Source: Sinohyriopsis cumingii
Lineage: Eukaryota > Mollusca > Bivalvia > Unionida > Unionidae
NCBI GenBank assembly: GCA_028554795.2
Contig: CM068835.1
Span: 56,349,219-56,413,218 of the forward strand
DNA: 64,000 nt
Direction of reading: 5' to 3'
Both the position numbers and the translations under genes were made by a program. Shown here one piece after another: positions 1-64,000 of this stretch. Within the stretch, counting starts at the first letter, position 1; each line of letters opens with the position of its first letter. The notes under the pieces are model-generated. The model was not told the origin of the DNA, did not search any database, and saw only the letters and a program-made list of their open reading frames with translations.

Positions 1-6581
<6,581 letters not shown>

Positions 6582-6774
6582 ATGGAAACATCCCCCGGGC
6601 TTTCAATTTCCCTTTCTTCGAGCGGTGTTGCATCGAGCAGAAGAAACAATACGCTACAGCCACGTCATCCATTATTTGAGTATTATCAATCACCCTGGAG
6701 GTCCTACGCTACGTGGAGACAGTTTGAACAGGTCAACATGGCAGCCTTGGCTGAAGCAGGTTTTTATAACATAG
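6582..6774 (+). CDS. IAP exon: N-terminal half of BIR1
   Basis: The ATG follows an in-frame TAG, so it is a plausible translation start. After a Ser-rich leader comes the first half of a BIR fold, with the LAEAGFYNIG segment at its end. The exon stops at ATAG/GTAAAT, leaving phase 1, which matches the next exon. Splicing rebuilds a glycine at the junction. The usual WP pair of the BIR core is not obvious, so this BIR is somewhat divergent. Confidence 0.75.
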
Positions 6775-9700
6775 GTAAATCAACAATGGTGGGGCTAATA
6801 CTTCTTCTGAACAATTATCTGATAAACGTACTTCTATCCCTCATACAAAATTAACAGGTGTATATGAAATTTTTTCACTGCTTCATAAAATAAGTTAATA
6901 GTCCTAATTCTTTGAGTATATGGTTATAAATTGAAAGACAGGACAAGTCGTGGAATCTTTCTGATATCTGTACAATGCACTGTGCACGTTTGCATTGTAA
7001 AGCACGGCATCTCATTCTTACAGGAGTAGAAAATGGAATAATGATTAGATGTTTCTTCTGCGGTATGCAGCTAGCCAATTCCACTTACAACGATGACCCG
7101 CTGTTAGAGCACGTAAAGAAGTCGCCAAACTGCGGTTACCTTAAGCAGAAAATAGGAGAACAGTCACTTAACGAATACCAGGTATGACTTTTATTTCAAT
7201 TGGCCGTAAGGAGGAGTGATGGCGTTGTCCTGTGTCCGTGATTTATGTAATTTTCCTTTCAATAAAAGTGACTCTCCTCGACCAATAAATACGGCGAAAA
7301 TAACACAAATCGTGAAGTCCTCAATCGTTGTGCCCCAACTAATCAAGAGAATATGAACACTGTGACAAATAAGATCTATCTAATCCATATTTCGTGTCCA
7401 GCCGCTCTTGTGCTTGGCTTTTAGGTAGATGAGCACTGGATAGGCTATATCTGGTCCAATTTGGGTTATTATGGTCTCAACTGGCAGTAAGGCCAAGGCA
7501 CCTTTTCTTGTGGTCACTGCGTCCGCTCTCCATTGTTCTTCGTTCATTGTCATTCGTCCATCAGCATTGGCTGTGTTCACTCTTTTGTATCAAACCACAA
7601 TTTGACAAAATAAAACTCATATTGAGAATGCTCTCGAATAATGGCGATTCAAATTTGTCTATATGCTGCCAGTCGGTGACATACTCGTGGTTGTTACCAA
7701 GCTGTATTATCTTCAAAACAGTTTCCCCACTTTTCTCATCAGTATTTGACCACCATTTTCAACTCCTTCTCCCTGCCACTTCTCCAAACTTGGAATGAGT
7801 ACCCGGGCAACAAGCATTTTTAATATTTGTTGTAATATTGTCGATCTGTTATCAAAAAGATGAACAAAGTTTAAGAGCATTTCAAGCAAAATCCTACCGA
7901 AAATGTTTTTGACACACTTATAAGAGAGCAACGTTTCTAACACCTTTTAATTATGTGCATGTGATGTTCTTTAATGTGATGAAATTTGGTCTTTATTATT
8001 GGCAACAACAGTAAAACAAAACAATAGTAACAAGTTCAATCATCTTTTAAATGCAAGATAGCCCACATACGGCGATCTTTTAGAGACATTCTTATCAAAA
8101 TCTACTCAAAGTGTAAAAGAATTGGACCGATTATCTTTGTAGAAAACTTGAGCACGCTGATACAGCATTATCAGAAGAAAATAATTAGAAGAACCTGATA
8201 AAATATTGATGGATAAGATTCTGGCATCAAGACAGTGTAATTTTAACTTTTGTTAATGAAATACATCTTTTCGCGAAGATAACAAAATATACAATTATTC
8301 GAAGAAACGGTGTTGCTACTCCTTCTGTCACATCGATGGCAATGATAAAGGTAACATGCAACAAGTAAACTATTAATTAATGAATATGTATAAGGCATTA
8401 GAGAATATACCATTATTAGTGTAAGGTCGAATGAAAGGAACTGAGAGATAAATCTTGAATTCTGGATTATGCTTGATAAAGATTGATATCATTATGTCAT
8501 CAGAGACAAAACGTTAAAGCATAACATTTTTCTCTTGTTTAATTATTCAATGAAGTGTTTAAGGTACGTAAAGCAAATAAAATCTTCATAGAAAATAAGT
8601 GTCAAATGCAAATGAGACTGTGTATTATCAAAAAGGAAAACAGTATGATGAATTAAAAATTAAGGCAGATTTTAGTATTCTGATAGGATTTCGAGTGGCA
8701 ATTACTACACTGCAAAAATGGTAACAGTAATATGTATATACAGACACACATATCCGATAGAAGCGGAAAGTGCTAACTTTGGGTTCTACGGGAGAATACT
8801 AGGCAATCTTTAATATAAATAATACTATCATACAGGTTAGAAAAGTTTTAATTCGTACTCTTCAGAGGTCGACCCCAAGACGCATACAGGCAATACCGGC
8901 GAACATAGATTCGAATCTCCTTAGAGTAATTCTGCCTGGTACTATCATGCATTCTCCTGTTCAATCCAGCCTACTATGTGCATTCTCGTTATCTTGAAAA
9001 AGGCGTCTTTTCAAACACGCATATAATCATACACATTTAACTATGCATATGTCTTCAATACATTTTTATTCGTTTTCCTACTGCATACAATGTGTTTGTG
9101 TCAAATTGTCTCCAACTTTACTGACACAAAACTTATTCCATTACTTTCAGTCAAAATGTATATTTCATTTAAATAATGTGAACAACGTCATAACAGCGAA
9201 ACATTTTTCTCTTTAAATGTGATCTTCCAACAGAACAAATTATTGTATGCATGTTTTTATTGTAGACACTACTATTTATTTACATTTATTTAACATTGGA
9301 TATTTTCAGGAAAGAATACGCAATGGAACCCTAAACTCACGGCAAACTAATGATATGGGTGAGTTTACTTTTAGTATCTTGTTACTACTGCTTATTTCAC
9401 TAAATTACAAGAGCAATTGGTGTGAATTCTTCGTCGAGGAGTATAGCGAAAACGCTGTCCGTAACACTATGTATATATTATCCCTGTAAAATCAAAGTAG
9501 GTCTTTGCTCTTCGTAGAAAAGTTGCAGAAAATCAAAGCCACATAGCTGCCTTCCAAAGGATACAGAACAATAGTGTCATCAGATATCATCGAGTATTAC
9601 CAAGAGAGTTTAAATCAAAGCCTCTATTGAACCAGATGGCTCAGTGACTAAATCTTTCGCTACTAAGTGTGAAAATAAGTATACGATTAACTGAACGAAT

Positions 9701-12700
9701 TTTCGTTCTTTAAGCATTCGATAGAAAACGAATTTCTCTAATATCAATAAGTTCTGTGCTACGAGTCTATGCTATTTAAATAAGTAACAGAATAGAGTGA
9801 AAGACAACAAGCTTTGTAAAATTTCACAAATAATTTATTTCCCCAGAATACAGAAGAGAAAATGAGAAAAAAGAACTTACGGTATTGAGAATTAAATCCC
9901 ACAATAATCGAAGAATTATAGGCACTAGTCCAGATAATTTAAAGTCCTGAATAAAACTCTGTACAAGTCCCGAAGAAATCCCAAAACTAAAAGAGATGAC
10001 GTGTCAGCCATAGCTTATCTAGTGCTGGTGTATCAACAGTATTTTGACTAATCACAGTAATATAATTCCAGTTTTGAATTCAGTGTAAATTCCAGTGAAT
10101 GTCTCCATCCAAGAATTTTATCAGAGAACTTTTATATTTTCAGAGAAAATAATTACCTGAATAAAAAGTTGAAGAAAATATTCATCCCAACCGGACTCAA
10201 TATAAAACCTTGATAGTGCCATATGTTATAGCACGTATGATCAAGTCCTCACAATCACAAAAACATTACCTAATGGGAAAAAACGTTCAAGAATGATCCT
10301 GATGTTTACAAACTCAAACATTAACATAGATTACAATCAGAAAATTCCAGAACTTATACCAAAAGAAACATATTTACTTCTTCTATTAATAATGATCATG
10401 ATCTTAAGCCCATACACAGAGAGAATAATTTTGCTATGTATTAGTTATTTACGCAAAACAAAATAAAAAAGTGAATCAGGTCAAGCAGAAATGAACTCAA
10501 TTTCGGACAAGCATTACATGTTTTATTGCAATAGCATTTTTAAATATTTAATTTACAATTCAGGATATACTCAAAGGTGTACAAGATCAGGATATAAAAC
10601 GTCTTACATAAGTAAGTAATTATGGAGATTTGACGTAGAATTAACGAATAGAACTGCGGGTGCAAGTAAAGAATTTATAGGACATTACTCCATTGCATCA
10701 CATGAAGAAGCAGTTATGACTAGCATACAAAGGTGATCTGAAACTTATATTTAAAATAGCCTAATGTTACAAGTCTCAGCTCTTAAACTAAATAACAGAC
10801 AGGAGTTTAAAAAAACCAACAAGCTTTGAACAATTCAACAAATAATTTACTTCCATAGAATACTAAGAGAAAATGCAAAGAAAGAGCATAAAGTATAGCA
10901 AATTAGTTCCAAATAATCATATAATCACAGACACAATTCCTGATAATAAACGTTCTGAATAAACTTTAGTGGCACTCTAAAATAAGTTCAACACTGAAGG
11001 TGTTGATTTGCCTGTGGTAGTATGTATTGTGTTGCTGTACCAACAGCCTTTTCTTGAAACACAGTAATATAACTCCAGGTTTGAATTTACTATAAATGTC
11101 ACTGTCCAAGGATACTATTTTATGAGGACTTGGTATTTCCGGAGAAAGTTTTCTTGAATCGAATAATTTGAAGAAAAAAATTTCAGCCCAAACGTAATAC
11201 TGGATACAATAATAATAAGAACTGATTCGGCTAGATCTTAAAGCAGGAACGAATAAATTTTTTTCAGTGACAAGAGTATATTGTCCTTTACGTGACCTCA
11301 GGTCATAATTAGCATGTTCTAAATCAAAAACTATGACCTAATGGAAACTAACCTTCTAGAAACTTCTTAATATTTACAAAATAAAACATTAGTTATAAGT
11401 AGAATGTCTGTTACTAAAATTACAATATATAACCTGGAATATGTCAGGTACGCCAGGGGAATCCCAATAATCTAGACCCAGACCCAAATAAACATGTTTA
11501 CTTCTATCAATGATGGCAGTAATATTAAACCCATACACATATATAATATTTTAGTTATGTATTAGTTGGTTGTTTGGAATTTAAACAATCAGTAATGTAG
11601 GTCAAATAGAAAATAACATTGATTTTGGACCAAGTAGTCCAAAATACAATGCTGCATTACAAAAGCATATAATAAAAAAATTAAAGAAATTACTGACAAA
11701 CAGTGCAATCTAAATATACATAACACAAAAGAGAAATATGAACAGACACGTATGAATGTATGTTGAGTCATTTTGCCCTTTTTTAGCATAGTATACAGTA
11801 TAACTCAGAAAACATCGTTCCTATGTTCCCATACAAATGCAGTAACCTATACAACATAATAACCAGACATATAAATAATATACATAATGATAATCTTATG
11901 AAAGTGAATTGGCATTGAAGCTAGGAGTGCTCTAAAACAGCTAGAAACGTTTTGAAAGATGCGTTACGTGAACTGGTTGATCGTTTCATGCAACAGGAAA
12001 ACAAAGGCTGGGTTTCTTCAAGTTATAAATGCTTGTTTATTAATAAACGTTTATAATTCTTGGCACTTTCAAAAGTATTGAACCCAAGTGAATAATCATT
12101 ATCTTCATATTTTATTTCGTAGATACAGACAGAAAGATGCACACTTCCTGTCATTATCATCATATACCATCTTGAACTGTAAAATTAGCATTAGCCCCGA
12201 ATGTCGGTTAAAAAAGTAGAATTTGACAAAAATGTTAAATGAGATTGATATTGGATTGCAGTATATTTATTAATGTTCGACATCTTCGTATGGTTTCTAT
12301 TCCGTTAGTTCAGTTAGGATTAAATTCGACAAACATGACAAGAATCGCAAGTGGCATTATTTACGCCTTCATTCGGACACAGAAGATTCAATGCAATCTA
12401 TAATTCTAATTAATTATCCTTGTTGAATATGTATGACAAATTCAATGGACTTCGCTTATTCTTAACGAAAATGTATATTCAGTGCCAAATGTGCTTGAAA
12501 GGTATAAAAATGTATTATAGAAATTTATATCATAGTCATAAGTTAAAATCATAGTTGACCCACTTCGTCTTAATTTCCATGATTGCAAAGTATATTATGG
12601 TGTTTTTTAATTCGATGATTTTAAATCAAATAGATTCTGTAAGTTTGAATAATACTATAATTAATAAATTTCTTGCATCAATGCATGTTGCAGACAGACC

Positions 12701-15700
12701 TAGCTCTAACTCCAGTAATCCTGTACAGTGGAGTGAATCAGACAATATCAGGCCTACCAAATTAGATGGCCGAGCGATATCAGGCAAAGGCCGGAAAAAG
12801 TAGCAGCTTCTGGATTCTGTTATACAGGTACTACATATTGTCGCCCATGTTTTAATAATGCTCTGCTCAACCATAGTAAGGACATATTGGCCTTCTTTTC
12901 TCCAACAGAAAACAAACCCAATTTCTTCTGTCTCTCCCTTTCAATAATGAATCATAAATTGCACCGTTATCAGTAATTAAAGAATGAAAACAACAATACC
13001 GTCAAACTTACATTTACCAGTATAGCATACATTATTTAGAAGAATTGCTACTGTTTTCTTCTTCTCTCTAGAATATTTAATGTCAATCTACACACAGTGT
13101 CAAAGCTGAGGCGATAATCTTTTGTTATATTCTTACATTAAAATGTTGAGCCTTAGTCTTGTGAAGATTGAATCCTGAATTACCAGCTAAAGAGTCGAGG
13201 TCAAACCATATGTATCATATGACGAAAAAATGCTCCAGTTTCCCATCCTAATGATATATCTGATATGGTTATGACAATTAATTGGTGTCACCATTAATGG
13301 ACTAATTTTACCATGAAAGACTCCTGGTTTAAATTGGATTAATTTTATAAATACGATGTTCACCAATAGAAGCATCGTCGTAATGAAGTTGCAGAACTTC
13401 ACGGAAATGTAAACTATTGCTAAGTACCAACAGAGCTCACCAAGTTTTGCTGCTCCGTTTTGGAACGAAAGATCACAAATGGAAAAGCTGCAGAACGTTG
13501 CTATTGACTCCTATTTTACGGTTTGTATAATGTCAGTTCGGGATCAGTGTTTCTTAAATGCAGTGCTTGTTGCAACTGAGCTAACATCATGAGCCAAAAT
13601 GAGTGTCAAGCTCATTTGATATATAGTTGATTCTCTATATGCAGATAACCCAGTTTTCTAAGACGAGAGTTCAAGAGCTGCAATGTCGTCATTGCCATCG
13701 ATGAGAGGTAGGAATAGGCGAGAGAATTTCCACTGGGACCTGTTTAAGACCTTAAGCAAGTGTATACAGTAGACCGGGTTCAGACCATAACTGTTGAATT
13801 TCCATGAGCAGGATTCTCTTGTGTGGCATGAAAACAGTCGGGAGTGTCACTGTCGCATCTTGTCGAAAATTTAATTAGATTTGGTCGACTGATAAAGCAA
13901 GTATCACGTTTAATCTGCTCGTAGTCACTAGTGCTTTCAAAGTAGAGGACAGTCGCGTATGAGCGAATCGCTTCACGATTTGGTAAGAGAAATGTTTTAT
14001 TTTAGGTGCGTGTTTTGATATGATCTTAAAGTTAATCATCGCTGGACTGAGAACAACCGCTAACTATCGCGCTTGTTTGAGTAGATAAGAAAAGCTATAT
14101 AATGTCGTTAGGATATTTCACCTTGATGATGCAAAACCCCGATTCTAGTGCCATCCGCATCACCTTCGGAAGCAGAGCTGTTGAATGGTAACCGTAGGCA
14201 TCCAAACTGTCCAATCTATGGAAAGAGCCTAAACTCACCAGACCTTCAGACAATGGGCTGATGATATAAAGATAATATGGTTAGGTGTTTAACTTTGGTG
14301 CGAATTGATTCACAATAGGTCGATCCCAGAAGCCACATATGCGAGTGAAAACCGTAGGATGAAGCTAACTTTCCGTTTATATTGTTTGATTTTTCCAAAA
14401 CAGTAAGTCTGCTATTCGATACTTATTTGCCTGGAATGTTGTGGGTAGATTGGTCCTGAAAAAGAAATGTAAAACGTCCCAAATATAAAACAAAGAAACT
14501 TGGTTGCCCTTATCGTCTGATATAATTCACCGTAGTGGAATTCAGGACAGAATTATGACGCCTTTTCCATAAAGCACCTCCGGCAACAACTAGAATGCAG
14601 ATCAGACTCCAATGGTCTCCTAAAATAATTGCCCATTATTAAGGAGACTTAATCTGTTTCGAGTGTTTTGATCTCCATGACGACATGGAAGAAATGTTGA
14701 ATTGGTATTGATACCATGGTCTTAAACTAAGCAACAGCAAAGAGCGAGAATTAATATGTTTTGTAAAATTCAACAACCAAATGGCCTTAGAATGCAAGGT
14801 GAAAAACTAAAAAGAACTTACAGTATTAAAAAGGAAATCTGATTTAACTAAAAGTTCTGTCATAATTCGAAAAGTAAAGATTATTCAAATCTAATGAGCT
14901 CCAGTGGTGTCCCGAATAAAGTCCAGTCTATTGTGTTCATCTGCCGATAGCCTTCAATAGTCATGATATGCTAAATGTCTTGATGTATCACAATGATATA
15001 ATCAAAATATATTTAAATGAATGTAGTCTTTTAAAATAGATATTTAGTCCTAATGTTTATGATCACTTGGAAATAACTAAATCCTCTCAAATAATAATTA
15101 ACACAACTTAAATAACTGACTATGCATCAAATTTTTAAGACAGTGAACGTTAATCGTGTTACTCACTGCCCTATATAAATATCTTAGTCGCAAATTCAGA
15201 ACCAGAATAAGGATCATGCGTCCATTTCCAGAATATTCCAAGTTGTAAGCAAGGTCTGGTCATTTAACAGCCAACCAATGAGAAATTAGGTGACCAGAAT
15301 TTCCAATGGAGAAACCAGTGAGCTAAACTCAAATCCCATCGAATTCGTCAATAAAATCACTTCTACACCTTGGTCAAAAAGATAGATAATGTGTTTTCTT
15401 AAATTAAAAATGCAGTATACTATCCTGATGCTATGTAACGTATTGACAAAAATAACACGTTTTATCAATACGAATGACGTAAATATAAAACACATAACAT
15501 AGACATACATAATAATATGAGGCCATATTTGTCCTTGTCAGCAATGAATCCAAGGCTTTAAAAGTGAGTAACAATGGATAAGATATCTTGCCCTACAACA
15601 TAATTCATCTGATTTTGTTCCAGAAACTCGTTCAGGTAGTTTGATGTTGTCGCTCTAAAAGCAGTCCTTACATGCATCAATAATATGTCCATCAGACGTG

Positions 15701-18700
15701 TGCATACCAGAGTATTGATGTTGAGTTTGAACCGAAGTACCCTTAACTGGTAATAACGGTTGTGAAAATGTACTTTGTGAATTTCCTGGGTGCGTTCTGG
15801 ATGGGGGACGTATGGATAAACAACTTGTACGTCAACGCTAATTGCGACGGTCTCCCTCTTGAGTAGCCTTTAAAACCAATTTTGCCGATTACGTATTAAA
15901 AGATTAACGGATGATTTGATTCAGAGCGTTTGGACTCCAGTGAAGTTATCTTCTGAACGATTTCCACCGACAATTTTCTTCATAAAGTTATTGATTTATC
16001 GTTGTTGATTGATTGGTTCGAAAGGAATGTTGGTAGCTAAAAAGGCCCTGGATAGTAGAGGGGGTACGATTAACGTGATTGACAAATCTCTCTGATACCA
16101 CTTACCAGGTACATTGATAGACGTTGCAAATACGTTTCCATTCGTGAGCTTTGCCCTCATCTGGATGTCAGACAAAGGCAGTGTGATGATGATGTCATTT
16201 TGAAACGGGAAGCCCACCTCTTGTCCAGTTTCATTCGTGGAAACATTAGTCTGGTTTCGGATTTCCTCAACCTGACCATTGAATAGAATATTAGACCAAA
16301 CGGGAAGCGCGCGTAACTTGGGGCTATGATGACCTTTAAGTGAGGTGAAAGTGGAGAGCATTGCTTATCGTTCCAATAATTCTAACATAGTATCAATTTT
16401 GTCGGCTTTACATGGTGTGCCTGTAGAAGTACCTACGTGACAGCCGATACAGGTAGGGTGTTGTAGAATCGCAAATAATACTTACGAAGTGAACGCTAAT
16501 ATATCTTATTAATAAAAGTGATCTCTAGGAAAGGGAAATTGACTGCCGATACAGGTAAAATCATTAGAGTTTCGCATAAACTGCTTAAAAAGTGGACGCT
16601 ATATCTAGACTATATATAGAAAAAATACCTGTACTTATCGAACCTCAACGGAAACTATACATCAATATTTCTATAACACACAATAGCTGCACGTAACATA
16701 AAGCTACATCAATGTAGGGGTAGGTGCAGGCGAGACATGCATGTGCATATCAAAAGCGTCTAAATATGTGAAGATGATGTAATTCTTAGTAAGGCAAAGA
16801 AGTCGGAAAATTGAAATGGTGTATACATCCTTTCAAAGGTACCACTCCTTCAGCATGCTTTATTGTCAAAACCTTCGGAAGTACGTTTTAGTGGATTGCG
16901 AGGTCTCTGTATGTAGTTTTGTATCTACCGCAGCTAATTATAAAGAAGGAAAAAGTGAGGTTTTATACCTTTTCTGGAAGGAATAGAAACATGTTGATGT
17001 GTGCGGATTGAGTTTTGCGTGCATGCGGATACCAGCCATGTTCAGAGCCACTGAAATCGTATTGCGCTTGAAGATTAGCAAGGATTGAAACAGTAACTTG
17101 GGAAGAAACCAAAACAGTTAGGAGCATGACGCGTGCTAAAAGTATGGCCATTACATATGGAAAGTTTCTTGTATAATTTACCTCCACAACAATCATAATA
17201 ACTCATATCCATGTTCGTATGTTAATAATACAATACAAATTATTTACGTCCATCAAAATTATTTTATTGAGGTTTCTAAAAATGTATTCTGAAAAGACTG
17301 GCTGCCTTAAAAAAATCATATAAACTTTTCAGATCATCCAGTAAAATTGTTGAAATCAACGTTTTTCATTTCCTAAAGAGGCTAAATAATCTGCCTTTAT
17401 AATAGGTTTGACTATTTATGTCTACTCTGCGAACGTTAGTAGAACAAGAAGTGTAGAATTGTCTGACGATTGTTGCGTCCGCGTCATCGACAGTTTTCTG
17501 AATATAGGATAATGATTTCAGTCTGAATCTACATGGGCTCTGTAGGCAAACCATTATCGTTTTATTATACTGGTTCATGTTTGAAACTTAATATCTACGA
17601 AATAGCATAAAGTGGAGAAAAATCTATTTGAATTTCTGAAGTTCTCGGTCTTGATTCTTAAGTCTTTAAACGTAACACGTTTATTACGAGATGAATTATA
17701 ATGATTATTATTCTTGGCATTAATGTTAAATTGACGCCAATATAATTTTCGGCATTTCTAGTTTGCATTTGTAAGCTGTTTGGTTGTTTTGTTGTTTTTG
17801 TTTTCTTTTGTTCGTTTTTACAATTGATGTTTTTTCTTGTTTTGTTTTTTGGGGGGTTGGGAGGTTTGGGTGGGGTGGGGAAATTCTTATACTGGTTTCA
17901 TCAGAAATAAATATGAATCAACTTTGTCATCATTTATAACTTTGTGAAATAGTTTGTCCAAAACTGAATTTAATTTTAAACCGAAACTTCCAAAAGTAAG
18001 ATGAAATACATTAAAATTATTACTCAATCGTCAAAATGTTTCTGACTATTGTTTTTTAAACCAGGTTTACACTATATTTTCCGCTGTTTCGCATGTGATG
18101 GAGAATTGAAAAATTGGGATAGAGAGATTGGGCCTTGGACTGAGCATGCACGTTGTTTCCAAAAGTGTCCCTTTATGAAAAGTGTCAAACGGAAAGAATT
18201 TGTTACCCGTGTAAGGAGATTAACAGAAGATTCAGATGGGGTATAAGAAGCTCTTCTTCGTTCTCTTTTGTACATAAATTTTGAAAGGGCATTGCGATGT
18301 TAATCTGCATATACTGCCAATTGATCTGGAATAAAATGTAGCAAAGGTATACCTATATATACATTCATACGTTGTATGCTTGTATGCATATAAGAGACAT
18401 ATACTTATCTAAATATAAATATGGTTGAGGTTATTGTTATACTCTTCGTATGTTGCAAACAATAACTAGTGATGAAATGTGCATCACTTAATTATTGAAT
18501 ATGTATTGTATCTTCACATGCAACAAGCTTGAAACTAATTTTGCCAAAGACTTTGCCTGGCATGAAAAGCATTATTATGATTGATTTTTTATTGAGGTAT
18601 CAAACAAATTACAACACAAAACACTACACTATATATATCTCTCTCTCTCTGAGATATAGATATATATCAGTTGAAGACAAATAATTTTGCCACACTGACG

Positions 18701-19745
18701 ATGCAATTTTTATCGCTGACTAGTGATCTCACTGTGGGAATTACTTTCCTTTTCCAATTAGGCAGTATATATGTATGTTACTCAGATTTGTATTGCCAGA
18801 TTGAGCAAATTTCAATTTTACTTGCCCTATTCCTTCTCTTTCTTACTCCTGTCCCATGTATCTCTCCATCAGAATAAACAGATCTTAAGATGTGTGAAGA
18901 GTTATGACATTTCAGTATACTTCTATGTAATCAATGAAAGAAGACCATCTGAAATATCCCTAAATAAAAGCCACATAAATAAAAAGTAGGCTTCGAGTAT
19001 TAAGCTTTGTATAATTACTTTTTGCCCATGAATCAAGAGGCTTGTGGTATTCGATGTTCTGTCACCCATACATTATGTTTGGCCATACACTCAAATAAAT
19101 AATATTTATTATGAAATATGCTTGATTTATACAGTATAGAAAATAATTTCTTAGTTGTTTCGAGCGCCATTATAATCATGTCTGAAAATGATGAAAGCAT
19201 CAAGCACTGATTAATGTTTTTGCTAACCACTACCAAACGTTATCAAACTTCTATTGCAGGTTATGTTACCGAACTAGACTGCCAGCTTGCCAACACAACA
19301 AATTTTACAAACATGAAAAAATATACAAACCAAAATACATTCAAAGCAAACTCAAAATTAATTAAAATCGTACTTTAATGATGTTATGCAGTAACAGTGT
19401 TAAAGAAAATACAAATCTCATTTTCATACAAACACAGTCATTACTTTGAAAATACACAATTTTAAACCAGATACCATTGCTATTAATTTAGCGGTTGTTA
19501 ATTATATGAACACACATTTGAGAAATAAATCCATGCAAATCGAAGGTTTGTGACTTTAAAGCTATATAAACAAAATAGAATATGAGTAGTTATTAGTAGT
19601 TAGAAGGAAATATTTCAGACGTGAAGTGGTAACATTTTACTGTCACTTACTCCTTCGTAACTCGTGACAATACAATCTGTTCACTTCACCGCGAAATATT
19701 GCCTTATATCTCATCATCATACAGCAGCAGCAACGACAACATCAA

Positions 19746-19777
<32 letters not shown>

Positions 19778-21340
19778 TAATAATAATAATAATATGTGTG
19801 TCTATAACAAGAAAAAACAATTGGCTGGATTATGTACCTATAAACATGACTATTTTAAAGGAAGAAAATGCAGAAATGCACTCAACTCTTCAAACAATAA
19901 ATCCAGTGGCAACATCAGCTATCATGAGGATGTGGAGTTATCTTCAACTTGATAAAGGTAATTTAGCAATCTTCATTGAAAAGGAGTTGATGTTCAAATT
20001 TCTGTTCCGAAATCTTTTGATATATATATATATACATAATGGACATTAAGACTAAATTAATGGTGAAATAAATGATGACTACATTTGATCATTGTGTTCT
20101 TTTGGCTAAATTTCGATGTCTTTGTTTGATTTTGCAAACCTAATAGTTCCTCTACAAAATGTGATCTGACACATTATTGTTTATTTCAGCAACAAACAGA
20201 ACCGATGACAAGCGATGACAATCTACGAATTGCTTTCCGAAGGTAAATACAAAGTCAGTAATTGATCTCGTTATTTCATTGATAGGAAAATGCATTACAA
20301 AGTAATTATTATATCCAAATATTTCACAAGTTTTCACATATAGTAATTACTCAACATACGGTCCATTCCTAAACTTACAAATTTAAAAGATATTTTGAAC
20401 ACAATATTGCTAGGTTATTTAACAGAGTTTTAAGAAAGATGGTAGAATAACATTTGATTTCACTCATTAATCTTTGTTCCGCACTTATGCATGTCCCTGA
20501 AAGAAAGAGCCAAGAAACAATCGAGGACCAAATTCTTTATCTGCTACTAAAAGCAAAGAAAAAGAAGATAGTATCATGAAGAAGTTTGAAAGATGTAATA
20601 GTGAAGTGCTCATATCTCTGAGTGAAGGGGGTATAAAGGTAAGAAGGGCATTGGGGATGTAAGTGTTGTTTGTCTTTAAATGTGAAGGATATACTTTGAA
20701 CATTGTTCCATGCTGAAATTGTGTCCTATTGGAGCATGTTCGAAATTACTTATCTGATCGGCCATCATATCATCGATACCAATTAATATTATTCTAGAAA
20801 TATCAGACTCGCCCAACACCAGTAAATGAATCAATTTGGAATAAATGTGGAAAGCATTGCAACAGATCACCAGAGCAGCTATTGCAGCTCACGGTAGTAT
20901 CAAGCTTACGAACTGAAAGGCAAAAGCAATACTCTATATGACCACGAAATGCATGCTGAAGTGAAGCAATCCATAATGTAAATCAATTTCAACATGGAAT
21001 TACAACGCCAGTAGAACACATTGAAGAAAAAAAACTTTCTTTGTGCCGTGATGTGTGTTAACGCGTTCTAGAAGCCCATAACCGCAACCCGCTCTCAAAT
21101 TTGTTACATTAGACATATAAGATATTCTCAAAAGGATTAGCATGAAACTCTCTTCCAAAAAATAAGGAAGGCGTGAGTCAACACGGATACAGGGAAATAA
21201 ACAAATATCTACCAGCCACCGTATTCTCAGCTATGTTGTTGACAATACTTCTAGGAATCAGGCAATATGTATACAAAGATACAAACACAGCATTCCATAC
21301 AGCGTATCATTTAACAACCCAAGGATTTGTATTAGCTATG

Positions 21341-21384
<44 letters not shown>

Positions 21385-24300
21385 TTTCCTGTCCCTCGAT
21401 GTTCTCTTCACAACCTATTCGTCTCTAAAAGATGATGAATATAATAATACATAAATAGAATGCACAATACATATTAAAACAGTGGCAAATGTAAAACTAT
21501 GATAAAGTCTTGCGTTACGGGTGAAACTGTCCAGATGAGCAACATAACAGTCTATCCTTTAATATATAGGCAAACAATTACAACCACTTCATAATCCACC
21601 ACAGGTTAGGAACTGTTTTATGATACCTGAGTAGTTAGAAACACAAGCTTTGAAAATAAGGGCTTTCTACAATACTATACATGACTGGTTATCTGGATGA
21701 TAATAACTTCCAAAACTAAAGAAAATTACTATTACTTACATACTGCTTCCACCCAACGCTTTCTAAAGATGCTAAATTGCAATCTTATCAATTTATATAG
21801 TAGACATTATATTACCTCGTCATCCTTTTTTATAAAAACAAATAATAATTGCCAATGATAAAATTAGCTGCAGCCTCATGAACAACCCCCAGCATACTGT
21901 TTCATCAGTTTTATCAGGGATTTGGTTTTTGTTTAGTTATGGGTTTTCATAAAGGCAAATATATAAACCTACACACACACCTCGCTTGCAAACCGTATTA
22001 TAGAAGCCCATTGATATTTTGTTCGATAACAGTGCTTATATTCAGTCAGTAATGCTGAAATGTATGATAGTTTTAGCATTCTAGTTATTTATGAAGCAAT
22101 TGGATTTCTTAAACTTCTTTACTGTTTTATGCATTTCCACTTTATAACTTATTTATCTAATATTTCCTTAATAATGATCTCCTGCAGTCTACGAATTCAA
22201 CATTGGATTTATATATCTTGCATAGCAATACATTTTACACATTTATTTATGTTACTGAAAACTTTTCAACAAAAACACTATATTCGTACGATTTCAAACA
22301 ATATATCACTTTGCTTTTTTAACATTTATTTGACACTCTAATTGAATATATATGTCTATGTACGAATATATCTATCAGTAGATATGAAAACAAAGTCATA
22401 TGGACAGCGTTTGTTTGCACACCAGGACCCAGCAACGTGGAATTAATTGCCCACTGAACTTAGACACAAAGACACAGTGATCCCATTCAATAGTTCTCTC
22501 AGAACTCACTTATTTCGACTGCAAAAACAAACTTAAGGACCTAATCATGTTTAATGCCTTAAATATTTTTTGCAAGTTTTTTTTTTGTTTTCTAATTGAA
22601 TGGTGTTTGTTTTTGTAATCATATCATTCTATATGTTCTTTATCTTATGGGGGAGTTGTTAAAGTTGTAAAGCGCTTGGAGCTTCTAAAGATTAGGCGCT
22701 ATGGAAGTCCTCATTATTATTATTATTATTATTATATGATTCGTTATATATTCTGTTTAAAAATATAAACATGCAATGAAATATAGGTTTATCACCGTTT
22801 AAGCGTAACAGCTACTTTTGTAATGCTTTTGAATTTAAATGTGCGATCGTGGATAAACAATATATTATATGACCTAGTTTTCAAAGTATGATTTACATAT
22901 TTATATACTGTCGGATAGCACATGTTATAAAACAGAGAGATGACAGTGTTAACATGATGTTCATTCAGACCGGCGTAAGCAAAGTATTGTTAAATATCGT
23001 GTCACATTATGACTGCCGTTTTGTTTAATTAAAGGAAAAGTGAACAATGCATCTTCGGATATAATTGAGAATATTCTGGAACAGGACGATAGAACTGAAC
23101 TTGATATTGAACCCGATAGAACTGAACTTGATATTGAATTCCCCACCCAAACCAAGGTCTGGAGCCCGCAGGAATGGTACGTTATTTGACTCTTTATCCA
23201 TAATTCTTGCTGTTCCCATTCTTTTTCCCAAATTTCCGGTCGTATTATATGTTCTGCTTACTATATTTGTCTTATATGCCTATATAATAAACGAAACTCG
23301 AGAAACTCAAAGCAAATGGAGAAAGAAAGAAGCATAATACTTTAGACAGTATTGTATGAGTATACACGTAGCGCGTACGATTTCCTACTTTATAGAAAAA
23401 TATTTTCTTAGTTACTATTATTATCAATGAGAAAACAATTGTTCTCTCTCTTGAACGTTCAGTTTGTCAGTAACACTTATGAAAAGCCAAAATCATAAAT
23501 TCTAGCATTTTCAGAAACTATCTATAATACAAAATTACACATGTTTAATTTTGTGAATTAACTCTGACGATTTGTCTATTAACAAACCTTAGAAACTAGG
23601 TATTGACAAGCAAGTTAAACGTTTCAAATTCATAAAGCTAGAAAAATACTTCATTAAAGCAAGATAAATAAATTTTAAAATGTAAATAATAGTAATTAAC
23701 ATAGCAATAAAACTAAAATAACTCAGCAGTTTAAAATTGAAGAAAAACTAAAAAATAGAAATATAACAAATACGAATATCAGTTTATAAAATAATTATGC
23801 ATTTGAAAAGGGTATGCGCAATCAGACGATCAATTGTTCATGTACAATGAGACGCATAAATTATCATAGTACGAAAGGGTCAAGAGGTCAAAGTTCTTTT
23901 TCTCATTTCATGTGTATAAAATTAGTGTGCCAATTCAAACTATAACAGACAACATCCAATGCTATAGTTAGGGTTTATAATAGATTGGTGTAATTACGTC
24001 TGGATAGAGAAGTAAAAGAAATGCCATTCGAACCGACAATTTAAGTATTTATCCTTAGTTTTCAAAACTTTGCCTAACGTTTTTTGTTAAAATCCAAAAT
24101 ATTGGCATTCAGTACTAAAACTAACCAAAGCAAACATAAACATGCAACTGAGAATTCGAGGTTACCAATCTGTAACGTGAGTGTCAGTTATGGCTTGAAT
24201 ACATGATCACCATGGTGTAAAGTACCTGAGAATATGCTTTCAGGTACATTTATAATATTTGTTCAAAAGTATTTTTGAAATGCTTTTGAATTTGTTATTT

Positions 24301-24682
24301 TCAGGTGACGGTAAAATTTTCGAAATAAAATATAAATAAAAGGATTATATGTTTCAGTTACAGATGATTAAATATTTGATCCTATGTATTAAAATTGATT
24401 ACACTATGCTTTCTGCTGTACTCATTAAAAGTCATATGGCCAAAACGCATGGCGTAATAACAAAAACAAAACATCAACCTTCGGAGTCAAACAATTATAA
24501 TATCATAATATATATTTCCTCGCTAGCACCTGAGGTTTGTGTCTTAAAATAGTTAAGTTGCTCTAATAGGAACATCTTTCTAATGAAATATGTGTCCATT
24601 ACGTGAATATATTTGCTGAAAAGTAATTATAAAATCTCACCTCAGTTTAAAAAATGAAATATTTGCAAGCATGCTTCACGTT

Positions 24683-24728
<46 letters not shown>

Positions 24729-27620
24729 CTTTATTTTACGTAGAATAATCTTTGAATTCAAGTGGAATTATGATGAATGTTGAAAATGGTCCAAACTGAA
24801 AATCTTGTGAATTTGAATTTCATTTCCCTTTAGAGCCAGGTGTCTCGGTTGACTATACATCTAGCCTTTATCTGCAAGCTAAATTTGTATTGAAATGTAT
24901 TCTGGTCTTAATGACCAATACATCCGTTTTGATTAAAAACCTCAAAGAATATAATTTCAGATTTCGAAAATAACGAGCACGACTTGCTGGTACGTTACAT
25001 CCTTATCTGACACATAGAGTTATTATGAAATTTATTTCTATTAGTTCTACTACAAAGCTACACTAACAAAGAGCAGACAACCATTATGTATGCTTCTGTA
25101 GAGACCAGCAAGGCACCTTCAATTTTTAAACAGCTTCATAGGTTGTCTTAATTCTTGTCATGAGTCTATATGAATCTAAGACAATTAATTCTAGGAGGTT
25201 CACTTTTGCTATTATGAAAACAATTTCTGTTTTTTAAAAAAAAAATTCTGCCTCTTCTTGAATTTTGGAATTCCACCTGCATCTGCTTTATACTTCTAGG
25301 AGATTTTGACTTCCTTTTCGACTGCTCTACATACCCACATGTATAAAATAGCTTAGACTATATCCGCATTTTGAGCTTGACACAGGCTGTAAGTATACCA
25401 ACCCGCAAATGTGGCCACGCATTGGACTTGATTGTGCATAGACCTGACGATGATATTTTAAGATCCATTATCGTCCCTTATGAACGTCCATCAGACCACT
25501 TATGCATCATGTGCCACGAGGGCTTGTTTATCACTCTGCCCTTATAACCTATAGTCGAGTCTCAGTTAGGGATTGTTCTCCGTGATACAGCAGCATAAGT
25601 GACAAACTACTGGCCGCGAGGAGGGAATACCGTAAGGCTGAGAGACAGTGGCTGTCATCGAATTTGACAATACATAAGCAGATACAGTACAAAAATCTTT
25701 GAGAGTACTCTGCATCACGGATAAATTATTAACAAGAACAAATATACACCACGTCAAGCCACTGCATCCTTTGGCAGTCGACCAGATCAGTTTGCTAATT
25801 TTTCCACGGAATAATAAAAGCTATCAGAGAACAATCCGACGACATTATACAACCCCAGTCATCGTCACCTTACAGTAGTGACACAGAATTTCAACAACCT
25901 TCATTCTTAGCAGTTCAACCTATATTTACGGGTTTTCTACGAATCTTCCTCACTGCTATTTGAGTGTCTAGATGCTATCCTGCCTGCCCTGAGTGACGTC
26001 ATAAATACCGGCCGAATCATACCAAAGACGTATAAACAATGGTACTATCAGCTGCCTAACTTGGCGCCCAGCAGTAAGATGATAGTGCTAGGACTGGACA
26101 ACCTGGTTGCAGGATAAATTGACTGGGTGGGACATAATGCTACATGTCTGTGACATCATGTCCTAGTGTTAGACATCACTATAAACTGCCACACTGCAGT
26201 CATCGTAGCGATATGACTGGAAAATTGTTAAAGCTGCGTTAAGAATCGAAATCACACACACACAAATACACACACACGCACACACAACCTTGACCTAATC
26301 ATTAGTAAAACTGACCATAATATCTTGCTTCATCGTCTGTAGCACGTTATTAGCATCCATACTACTGCTTTATATTAGTTCAAACGATATCTGACTTAGA
26401 GAAATCAAATTATTTCAGTAAATAACAAATATTCCAGCCCAGATAATCTTTGTTACGCTGTCACTCGGGGTTCTCTTTATACTATACACTTAGCCCCTTC
26501 TAGTGTTATAAACAGACATTATGTGTTCCACTAGTTTTACGCAAACGACACTCAACTGTACAAATCTAATTGTTGAAATGAAGTTGCATACACAATTCAA
26601 ATCAGACAAAAGTGCATCTCTTTTTGTAAAGTTATGGATGGTTCGTAATAAGATAAAAATGAGCGATGATAAAACTGAAACCATGCTTGATTCCTTACAA
26701 AGAATGTCGCAATCATAACATCTACCATAATTGATTAATATCAGTAATATTACCATTAAAGGTAGACCATCGCTAATAATTGTAGATTATTTTTCTAGGT
26801 CTATCTCTTTCACTGCACCAGCGTGTCCTGATCATCTGTAGAGCAGCTAGAGTTGAGACGTATCAGCATTATTCGCAACCTTCTCACAGTTGATGCGACA
26901 AAATCCTTATGTATTAATTAGTACTCTCGAGACTTGACTAATGTAAAAGTCTTCCTTCTGGTCTGCCACAGTGTCTCCTGCAGAAACTTCAAAAGGTCAA
27001 AAACTCTGCAGCTAGGATCTTTCTTAGAGCACCAAGAACAGATCATACCACCACGCTTCTTCACAAACTCCGTTAGCTAACTATACGCAGGAGAATCAGA
27101 CAAAACAAAATCTCTTCGCTGTGTTTCATTTCAACGGTTGCTTCTGATCCGAAATATTTATATGGTCTCACCCATGTGTAGACTCCTGTTAGAAGCTTGC
27201 GCTCATCATCTGACACTCGTGCTCTTAGTATTCCCAAAGTATAAATTAGGTCGTATGGACAATCTCAGACACAAAGAGCCATGTTTTCATTCAAATTGTT
27301 ATCAAGACACATCTTTTCCACCAACAAAATCAAATTTGACATTCATACTTTTGTCACTACTTCGACTTAAACTGTATCGTAAACTAACTTGTTAGCTTTT
27401 TGGATATTTTCGTGCAAAACTGTTTCATGTTGTTCTATTTATGTATTGATTAATCTGTTTCTATAGTGTTTTAAGACATTTTCATATGCATTAATGTTCT
27501 CTATGTGCAAACGGATTTGATATGACTATATGCTAATTTGATGTTGTAAGACGATTAGAGCAGTTTTAAAAGATTAAACGCTCTCATGATTATTATTATT
27601 AATATTATTATTATTATTAA

Positions 27621-27655
<35 letters not shown>

Positions 27656-29545
27656 TTATCAAGGCTAAAATGATTAACAATTGCCATTTAGGACATGATT
27701 AAAGTTCTTTGCATTTGTTCCTGAGTTTTGATCGCACATGAGACTGGTCAATGCTAAGCTAGGACAATGAGTTTTTATTCTTGATTTTCTGACTATGGAG
27801 TCTCAATTGTAGAATATCTGTGTATTTATTTACCTATGTTTCAAAGTTTTGTTGGATTTTGCTCATACTTGGAATTAATTGTCATGAACCTAAGGGAAGC
27901 CAATGCGCGATACGCACGCTTGTTCCTTTGTCCTTGTGGTAAACATCACATAATATAATATGTGGGTAATTGTTTAGATTAAATGTGGATTTTTATATGT
28001 TTGTTTTATTTATGAAACCCCTTGATGTGTTTTCTTCAAATTAATAATTACATAGCTAATACAGTTCATTATGTGACACGCTTGGTCAACAGTTTCATTT
28101 TGTTGTGAATGCCATTCATTTTATATTACATGGTATTGGGCTCTACCTAAAACTATTGCCACCTTGTTTGATTTTCAGACGTTATTTTGTAGCTTTATTT
28201 GTCACTTTTGCGTGCATTATTGAGTTTTCCTCTCACAAAACGCATCTGCAAAGGATAAATCAAAGTAATAAGATGTGTGCAATTTGCAGTTTACCGATAC
28301 GAATTGAAACAGTTGGGATATTTTTTAATGAAATAAATCTCTACAAACATGGAGTCTAAGGTACACAATAAGCTAGGGACTGTCAGTCCTATGTCATGAT
28401 ACCATCTGGAGATTATGAATTGTAATTTATGGGAGGGGAGACTACTTTAATTAGTATAATCTATTCATCGTTTATCTGAACATAGATTGTCATGAATTTC
28501 CATGTGTAGCAACATTGGTCATAAGTCATAATGCAACTGATATGCGATACATTTCTGCCCTGCATTTCTTGTCTTTCTTGCTTTTTCTGCCTACATATAC
28601 TGTTATTTTATTTAAAATTGAACGATGACATTCTGTTTGTACAAATGATGTTAATCTACCATGAAATGATGCCATTGTTTTTAAAAGTATAAACATACAA
28701 AATGAGGCTGCTGAACAGAATATCACCAAATCTATCAAATATGGCTCCCACAATACAAAGACAAACAATATTAACTTATTTCCCTCTTATTTACGATTGG
28801 ACACAAACTAGTCCTGTTTAATAAATATTATCCTAGCATCATGTCCTAAAAAATGAAACAACAAAATGATTCGTATGTGCTGTCAAATATGGTCCTATTT
28901 CTAAACATAGAAAATAAATTCGTATGTACAACTAATACACAAAAAAGACGAACTATGACAGATTGTATCTTGGCATCAATAACTCCAAATGTATTGAAGC
29001 AACGTCTCTCTCCCATCAAACATGGTCACTGTTACTAAAAACAGCAAAACATTTCATTTTGTTTTTAAAGAAAGAAAACTAAATGATCATCAAACTTTGG
29101 AGAAAGAAAACAGTAGAAGTAAAACATGTTAGATGTAAATGATGACTACCTAATCATAAGCAGATGCTGATGTTAGTTATATTTCAAAAACATATTGTTC
29201 ACTTATGTGTTTAAATGTTTAAAATGGAAAACACCTGAAGACATTTTGATCTCTCTTACCGACGAGGGAAACACTGCACAATATGTATTGTCCCTTTCCT
29301 ACATGTCGTTTTCATATTACAAAATGAGCTTTTTGTCTTTTACAGATTCAAAGCAAAGTCTCATCGTTGAGAATAAAATACTTCGGAGACATACGCTATG
29401 TGTTGTTTGCAAGGCGGCCAAGAAAAACATATGTTTGTTACCATGCACGCATCTCTGCCTGTGCTCAGATTGCACTGACAAAACATATATCTGCCCTCTC
29501 TGCGGTAAGAAGATCAATAAAAAAATTAAAACATATGTAGTCTGA
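6582..29545 (+). CDS. Inhibitor of apoptosis (BIRC-type) gene: two BIR domains plus RING, multi-exon
   Basis: This is the overall span of a predicted host IAP gene; exons are listed separately. IAP proteins bind caspases or signalling partners through zinc-binding BIR domains and use a C-terminal RING as a ubiquitin E3 ligase. Seen here, in order: BIR1 split over two exons, a short linker exon, BIR2 split over two exons about 5.2 kb apart, two linker exons and a RING ending at a TGA. Intron phases match between exons 1-2 (phase 1), 2-3 (phase 0), BIR2a-BIR2b (phase 1), BIR2b-next (phase 0) and the following pair (phase 1). Two joins do not fit: into BIR2a, and from the exon ending at 23176 to the RING exon. 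Either exons are missing from this model or the gene is damaged. The BIR-BIR-RING layout resembles BIRC2/3/7-type genes. Confidence 0.72.
7024..7181 (+). CDS. IAP exon: zinc-binding half of BIR1
   Basis: An acceptor TTCTTACAG precedes the exon and CCAG/GTATG follows it. The translation has the BIR zinc ligands CFFC, then EHVKKSPNC, which is the C-x2-C ... H-x6-C pattern. The exon enters in phase 1 and leaves in phase 0. It completes BIR1 together with the exon ending at 6774. Confidence 0.82.
7182..9309. other. IAP intron
   Basis: Between BIR1 and the linker exon I see only AT-rich sequence without exon-like open frames. Confidence 0.5.
9310..9358 (+). CDS. IAP linker exon, small (tentative)
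   Basis: TATTTTCAG precedes and ATGG/GTGAGT follows, both good splice consensus. The 49-nt exon encodes a polar linker of 16 residues, enters in phase 0 as required by the preceding exon, and leaves in phase 1. No domain is expected here; the support is splice signals and phase only. Confidence 0.45.
9786..10345 (+). repeat. Dispersed repeat family, copy 1
   Basis: This stretch aligns by eye with 10785-11480 and 14727-15100. Shared landmarks include CAACAAGCTTTG, AAATAATTTA, a segment near CAGTAATATAA and a segment near CCAAGAATTTT/CCAAGGATACT. No coding potential is visible. It is probably a non-autonomous mobile element, of unknown class. Confidence 0.6.
10785..11480 (+). repeat. Dispersed repeat family, copy 2
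   Basis: Same element as at 9786-10345, diverged by many substitutions and indels, and extending further at its 3' side. The orientation is the same. Confidence 0.6.
12752..12827 (+). CDS. IAP exon: N-terminal half of BIR2
   Basis: One frame reads a classical BIR start: WPSDIRQRP followed by KVAASGFCYTG, with WP-to-GF spacing as in canonical BIRs. The exon ends at ATACAG/GTACTA in phase 1, matching the exon at 18065. The 5' boundary is uncertain. The frame just upstream (to about 12751) is open and IAP-like but differs from the BIR frame, so there may be an indel near 12750, or the real acceptor is the CAG at 12749-12751. Confidence 0.62.
14727..15100 (+). repeat. Dispersed repeat family, copy 3
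   Basis: A third, more diverged copy. It shares the AAATTCAACAA and AAAAGAACTTACAGTATTAA landmarks with copy 1. Confidence 0.5.
16106..16361 (-). CDS. Possible exon of a minus-strand gene within the IAP intron
   Basis: About 85 codons are open and end in a strong donor, CCTG/GTAAGT. The product looks beta-strand rich (NDIIITLPLSDIQMRAKL) with potential N-glycosylation sites (NQTN, NETG). I do not recognise the family. A stop codon lies directly upstream of the first ATG, so the acceptor is unclear. It may belong with the exon at 16969-17151. Confidence 0.3.
16969..17151 (-). CDS. Possible first exon with signal peptide, minus strand
   Basis: Starting at the ATG at 17151 (MAILLARVMLLTVLVSS), the first 20 or so residues form a good hydrophobic signal sequence. 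A donor AAAAG/GTATAA ends the exon. If real it would start a secreted protein whose next exon could be 16106-16361. Family unknown. Confidence 0.3.
17756..17882. repeat. T/G-rich low-complexity tract
   Basis: A run of T-rich then G-rich sequence on the plus strand, without repeat periodicity. No function inferred. Confidence 0.7.
18065..18240 (+). CDS. IAP exon: zinc-binding half of BIR2
   Basis: The acceptor is TTAAACCAG. The translation has CFAC, the conserved Trp in LKNWD, then EHARCFQKC, so all four BIR zinc ligands are present. It enters in phase 1, joining the GFCYTG half at 12827. It leaves in phase 0 at GATGGG/GTATAAG after a basic helix. Confidence 0.85.
19745..19793. repeat. (AAT)n microsatellite
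   Basis: An imperfect trinucleotide run interrupted by ATGATA, lying in the IAP intron upstream of the exon at 19861. Confidence 0.9.
19861..19957 (+). CDS. IAP inter-domain exon (possible UBA position)
   Basis: The exon is bounded by TTTTAAAG and GATAAAG/GTAATT, enters in phase 0 and leaves in phase 1, consistent with both neighbours. It encodes about 32 residues likely to form helices. In IAPs with a UBA domain, that domain lies between the last BIR and the RING, but I cannot identify a UBA signature here. Support comes from position and phase. Confidence 0.45.
21345..21383. repeat. (GT)n microsatellite
   Basis: About nineteen GT units within the IAP intron. Confidence 0.95.
22415..22745 (+). 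mobile_element. LINE 3' end remnant (CR1/L2-like)
   Basis: One frame reads the usual C-terminal tail of a CR1/L2-type ORF2: WN, a stop, LPTELRHKDT, then SSLRTHLFRL. It continues into a 3' UTR with the GTAAAGCGCTTGGAGC/GGCGCTATGGAAG hairpin and an (ATT)n tail typical of these elements. The in-frame stop and the 5' truncation show it is dead. Confidence 0.7.
23035..23176 (+). CDS. IAP linker exon with an acidic internal repeat
   Basis: The acceptor is AATTAAAG and the donor GAATG/GTACG. Read in phase 1, as the preceding exon requires, it is open and encodes a short helix (SSDIIENILEQDD) followed by two copies of DRTELDIE. It leaves in phase 2, which does not match the RING exon (needs phase 1). 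A further small exon must therefore lie between 23176 and 29346, or another donor is used. Confidence 0.5.
24687..24726. repeat. (GT)n microsatellite
   Basis: About twenty GT units in the IAP intron. Confidence 0.95.
25230..27655 (+). mobile_element. Decayed CR1/L2-type LINE (endonuclease-reverse transcriptase)
   Basis: Fragments of a non-LTR retrotransposon ORF2 occur in the expected order in different frames. Endonuclease pieces are LLGDFDF near 25295, GHALDLIVHRPDDDIL at 25413-25460 and SDHLCIMC near 25494. Reverse transcriptase pieces are FYANDTQLY near 26534 (the YADD box altered) and WMVRNKIKMSDDKTE near 26633. The C-terminal region reads SSSDTRALSIPK near 27205, and the 3' end has ATT/AGT repeats. 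Frames change several times and stops are frequent, so this is an old, inactive copy in the last large IAP intron. Confidence 0.75.
27590..27655. repeat. (ATT)n-(AGT)n tail
   Basis: Microsatellite forming the 3' tail of the LINE remnant. Confidence 0.85.
29346..29545 (+). CDS. IAP terminal exon: C3HC4 RING finger
   Basis: CTTTTACAG precedes the exon. It encodes CVVC, LPCTHLCLCSDC and CPLCGKK, which is the IAP-type RING with C-x2-C, C-x-H, C-x2-C and C-x2-C pairs, and ends at a TGA a few residues later. RINGs of this class recruit E2 enzymes and dimerise through the C-terminal tail. It is the last exon of the predicted IAP gene. Confidence 0.85.
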
Positions 29546-31399
29546 AAAAGATCGAAGAATTAGCAACAGTTTATTCGTTGAATTGGTGCGTCCGATATAT
29601 GCAGTTATGAGCTAACAAACGCTTCCTTTAAGTGTCTTACTTAAGGTGACGAAGGCAAACTTTTTGTCATTGATTACATGATATTTATCGTTAGATTAGC
29701 ACATTAAAGGCTATCACATGAAGAGGCAATTGAAGTATACCGTCTTGCCCAGAGACACACCACGGTGGTTGATCAAGGTTCTGATACAGGATTAACAAAT
29801 TCAAGCACATGACGGGACAATTTAAATTTAGAACAAGGGAGAAATACTCGTGTCTTCCTTTTAGATATCACGCAGAAATAATGTCAGACAATGTATTGAA
29901 TTTCGTGTTAGTGAAAGTTATTGTTATTGACAACATGGTTTAGATGATGTTGATAACTTGCATATTATTGCAACTGATATTATTGCAACTGGAAAGATGT
30001 CGAAAACACATCTGTTGAGTAGTAGTGTTAGTATTAGTAGTAAACTTTGAATATAGTTGATGATCCACTAATCTCCACTACCTTGAAGGATTGAAACAAC
30101 ACAATATAGTTTTCATTAACTTTAATTTGCAACATCGTTTGTTTTATTATTTTTGTGTCTCTGTTGTTGAGGCAATGCATAGTGTTTTAAGTGTATTTGA
30201 AAGTCCAAAATGATGCTTCACGGCAAGTTGTAAAACTCATCACTTGATTTGTAATTCTGAGACTTTTAGTCAATATTGTCTTTCATTCGCATCAATCGTA
30301 TCAATCTATAGTTAGGCAATTACCACGAGTATAAAGACCAATTGCATCCAAACAATATAATTGAACTACATTAGACGTTTAAGATTGTAGAATTATTTAC
30401 TACGTTTGTTCTATTTACCAATACAAATGATATATTGCTCTTTTCAGAGTTCTCTGAGATCTCCAAACGTTTTAGTAATTATTACAATGATTGGAAATTA
30501 CATTGAAAGTGAACAAAACAGGGCTATAAAGAAAGCAATATCATCAACCAAGAAAGTAATATTGTTGTTAAAACATGGACACATGGAATCTTGACCTACT
30601 TTGAGATTTCCATCGAAAATTATTCGATAGTATCGTGGCGCATATTTTACTACATAGGTCGGAAAGTTGGTGCTCTGACAATTGCGAAATCTTTGAGCGA
30701 ATTTGGAAAAATCTTCCCAGATTGCTTTTAAATGCAAAAGGAGCATGCATGTTTTATGCAGAAACTGGAACACACGTACTTACTTTTAAATTGAAACTAA
30801 ACACTTGGAAATATTTATGTAGAATAATTACGGAGAAAACCCGGATTAAAACGATAAAGTCATATATAACATGTGTTAGCCATGCTACATGTATATCTGA
30901 TGTATGACCTGATTGATTGTCATTCTGGAAAAGTGCCAAATGTAACATAACTCAGCATTTTACCTTGCTCCGTATGCAGTGACAATGTGCAGTCATTGGT
31001 ATGTACATTATACAGACCACTTTTGGCTTTCCTGGTAGGAAGTTTGATAAATCAGTGCTATGTAGCCATTATAAAGATCGACCAAGTACACGACCATGCT
31101 TATATTTAGACGATGCAGGAGAATTATGTCTGTGATTCAAAGAGATCATGATGACTGCATGGTCCTTGTACATTTATAAAGTTTATGTATTTAGATGATT
31201 ATTTACAAAGGTATGCAACATTATTCGTTCATATTTCAAAGGCTGCTACGTTGACTGAAGGAACATTTATGAGTGGGGAATTTATGATACTGTATGTTAA
31301 TGATTCTGCCCTCATCAGTCATCCGTCCGAAAAAATCGGGCATAGTAGACTACTGAATTATCACAATCGATAGTGCGTAATCCATTTTATGACATTATC
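29546..31399. other. Host DNA downstream of the IAP gene
   Basis: AT-rich sequence without recognisable genes. Short open frames on both strands lack domains or splice support. Confidence 0.5.
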
Positions 31400-31590
31400 A
31401 AGGATGGTTGGCTAGTAGAATCCAGGAAAACCTCGGGAAGAACCACCGACCCACGGGAAGCTATTGATACGCTTTGTCACATATACACATTGAGTTAACC
31501 CGAGACTCGAGCCCACGCAGACTGAGGCGAGATAGCATTGATCTATAAAGGCCAGCGCCTTAGATACTCAGCCACCCGGGGCCCTGACAG
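31400..31590 (-). mobile_element. tRNA-derived SINE
   Basis: Read on the minus strand, about 31585-31500 is tRNA-like. It has a box A region (GGTGGCTGAGTATCTAAGGC), a long variable arm, and a box B-like GGGCTCGAGTCTC, closest in style to tRNA-Leu or tRNA-Ser. It then runs into a conserved-looking body containing GGTGGTTCTTCCCG. It would be driven by RNA polymerase III. It is not a functional tRNA gene because the arms are mismatched and a SINE body follows. Confidence 0.6.
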
Positions 31591-34500
31591 TATCAAGGCG
31601 TACTTAGACATGTTTAAGTTACAGTTTCGTAGATGTGTGGTTAATAAAGGTTTTTTGTCTTCGGAAATCTTGTACACCTATACACTCTGCATTCATGTAA
31701 TGATAACATCACAACTTTTATCCAGAAGTTTTAGCCAGAAGTCATTTTAAATGTTGGTGAAACATTTTCTCCAGTAAATATTATGTTATGCATCAGCGGT
31801 GGATCCATGAATATCGTTGGGGGGGGGGGGTGAGATCTAAACAAGTATTCATGGGGTCTGTGGAATGTAATCCTTTGTCTGGCCCTGGGGGCGGGGGTGA
31901 AGTCCCCATAAGCTCCTGCGTTTACATCATATCCGGGCTATAATGTTAACCGTCTTACTGCAAAGAAGAAAACAACTTGTTCTACGAAACGTTCCGGTAG
32001 TTTCGCGCACAACTTTTGGGGGTATCGCGCAGGCTGATAGCTTACTACCCCTTCCCGTACCTTGTTTGAAATATCGTAAAAACGTATTTCAAAATGGAAT
32101 GTACACATTATTCAGAGAATATAATCGATTTTACTCAGTAATTAAATTGCACAATTTAAGGTGCTACAAATGTTTATCCTTTAAATGGTCTGAACATATC
32201 GTGTATTGACATTTCGATTTGTGCTCCAAACACTCATATTGCGTTTGAGGGCAGACACAAGAGAAACACAGCGCGAATATAAATGAAACATGTAACAAGA
32301 TTGAGCTTGTCGCAACATATGAATCTGTCTTGTGTTATCGGTTGTGAGGACGGGTCAATCTCAAAATTATGGAAATGACAGCTATATGATGTAAATCAAA
32401 TTGACAAGTTCAGTGTATATTTTGGGCATTTATGTAAGGTCTTAAGCCGTCTTTCTTTACTTTATTGCCTTAAAGTGAAGCATGCATATAAAGAACATGT
32501 ATGTGAACAGAAAATGTGTCCTCTCTAAATATGTGATATCTGTATAAGGGTAATATTTGCATGCAAAATGATAATGCTCATAAAATATTGTCCTCTTTAA
32601 GCAGGTGTCCTCTATATGACTGCGTTAATTCAGGTTTTAATGCATTTATTACACCACCAGTTGCGTGAGAAATCAATATATCAGTGTTCACAACTATCCA
32701 CCCACACAAAATATATGTACGGAAGAGACATAAAAAATCACACCTGAAAAAACTGATAAACAAGGCTGCTCCTGTAAGCATTTGGCACCATGACAAACTC
32801 TACCAAAACGGGTCTAATACACCATTCCATTCACATGTTGTGCTGAAAAAGAAACAGAACAACAACAGCAATAAAATGGATACAAATTCCATTATTACAT
32901 GTTTTAAGTACTTCACTGGTACCTAATTTGTATGGCGTTGTTTTTGCTTACATTCTGCCAGTGTTTGAGTTACTGGTTCTATTTCACTAGATCGCGTAAC
33001 TGTTAAACGTAAGTGAAGTATGGGTATAGTGCTCTTTGAACATGCAGGAACAGTGTCCCCTTGCTTTCTTAGCGCGTTTCCTTCCTTTGTTGCTCTCGCC
33101 ATTGTCCCTCCGCATTTGAGTAACATGCGTTCTCTCACATCTTTATTGCGTTTTCTTACTTCTTTGTTTAGCAGTTCACCACTGCAAAATGGATGTGGGT
33201 TAGGTTATTTGTCGTGACATCCACATTTCCTGCCGTCTCCGACAAGCTCAAAAAGCTTTGTGCAGTTCAATACGTAGGTGAGAACCTACTTAATTTTTTA
33301 CTTCGTGGGCGTAAGAAATTCGTGTAGTTTTCCTGGAAAGGGAAGAGGCAAAACTCTTACCATTTGTCGTATCTTGGCTTGGCCTTTATGTTTCTGCAAA
33401 AGGTTTGATATAACTTACTGAACAAATCTGTCAAATATTCAAAGATCCCGAGTCTCAATAACGCAAGAATCACTACTTTGTATAAACTCCACTTAACTGG
33501 ATCAGGCGTATTGTTATACCCTACGTCTGTACTTCTGTATGTTCGTCCCTCTGCTTAGCTGCCTGTAACACTCTCTTATTACAAACTGTAGGGCGTAATT
33601 TAAAAAAAGTACTAGTATTGTTGTCCATAGAGTAGCCATACACAAGACATACGGTATGCTGTTTTGCTTTATCCCCTACGGTCCCCCATGGGAGAGTGGG
33701 GAAAGTCAGGGGTCGGGGTCGTATTTTGAAAAAAATGTAAATATATAGTCATATTTTAAAATATATTTTGATCAAACGTTACAGATTTAATCATAAGGAT
33801 AGGTCACAAGTATATCTGTTGTGACGTGGAGTGAACAATCAGCACGCATTCTCCATATGAAATTTGTTTATGTGCTTTACTATAAATGATAATATTTTCA
33901 ATTAATCGTTCAATCATCACCATCCAGTGGTAAAATGGCTACAACAGCAACAACAACAACAATAATAATAATCTGTCTTCTTCCTCATTGTTGGTTTTGC
34001 TGTCTTGTGTTTCATTATATTGTTCTTGTTGACGGTAATGATGATTAAACATGTCATGTATTGCGTTGCGTTTTGATCATTTTTATTGATAGTGTGCGTG
34101 TATATGTGTTTGAGGGGGGGGGGGGTACGTGGTGGGATCAACATTGTCAAATGAATTTAATTTCGCCTTGTAGTCGGAGTAGTATATGTGCTACTTACCA
34201 GGTGCGTGTCGGGAAGCGACTCCAGCTATAAGGAAGATCTGGCCACCTGACAGCGACTAAAGCCTGAAAAATTGGTCGTCGACAACTTAATTATAGTGGT
34301 TAATAAAAACCAAGCAAGTGGCAAGAGCTGCAATAAACTCCAACAATAAGTCTGGGAAGGGTCGTTGAGGGTAGTGTGAGCTGCTATAGTATTACTATTG
34401 ATATAAATTTACAATATATTTCATATTTGATGTAGATACAAATTTTCTCTGCAAATTTTCGATATAGATATAAATTTTGTAGAAAAGCAATATTTGATAT

Positions 34501-37017
34501 AGAAGAATCCGTACCATGTAAGTACTCGTGAAATAAATATCCATGCTTTCTTCATGGGTGCTGAATAAAACCAAATAGTGATGTCATTTTGTCATGGTAT
34601 AGGTAGATATGTCATGACTGTGAGTTTTATAATAATTAAATATATTACCGGACTGTCACAGTAATAAACACATGAAAAGAACTTAATTTGATTTCCATGG
34701 CTTATCCACACAGTCATTTAAACAAAAGGTATACTGTATGTCTCATCCTTAGTATCAGGTCCTTTTTTCAAATACAGGTTGCAACATCTGTTTGATATCG
34801 TTACATATCCCGCCATGTCGACCAAAAATAAATCATATATAAAACAATTTCAATCGAATATGAAAGACAAAATATGTTACTCGATTATGCGTACCTTAAG
34901 TCCTTCTACTATAAGGGCATGCACTTGACTGCGTATGTAAATGTTTTGAATGTATATAGGTTACAGTTTGATTGCTTCGATCAATATGAATCACTCAAAT
35001 AAACTGCATGACTAGAATGAGTTGTTCAGTCCATACGAACAACTTTATGTTGACTGTGACATCAAAAATCTACAACTGAAGACTTTAAATATGGGTACAA
35101 CGTATATCGAGTTCTTGAAGTCATATTTTTGTGTTGAGTAGTTCGGTACGTTCGGTACGTAGAATCATGTAAATTGTTCTAGTTTTCGTGGTATTTTTAA
35201 ACCTTCAATAACTGTGTTTGAGACAATGTTTTACTGTCTTTTCTCGATATATATTATGACAGAATATATTGGGTGGTTGGAATTAGTTTGTATGTGTTTA
35301 ATTATGATACGATAATATTTCTTCCCCTTGACTTAATCTAGTGCACAAAACGAAAATAAAACCTATTCACTGTACATAGTGCAGGGTAAATTTTCCGAGC
35401 ACACATTGTCCAAATATTTGGAGAAATTTGGAAAACCAACAGTGTTTATACGTGTAACCTAGCGCGAAAACACATTAGACGCAGTAGAGCTGAGGAAACT
35501 CGAAGAACCACGGGTCCAAATATTCTATTCGAGTTTTCGGTTCTTTCGAGTTTTCTGGAGTTGCAGAGAATATAGTACCTTGCATTGCGATTGTGAGCAA
35601 GTCATTCGAGTTCTGCTAAGTTTCGAGTCATTTATGCAAGAGTTTTCGAAGTTTTAGTCGGTAACTGTTGCATCCTAGTATTCATATTGTCGATGTTGTC
35701 AACATCATTAGTAGTAGCAGTTATAATATTATTGTCACATTGTAATTGTTTTTAGCAACGTCAATTCATAATGTTGATGTCGGCCAACTTCTTTTTTTTC
35801 TGTTATGACTGGCAGCGGCGAACGCCTGTAGGAAGACAAGATTCGTGCTGGAGCATCATATTTGTAATTTACTCGGCTTATCCGACCGCTCACTACTAAT
35901 TAATACATTTATTTCGACTAATCTTTCATACGGAAGGTAAGCATTATCCCTATTCTATTGATCCATTACGTTAACTAGATTCGAATAATATCTTTTTTAG
36001 TCACTGTTGACCTTGGAGTTTAATTGGTGATGTATGTACTTGCTTATAGGTCAAGACAAACAGCAAAGATCCTGATCTGCCTTAGTATAAGAAACTGCAC
36101 AGTCACAGATTTTCTGGCGCATTATACGTTGCAGATCCTAGCATGTGCAGTTTGCAGTTGGACTTGTCTTATAACGAGTATATGCCGTAGTCTTTGTTAT
36201 AATAGTACGAAGAATGAAAACGCGTGACAAAATATATAAATTATCTTTCCAATAAGTTTACATATTTCATGATTAAGTATACTGTATATTATAAATTATG
36301 GATAAAGCTGAAATTAAAAAATACAAATGTGTTTATGAAGTAATGAATCCTGGAATCTTCAAGTCAGTTATGACAGTTTTATAAACTATTCATTAATCTC
36401 TTTGTTTCAAAAGTGATAGACATCTAGCTATACCTGATTTTTGAAAAACAAGAGAAGGTAATGGATCTCGTATTAAAATTAGCCAAATTACTTTATTTGA
36501 AAACAAGTTTGAATGATATGACAGTAATTTTTATAAAAGTTTTACACATTTTTACAAATCTGCCTGTAAGATCTGATTTTGAATATTTTACAATTCGAAA
36601 TAAACTCATTGATAATTATATACTTTACAGACGTATTACCATGTCAATAGGAAGTATTATCCAATGTACTTTGATATTTTTCAGCGGTTTTCGAGGCCGT
36701 AATGGGATATAACTCGGGCAATATTTAACGAGATTCAAAATAGAAAAAAAATCTTCTCTTCCAGATATTTTATTAGCTTTAAAGTATGACTGTATATGAT
36801 CGAAGTCATTGCAGTGTAAGTGAGAAACGTAACACATTGGAGGAACATGGGATGCACACACACACACACATAATTCTGTCTTTTTTCTGTTCAGTTTTAC
36901 TGTCTGGTATTAATTGATAGATATAGCCATGGCTGCATATGGATGTGTGCACAAAGAATGGGCAATCTGACTATATAGTCTGGTGATATGTGCCTATAAG
37001 TGTTCCTGGAGTATGCC

Positions 37018-37056
<39 letters not shown>

Positions 37057-38570
37057 GAGATTGTTTCTGTTATGTATTATGTTTAAGTTCGCATCGTCTA
37101 TTTAGCTAATTAGCATTAGTACGTCTGTAAATAACTTGATATAAACCAATGTTGTGACCTCCAATAACCCGAAACTTGTTTATCAATATCCACTGGCTTT
37201 AGAATGTGATAATGTAATTCTCTATATTATTTCGTTTCTTCGTAACTTTATTACTTCATAAATGGATTGGTTAAAGGTCACATGTTATGCTAATTTGTAT
37301 TGTTTGTAGTCTTTTCTCCATGATTATATATTATACATAATTGCAAACAACATAACATAGCAAACATTTATCTGTGTGTATAGAGTAAATATTATGATTA
37401 TGATCTTAACCCTGAATCTACGACATTAGCATTTCCCCACAGAAACGTTGGGTGTACTTGATTTATGCCACATTCTTCGTTATAATTTTAGTAATATAAC
37501 TTGGAATATCATAGAAATGAACATTTAATACCATTCTAGTGTCTTAGTTTATATCATGTTGTTTACTTGAACATTTACTCAATTTTGTCATTTCATTTAA
37601 ACCATAATCATTCTTGATGTTATCTTCATTTTGTTTTTGTTGGATTTATTCAAATTAATTTTCATTGGAATTACCGAGTGCACAATACTAATCTTGGACA
37701 GGGAAATTAATTTGGAATCACACTGAATCCAGACAAACACATCTTTGATTATATTATTATGATACATCACACAACTGTTTGACCATCGCCACACTCCAGA
37801 CCAGTGGTACGGTAGCACATCTGAGACTGCAGGAACATCAATGCGTTCAATATAGGAATATATGGAATACGACTGATATTAAACTGGAACATTATTAATT
37901 GGATGTGTGTTAGAATTTAAAGGACTATTTGTGATCTAATTTACAATAATTAAGTTGTTTTTGAATTTTCAATTTGTATTCATGGGAAATAAATTATTTG
38001 TTGAATTTTACAAATCTGTTGGTTCTTTTCTGTTACTTTGTTTCGGATCATAGAGTCATGCTATCAGTTTCTTACATAAATTAACAAGATTTTATCAATT
38101 AAATCAATTACAATATATGGCTGCACAATTCTCAGTGCCAATACCGTGAAATACTTTAAACAGTAATTTAGATTACCATATGGGCCCCACACCTAAGGGA
38201 GGAGACAATGAGCCAATTATTATTCTGTATTTTGCAGTCGATTGAGACACATTGGTCAATGTCTCAAACCCTACTCCATAGTCTTGCAGAATGTACCTTT
38301 CCGATATTGTGTTCAAGGAAGTTGACAAAAGCCGCGGAATGTTATTGTTTAAAAAATTGTTCCATGTGCATTTGTTTTCTGCGACGTCTTCGTAATAATG
38401 TAAATGATTAGATCGACAACATTGAACTGTCAATATGTCATTAGAATGATATTCAGTAGGACTCAGTGTATTTGCAAAATAGTAAATACTGAATGTATGT
38501 AAACGTATTTTGTCGCCACTATACTAGGACCTGAATACTATTCAAACGAAAGGTGGAACCTGTTTATCAC
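31591..38570. other. Host non-coding DNA
   Basis: No gene is supported across this stretch. It contains G-runs near 31820 and 34112 and a (CAA)/(TAA) run at 33945-33972. A (GA)n run lies at about 37018-37060. Near 31800-31910 the phrase around GGTGGATCCATGAATATCG followed by a G-run looks like the end of a dispersed element. Confidence 0.45.
37018..37060. repeat. (GA)n/(GACA)n microsatellite
   Basis: Short GA run merging into GACA units. Confidence 0.9.
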
Positions 38571-38591
38571 GCTATCTATCTATCCTATCTG

Positions 38592-38624
<33 letters not shown>

Positions 38625-38650
38625 GTATCTATCTATATATCTATCTATCC
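38571..38650. repeat. (TATC)n microsatellite
   Basis: Imperfect tetranucleotide run about 100 bp before the first 476-bp direct repeat. Confidence 0.92.
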
Positions 38651-38747
38651 AGTACGAAATAATCAGATCTTGTAAGCATGGGTTTATTGTCGTTATATGT
38701 ATTTGCTTATGGATAACTCGGTCTCCAAACATTCTACACAGCGCTTA

Positions 38748-39223
38748 AGGACTCACGGTACTAATTCCACTCCAATGGTAAACATATGGAAACACTGTCA
38801 TATTCAAAATTCAATAACTTAAAATTTATGGGTGCTGATAATGACACCTATAATTTTTCGTGCACATCTAACCTTGGTGCAAGCTTATGTGTGGAGAACA
38901 CCATATGACCCGCGGCAATTTGTTTACATACATGTGCATGAAACACGTGTTATTGATTATGCACCAAATGAATCAGGTGCTACTTTCAGTATTGAGTACT
39001 CCTGAGTCAAGCCTGTAAAAATGCTAAAATTGCATCAGTAGAAATTTGTCAATATTTTTTTTACATTACATATAGGACAAGCTCTCAAAAGATATTTTTC
39101 CTAAAATTTTAATTTTCATTATTAACCAATTATGGACCACCAAACCTGTAAATACTCTATCATTTCTTCACCCATTTCTAGACTGGTTCACAGTTCTTCC
39201 GTATAATTAGTACCGTGTGTCCT
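38748..39223 (+). repeat. 476-bp direct repeat, left copy
   Basis: It begins AGGACTCACGGTACTAATT and ends with the near inverse complement AATTAGTACCGTGTGTCCT. Each copy therefore has its own terminal inverted repeats of about 19 bp and could be a MITE by itself. Confidence 0.85.
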
Positions 39224-40740
39224 ATAACCAGATTTAATTTTTTTTGAAAAAGTTGTATTTTACTCCTTGATATTAGAGCATAATTGTAAGAAAGAATTGG
39301 CCATGCTTGTGCATGGATAATAGTGCAATAGCATTTTATGTGATACCAATATCTATAGTTAAATTGCATCCGCATCACATGTTGCTGTGTTGTATTGTAC
39401 TTATTAATGGCTTATTCTTGTTATTAAAATAATTGTTTTCTGCCTTTGTATCTTCATGTTATCTTTCTATGGCATGCATGCTACACAAAAGAAACACAAG
39501 CATGCTGACATCAGCAAGTATGACATCACAGGGTATCAAATTACATGACGCATTGTTTTTTCATCTCTCACTGGCTATAAGACAAGTTTTAAATGTTTTA
39601 AATTTCAAAATTGCATTTCTTTTCTTGCTGACTCTCACAGAAATAAGATACAGTGCATCCCTATTCACATCAATCAAACAAAACAAATAAGTGTGCCACA
39701 TGACAGGTCAAAATGATAAGAGGCCATTGCCCTTTTGTGACTAAAACATATACACACACCCATGAAGCATCAAGAGATGCTGACATTCCAAACTTATTTA
39801 AACTATCATCACATGTGATTCATAACCCCCAAATGTTAATAAAAAGGTATAAAAGCCAAGGAAGAGTTCCATAAGCTTTATTATACTGAATAATTAAATA
39901 ACATAGTGCTACTTTTTAGTATAAAACTATGGGGAAGGGTGAATAAGCAAAGAATAGACAGAGTAATTTCTTCAAGCCTGGTAATGTTCCCCACAACGGG
40001 GGTGGGGGGAATGTGTATCAACCCAAATAACACATCAGCATGAGGTATGTTACATAAGGACAGCAAGAGACAAATTTGAAAAAGCTATCCAAAGTTCCTA
40101 TAATGCTGACATTGATGTTGGAGACAGAAAGTGTATGCACAAACTGTTATGACTCAAGCTATTAAGTATGCTGGAGGTGGAGAAATGTGTGAAAAACTTT
40201 GCTATGCCAAGACAAGTTCATGTCTCTATGCAATATGCAGACACTGATAAAAATTGTCACTGAATACACTACTTGTTAAATTTAAGTAATAGAATTGAAT
40301 TGCATATTGAAGTTGTCTAATACATAAACATATACCTACATTTACCCAAAGCTCATAAAAAGTTAAGAAAAAGTCTCAAAATCATTACTGTGGCTACTTT
40401 CCACTATAAGCAGTGTTAAATTACTTACTTTTTAATATAAAGCTGAAAAAATGCATACATTATTGAACAAAAGAGAAACAAAGCAAACATTGCAATCACT
40501 CAATTACAGTCAAAGGGGAGGTAATACACCTTGAATTGGCAAACCAAATAGCAAGCTCTAATTTACAGCTAAATGATTCCTTACTATTACTTGATGGTAA
40601 GAACAGAGCAATGTAGGTTTAATAAATAGCTTTTGTTTCAAATATGAAACCATATTTCTGACATGAAGCTTGTTTTCATTTATTCACAACAACATATATG
40701 GTGAAGAAAACCCATATCACTTAGTGCACGCAGTAATCAA

Positions 40741-41316
40741 ATGCTGAGATTTGGAATAATGTGTTCTGAGACCACAAGTTGCAACACCCTGAGTATAAAG
40801 GTTTTCTATCATGGGACTTGGTACATGAAGAAAAAAGAGATTTGGTTTGGTGGGAGAGAGCAGTATGTTCACCATGCAGTTATACATCAAGAATGTTTCA
40901 ACTGTATGAAGGGAGGTTGGGGAAGAAAAACTGCCGGTGTAAAGAATGCAATACAGATAGGACTTTTGCAGACTTATATTGGGAATGAAGGGTTGAAAAC
41001 TATTATTTTAAGTGAAAATGTCCCTCCCTGCTCCCTCAACAAAAGGAATGCAGAAAAGTTCCAATACTGTTTGCCCAAAAATGTAATGTACCAATATGAG
41101 AAACATGCTGAACATAGAATAGGTGTCAAGGAGTTTAATTCTAGGATAAGAAATAAGACCGGTATAATTGATATTCAATGTGACTCGACATATAATAATT
41201 CAATTTACAGGTTGAGGCAATGCAGCATGTGCAGTTTTGTGCACAGTCCTTATTTTTACAATGTTCTCTGCTTTGATCTGCTGAGTGTGTCTCTAAAGTT
41301 AAATGATCAGTACTGA
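40741..41316 (+). CDS. Mutator-like transposase fragment (tentative)
   Basis: The longest host-side open frame, 191 codons, lies between the two direct repeats. The segment NAIQIGLLQTYIGNEGL followed by a Pro-rich step (ENVPPCSL) and then IIDIQCDSTYNN resembles the N-terminal half of Mutator-like transposase domains found in invertebrate genomes. There a D-x-D/G-x-YNN segment starts the catalytic region. It ends soon after, so it is truncated relative to a full transposase. An upstream exon or frame could be missing. The attribution is from remembered family patterns and is moderate at best. Confidence 0.45.
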   Translation: MLRFGIMCSETTSCNTLSIKVFYHGTWYMKKKEIWFGGREQYVHHAVIHQECFNCMKGGWGRKTAGVKNAIQIGLLQTYIGNEGLKTIILSENVPPCSLNKRNAEKFQYCLPKNVMYQYEKHAEHRIGVKEFNSRIRNKTGIIDIQCDSTYNNSIYRLRQCSMCSFVHSPYFYNVLCFDLLSVSLKLNDQY

Positions 41317-41688
41317 TACATAAGTGATTGTGACATAAGTGGCTTACATATAAAATCTACCCCACCCCACCCCATTTTGGGGAATTATTGCATGTGTTAA
41401 ATGGTATTTAACCATACAGGCCAATCTATGGGTACCATCATATGAAATTCTGCCATCAGGCCATACTGTGCTCTTTTCCCTATGGCCTGAGCTATATACT
41501 TCCACTCTCCAGTGTATAAAACCATCCCCATCTGTCTTTTGTATAGAATTTTTCTCCAAAATCACATGCAAACCATGATAAAAAGACTCCATTATCACTG
41601 TCATATGTAAAAACCACCAAATTGATACCCTGGATGCACGTGGTAACCATGGAAACAACAAACTCCTATTATGGTATAGGTCGCATAT

Positions 41689-42164
41689 AGGACTCACGGT
41701 ACTAATTCCACTCCAATGGTAAACATATGGAAACACTGTCATATTCAAAATTCAATAACTTAAAATTTATGGGTGCTGATAATGACACCTATAATTTTTC
41801 GTGCACATCTAACCTTGGTGCAAGCTTATGTGTGGAGAACACCATATGACCCGCGGCAATTTGTTTACATACATGTGCATGAAACACGTGTTATTGATTC
41901 TGCACCAAATGAATCAGGTGCTACTTTCAGTATTGAGTACTCCTGAGTCAAGCCTGTAAAAATGCTAAAATTGCATCAGTAGAAATTTGTCAATATTTTT
42001 TTTACATTACATATAGGACAAGCTCTCAAAAGATATTTTTCCTAAAATTTTAATTTTCATTATTAACCAATTATGGACCACCAAACCTGTAAATACTCTA
42101 TCATTTCTTCACCCATTTCTAGACTGGTTCACAGTTCTTCCGTATAATTAGTACCGTGTGTCCT
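41689..42164 (+). repeat. 476-bp direct repeat, right copy
   Basis: Same length and ends as the left copy. The difference I found is GATTATGCAC versus GATTCTGCAC about 200 bases in. Confidence 0.85.
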
Positions 42165-45100
42165 TAATGGGTTACTATTGGTTCACCGTTCGTCCCAACT
42201 TCATTCCTTTACCTTCATTTTCCGTTCGCTTATTATTTGCTTAACAAACATATAGCACTTTGACCAGTATATAGTCGTGCGAAGGACAGATTGGTACATG
42301 TTCATTCACTTCTGTAAATGCAGTTTGGTACTAGTGGACGAAAATGTCGACGCTTCTTATCCTCACATTTTGAATACAAAGAGATAGACAAATAGAATGT
42401 CAGATTTATATATAGACAGAGACACAGGAACTTGTATGTACCTCTTGGTTAGTTTGTGTCAACTAAAATAAGCTTTGCTATTAGAGTAATTATATTTATT
42501 ACTATCTTAATGTTTCAAAATTTTGTATCTAGTCGTAGTAATTCTACTCCTTATTATTATCACATTAGTGTTGAGAATTACGGTAATTATTTGAACTAGA
42601 TTAATTAAACTTAATTCATATCTGTTTGTCATTTTACTGTGGTAGTTATTGTACTAGTGATATTATCTGCAGAACGATAAAAACACAAATATTCTACTAA
42701 TTATTGACGGACATTTAGAGAAATAGAGCTAACCGTTTTAGTGAAACTTTTTTCAGAAGGTATTTGTGGCTCTTCAGAAGCATACAAGAGAAGCAATGGC
42801 AACCCAAAGGCCTAATCAGATGGGAAAATGTTAGCAATTAGAGCTCATCATTCATGAAACTCTTGCTTTCATTTTTATATTTATACGCATTATATTGACA
42901 AAAATACTTGCATTTACAAATTCTAGGTAATATCGTATGTCGTCCTATTGAGCGTGACAACCAAAACTTGAGTTGGGAGAAGTAAAATTTAGGTCCACCG
43001 TGTTCGATCGGACTAGTGCTTCCATGTGGATTTTGATTGAAAGTGAAATTATTCTGAAGATTTGAGTTTAAGTTGTGGCAAAATATTTTCAGAATTCACT
43101 TGCTTCAGTTGTCCAGTGCTTATTAAAGTTGTCATCTATGTGAAAGAGTTTCATTACAAGTTTTAACAATACTTTGAGATATGTAAGCAATGCTGATGTG
43201 TATTACTTCATTCATGCTTTATAACTAATTTTCAATTAACAGAAAGGAAGCTCAGGATGATGTCGCAATCCAGGATGCAGATTTTGATACGTAATCTTCT
43301 TACATTCCAAAAAACGAACAGAAAAGGATAAAATCATAGATGAGGATATGTTTTTTTGTTTTTTTTAATTTTGTTAATGTTTATCATACGCCCATAGTCG
43401 TCTTAAATACAAGTGAATAAACATTCGGCCTGTAATGCCTGCAAAATATGTTAGCAAACTTACGAGGAAAATATACTGACATAATGATATTTTACAAATA
43501 ATTGTCAGTGTGTTTTAGAATGTATTCAAGAAGGGAGTAACAATCCTTTGAACGTTGAGGCAATCATAGTGTTACAAGCCAGGGGTCTTTACTTGACCGA
43601 GCGGTTGTCAAAACCTTGGCGCGATTCTCGCTAGAAGTCACAAGTTTACCCCAAATTTCCAAAGACTTCCATAAAACTTCATTTGTAAATTAAAAAGCCC
43701 AACGTGTCCAGTCTAGACATAAATTTTACTCTAATTAATGCAAGACTACAGATAAAACAACGTGCCAAGTATATATTAACCGCACTTCTACATGGTTTCT
43801 CTTCATCAGGTTTCTTTACCGCCAGCCGTTCACGTCGTGGAAACTATACAAGTATCCCCTAACACTGGGAACTATTTCAACTCCGCCACCTTAGGCCAGT
43901 CAATGTATGCTTTCCAGGCCCATTTCGCCAGTATAACTGCACCACATTTGCCACCATAACGACATAAACGGTATCTGCCGAGTCCCTTCCTATTGATTCA
44001 ATTGTGTAATTTACCGGTTTCCTACCCTAAATACTGCCCCTGCAATCACACGACCAATGTACACCACTAGATTTTAATATGGACTATCTTACTAAGGGAC
44101 ATTCATTCGGTTTTGGCATGAATTCACTACTAGTGAACCATGGCATCATGGAAACTCACTAACACTTCACTCCGTGACGTTTGCTCCTAATAATTGACTA
44201 ATTATTTCGGGCTAAGGATATTTCCATTACGCCGAATTCGAATAATCACACAAGTAATCACACAAATCTAAGAATTCCTTAAAACGGAGCGCTATATCCA
44301 AATGAGCATACTCCAACTTTATTACAATACGTAAATAATATGTTTATGACAGTAAGAAGCGTGTGAGCTCCGATGTATAGGCAAAACTGAGTGATAAGTA
44401 CTAAATATGGGATTGACTATTCCCCTGGAAATGTTAGCTCAATGCAAAAAATAGCCTAGAAATAGTACCTAATTATATGAAAGATAGTAACAATCAATGC
44501 ACGCAGTTAAAAATAGTGGTGACTTTTGTATACAGCTTTATTTCAGTTCAATTGCTAGAGAGAACATTTTGGAGTGGAAACAATATCTGCTACAACATAA
44601 ACGGACAAAGTTTATTTCAATATCAAGTGTATCAAAACCAAAATAGTGTGTGTAAAGATAAACTATAAGAGTGAAAGTAAATAAAAAAGCGCTGTTATTC
44701 AAGGCAACTGTGCAAAAAGGAAACTACCTTGAAAAAAATTCAGTACTACATTTTCTTTCTTACAATGGGCACCTGTCTGTCGTAGTTTGTGGACACTCTA
44801 TCTTCCTTAAATACTTCTATCACTTACCTGGTGACAAAATGAACTGTGTGAACTGTTTTATTTAAGATTCTTTTCATGCATTTTTCTTTTACAGTGAGCA
44901 TGTTTCTGAACTTGAAGTCTGCGCTAATAACTAGGATTCATTTATATGAGTAATTCTTAATTTCAAATCCCATTATTAATTGGGAGACTTAACATGTGCA
45001 AGAAGAACATTCATGCGATCTCGTTTTCTTGTACATTTCATGATGAGATATTTAAATGTATCAGTGGAAGAAAATATATCACCAGGTTGAAATATAATTC

Positions 45101-45170
45101 CATGTAGGAAATATATATCCCATTACGTATGTTCTTCATACCTGTAATTTCATTTGTAGGCTTATTTTGT
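42165..45170. other. Host non-coding DNA next to the element
   Basis: AT-rich sequence with no supported gene. Short open frames at 44477-44865 have no recognisable features. Confidence 0.45.

Positions 45171-45199
<29 letters not shown>
45171..45199. repeat. (TC)n microsatellite
   Basis: Pyrimidine dinucleotide run about 100 bp before the presumed left end of the viral element. Confidence 0.92.
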
Positions 45200-45202
<3 letters not shown>

Positions 45203-45309
45203 GATGCGTAAAGAATTTGGACACTATTATACATTAAGGTTGCTATTCGAAATCATTTGTCACCCAAACACCTAGTTCATTCAATGACAAATAGTACGCA
45301 AGTAGTAAA

Positions 45310-45527
45310 GTGGGATACCCTAGCCTCAATGGGAATTAGCATTACAGGACCCCCTGGGACACTCTAGCCTCAATGGAAATTTAACATGGAGAAAAATCGT
45401 GGGACACTCTAGCCTCAAGGGAAATTTAACATGGAGAAAAAATCGTGGGACAATCTAGCCTCAAGGGAAATTTAACATGGAGAAAAAATCGTGGGACAAT
45501 CTAGCCTCAAGGGGAATTGAACATGGG
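45310..45527. repeat. Five tandem ~46-bp repeats at the element's left edge
   Basis: Units start near 45310, 45356, 45401, 45447 and 45493. Each contains a GGGACA-type start, CTAGCCTCAA and, in the middle units, ATTTAACATGGAGAAAA. The first and last units are more diverged. They may be part of the terminal repeat of the element, where subterminal tandem repeats can bind proteins or arise during replication. Confidence 0.9.
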
Positions 45528-45581
45528 ATTTTTTTTTTTTTAAATTTTTTTAAATTTAAATTTAAATTTAAATTTAAAAAA
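45528..45581. repeat. T-run and (TTTAAA)n tract
   Basis: A T12-type run followed by several TTTAAA units, which is self-complementary and easily melted. It separates the tandem repeats from the first transcription unit. An origin or termination role is possible but not shown. Confidence 0.85.
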
Positions 45582-45605
45582 GGGGTAGGCAATTGAAAAG
45601 TCATT

Positions 45606-45642
45606 CTCTTTTCGAGAAATATGGCTGGCCCTGAAAAGGGCC
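45606..45642 (-). terminator. Histone-type 3' end signal (stem-loop plus purine element) for the 77-codon gene
   Basis: On the minus strand a GGCCCTTTTCAGGGCC hairpin (45642-45627) begins 24 nt after the stop at 45667. It has the 6-bp stem and four-base TTTC loop of replication-dependent histone mRNAs. The 3' flank reads AGCCA, not the canonical ACCCA. The purine-rich GAAAAGAG (45613-45606) follows 13 nt later, where the U7-binding histone downstream element should be. No AATAAA lies nearby. Confidence 0.75.
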
Positions 45643-45666
45643 TTTGGGTTTATGTTAATGTATCTA

Positions 45667-45900
45667 TCAACATAAAGGGCACCGCATTGGTCTTCTTCTT
45701 GTCCTTAGGCTGCGTCTCACTGTCGGCCCGTAAATCAGCACTCTTTTGAGGCATCCTTGGCTTTCAACGTAGATCCTACGTATCCACAGACTGGTGTTTG
45801 TCCTGTGGACAACGGTCCACTTGGATCGGACATACATGAGCATGTCCGTCCTGAACATCATGGAAGACACAAGCGTAGAAGATTGCACATCGGTCCACAT
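45667..45900 (-). CDS. Small basic protein, unknown function (77 aa)
   Basis: This short gene is supported by its transcription signals more than by its product. A TATAAATA box lies at 45952-45945, the ATG follows about 45 nt later, and a histone-like hairpin begins 24 nt after the stop. The product has no recognised domain. Its C-terminal third is strongly basic (RRSLRTRRRPMRC) with two closing Cys, so nucleic acid binding or nuclear localisation is possible. A second, 34-codon frame starts at an ATG at 45753 and is less likely. The gene diverges from the 46120 gene across a 219-bp promoter. Confidence 0.5.
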   Translation of the reverse strand: MWTDVQSSTLVSSMMFRTDMLMYVRSKWTVVHRTNTSLWIRRIYVESQGCLKRVLIYGPTVRRSLRTRRRPMRCPLC

Positions 45901-45944
45901 CTTGAAGCGACGAGAACAGGTGAATCAATGCAGTGAACTGCGCT

Positions 45945-46071
45945 TATTTATAGGTAGAGGTAGGATTGAAACGGATTGAGTTCATTCACCAATCCGAACA
46001 CGCGTTACAAAATTCAGTCAGCCCGCATCCAATTCGAAGAGAGCAGTCTGTGACGTCACGTAGTCTATATA
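45945..46071. promoter_or_regulatory. Bidirectional promoter with TATA, CCAAT and CRE elements
   Basis: The 219 bp between the two divergent ATGs hold a minus-strand TATAAATA (45952-45945) and a plus-strand TATATA (46066-46071). CCAAT motifs lie near 45989 and 46030, and a perfect palindromic CRE (TGACGTCA) at 46051-46058, 7 bp before the plus TATA. Paired TATA boxes with CCAAT motifs recall divergent histone H2A-H2B promoters. Both transcripts also end in histone-like hairpins. Confidence 0.65.
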
Positions 46072-46119
46072 GATTCGCTAGCGCTTGTGTGCAGTCAATC
46101 TATGCGACAGTGATTCAAC

Positions 46120-46674
46120 ATGACGGAAACTCAGAAAACGATCCATTGGGGTGCACCAACAGGGGAAACTGCCCAAGGGAACCCGGACTTACTTTCAGAA
46201 GAGGTGAATTGGGATTTTGTGGATTTTCTCTCCTCGCAAGAATTTGTTCCGGAACCTTCGTTACCTTCTTCATTACCGCAAGTGGAGAATTTTAGAGAGA
46301 GACAGAAAGAAGAATTGGAGAAATTTATACAACGACAAAAGGAAGCGGAACAGGCTTTTCTCCTACAGCAACAGCAGCAAGAAGAAGAGGTAAGAAAAAA
46401 ACAACAGCAAGAAGAAGTAGCAGCAAAGAAACAGGAGGGTGAAAATCAAACGGTCACGGTACTGTTGGACATTTTAGCGGAGTTAAGAAGTCTGAAACAA
46501 ATGTATCAGACTTCTTTATTACGACCAAAGAGAATACGACCTTCCCTAGCTAAACACGTCAACCCTGTGACTAAGCCTACCGTACCACCCTTAGTGATTT
46601 CAACCCAATCATCATCATCAACATTACGCCTTGGCCGTGGCAAAGGCATAAGGCAGTTAAAGTTGATTGCTTAA
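46120..46674 (+). CDS. Gln/Glu-rich coiled-coil protein, unknown function (184 aa)
   Basis: The ATG lies about 50 nt after the TATA box. Residues 1-55 are acidic and aromatic. Residues about 60-105 form a charged, Q-rich coiled coil (ERQKEELEKFIQRQKEAE), followed by a possible leucine-zipper-like helix near 115-130 (VLLDILAELRSLKQM) and a basic, Ser-rich tail. No enzyme motif is present. A DNA-binding or scaffold role is possible. The mRNA appears to end at a histone-type hairpin 27 nt after the stop. A second small Q-rich gene at 63238 has a similar layout and the same kind of 3' end. Confidence 0.7.
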   Translation: MTETQKTIHWGAPTGETAQGNPDLLSEEVNWDFVDFLSSQEFVPEPSLPSSLPQVENFRERQKEELEKFIQRQKEAEQAFLLQQQQQEEEVRKKQQQEEVAAKKQEGENQTVTVLLDILAELRSLKQMYQTSLLRPKRIRPSLAKHVNPVTKPTVPPLVISTQSSSSTLRLGRGKGIRQLKLIA

Positions 46675-46700
46675 ACGTACCCCTACACCAAAATAAAAAG

Positions 46701-46739
46701 GCCCTTTTCAGGGCCACCCACATTTCTCGAAAAGAGATA
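46701..46739 (+). terminator. Histone-type 3' end signal for the coiled-coil gene
   Basis: A perfect hairpin GGCCCTTTTCAGGGCC (46701-46716) is preceded by AAAAA and followed by ACCCACA. This matches the histone mRNA pattern, in which SLBP reads the stem, loop and flanks. The purine element GAAAAGAGATAG begins 14 nt after the stem and has the AAAGAG core expected to pair with U7 snRNA. There is no AATAAA between the stop and the hairpin. Confidence 0.8.
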
Positions 46740-46878
46740 GCCCTTCAATTTTGCCAATAACTCAAAAAAATAGCCCACCCATTTTACCCTTATAGTACGT
46801 GTCTTTTTTGTATGAGTGCGTGAGTGTACGTTCTTATTTTAAAATCAAAACTCAAAGACACTTACCTTATATCATTAA

Positions 46879-46884
46879 TTTATT
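46879..46884 (-). terminator. Polyadenylation signal of the zinc-knuckle gene
   Basis: AATAAA on the minus strand, about 75 nt after the stop codon at 46960. This is an ordinary poly(A) signal, unlike the histone-type ends of the neighbouring genes. Confidence 0.65.
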
Positions 46885-46959
46885 CTTTTATCCATTGTTA
46901 CAATCCAATTCACAATTCACAACAGAACACTTTAATTAAAAGTTCTTCTGTTTCCTTGT

Positions 46960-47430
46960 TTAGTCTCTCTGTTTTTTGAATTTCTTCACCGTTTTTTCCT
47001 CATTTTCTTCCCTTCTTCTTTTCTTCTCCTGTTTCTTTGCCTCTTTTAAATAGAATTGTCTTCTTTCTTCCTCTTCTTCCTCTGAAGAATCCCTCTCTTC
47101 TTCCGAAGAATCCCTCTCTTCTTCTGAAGAATTCCTCTTTTCTTCTGATTCCTCTTGTTTCTTTTTGGGGCAATCTGGAGACCAATGTCCTTTTTCTTTA
47201 CAATAATAACAGGTATCTTGACTTTTGTCTTTTTTAGCCCCTGTTTTTTTTTTTTTTTGACGGTCTGGACACTCTGAAGACCAATGCCCTTTCTTCTGAC
47301 AGATATAGCAAGTATCTTGACTTTTATCTCGAAAGGAAGGAGAGTAGTCCGTGGGTTGGTCTGAAGAGAATTTTCTAATGACCCCTCGCAGAGCTCTGAC
47401 GAAACGTTCCATCTGAGTAGTCTCTTCCAT
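46960..47430 (-). CDS. CCHC zinc-knuckle protein with acidic and basic tail (156 aa)
   Basis: The start is the ATG at 47430; the longer frame upstream would need a GTG. Two CCHC knuckles are clear: CYICQKKGHWSSEC and CYYCKEKGHWSPDC, each C-x2-C-x4-H-x4-C, a fold that binds single-stranded RNA or DNA. Next comes a Ser/Glu tract with repeated SSEEERD units, probably phosphorylated by casein kinase 2, and then a Lys/Arg-rich tail with nuclear-localisation-like KKRRR and KKFKKQR. The gene diverges from the polymerase gene. The two ATGs are 118 bp apart, with a TATA-like CATAAAAAG at 47492-47484. A nucleic-acid chaperone or RNA-binding role is inferred. Confidence 0.7.
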   Translation of the reverse strand: MEETTQMERFVRALRGVIRKFSSDQPTDYSPSFRDKSQDTCYICQKKGHWSSECPDRQKKKKTGAKKDKSQDTCYYCKEKGHWSPDCPKKKQEESEEKRNSSEEERDSSEEERDSSEEEEEERRQFYLKEAKKQEKKRRREENEEKTVKKFKKQRD

Positions 47431-47483
47431 CGTTGTGCTCGGCTTGAGAGTGAAATGAATAGTGAAAGGACAAGACACACACC

Positions 47484-47500
47484 CTTTTTATGACTATAAA
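47484..47500. promoter_or_regulatory. Back-to-back TATA boxes between zinc-knuckle and polymerase genes
   Basis: The plus strand has TATAAA at 47495-47500 for the polymerase gene, and the minus strand has CATAAAAAG at 47492-47484 for the zinc-knuckle gene. Both lie about 48-55 nt from their start codons, so the two core promoters almost touch. Confidence 0.5.
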
Positions 47501-47548
47501 TTAGTCTATGGTGTTTAAACTTGAGTCATTTGACGTTTTGTACTCAAG

Positions 47549-50500
47549 ATGAAACGAGCCAATTCATTCGAGAAGAAAGAAGAAGAAAGTAAGAGGCAGA
47601 AACGTGATCTATCGCCTCGTACCAGGGCTGAAATCTTGGCACAAATTCATGCCAGTGATTTTGAAGAGGACATGAGTGAACCAGAATTTGAAACCTCTAA
47701 ACCAAGTTCACCACCCTTAGTCAACCCTGAAAAATACTATTCCATTCGAGAGACGGAAAAGCGCTCCTCTAGAAAATTTAGAACCACGGCTTACACCTAC
47801 ACGGTGAAGTTTAAAGATTTCAAGGCCGACGTACCCTTGGAGAAAGCAGAAGGGTTCATCACCGAGATGTGGGATTCTTTGCTCACCGCACTCAAGCGAC
47901 AATGTCAACCCAAAGAAGACGATTTCTTGACACTATCCATAGATCACGACGGTTTGAAATCCCCTGTTTGGATCGAGTTTAGCAGACCCGCAGAACTAAC
48001 CCCTTCCAAAGTCATGGACAAGATTCAACACGTACAACAATCTAATGACCAGTTTGACATCACCGATGGTAAAGCCACACTGAAAATGGCCCACGTCTCT
48101 CTTCCTCAAGGGACTGGACGCAAAAAGATGTTATTGGTGGACGACCTTCGCAACACCAAAACAAGTCTCGTCCGAATTAACAACCCTCAAGACCAGATGT
48201 GTTTAGCTCGAGCCATCGTGGTGGGACGAACCTATGCCAACAAGAACGACACGACAGAATGGAAAAGAGCCTGGAAAACTATTCGACAATCGGACCGAGC
48301 CAAACAACGAAACGAAGCAGAACTCCTGTTGCAACAAGCTGGTCTGTCCAAAGACACACCCTGTGGCATTCCTGAGATGCAGAAATTGCAAGATGCCCTA
48401 GCTCCACGCTACACCTTGAAAGTGCACCTTCAAGAAATGCGTGGGTCTCTGTTGTTTCGAGGGCAAGATTTTAAGGACGGAAAATACATTCACCTTTATC
48501 ATCACGATGACCATTTCGATACCATTACCAGTATCACTGCATTCCTGCGATACGGTTATTATTGTGAGAAATGTGATTATGGTTATAACAATCGAGAGCA
48601 ACACAAGTCTTGTGAATCGAAATGCCGAGGATGTTTGGCCTCTCCACCCTGTCTGAGCGAAGAACCAGTGCCTTGTTCAACTTGTTTGCGCACGTTTGTC
48701 AGCCCTACCTGTTCCCAACAACATCTGAAGACGCAAGGTTCACAGCAGAAATGTGATTGTCAACTGCTGAGATTGTGCCCTACGTGTGGACAAGGCCTAC
48801 GTACCAATAATGTCAAGGCACACGTATGTCGAGGAAAGAAAAAATGTCACATTTGTCACCACGTCGTGGACTTGGAACACCAATGCTACGTGCAAAAATA
48901 CCAATCTCCACCAGAGAAAGAGGACGGTCACAAGAAGAAAGGCAATTTCATCTTTTTCGATTTTGAATGCATGCAAGAGACCGGCATTCACATTCCTAAT
49001 TTCTGCGTGGCTCATCGAGAGTGCGAGAAGTGCATTCAAGAACCTATCTTCAGTCATTGCCCTCACTGCAGCAAAATTCCCGGAGGGCGTGAAAAAATCT
49101 TTCGGGGACCGAACACGTTAGCCGATTTTGCCCAATGAGTCTTAGATCCCATCGACAAGACGTGGAGCCAAGAGGACATCGAACGTTACGGAGATTGTCA
49201 TCGTCATGCCACGGTGATGGCTCACAATTTCTCCGGATACGATGGACAGTTTCTTTTGAGGTACTATACGGAACAAGGCACCGAACGTCCTAAAGTGACT
49301 TTGAACGGAGCCAAAATCATTTTCATGCAAGTGGGACAAGTGCATTTTAAAGATTCGATGAGTTACTTGGCCATGCCTTTGAGTCGAATGCCTGAAACGT
49401 TTGGAATGACAGAAATGGCTAAAGGGTACTTTCCATACTTTTTCAATACGGAAGCCAATCAACACGCCGTTCTACCCTATTTGCCCGAGGCTCACTATTA
49501 CGACCCCGACAACATGCGTACCGAACAACGAGAAGCTTTCTACGCTTGGTACCAGGCTCACGCCTCGGACCCCTTCGACTTTCAGGAAGAAATGTCAAAG
49601 TAGTGTCGTTCCGACGTGGACATTTTACGGCGTTGCTGTAGAAAATTTCGAGAATTATTCATGGAACACGGAGGGGTCGATCCTCTAAAAGAAGCCTGCA
49701 CCATTGCCAAAGCGTGTTCCTTAGTGTACCGCCAACGATTCATGCCTGAAAACACCGTGGCTGTCATCAGTCCTCAAACAACTAACTATGTCAAGCGTCA
49801 ATACTAGGTCAAAGCCCTACGTTGGTTACATTACTTGTGCGACAAGGAAGATAAATGGATTCAGCATGCCCGCAACGGAGGAGGCGAAAAGACCATCGGA
49901 ACGTATTCGGTCGATGGCTGGGACTTAGAAAACCCCAAGATCGTGTACGAATTTAACGGTTGCTTATTTCACGGATGTCCCGTCTGCTACCCTGACCGTG
50001 ACACTAAAAATCAGTTTTTACAACGGACCATGGAAGACTTGTACCAGGACACTTGTCAGCGACGCCTAAAGTTAGAACAGCAAGGATACCAAGTGGTGAA
50101 AATGTGGGAAAACGAGTACGATCACCGTATGAAAACCGATCCCGAGTTTAAAGGCCTCGTGGAAAGTTACCAGTTCATGGACCCGCTGAACCCGAGGGAT
50201 AGTTTGTACGGAGGAAGGACCAATGCCACCTGTTTGCTGTACCAAGCCGACGAAGAGAAAGGAGAAGAAATCAAATACTTGGACGTGTGTTCGCTGTATC
50301 CCTACGTGTGCAAATATTGTCGCTTTCCGGAAGGGCACCCGCAATTGCTGACGGAACACATCGACCTGAAAAACATTCGACAATACGAAGGCTTGATTAA
50401 GTGCAAAGTTTTGCCTCCCACGAACCTATACCATCCCGTCTTACCTCACCATTGTCAAGGCAAACTGATGTTTCCCTTGTGCCGTACTTGTGCCGAAACG

Positions 50501-51583
50501 TGCAACCAAGACCAACCTTGTCAGCACAGCCAGGAAGAACGGGCCTTGACGGGAACCTGGGTCAGCGTAGAATTGTTCAAAGCTCTGGATATGGGATACC
50601 AGCTGTTAGAAGTGTACGAAATTTGTCACTTTCCTAAGACACAACAATACCACAAGGGTGACCCTACTCAGAAAGGCGTTTTCGCCGACTACGTGGATGC
50701 CTTTTTGAAACTGAAGCAAGAAGCCAGCGGCTATCCTTCCTGGTGTCACACTCCCGAAGACCAAATAAAATTCAAAGAGAAATACTACGAACAAGAAGGC
50801 ATCACTTTAGACCACATCGAGAAAAACGAAGGCAGGCGATCGTTTCCCAAAGTGATGTTAAATTGCTTGTGGGGTAAAATGGCACAACGACCATGTCTAC
50901 CCAAGACGGAATATTTGACACAACCTTCCCGCTACTTCCAGATGATTCACGACAAAACCAAATACATGAAACACGTGGACGTCGTTCGAGAGGATTTGAT
51001 CTTGGTCAATTACGAAGAAGATCTGGACTTGGTACAAGACGACCCTTTTGGAAATGTCATCATTGCGGCTTACGTGACAGCCCATGCTCGCTTAAAATTG
51101 TACGAAGCTTTAGAACTGTTAGAAGAACGCGTCCTGTACTTTGACACGGACAGTTGCATCTACATCCATCACCCGATTCAACATCACCCTGACATCGAAG
51201 GAGACCGTTTAGGAGCCTGGACAGATGAGCATCCCGACGACAAGATTCTAAGTTTCGTCAGTGGTGGTCCCAAAAATTACGGCTACGAATACCGTGACAA
51301 ACAAGAAGTGCACACGACGTGCAAAGTGAAAGGACTGACTCTGAATCATCGTACCAGTCGAGTGGTCAACTTTGGGGTATTGAAAGAAGCCTTGCAATCG
51401 GGAGAGGATGGAAACTTTAAAGTGACCACCTATCAACCGAACAAGATTGTACGTTTACCCACTCACCACATCGTCAGTCGACCCTTGGAAAAAGTCTATC
51501 AAATCGTGTACCAGAAGCGAGTTCGACTTCCCAATCATTTCACCTTACCGTATGGACACGTTGGTATAAAACATTGGTTGTAA
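47549..51583 (+). pseudogene. polB: Protein-primed DNA polymerase B (pPolB), interrupted by three in-frame stops
   Basis: This replicative polymerase copies the linear element from a protein primer. One frame runs the full 1344 codon positions. Order: Ser/Lys-rich N-terminus; unknown domain; cysteine cluster at about 340-460; 3'-5' exonuclease with FFDFEC (about 470), HNFSGYDGQF (about 557) and a third exonuclease segment near 686. Then come the YEFNGCLFHGCPVC region (about 820), polymerase motif A YLDVCSLYPY (about 912), motif B KVMLNCLWGK (about 1102) and motif C YFDTDS (about 1198). Stops lie at 49136 (TGA), 49601 (TAG) and 49805 (TAG), all between the first and third exonuclease segments or just after, with no change of frame. 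All polymerase motifs lie downstream of the last stop. Confidence 0.92.
51565..51571 (+). promoter_or_regulatory. TATA box of the first BIR gene
   Basis: TATAAAA lies inside the last codons of the polymerase gene, about 75 nt before the BIR start codon at 51645. A short upstream frame begins at an ATG at 51608. Confidence 0.5.
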
Positions 51584-51644
51584 GAGGATAGTTACCCTAC
51601 CAGAAAGATGACTTCGCCACAGCAAGAATCGAGTGAGAAACCCG

Positions 51645-52016
51645 ATGAGAACTCCAAGTTCAAACCCTACCACGTTTCAGAAATGGCCTACGGATAGGGA
51701 AGGATTACCTTCTTCGCATGTTTTAGCTAGAACAGGATTTGTCTACTTGGGACCTGAGTCAGGATTGGGATACGAGGTACAGTGTTTCGCTTGCGGACTG
51801 AAGTTACGAATGGATCTATGTATCTATAAAGATTCAGCTATTCTGGAACATACTCGATGGTCTCCGCACTGCCCTTACCTTTCTATGGCCTTTCCACCCA
51901 TCACACTACGGTACAATGTTGACGGTACCTTAGAGACGGTACCTTCCAGAACAGGACATAAAAAACGTAAAAAAGGAAAGATGTACAAGCTGGAGACTGC
52001 ATTGCGACTAGTATAA
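51645..52016 (+). CDS. Single-BIR protein without RING (123 aa)
   Basis: A BIR fold spans residues about 10-75. It has FQKWPTDREGLPSSHVLART, then GFVYLG, the zinc ligands CFAC, the H in LEHTRWSPHC and the final Cys. This is the arrangement used by IAPs to bind caspases or IAP-binding peptides. A basic tail (KKRKKGK) follows and no RING is encoded. The Trp usually found between the second Cys and the His is absent, replaced by a seven-residue longer loop. The upstream ATG at 51608 opens another frame of 29 codons, so initiation may be leaky, or an indel has moved the original start. Inferred role: block of host cell death. Confidence 0.82.
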   Translation: MRTPSSNPTTFQKWPTDREGLPSSHVLARTGFVYLGPESGLGYEVQCFACGLKLRMDLCIYKDSAILEHTRWSPHCPYLSMAFPPITLRYNVDGTLETVPSRTGHKKRKKGKMYKLETALRLV

Positions 52017-52020
52017 AAAG
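52012..52020 (+). promoter_or_regulatory. TATA box overlapping the stop of the first BIR gene
   Basis: TATAAAAAG, whose internal TAA is the stop codon of the preceding gene. The next ATG is 63 nt after the box start, leaving a leader of about 30 nt. Confidence 0.6.
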
Positions 52021-52074
52021 GGGCTATGGTCAAGATCGATAGTTCATTGTGACTACCAAGACCGAGCGAACAAG

Positions 52075-52812
52075 ATGAATACTTTGAAAGAGACATCGTT
52101 CCAGTTTGGGGATTGTAAAACAGTTGTATCTTCCTCTAGTGTGACTAATATTGGATGGATAAGACCCAGGCATTGCGACGGAAAATGTCCGGAAGGAAAC
52201 TGCGATTGTCCATGTGGTTACCATTGTAATTGCGTAACGGAGTTTGCAGACGAGCGCGATTGTGAGCCTTGCGATGGATACGATGCTGTACCTTGTGACC
52301 TGAGCGATGCCGTAAAGCATCATGGGAACTTTAGTGTCCCTACCCCTATCATGGAAAGTGATGCTGTGCGTGTCAAACCTGAGGGATGCGAAAGCGATGC
52401 CGCTCGTCCTCTTAGACATTTTACCGGGTTTAAAAGGGAATGTTCACCTTCACGTCTACCCCCCTACGGATGTCATCCAGCCCTGAGCAAACACCTGTTC
52501 ATGTCACCCAACCCTCATCGAAACGAACCTGTGAAAGACGAATATTCGTTTCCTGTGCGTTTGTCGGAATACTGCGACTTTGAAAATCGTCTTCAATCGT
52601 TCAAAGGAAAATGGCCTAAGTATCTGGGAGGACCGACCCCCGAAGAATTAGCCAGAGCCGGATTTTTCTACTTGGGCGAAGGAGATAAAGTCAAGTGCTT
52701 CAGTTGCGGTGTGTCACTTCACCACTGGGAACCGCAAGATTCGGCCTACGTAGAACATGCTCGATGGTCACCGAATTGTCATTACTTACCCTTAGTGGGA
52801 CCGAGACATTGA
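52075..52812 (+). CDS. Cys-rich protein with C-terminal BIR domain (245 aa)
   Basis: Residues 30-90 contain a dense Cys cluster (CDGKCPEGNCDCPCGYHCNC) likely to bind zinc; I do not recognise its fold. Residues about 170-240 form a complete BIR: FKGKWPKYLGGPTPEELARA, GFFYLG, CFSC, the conserved Trp, EHARWSPNC and HYL. All four zinc ligands and the WP and GF landmarks are present. There is no RING, so any ubiquitin ligase activity would need a partner. The gene follows a second, more divergent BIR gene and precedes three F-box-like genes, an accessory block apparently aimed at host apoptosis and ubiquitin pathways (inference). Confidence 0.85.
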   Translation: MNTLKETSFQFGDCKTVVSSSSVTNIGWIRPRHCDGKCPEGNCDCPCGYHCNCVTEFADERDCEPCDGYDAVPCDLSDAVKHHGNFSVPTPIMESDAVRVKPEGCESDAARPLRHFTGFKRECSPSRLPPYGCHPALSKHLFMSPNPHRNEPVKDEYSFPVRLSEYCDFENRLQSFKGKWPKYLGGPTPEELARAGFFYLGEGDKVKCFSCGVSLHHWEPQDSAYVEHARWSPNCHYLPLVGPRH

Positions 52813-52840
52813 AGTAACTTCTTACCATAATAATCTGTTC

Positions 52841-53296
52841 ATGGATACTTTACAAGAGAACATTCGTGCTTTGCCTGTGGAGTTGAGAGAACGCATTTAC
52901 CGAGAGCTGGTCAAAATACAAGTGAAACGTAAAGAACGATTGCATCCGTTACGTCACCGGTGTTTGAACCACTGGTACCTGAAGGCTATACAAGGACTGA
53001 TTCAATTGAAAGTGTTCCATAGGACAGACATTGATCAACGATCCTCTAGTTTTAAAAAGGCTTGGTTCGGTATGGACGATTGTAGGTACATCATTGTAAA
53101 CGTACTGCATCGAATTCCAGAGGAAGAGTTAACGAATTACCAACATCTTGAACACAATGTCAACTTAGTGAAAGAGGAAACTTCTGAACGAATTGTAATG
53201 TGTAGATTAGTGACTCAACGATTTAAATTCGACACTGAAGTAAAACCATGTTTGTGCAAAGAGTACATTTCTTGTGTCAGACCAAAGAGGATTTAG
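52841..53296 (+). CDS. F-box-like protein, copy 1 of a tandem family (151 aa)
   Basis: The N-terminus, MDTLQENIRALPVELRERIY, reads like an F-box or F-box-like (2EXR-type) helix pair, with the LP-x-ELRERIYREL core. F-boxes bind Skp1 and bring targets to cullin-1 ubiquitin ligases. The remaining 120 residues share W-Y-L, YQHLEHNV and KEETSERI segments with copy 3 and have no other recognised domain. No clear TATA box precedes it, so it may be translated from a longer transcript. Function is inferred from the short motif only. Confidence 0.6.
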   Translation: MDTLQENIRALPVELRERIYRELVKIQVKRKERLHPLRHRCLNHWYLKAIQGLIQLKVFHRTDIDQRSSSFKKAWFGMDDCRYIIVNVLHRIPEEELTNYQHLEHNVNLVKEETSERIVMCRLVTQRFKFDTEVKPCLCKEYISCVRPKRI

Positions 53297-53308
53297 TATG
53301 ACCTATTC

Positions 53309-53581
53309 ATGGATACTTTGCTAGGGAACATTCGTGCTTTGCCTGTGGAGTTGAGAGAACGCATTTACCGAGAACTGATCAAAATACAAGTGAAACGCAA
53401 ACTCAAAGTGATTCATCCGTTTTTAGATTATGCTATGTTCCAAAGTACAAGAAGACTGATTATGAGTGGATATTACATTAGGCACAAAGTTAAACGAGGC
53501 TATTGGCCACCACCCAACGATTCCAAAAACAGTGTATATACTTATGGATACTTTACAAGAGAACATTTTGGGCTTGCCTGA
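53309..53581 (+). CDS. F-box-like protein, copy 2, truncated (90 aa)
   Basis: The first 32 residues are almost identical to copy 1, including the LPVELRERIYREL core. It then diverges and ends at residue 90, and its last 38 nt overlap the start of copy 3 in another frame. It lacks the central W-Y-L and YQH segments. It is probably the product of duplication followed by deletion, perhaps by unequal recombination, and may not be functional. Confidence 0.5.
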   Translation: MDTLLGNIRALPVELRERIYRELIKIQVKRKLKVIHPFLDYAMFQSTRRLIMSGYYIRHKVKRGYWPPPNDSKNSVYTYGYFTREHFGLA

Positions 53582-54059
53582 GGAGTTGAGAGAAAGGATT
53601 TACCGAGAGCTGGTGAAAATACAAGTGAAACGTAAAGAACAATTGCATCCGTTAAGTCACCAGATCTTTAAGCACTGGTACCTGAATGGTATAAGAGAAA
53701 TGATTCGTCAGAAATTGTTTCAGTGGTCAGACCTTGTTCAATACTTCCAGGCCCCCGATGATCCACGTGTTGATCATTTTGGTTACTTCGAGATTCACCT
53801 AGAGCAACGCATTGAGGAAGACGAGGTAAAGGATTACCAACATATTTTCCGTGGAATCTACTTAGCGGAAGAGGAAACTTCTAACCGAAATCTGAAGTTC
53901 AGGTTACAGTATGCAAGATTTACATTCCCAACTCGAGAACGAAGATCACTGGCTAGAAAGTACGTGTATTGCTTCCGAAACAAGGAGACTATAAAAACAG
54001 GCTGCCATGCCACGACTTATGTCGTATGTAATCCAACAGATTCCGTGGAAGGAACTTAA
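53544..54059 (+). CDS. F-box-like protein, copy 3 (171 aa)
   Basis: The ATG at 53544 is chosen because the upstream extension lacks similarity, while MDTLQENILGLPEELRERIY matches copies 1 and 2. It shares the HWYLNGI segment, YQHIFRGIYLAEEETSNR and a basic C-terminus with copy 1. A TATATA lies about 15 nt before the ATG, too near to be a normal promoter for it. Same proposed role as copy 1. Confidence 0.6.
   Translation: MDTLQENILGLPEELRERIYRELVKIQVKRKEQLHPLSHQIFKHWYLNGIREMIRQKLFQWSDLVQYFQAPDDPRVDHFGYFEIHLEQRIEEDEVKDYQHIFRGIYLAEEETSNRNLKFRLQYARFTFPTRERRSLARKYVYCFRNKETIKTGCHATTYVVCNPTDSVEGT
53990..53997 (+). promoter_or_regulatory. TATA box inside the F-box-like copy 3 gene
   Basis: TATAAAAA. 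A transcript from it would begin near 54020, at or just after the first ATGs of the 74-codon frame (54007, 54019). It may mainly serve the 54222 gene. Confidence 0.4.
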
Positions 54060-54231
54060 TGACCATATTCAAACCGTGGATCATTACCATCGATTATTAC
54101 AAGAACTGTATCCATTCAATTTGGGTCGACAAGTGGTGTGTGTCTTAGTGACTTGTTTTCTGGGATTTCGTTTACCAGCCGATTATTTTTGGACTCTTTA
54201 CGATCTGTACTTACCACCTCAATGGCTTTAA
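54007..54231 (+). CDS. Small hydrophobic-core protein, unknown (74 aa)
   Basis: The frame overlaps the end of F-box-like copy 3 and the start of the next gene. It is amphipathic, with a hydrophobic stretch around residues 42-55 (VVCVLVTCFLGF) and an aromatic C-terminus. Family unknown. It could be a genuine small gene or a 5' part of the next gene separated by an indel. Confidence 0.4.
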   Translation: MPRLMSYVIQQIPWKELNDHIQTVDHYHRLLQELYPFNLGRQVVCVLVTCFLGFRLPADYFWTLYDLYLPPQWL

Positions 54232-54732
54232 ATGGTCACGAAAAACTCCTTTTGCTCAAAGCCTTGCGGTTTCATCTGGATACTTCTCGACCTCAACAGG
54301 AAAAAAAGATTCGTCAACTTTTAGCTACCCAAGACGTGTATGACGATGTGTGTGTAGCTTGTGACTTACATCCCCATTGGACAGATGTCCGTGCCTGGAA
54401 AGAATGGGGTTTTGAGGCTTGGACCCAAGAAGTGGCACAGTATGCACGAGAGTTGTTCAAGGAAAAAAGTTACTTTTCAACCCGTGTTAGTGACAGTGCC
54501 AGAAGAACCCGTCACCCAGGACAGGACTGTCGTGGACAGGAATGAAAGACCCTTTCGGGAGGACACTTGTGTGACCTTACCCCCTACTATAGAACTGGTT
54601 AGAACATTACCCAAAACATGTTGTTGTACAGACACTTGTTTTTATTCCACGTTCATAGTTATCATGTGCCTTTTATCCTTGTACTTAAGCCTTTGGCTTT
54701 TATGTATTTTTGTCTTTCGTATTCATGTTTGA
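54222..54732 (+). pseudogene. Helical protein with C-terminal membrane anchor, probably frameshifted
   Basis: Two overlapping frames complement each other. From ATG 54222 the first frame encodes a helical, Trp-rich domain (about 80 residues) and then a short atypical tail to 54545. The second frame (open from 54361; first ATG 54385) becomes protein-like only after about 54470. It encodes an acidic, Pro-rich stem and a C-terminal transmembrane helix of about 24 residues (STFIVIMCLLSLYLSLWLL) ending at 54732. An A6 run at 54463-54468 lies where the frames should switch. The simplest reading is one tail-anchored protein broken by an indel; two separate overlapping genes are possible. No Bcl-2 homology motif could be supported despite the anti-apoptotic context. 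Confidence 0.5.
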
Positions 54733-54744
54733 AAAAAAACATTC

Positions 54745-54750
54745 AATAAA
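54745..54750 (+). terminator. Polyadenylation signal after the accessory block
   Basis: AATAAA 13 nt after the stop of the membrane-anchored frame and 16 nt before the TATA box of the ATPase gene. Confidence 0.7.
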
Positions 54751-54765
54751 CGTGTTCTGAAAAAG

Positions 54766-54773
54766 TATATAAA
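54766..54773 (+). promoter_or_regulatory. TATA box of the packaging ATPase gene
   Basis: TATATAAA, 48 nt before the ATG at 54821, giving a leader of about 20-25 nt. Confidence 0.65.
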
Positions 54774-54820
54774 CTCTTGTCTTGTTTGTTTTTCGTGTCA
54801 CAAGTGACATTTCTCACACA

Positions 54821-55564
54821 ATGGCTACCTCTGCTGTCTCTGCTCCCTCTTCCTCTACTGTCAAAGTCATCGACGAACACTTAGATCGTGCCAGTTGGGA
54901 GGCTTTGTATCTTCGCCATCCCTTTAACATGCTCATTGCTGGACCTAGCGGTTCAGGCAAAACCGAATTCGTCAAGCGTTTGATCGAACATAAACATCAT
55001 TTGATCGATCGGCCACCTCAACGGATCGTGTGGTGTTACAAAGAGTGGCAATCGGCGTACAACCTCTTGCGAGAAAGTCAGGGCGATTCCATCGTGTTTG
55101 TGGAAGGCATTCCTAAAGAAGACGACGGCATCGTCTCTGACTCCCGTCAAACCCATTTGGTCATTTTCGACGACATGTTAGGAGAAGACGAAGAAGAAAT
55201 TAAATTGTGGTTCACGCGCAAAGGGCAACACCGTAATGCCAGTGTCGTTTACATCACCCAAAATTTGTTTCAACAAAGTAAAGCCCATTGCACCATCAGT
55301 CTCAATGTGCATTACGTGGTCTTGTTTAAAAGCCCTCGAGATAAATCGCAAGTGCAAGTCTTAGCCAAACAGTTAGGAACGCCTTGGCTGACTCAGGCGT
55401 ACGACGATGCCACTCAAACGCCACACGCCTATTTACTCGTCGATTTGAACCCCACGACTCCCGAGGATTTGCGATTTCGTACCCACTTGTTTCACCACTG
55501 GTGCCAAGACGGACGGCCTGTCCTGTACACGTCTCCGTCCTCGACTTCATTTCACTCCCCATAA
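54821..55564 (+). CDS. DNA-packaging ATPase, FtsK/HerA (A32-like) superfamily (247 aa)
   Basis: This motor pumps genome DNA into the capsid. The ATG at 54821 is preferred over upstream non-ATG frames and sits just after a TATA box. Walker A is GPSGSGKT at residues 41-48. Walker B is VIFDDML at 114-120. A sensor-like VVYITQNLF follows near 145, as in other Maverick and adintovirus ATPases, and the length is normal for them. The gene is intact. Its stop overlaps an A-run, and the next promoter follows at once. Confidence 0.93.
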   Translation: MATSAVSAPSSSTVKVIDEHLDRASWEALYLRHPFNMLIAGPSGSGKTEFVKRLIEHKHHLIDRPPQRIVWCYKEWQSAYNLLRESQGDSIVFVEGIPKEDDGIVSDSRQTHLVIFDDMLGEDEEEIKLWFTRKGQHRNASVVYITQNLFQQSKAHCTISLNVHYVVLFKSPRDKSQVQVLAKQLGTPWLTQAYDDATQTPHAYLLVDLNPTTPEDLRFRTHLFHHWCQDGRPVLYTSPSSTSFHSP

Positions 55565-55571
55565 AAAAATC

Positions 55572-55578
55572 TATAAAA
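55572..55578 (+). promoter_or_regulatory. TATA box of the core-like gene
   Basis: TATAAAA 8 nt after the ATPase stop and about 46 nt before an ATG at 55618. Confidence 0.55.
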
Positions 55579-55617
55579 ACCTCAGACCCTTTCTCGTCTG
55601 TCTCACACAGTGTGAAC

Positions 55618-56365
55618 ATGACGTCCCTTTGGTCCAACTGGCCGATCCCCGCATCGACACTCAAACCAAAAAACAAATCATTTTGAAACCTGGAGGGATC
55701 GGTACTCTAGGAGGGGTCATGATTCGCTCTCTCTTAAGATGGGATCCTAATGCCCCCAAAGTTATCCCCAAGACAAAAGTCCAACGAAGCCCCAAGAAGA
55801 AAAAGAAAAAGACCAGGTCCCCAAGGAGAACTTCTCCAGTGGCAGGACCCTCCTCTTACCAGAAACCACCCCGGAAAAAGAAAAGAAGCCCCCAGAAAAA
55901 GAAACAGAAAAAAGTCCCCAGAAAAAGAAAAGTCCACAGAACAAAACTAGTCGCAAGAGAGGCACTTCGGCCAGGACGCAACCTTACACTCGCAAACCAC
56001 GACCTGCCACAGCGGTGACTGCGTCTCCGGCAGCCTCACGTTTATCCACTTCTCCGTTAATGACACCCAGAACTGAAGAGAACATGGAGACGTTGATCAC
56101 ACCAAGAACTTCTCCGTTGATGACCCCCAAAAGAACTTCCCCAGTGGCAGGACCCTCCAATTTAGCGCCAGTGGCTGCTGCTCACAAAGTATCTTCTCCC
56201 AAAATCAAAGTCCATGAAAGATCGGGCATGTTACAAAGTTTACAGGATTTGTCCAAGCAAGAACTGGCTCGATTTAGTCCGTTGCGTACCCCTGCACGAC
56301 GTGTCATGCCTGTCCTCAAACTAATACGACGTAAAGACAATCAGTGGCGACGCGTTCCAGTATAA
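55618..56365 (+). pseudogene. Lys/Pro/Ser-rich core-like protein, frame-disrupted
   Basis: Three frames are involved. The ATG at 55618 opens a frame of only 22 codons. The adjacent frame, without its own ATG until 55719, encodes QLADPRIDTQTKK, KPGGIGTLGG and then Lys/Arg-rich repeats to 56018. A third frame takes over in the A-rich repeats and runs to 56365. It carries a second copy of the SPVAGPS motif and an ordered C-terminal segment (SGMLQSLQDLSKQEL). This pattern suggests one basic, DNA-condensing core protein split by at least one indel in A-runs, plus a start problem. The position, between ATPase and the pX-like gene, fits a virion core protein. Programmed frameshifting is less likely because no clean slippery heptamer is seen. 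Confidence 0.55.
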
Positions 56366-56370
56366 AAAAG
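56361..56370 (+). promoter_or_regulatory. TATA box overlapping the stop of the core-like gene
   Basis: TATAAAAAAG, containing the TAA stop at 56363-56365. It serves the small basic gene at 56410. Confidence 0.6.
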
Positions 56371-56409
56371 GCCTGTGACCAAGTAGGGGTATCAGTGAAC
56401 TTGTAAAAG

Positions 56410-56598
56410 ATGTCACCTCCAAGAAGCCAAAAAAGACAGAGACAAAGGCATACGCGTCATCCGACAAAGCGCTTAGCCAAGCATCGACATTACCCTAAGA
56501 AAAGACACAGTCGTTCCAAGAAAAAGAGGCGTCAACAAAGGGGAGGATTCCTTGGCGATTTTGGGAAAAACATTGTCACCTTTATGACAAAGCGATAG
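56410..56598 (+). CDS. Protamine-like small core protein, pX/mu-like (62 aa)
   Basis: Residues 1-42 are almost entirely Arg, Lys, His and Pro or Ser. They are followed by QQRGGFLGDFGKN and a short hydrophobic end. This resembles precursor core peptides of adenovirus-like viruses, which condense DNA and are trimmed by the viral protease. QRGG/F at residues 43-47 fits the adenain-type cleavage pattern (small set of residues, X, Gly, Gly, cut). The size is normal for such proteins. The start follows a TATA box by 49 nt. Confidence 0.65.
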   Translation: MSPPRSQKRQRQRHTRHPTKRLAKHRHYPKKRHSRSKKKRRQQRGGFLGDFGKNIVTFMTKR

Positions 56599-56680
56599 TC
56601 CCAAAAAAGACAAAAGGGTGTGTGTTAAGTCATCGACGTTAGTGTCTGCTTGGTGAATGTCCGGGAACCCACAAGCAAAG

Positions 56681-57068
56681 ATGTCACCCTCCAGAAAACC
56701 CCAAGGAAAGAAAAGGAAAGGATTGCCTCCACGTTTAGTCAAACATGGGGACATGTTATCTGTCCTGTCCAAAGCTTCTCCACCCCTACGAAAAAAAACT
56801 CATTCAAACGGCCTCCAAAGAGGTCATCGATACCGTGTGCGAATGTTGTTTGAACGTTTTGAAAGGCACGATCCCTTTGTCCAAACACCAGAAACAATGC
56901 TTAGGCAAACATCGTCACGTTCTTCGGAAAATGGTTCAAAAGAAAATTCCCATTCGTCATAAAAAGAAGATGTTGGTCCAACGTGGAGGCATTTTGCCTC
57001 TCTTGTTAGGCCCCAAACTGAAAGGAGTCTTGGGAACCATGTTGGGAGGACTGGTGGGAGCAAGATAA
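56681..57068 (+). pseudogene. pX-like conserved Maverick core protein, split by a frameshift at an A8 run
   Basis: A first frame (ATG 56657 or 56681) encodes a basic start and LPPRLVKHGDMLSVLSKASP. The conserved middle, KKLIQTASKEVIDTVCECCL, with LNVLKGTIPLS, and the C-terminal QRGGILPLLLGP with a Gly-rich hydrophobic tail lie in another frame that runs to 57068. An A8 run at 56791-56798 is where the frames cross. The middle and tail match a small protein often found near the integrase in animal Mavericks. QRGG/I is a candidate protease site. One gene, broken or slipped, is the best reading. Confidence 0.65.
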
Positions 57069-57074
57069 AAAGGC
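57065..57074 (+). promoter_or_regulatory. TATA-like box overlapping the pX-like stop
   Basis: GATAAAAAGG with the TAA stop of the pX-like gene inside it, 53 nt before the ATG at 57118. Confidence 0.5.
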
Positions 57075-57117
57075 CTTCAGAAGTCCCAAGATCTCAGAAT
57101 TGACCCCTGACAACCCC

Positions 57118-57696
57118 ATGGAAGGACGAAAACTAGCTTTAGTGCCTTACAAACGATGGATGGAATACCATCGGTGGCAAGAACAACGTACCCGGCATTT
57201 ACCTCCCAATCCCAATTTGAGCGAGATGTCCCAGTTACAACACGAATTGCAGTCCTTGATGGATCGCCAAGATTTGTCTGAAACAGAAAAATCGCAAAAG
57301 TACGGTCAACTCTTGCAACGATTGCAACTCTTTCACCAGAAAGCTTTAGACGAAACAGCTCTACCCACTCTGCAAGGTTTTAAGACCTTGATGAAAAGTC
57401 CAGCGCCATCACCAGTACCAGTACCAGTACCAGTGACCAAGACAGAAAAAGGAAAAGAAGAAGAAGAAGAAGAATGGTTTCAAACTCCACCAGAAAAAGT
57501 ACGCAAGTTAACAACACCACCTACCTCCAGAATTGGATGGATTAAAAAGATGATGGCCACCCCTTCTTCCTCACAAGAGAAAAAGAAAGTGAAGACAGAA
57601 GTGAAGACAGAAGTGAAACAAGAACCGATATCCCCCGCTCAGACATCCTCCTCCTCTTCAACACCTATTGCCGGTCGCACACGCAAAGCATTGTAA
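57118..57696 (+). CDS. Conserved Maverick protein of unknown function (192 aa)
   Basis: The start MEGRKLALVPYKRWMEY and the following helical segment (SQLQHELQSLMDRQDLSETE, then QKYGQLLQRLQLF) match a small, widespread Maverick protein family usually encoded between the core gene and integrase. Its role is not known to me. The second half is disordered, with Pro-Val repeats (PVPVPVPV), a Glu tract, and Lys-rich KVKTEVKTEVKQE repeats that resemble SUMO consensus sites. The gene is intact, preceded by a TATA-like box, and ends about 75 nt before the integrase ATG. Confidence 0.7.
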   Translation: MEGRKLALVPYKRWMEYHRWQEQRTRHLPPNPNLSEMSQLQHELQSLMDRQDLSETEKSQKYGQLLQRLQLFHQKALDETALPTLQGFKTLMKSPAPSPVPVPVPVTKTEKGKEEEEEEWFQTPPEKVRKLTTPPTSRIGWIKKMMATPSSSQEKKKVKTEVKTEVKQEPISPAQTSSSSSTPIAGRTRKAL

Positions 57697-57772
57697 TCCA
57701 AGAAAATACCCCAAGAGAAAAAGAGTAGCCTCTTCCAAGAGTGGGTGCCTTATTAACACACAAACACAAAAA

Positions 57773-58878
57773 ATGGAAAATGTCTTAGACAGCATTTACT
57801 ACGATCCCTCGCATCCTGCAGGTTACGCAGGAGTTCAAAAATTGTATCGTGCTGCCAAAACTCGACTGAAAAGTCTCCGTTTACCTCAAGTGCAACGATG
57901 GTTACAAGAACAAGCTACCTACACTTTACACAAACCCATTCGACGCAAGTTTGCCAGAAGTCGCACCCGAGTGGAAGGCATCGATCATCAATGGCAAGCC
58001 GATTTAGCCGATGTCTCTCATTTGGCCAGCTACAATCGTGGCTACAAATATTTGTTTTGTGTCATCGACGTCTTTTCCAAATTTGCCTGGGTCGTGCCCT
58101 TGACTTCCAAATCGAGCAGCGAGTTAGTGCGAGCCCTGCAACGGGTGTTGAAACAAAGCGGTCGTCACCCTCTTCGATGGCAAACGGACAAAGGCACCGA
58201 ATTTCTGAACCAAGCTTTCCAAAAAGAATTAAAGAAACGTGACATTCATTTTTTTACCACCGAGAATCCCGAAACCAAAGCCAGCATCGTGGAACGTTTT
58301 CAACGCACTTTGAAAGAACGCGTGTGGAAATATTTTACGCATCACCACACTCTGAAGTACATCGACATCTTACCGCACCTGGTGCAAGCGTACAACCAAT
58401 CTTACCATCGAAGCATCGGACGTGCCCCGCAAGACGTGACTCCCGACAACGAAGTGCTGGTGTGCGCCTGTTTGGTACGTCCCCGACGAGGGCTGTCCCC
58501 AAGAAAAGTGGAGAGTTGGCCGTAGGAGATTGGGTGCGCATTGGCAAAACCAAACGCACTTTTGACAAAGGTTACTTACCTAACTGGACGACGGAACTGT
58601 TTCGCGTCACTGGACGAGTGTATGGCCGTCATCCTGCCGTCTATAAATTGGAAGACATGAACGGAGAAGTGCTCAAAGGAACGTTTTATTTGCCCGAGTT
58701 ACAACGTGTCACCAAAAAAGAAGACGACGTGTACGACATCGAAAGCATTCTCGAACGCAGAATCCGTAAAGTGGGCAAACGACGTGTCAAAGAAGTCAAA
58801 GTACGTTGGAAAGGATATCCGCCCAGTTTCGATTCTTGGATCGACGCTTTGCAAGTCATCGACTATGAAAAGAAGTGA
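57773..58878 (+). pseudogene. Retroviral-type integrase with C-terminal chromodomain, frameshifted
   Basis: Maverick integrases insert the element into host DNA. From the ATG at 57773: YYDPSHPAGYAGVQKLYRA, QATYTLHKPIRR, then the RNase-H-fold core with D77 (WQADLADVS), D139 (WQTDKGTEF) and E174 (SIVERFQRTLKER), a normal DD35E triad. The first frame ends at 58525. The SH3-like and chromodomain part (GDWVRIGKTKR, then YDIESILERR, VKVRWKGYPPSFDSW) lies in another frame ending at 58878. The switch is between about 58450 and 58480, near the end of the catalytic core. All three catalytic residues precede the break. The chromodomain may direct insertion to marked chromatin. Confidence 0.9.
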
Positions 58879-58883
58879 CCATC

Positions 58884-59297
58884 ATGCCCTTTCACACATC
58901 AGACGCAGCTACGTCGACCACTCCTTCTTCACCCAGTTCTTCTGTGCAAGATTTACAAAAACAACCCTTGTGGGTGTGGTGTGGAGAACGTGTGCCTAAA
59001 ACGCAAATTGTCTTTTTCTGCCAAATCTTCGTGGTGTATTGTGTCATCGGGGCAGCCATCGCCAATTTGAGTTTGCAACAAGGAGACAAACAATTGTGGA
59101 CCATTTTATTGAGCAGTTGCATCGGTTACCTGCTTCCCAATCCCTCCCTGAAATTCTCCTCGAACGGGAACCTTGTGTCCAGTGCCAGTGTCAGTCACCA
59201 CTCCAACAACCACAACCAGAACCCCATTTTGGGCGGAGACACGCCTCTGACGTCCAGTAATATCCCCTCGGACAGCCACAGAACTCTGGAATTATGA
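58884..59297 (+). CDS. Two-pass membrane protein conserved in Mavericks (137 aa)
   Basis: The ATG at 58884 follows the integrase stop by 5 nt. After a Ser/Thr-rich N-terminus, residues about 38-62 (QIVFFCQIFVVYCVIGAAIA) and about 72-90 (LWTILLSSCIGYLLPNP) are membrane segments, separated by NLSLQQGDKQ. The SSCxGYLLPNPS motif is a hallmark of a small membrane protein encoded next to capsid genes in animal Mavericks. ILGGD near the C-terminus could be a protease site. The last 4 nt overlap the penton-like gene (ATGA). Confidence 0.8.
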   Translation: MPFHTSDAATSTTPSSPSSSVQDLQKQPLWVWCGERVPKTQIVFFCQIFVVYCVIGAAIANLSLQQGDKQLWTILLSSCIGYLLPNPSLKFSSNGNLVSSASVSHHSNNHNQNPILGGDTPLTSSNIPSDSHRTLEL

Positions 59298-60225
59298 GTC
59301 ACCAAAACCAATTTTACTTAACCTTACCCAGTGACAGTTCCATGGAGGTGTTTCCCAACAACATGTTGTGCTGTTACACGGCTAAATTACCTCAGGCCAT
59401 CCCCTTAGATCACGAAGCCCATTGGGAAGTGGCTTTAGTAGAAATGATTCACGCGACCCAAGTCCTCAATGTCCTTCCAATCAAAATTATTTTACGGTGG
59501 AAGTTCATGACCCACAATTGCAACAGGAATTGGATAAGAGAACCATACCTGACAAGAAAACCTATAATGAAAGCACTAAAAAGTGGACCTACCACTTGTT
59601 CATTCCCGCAGGCTATTATTTGAGTGGTCATCATTTGGTCAGCGCCATAGCCTCCAGGTTTAATAGCGTGTTTGGGAAAGCTTTCGAGCAGCTCAACAGC
59701 AAAAGTGTCACCATGGAGTACCACAAAGTAGCTCGTCGCTTCTTGATGAAATTTGAGCGGAGTAAAAAAGTGACCATTTTATTTTGTCATGAATTGTTTG
59801 ACATGTTGGGCGGTGACATGGAGCTGAGGAAGAAAGTAGAACAAAAACCCGATTCATCAGGCATTTACGACAACGAGACTTTTGCCAAGTATTTTCGTAC
59901 CCCTGTAGAACTGAACCAAGGACTGAATTTGATCTTTGTGTACTCCGATGTGGTGGAGTACAACGTAGTGGGACACACCTCCGTGCCGTTACTGCGTGTC
60001 ATTCCTTTCAAAGTGGATTCTGCCACGAACGCTGACGAGGAAGGTGGAAACACTTACCACGTCCACCGCGAATTTGTCCATCCTCATTATTTGCCGGTCA
60101 GCAAGTCGTATTTGGACACGGTCAACATTACTATAAAAGGAGATTTGGGACAAAATATTCCATTCACCAAAGGAAAAGTCACGGTGAAACTCCATTTTCG
60201 AAAACGGTTCTCTCACGACTCGTAA
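59294..60225 (+). pseudogene. Penton-like minor capsid protein, frameshifted
   Basis: The single-jelly-roll minor capsid protein sits at the capsid vertices. The N-terminal frame from ATG 59294 encodes FYLTLPSDSSMEVFPNNML, the usual opening strand of Maverick penton-like proteins, then WEVALVEMIHATQ. The rest, including VTMEYHKVARRFLMKF, LNLIFVYSDVVEYNVVGH, LLRVIPF and the final FRKRF, is in another frame ending at 60225. The change of frame is between about 59466 and 59483. The gene is otherwise complete and of normal length (about 310 codons). No A-run is at the break. Confidence 0.85.
60132..60140 (+). promoter_or_regulatory. Possible TATA box for the pVI-like gene
   Basis: TATAAAAGG within the 3' end of the penton-like gene, about 97 nt before the ATG at 60229. 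The spacing is longer than for the other boxes. Confidence 0.35.
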
Positions 60226-60228
60226 GTC

Positions 60229-60648
60229 ATGTATCCAGTGTACCGAGGGGTTGCACGACAGCGAGGACACGGTTTAGGAGACATGTTAAAATCGGCCTTT
60301 CGTTCGGTGGCCCCGGTGTTGAAACCGATGGTGACACGCGGATTGCACGCCTTGAAAGATGCGGCACTGACGCAAGGCAAAGAATTTCTCCAAAATGTCA
60401 TCATCGACAAACAAAACCCTAAAGAAGCCTTCATGAGGGCAGGCAAAAATGTCTTGCTGCAAACGGGTAAAGACATTTTAGGCCGACGAGACGCACCTAT
60501 AAATGCCCTGCACGCTACCGAGTCAGGCATTCAGCAAGGACAAGGCAGAAAGAGACGACGACGAAGAAAACACCCTTTCACCAGACTTCAAGCGAGAAAG
60601 GCCAAGAAAAGAAGAACCGTTCGAGACTTAGACGTTTTCGATTATTGA
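60229..60648 (+). CDS. pVI-like minor capsid protein (139 aa)
   Basis: After MYPVYRGVARQRGHGLGDML the protein forms amphipathic helices (KSAFRSVAPVLKPMVTR) and ends with a very basic segment (RKRRRRRKH) and RTVRDLDVFDY. Small Maverick proteins with the RGHG-LG start and this layout are taken as counterparts of adenovirus protein VI, which links capsid and core and disrupts membranes on entry. QRGH/G at residues 11-15 fits a protease maturation site. The gene is intact and its ATG lies 3 nt after the penton-like stop. Confidence 0.78.
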   Translation: MYPVYRGVARQRGHGLGDMLKSAFRSVAPVLKPMVTRGLHALKDAALTQGKEFLQNVIIDKQNPKEAFMRAGKNVLLQTGKDILGRRDAPINALHATESGIQQGQGRKRRRRRKHPFTRLQARKAKKRRTVRDLDVFDY

Positions 60649-60661
60649 AACACAGAACAAA

Positions 60662-61957
60662 ATGATGCACCGAGAGTCTTGCGCCTGTTCCAAGACGGAA
60701 ATGGATCTGTTTGCCATGCCCCCCACCATGATGACCATGCAAGAATCCCAATGGGTGGAATTTCACCCCGTCTCCTCATTGACCGATTCCGCTCCCATCG
60801 AGTTTGAAATCAAAGGACAACCCGAAGATTACATCGATCTGAATAGCAGTTACTTGTACTTGAAAGTCAAAGTTCTAGATAAGGATAATAGTGAAGTAAC
60901 AGACAGTGAGAATATAGCTCCCGTCAACAATTTCATGCATTCCTTGTTCAGCTCAGTGGACTTGTACTTGAACAACAAACTGGTTAGCAGCAGCATGGAT
61001 ACTTACCCTTACCGTGCCTACCTGGAAAATCTCGTGACGTACGGAATAGATGCCAAGAACACTCATCTCAATGCTTGTGTGCTGTGGGAACCTGACGAAG
61101 CGACCAAGTTTGACAAAAATGACAATGACGGCTTTGAGGAAAGACGAAGCAAAATCCTAAAAGAAAAGAGTTTAGAACTGATGGATCGTTTGCATTTGGA
61201 CATATGGTTGCAAGAGAAATATTTGCTGAACGGGGTCAATGTTCGCCTGAGACTGAATCGCAGCAGTACCGCTTTCCATTTGTTGGCTGATAGTACTGCT
61301 GGCAATCCCAAAAGCAAAATCGAGGAGGCCAAACTCTACGTACGACGCGTGGAAGTGTTACCCAAAGTAGGTAACGACATCAGTCAAACGTTGAGCAGAA
61401 CGACCGCCAAGTATCCCATACGACGCGTGGAAGTGAAAACGTTCACCATTCCCGCTAGCCATCATTCCATGATCGAAGATCATCTGTTTCAAGGACAGTT
61501 ACCCAAACGTTTAATCCTTGGTATGGTCCTGAATTCAGCCTTCAACGGAGCCTTCGGTGAAAATCCTTTCAACTTTCAACACTTCAACGTGAAGAAAATC
61601 GAAGTCAGTCGCGATGGCAAGACCTTGTGTACCCGACCTTACGAACCTGACTTTACCAAGAAGAATTACTTGAGATCGTACTTGTCCCTGTACGAAGCCA
61701 CCGGCCAGTTAGGAACCAACACCAGTCACGGCATTACGTACGAAGATTACGCAGGAGGCTATGCTTTGTGGGCTTTCGATTTCACTCCTGACCAAGGCAG
61801 CGACGAGGGACATTTCCACCCTATAAAATCCGGTCAGATTCGTGTGGAACTTCAGTTTGCAGAACCATTGGACAAGACAGTGAACGTCATCCTGTATGCA
61901 GAATTCGATAATACTATAGAAATCAACAGTTTGAGAGAAGTCATTCTAGATTATTAG
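60662..61957 (+). CDS. Major capsid protein, double jelly-roll (431 aa)
   Basis: This protein forms the hexagonal capsid units. Its start is MMHRESCACSKTEMDLFAMP. Landmarks of Maverick major capsids follow: EFEIKGQPEDYIDLNSSYLY near residue 47, NNFMHSLFSSVDLYLNN near 88, AYLENLVTYG near 119 and the final FAEPLDKTVNVILYAEFDN. The region around 255-330 (VEVKTFTIPA, LILGMVLNSAFNGAFGENPF) is also typical. The frame is uninterrupted and the length close to that of other Mavericks. It stands 13 nt after the pVI-like gene and 5 nt before the protease gene. Confidence 0.93.
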   Translation: MMHRESCACSKTEMDLFAMPPTMMTMQESQWVEFHPVSSLTDSAPIEFEIKGQPEDYIDLNSSYLYLKVKVLDKDNSEVTDSENIAPVNNFMHSLFSSVDLYLNNKLVSSSMDTYPYRAYLENLVTYGIDAKNTHLNACVLWEPDEATKFDKNDNDGFEERRSKILKEKSLELMDRLHLDIWLQEKYLLNGVNVRLRLNRSSTAFHLLADSTAGNPKSKIEEAKLYVRRVEVLPKVGNDISQTLSRTTAKYPIRRVEVKTFTIPASHHSMIEDHLFQGQLPKRLILGMVLNSAFNGAFGENPFNFQHFNVKKIEVSRDGKTLCTRPYEPDFTKKNYLRSYLSLYEATGQLGTNTSHGITYEDYAGGYALWAFDFTPDQGSDEGHFHPIKSGQIRVELQFAEPLDKTVNVILYAEFDNTIEINSLREVILDY

Positions 61958-61962
61958 AAGCC

Positions 61963-63030
61963 ATGGAAGACTGCTATCCCTCTTTACCTAGTGGAGAAAC
62001 TTTGGAGATGAAATGTGAGGAGACCGTGGAAAAAGAAGAAGAAGTGATCATGATGAAATCGAGATGGCCAGAACAAGAAGCCCATTTAGTCTCCTGTTTT
62101 GCCAAACACTTGGTGGAAAAAATGACGGAATTAATGAAGAAAAATTGCTATGGATGTCAAAACGATCATCCCAGTCAAATTCAACACGATAAATGCCTAA
62201 TGTTGAGCCAAGAAGAAAAATTGGACGAGTATCTGGACGAAGCTTGGAGTCTCATCTCGGACAAAGACGTGTTGCACCAGTGGTATAAAGACTTGCGTGA
62301 ACATTCTTGTCCACCATTAACCACTCAAGAGATCCATCGTATCGAAGCTCTCCTGAATCAGAGTGAGGAGACGAAACGAATAAACGGTTACTTGTCAGAC
62401 ATTTTCAAGCAAAAAGTCAGGATCGAATTGACGACTTATTATTACCTGTCAAGAAAAAAACACAAAACAATGGATACCTGGGAACTTTATTACCTTTTGA
62501 ACCACAGTTCGTATACGGCTTCTTGGAATCCTGTCGTCTGTGCTAAAGATGAACTCCCTCATCGCAAACCTAAAGACCATCAAGCTTACGTGATCAACAC
62601 GGACGACAGTCATCTCCCAGGAACCCACTGGGTAGCCGTTTACTTTCCTCAAGAAGGATGTGTGGAATATTTCGATTCGTACGGATTGCCCCCTTTGGAA
62701 GACGATATCATCGACTTTATGAGAAGAAATGCTCAGACCACCCGATTCAATAATGTGAAATTACAAGGCACAGATTCCTTGGTGTGTGGACAGTACTGTG
62801 TGTATTTTCTGCATCATCGCAGCCTGGGCTATTCCTTAGAACATTTAGTGACTCATTTTGATCCTCGTTCTTCTGCTAGAAACGATGTGAAAATAGATCG
62901 ATGGTTTTGTGACCATTATGCTTATCTTTTGTCTCAAGCTAGGAAACGTAGTGTCCATCAATGGCCTAATGATTTACAACAGTGGAAATCACAATTTCAT
63001 TCACAACGTTGTCAGCCCTGTTTAAAGTAG
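61963..63030 (+). CDS. Adenain-like cysteine protease with an N-terminal Cys/His domain (355 aa)
   Basis: The C-terminal half is the maturation protease. HTH-like GTHWVAVYF carries the catalytic His222, VEYFDSYG the acidic residue, and Q268 followed by SLVCGQYCVYFLHH the oxyanion Gln and nucleophile Cys275. These enzymes cut core and capsid precursors. Residues about 38-80 contain CFAKHLVEKMTELM and NCYGCQNDHPSQIQHDKC, a Cys/His motif that I recall as a separate small Maverick protein; here it is in the same frame as the protease, so this looks like a fusion. The gene is intact and ends before AATAAA at 63142. Confidence 0.88.
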   Translation: MEDCYPSLPSGETLEMKCEETVEKEEEVIMMKSRWPEQEAHLVSCFAKHLVEKMTELMKKNCYGCQNDHPSQIQHDKCLMLSQEEKLDEYLDEAWSLISDKDVLHQWYKDLREHSCPPLTTQEIHRIEALLNQSEETKRINGYLSDIFKQKVRIELTTYYYLSRKKHKTMDTWELYYLLNHSSYTASWNPVVCAKDELPHRKPKDHQAYVINTDDSHLPGTHWVAVYFPQEGCVEYFDSYGLPPLEDDIIDFMRRNAQTTRFNNVKLQGTDSLVCGQYCVYFLHHRSLGYSLEHLVTHFDPRSSARNDVKIDRWFCDHYAYLLSQARKRSVHQWPNDLQQWKSQFHSQRCQPCLK

Positions 63031-63141
63031 AATGTCAATTGAGAACAAAATTGTTTGTGATTTGAAAAAATTGTTTGATGTTATATTGTTGGATTATTGT
63101 TAAAAATGTTAGAGTTGTTGTTTAGTGTTAAGTGATTTTTG

Positions 63142-63147
63142 AATAAA
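63142..63147 (+). terminator. Polyadenylation signal of the capsid-protease block
   Basis: AATAAA about 110 nt after the protease stop, followed by a GT/T-rich stretch that would serve as downstream element. Confidence 0.65.
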
Positions 63148-63237
63148 AAATGTTGTGTTTTGAAAAAAATGCCTTTGTGGTTTGTTTAGATATATGAATG
63201 TTGGATTCATGCTCTTTCATTTCTTACTATCCCTCTC

Positions 63238-63741
63238 ATGACACTCACTGAACGTTGCGGCTCGAAAACCGTGTGGGGATGTTTTCCTTCACGTCCGCGC
63301 TTTGACTTTAAGAACCGGGGTTGTTTCCAGTCTAACCATCCATTGTCGACTCATCCTCCTAAGAAGATGTGTTCCAAACTAGCTAAGCTCAACGAAGCCT
63401 ACGTGAAGTTGCATAGGGTCAGACACAGTCTGATACCGAAGCCAGAAGAAATAGAGAATGTGAGAAAGTTAAAAATCACTGAAGACCTGATAGAAGAGCT
63501 CTTCAGAGAAGAAATGAACAGGGAGAAAGAAGAATGGACAGAGAAGTACAGACTTCAGAGACAGCAGCAACAGCAGCAACAGCAGCAACAGCAACAACAG
63601 CAACAGCAGCAGCAACCTGAACCTGACAGAGGCTTTGTCGATTGCCGTATCGACACCAAAGAGTTCTTCTTCTCTTTCCGAAGAAGCAGACCTATCGCCA
63701 GAAAGTCTATCCTCAGAGGACATCGCATTCTTAGAAACTAA
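63238..63741 (+). CDS. Poly-Gln coiled-coil protein, unknown (up to 167 aa)
   Basis: Two starts are possible: 63238, or 63367 (MCSKLAKLNEAYVKLHR), which begins the well-structured part. A charged helix (EDLIEELFREEMNREKEEW) leads into about 19 Gln and a basic tail. No known domain. After the Gln run an alternative frame is richer in Ser and Glu and stays open, but it would read through the hairpin at 63771, so the frame ending at 63741 is preferred. A Q-run length change could also have shifted the frame. It resembles the 46120 gene in layout and shares its histone-type 3' end. Confidence 0.55.
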   Translation: MTLTERCGSKTVWGCFPSRPRFDFKNRGCFQSNHPLSTHPPKKMCSKLAKLNEAYVKLHRVRHSLIPKPEEIENVRKLKITEDLIEELFREEMNREKEEWTEKYRLQRQQQQQQQQQQQQQQQQQQPEPDRGFVDCRIDTKEFFFSFRRSRPIARKSILRGHRILRN

Positions 63742-63770
63742 AAAAGAATGCCATAGCAAACAAAAAAAAC

Positions 63771-63810
63771 AGCCCTTTTCAGGGCTACCCCAATACTCTA
63801 GAAAAGAAAT
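63771..63810 (+). terminator. Histone-type 3' end signal for the poly-Gln gene
   Basis: The hairpin AGCCCTTTTCAGGGCT (63771-63786) begins 30 nt after the stop, preceded by an A-run and followed by ACCCC. The purine-rich GAAAAGAAAT begins 15 nt further on. Compared with 46701-46716 the end pair of the stem is A-T instead of G-C, a paired change that keeps the stem. Confidence 0.75.
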
Positions 63811-64000
63811 AACGATCCATTTGCCAATGTGTATAGGTAGAGTAGTGTGAATATAAACACTAACTCTTTCTTAAAAAATGTGAGGGTATGTGTTTGTGAG
63901 TTTGTGTTTGTGTTTGTAAGCGCTCAAGTAAGTTGGTGTGGATAGTAGATTAAAATGATGTTTGTTTTTGGTTTTTTTTGGCTGTTAGAGGTGTAGACTT
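63811..64000. other. Element DNA beyond the last gene
   Basis: GT-rich sequence (repeated GTTTGTG units near 63890-63920) with no gene. The right terminal repeat of the element is not reached. Confidence 0.5.

Follow-up and report, generated by a model that had tools for sequence, protein, structure and literature searches.

Histone-type 3′-end signals follow the small terminal genes of a Maverick element in the bivalve Sinohyriopsis cumingii

Introduction

The occurrence of histone-type hairpins behind the genes of a virus-like mobile element raises the question of how the mRNAs of these genes receive their 3′-ends. To our knowledge, 3′-ends of this type are nearly exclusive to the replication-dependent histone genes of animals. 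The original prediction, made for a 64,000-nucleotide stretch of Sinohyriopsis cumingii DNA (hereafter the window), was that three such hairpins lie near the ends of a Maverick and that the genes in front of them use histone-mRNA 3′-end processing. The Rfam model Histone3 (RF00032) finds the three hairpins, and the processing reading is supported by the host histone genes, which carry the same bipartite signal of hairpin and purine element. Judging from the sequence, it is likely that transcripts of the small terminal genes of the element are finished at the 3′-end by the SLBP/U7 pathway of the host, and expression of these genes would then probably be tied to S phase.

Results

The element spans positions 45301 to 65769 in window coordinates (~20.5 kb), with its right end beyond the window. 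Mavericks, or Polintons, are recognized by a family B polymerase, an rve integrase, an A32-like ATPase, a double jelly-roll capsid, an adenain-type protease, a 6-bp target duplication, and 5′-AG inverted repeats. Pfam searches of the element returned the polymerase (PF03175, DNA_pol_B_2), the integrase (PF00665, rve), and the ATPase (PF04665, Pox_A32-like), all above their cut-offs. The proteins encoded at 60662–61957 and 61963–63030 had no Pfam match, and we tentatively take them to be the capsid and the protease, respectively; relatives of the former carry the name "F54H12.2-like" in molluscs. TACGCA flanks the element on both sides, both ends consist of 5′-AG inverted repeats beginning with AGTAGTAAAG, and the left repeat aligns in inverted orientation with positions 1739–2092 of locus L155, to the right of the window, at 97.5% identity over 355 bp (blastn). 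The element is a Maverick/Polinton of adintovirus-like type, present in many copies in the host genome. Its features within the window are collected in Table 1.

Table 1. Terminal features, small genes, and 3′-end signals of the Maverick in window coordinates
Feature	Position	Strand	Details
Target-site duplication TACGCA	45295..45300	.	6 bp; partner right of window at locus L155 2089-2094
Left terminal inverted repeat	45301..45651	.	Begins AGTAGTAAAG; hairpin 1 (45642-45627) and its purine element at inner end
Purine element GAAAAGAG	45606..45613	-	13 nt past hairpin 1
Hairpin 1, histone-type, after p77m	45627..45642	-	GGCCCT TTTC AGGGCC; Histone3 33.9 bits, E 5.1e-6
p77m gene, 77-aa basic protein	45667..45900	-	ORF reading outward toward left end; dN/dS median 0.12 over copies
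p184 gene, 184 aa	46120..46674	+	Divergent to p77m; 20 relatives in protein database
Hairpin 2, histone-type, after p184	46700..46715	+	GGCCCT TTTC AGGGCC; Histone3 41.8 bits, E 6e-9
Purine element GAAAAGAG	46729..46736	+	13 nt past hairpin 2
Promoter-like block TTTTCCTTCACGTCCGCGC	63282..63300	+	Sequence recurrence
p167 gene	63367..63741	+	Likely start MCSKLAKL; ORF readable from 63238
Hairpin 3, histone-type, after p167	63771..63786	+	AGCCCT TTTC AGGGCT; Histone3 29.3 bits, E 2.7e-4
Purine element GAAAAGA	63801..63807	+	14 nt past hairpin 3

Five histone-type 3′-ends were found in the element, three in the window (p77m, p184, p167) and two to its right (g5, g6), and the outermost two, which point outward, are those within the terminal inverted repeats. 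The first and third window hairpins lie where they had been predicted; the second had been placed one base off. All three are in sense orientation and begin 24, 25, and 29 nt past a stop codon (24 to 30 had been predicted), and the purine element follows at a distance within the expected 13 to 15 nt. The anticipated compensating change in the third stem is also present, A-U replacing G-C at pair 1. A hairpin followed by GAAAAG occurs three times in the window versus once in total across 300 dinucleotide shuffles of it. Agreement with the covariance model was divided: the gathering score of 34 bits was reached by the p184 hairpin, one of three in the window and one of five in the element (g6 scored 33.9 and g5 27.3 bits), though all E-values were 3.3e-4 or better, those for the window being computed against all 4227 Rfam families. 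Across ten host and element hairpins, a small set picked by signal, pairing was retained in 60 of 60 stem cells, and two pairs were altered on both sides. A nested transposon repeat was considered as the origin of the 41-bp inverted pair 45605–45645/46697–46737 and rejected, since the signals reappear 17 kb away and again beyond the window.

The p77m protein had no match in a Pfam search, and its structure model, with a pLDDT of 50, was set aside. For p167, six of eight relatives begin at the Met corresponding to the likely start and one begins a residue earlier. The initial 13 bases of the promoter-like block recur three times to the right of the window, ahead of the g5 and g6 regions. In the present copy, no stop closes the g6 frame ahead of its hairpin, and ~90 nt separate the longest frame from the g5 hairpin.

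The expectation that all three window genes lack AATAAA does not hold for p184, in which this hexamer lies 17 nt past the stop and starts 8 nt ahead of the hairpin. The same signal precedes the hairpin in 12 of 49 p184 copies, most copies being without it. Certain histone genes also give polyadenylated transcripts, and the terminal genes might similarly have dual ends, producing both S-phase hairpin mRNAs and polyadenylated transcripts from nearby A-rich signals. The AATAAA ahead of the p184 hairpin is consistent with this arrangement, which overlaps with processing by the host histone pathway and is not exclusive of it; however, neither ATTAAA nor AATAAA occurs in the 35 nt before the p77m hairpin in any of 52 copies, and in the 84 nt after the hairpin one or the other is found in 5 of 52 p77m and 9 of 49 p184 copies. 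We consider dual ends unlikely, while giving them more weight than the other alternatives below. A contrast with polyadenylated genes elsewhere in the element had also been proposed and is seen in part: among the 14 other ORFs listed, one stop is followed within 100 nt by both ATTAAA and AATAAA, and another by AATAAA at 111 nt; the remaining 12 have neither hexamer within 200 nt past the stop.

In the host genome, Histone3 scored 75 places at 34.5 to 45.6 bits, a set drawn from 589472 first-look candidates that is not a census and that excludes the window's own hairpins and those of the histone array (35.0 to 39.4 bits; L241, L245). All 75 match the element's repeat, certain of the matches being short (44 bp, hairpin included, at L127), and no H2A, H2B, H3, or H4 match was found near any of them. 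Because these loci were selected by hairpin score, conservation was judged on hairpins other than those that had prompted retrieval of the locus (non-trigger hairpins) and on a sample of p184 copies chosen by gene. Non-trigger left-end hairpins were kept in 49 of 51 cases (25/27 for p184 and 24/24 for p77m), and a pattern search recovered the p77m purine element in 21 of these 24 p77m copies. The p184 sample comprises 40 of the 150 places scored for this gene, hand-picked in descending table order prior to any view of their 3′-ends, and the four places whose frame is interrupted by a stop are all included; selection was by the 184-aa gene and not by the hairpin. The hairpin was kept in 40/40, and a loose pattern found the purine element in 39, at +13 in 37, at +12 in one, and at +14 in one. 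At right ends, likewise judged on non-trigger hairpins and with p167 and g5 pooled, 21 of 23 copies have a hairpin of the p167/g5 type, and in 14 of the 23 it is the exact A-U variant. The hairpins are conserved beyond this copy, a check that the original prediction had proposed.

Sequence constraint is strong for the p77m hairpin and mixed elsewhere. In non-trigger copies, the p77m hairpin shows 0.06 changes/site versus 2.06 at third codon positions. Among the p184 copies chosen by gene, sites of the hairpin and the purine element show 0.45 changes/site versus 1.15 at other 3′ sites, with a permutation p of 0.02 that takes sites as independent and rests on site classes we defined. The p184 hairpin, on the other hand, changes at the rate of third codon positions or faster: 1.25 changes/site versus 1.22 at third codon positions and 2.16 in the spacer over all copies, and 1.25 versus 0.74 and 1.2, respectively, in non-trigger copies. 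For p77m, over all copies, the spacer (1.54) changes more slowly than either the purine element (2.12) or the five bases that follow the stem (2.6). Our confidence in the host-pathway reading is slightly lowered by these change rates.

Host histone genes have the same format. H2A, H2B, H3, H4, and a fifth gene taken for H1 carry the same hairpin frame with GAAAAG at +13 or +14 (+13 in H3 and H4), and in H2B the hairpin is letter-identical. The tandem histone array (~8.27-kb repeat) resembles the element in that a hairpin and a purine element come after each of its short open frames, and in a third block that lies past the purine element in H2A and H2B and in the Maverick and reads TTTCAATTTTG or a variant of it. 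The two differ in that all five element hairpins have a UUUC loop, whereas the host uses UUUC (H2B, H1), UUUA (H2A), and UUUU (H3, H4), and in that the genes preceding the element hairpins are not histones. The p184 stretch past the hairpin, purine element included, resembles host ends with a z of 8.6 against H2A and 7.1 against H2B, making capture from a histone gene plausible. The signals might accordingly be passive hitch-hikers, acquired with pieces of host histone genes, inherited, and no longer functional, and the rapid change of the p184 hairpin fits such an origin. Five separate signals in one element argue against it, as do the strong conservation of the p77m hairpin, the 13-nt spacing preserved in nearly all gene-chosen p184 copies, and, in the p167/g5 class, the exchange of G-C for A-U on both sides of the stem together with the persistence of the exact hairpin at most right ends; we regard passive hitch-hiking as improbable. 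A role at the DNA level, in which palindromes within the inverted repeats or close to them serve replication, transposition, or packaging, would suit the two of five hairpins within the repeats, one at each end, but is very improbable given that the other three lie outside the repeats, that the window hairpins stand in sense orientation shortly past stops, that the loop is asymmetric, and that the purine element sits at the distance seen in host histone 3′-ends.

Discussion

Processing of the terminal-gene transcripts by the host histone pathway would involve binding of host SLBP to the element hairpin and pairing of the host U7 snRNP with the purine element. CPSF73 would cut between the two, leaving an mRNA that terminates just past the hairpin and presumably carries no poly(A) tail. 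With the outermost signals inside the inverted repeats, the element carries the same 3′-end signal at its left and right ends. SLBP is produced for S phase, so the terminal genes would be expressed preferentially during host nuclear DNA replication. A search with the U7 family (RF00066) gave no match in the host genome, and control genomes were silent too.

We speculate that the element may have its own expression programme modelled on that of histone genes, built from terminal cassettes of promoter block, short frame, and histone-type end, with the outermost ends in the inverted repeats and the accessory genes timed with host DNA replication, possibly at histone locus bodies. We put this forward tentatively, as a possibility and not as our expectation. 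If true, a virus or transposon would here be using the histone mRNA pathway, for which we found no prior description; a literature search with partial coverage (titles and abstract openings) returned no account of such ends in viral genes, those of Mavericks and adintoviruses included. Five histone-type ends in a DNA-virus-like element would show co-option of the pathway and would link Mavericks directly to the cell cycle. Such ends could also account for the absence of certain Maverick genes from poly(A)-selected data.

The element signals share with the metazoan histone mRNA 3′-end (RF00032; SLBP/U7) a 6-bp stem, a 4-nt U-rich loop, an ACC-type 3′ flank (with the variant AGCC after p77m and g6), and a purine element at +13/+14; they differ in sitting in a DNA-virus-like mobile element, partly inside its terminal inverted repeats. 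Another histone link on the virus side, also in animal DNA viruses, is provided by the histone-like "Histoid" genes of adomaviruses, one of which comes from a clam dataset and has adintovirus-like virion proteins (PMC11071296). That link is one of protein similarity, unlike the RNA 3′-ends considered here.

Among other Maverick/Polinton/adintovirus-like elements, Histone3 found no such ends at E up to 10 in four more distant loci from bacterial bins (L001–L004; 27 to 42% capsid-gene identity). Three of these are contigs of 8 to 12 kb, which gives the comparison little power, and all four lack the genes concerned, with no tblastn match at E up to 0.01 to p184, p77m, p167, or database relatives of p184 and p167. 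On viral contigs, the capsid sequence led to no pattern match, and the alignments of capsid, p167, and p184 led to pattern matches but to no relative. A loose hairpin pattern matched at least 120 stretches; 13 among the matches listed were paired at the free positions, none of these with GAAAAG in the following 32 bases, and a stricter hairpin pattern had 0 matches. The metagenome relative P0129 encodes the signal past its lost stop.

Results

The original prediction held that three genes near the ends of the Maverick element appear to use histone-mRNA 3′ processing and would have S-phase-tied transcripts, and all three of its hairpins are matched by the Rfam Histone3 model (RF00032), the one after p184 above the gathering score of 34 and the other two below it. 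Two further hairpins lie in gene regions right of the window, g5 and g6, and p184's is the one of five to reach the gathering score, the other four scoring below this curated value. In the window, the hairpin followed by GAAAAG occurs three times, versus once in total over 300 shuffles. The three-hairpin observation is confirmed, save for one coordinate that was off by one and the statement that AATAAA is absent: in this copy AATAAA precedes the p184 hairpin, so that this gene may also give tailed transcripts. Across copies, AATAAA stands upstream of the hairpin in 12 of 49 for p184 versus 0 of 52 for p77m. The standing of g5 and g6 as genes is less sure because the g5 hairpin is ~90 nt downstream of the end of the longest frame and the open frame of g6 in this copy continues through its hairpin.

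Features of the Maverick element and related signals (L155, sequence continuing past the right end of the window; L245, histone-array stretch)
Feature	Location	Strand	Histone3 score	Remark
Maverick element	window 45301-65769			20,469 bp; right end read from L155, past the window
Hairpin after p77m (77-aa gene)	left inverted repeat	minus	33.9 bits, E 5.1e-6	
Hairpin after p184 (184-aa gene)			41.8 bits, E 6e-9	
Hairpin after p167			29.3 bits, E 2.7e-4	
g5-region hairpin	L155 982-1027		27.3 bits	
g6-region hairpin	L155 1743-1788		33.9 bits	within right inverted repeat
Third block TTTCAATTTTG or variant	window 46737-46759; L245 855-865 and 1781-1792			
Promoter-like block TTTTCCTTCACGT	window 63282; L155 497, 1231 and 1300			four times at right end
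BIR (inhibitor of apoptosis) genes	window 51645-52016 and 52075-52812			
Tandem-duplicate ORFs	52841-53296 and 53544-54059			
Presumed capsid	60662-61957			
Presumed protease	61963-63030			
46-nt tandem repeats	window 45303-45529			in inverted repeat

Histone genes of the host stand in tandem arrays that repeat every ~8.27 kb (150 places scored of 662 candidates). H3 and H4, read at four loci, have GGCCCTTTTTAGGGCC at their ends and GAAAAGA 13 nt past the stem; one further stretch has H2B ending in GGCCCTTTTCAGGGCC, which is letter-identical to the element's hairpin, H2A in GGCCCTTTTAAGGGCC, and a gene that we take, from its sequence, to be H1 in GGTCCTTTTCAGGACC. All five host hairpins pass Histone3, at 35.0-39.4 bits. 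When ten host and element sequences are aligned, 60 of 60 cells are paired and two pairs are changed on both sides, U-A for C-G in H1 and A-U for G-C in p167 and g5, the p167 change being the compensating one reported for the third stem. Downstream of the purine element, host H2A and H2B share with p184, p77m, and p167 a third block that may extend pairing with U7. The post-hairpin stretch of p184, including the purine element, compares with host ends at z scores of 8.6 (H2A) and 7.1 (H2B) down to -1.0 (H1), and that of p77m at -0.3 (H2A) and 0.0 (H4). Such likeness would fit either capture from a histone gene or a common constraint.

When the host genome was searched with Histone3, 75 places were scored, every one above the cut-off, and ~3 kb was fetched around each. 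Every one of these loci has a blastn match to the inverted repeat (E up to 1e-10). In 52 there is a match to p184, p77m, or both; the remaining 23, with a g5, g6, or protease match in 17 and no gene match in 6, are taken for right ends, and none of the 75 loci matches H2A, H2B, H3, or H4. Because these places were found by hairpin, conservation was assessed from hairpins other than those by which a locus was fetched (non-trigger hairpins); these are kept in 25 of 27 cases after p184, 24 of 24 after p77m, and 21 of 23 at right ends. A hairpin-independent sample came from a p184 protein search of the host genome, in which 150 places were scored; 146 are without internal stop and 29 have an identical score, and together the places look like a recent, large expansion. 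From 40 of the 150 we took 201 bases at the 3′ end, counting the hairpin as present at ≥14 of 16 letters and ≥5 of 6 pairs. It is present in 40 of 40, of which 37 keep all six pairs; a loose pattern finds the purine element in 39, at +13 in 37. Hairpin conservation extends to other copies of the element.

Judged by its sequence, p77m is a real gene, with ≥40 codons still open in 49 of 52 copies and a median dN/dS of 0.12 at median dS 0.92; for p184, 30 of 51 copies are intact by our own rule, and dN/dS is 0.40 at dS 0.107. These synonymous divergences, from the same set of loci (L125-L200), differ greatly, as if the repeat-end gene p77m had recombined or evolved apart from p184. In trees, the p77m hairpin changes at 0.06 per site in non-trigger copies, where third codon positions reach 2.06 and spacer 1.04, and at 0.25 in all copies, versus 2.83 and 1.54. 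In all p77m copies, however, change is faster than in spacer both at the purine element (2.12; 0.5 in non-trigger copies) and at the five positions that follow the stem (2.6). The p184 hairpin is not slow, at 1.25 versus 1.22 (third positions) and 2.16 (spacer) in all copies and 1.25 versus 0.74 and 1.2 in non-trigger copies, both sets taking in L151, a locus that has lost its 3′ end. Where p184 copies were chosen by gene, hairpin and purine sites change at 0.45 per site, compared with 1.15 for the remaining 3′ sites (permutation p 0.02), and the coding end upstream is about equally slow at 0.53; of 41 rows, 1 has a gap in the signal and 15 have one in the first 40 other sites. Site constraint is clear for the p77m hairpin and modest or absent for p184.

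Searching the protein database yielded 20 p184 relatives and 8 for p167. One p184 relative, P0129 (65% identity, BLASTP), is without the usual stop and reads on into a tail that can be aligned to the 3′ region of host copies in translation, including hairpin and purine element, at scores attained by 0 of 8000 shuffles (200 per copy, 40 copies); its stem, known from protein letters alone, suggests one change at the top. Because P0129 encodes the signal past a lost stop, the signal is probably older than the host copy family, P0129 being 1 of the 20 relatives and the others showing nothing beyond their stops. Four more distant Maverick loci lack both the signal (Histone3) and the genes concerned.

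Discussion

In histone pre-mRNA, SLBP binds the stem-loop and U7 snRNP the purine-rich element, the cut falling between them to leave mRNA ending in the stem-loop and a 4-5-nt tail, as described in PMC5636114; PMC7614891 puts the U7-purine element duplex at ~15 nt and has SLBP rising before S phase. The 3′ ends of the element's small-gene transcripts would likewise be made by host machinery, which is the simplest reading because both parts are present in the element and are spaced as in the host. The sequence evidence supports histone-type 3′ ends for these genes. A U7 family search gave no match in the host genome, and control genomes were likewise silent. In the part of the literature covered, we found no description of such ends in Mavericks, adintoviruses, or other viral genes.

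The genes may be built as cassettes with a common head, the upstream block, and a common tail, the 3′ signal. An upstream block beginning TTTTCCTTCACGT is common to p167, g5, and g6, and p184 is preceded by TGACGTCA and a TATA-like box. The p77m protein is basic, with an arginine-rich end, and has no Pfam match.

By its defining features, we take this 20.5-kb element, set in a host genome of 2.90 Gb, to be a Maverick/Polinton. By Pfam, it carries two BIR genes, and its polymerase, integrase, and ATPase are of the DNA_pol_B_2, rve, and Pox_A32-like types, respectively. The proteins that we label capsid and protease have no Pfam match; among the best 120 of 1389 relatives of the former, the named organisms are molluscs (genera Mercenaria, Ostrea, Crassostrea, Saccostrea, and Littorina) and one bacterial bin, which makes a mollusc the probable host. 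The two tandem-duplicate ORFs share 83% identity across 198 nt at their start, the first being without a Pfam match. The inverted repeats begin with AGTAGTAAAG, agree at 97.5% over 355 bp between left and right, and are flanked on both sides by TACGCA.
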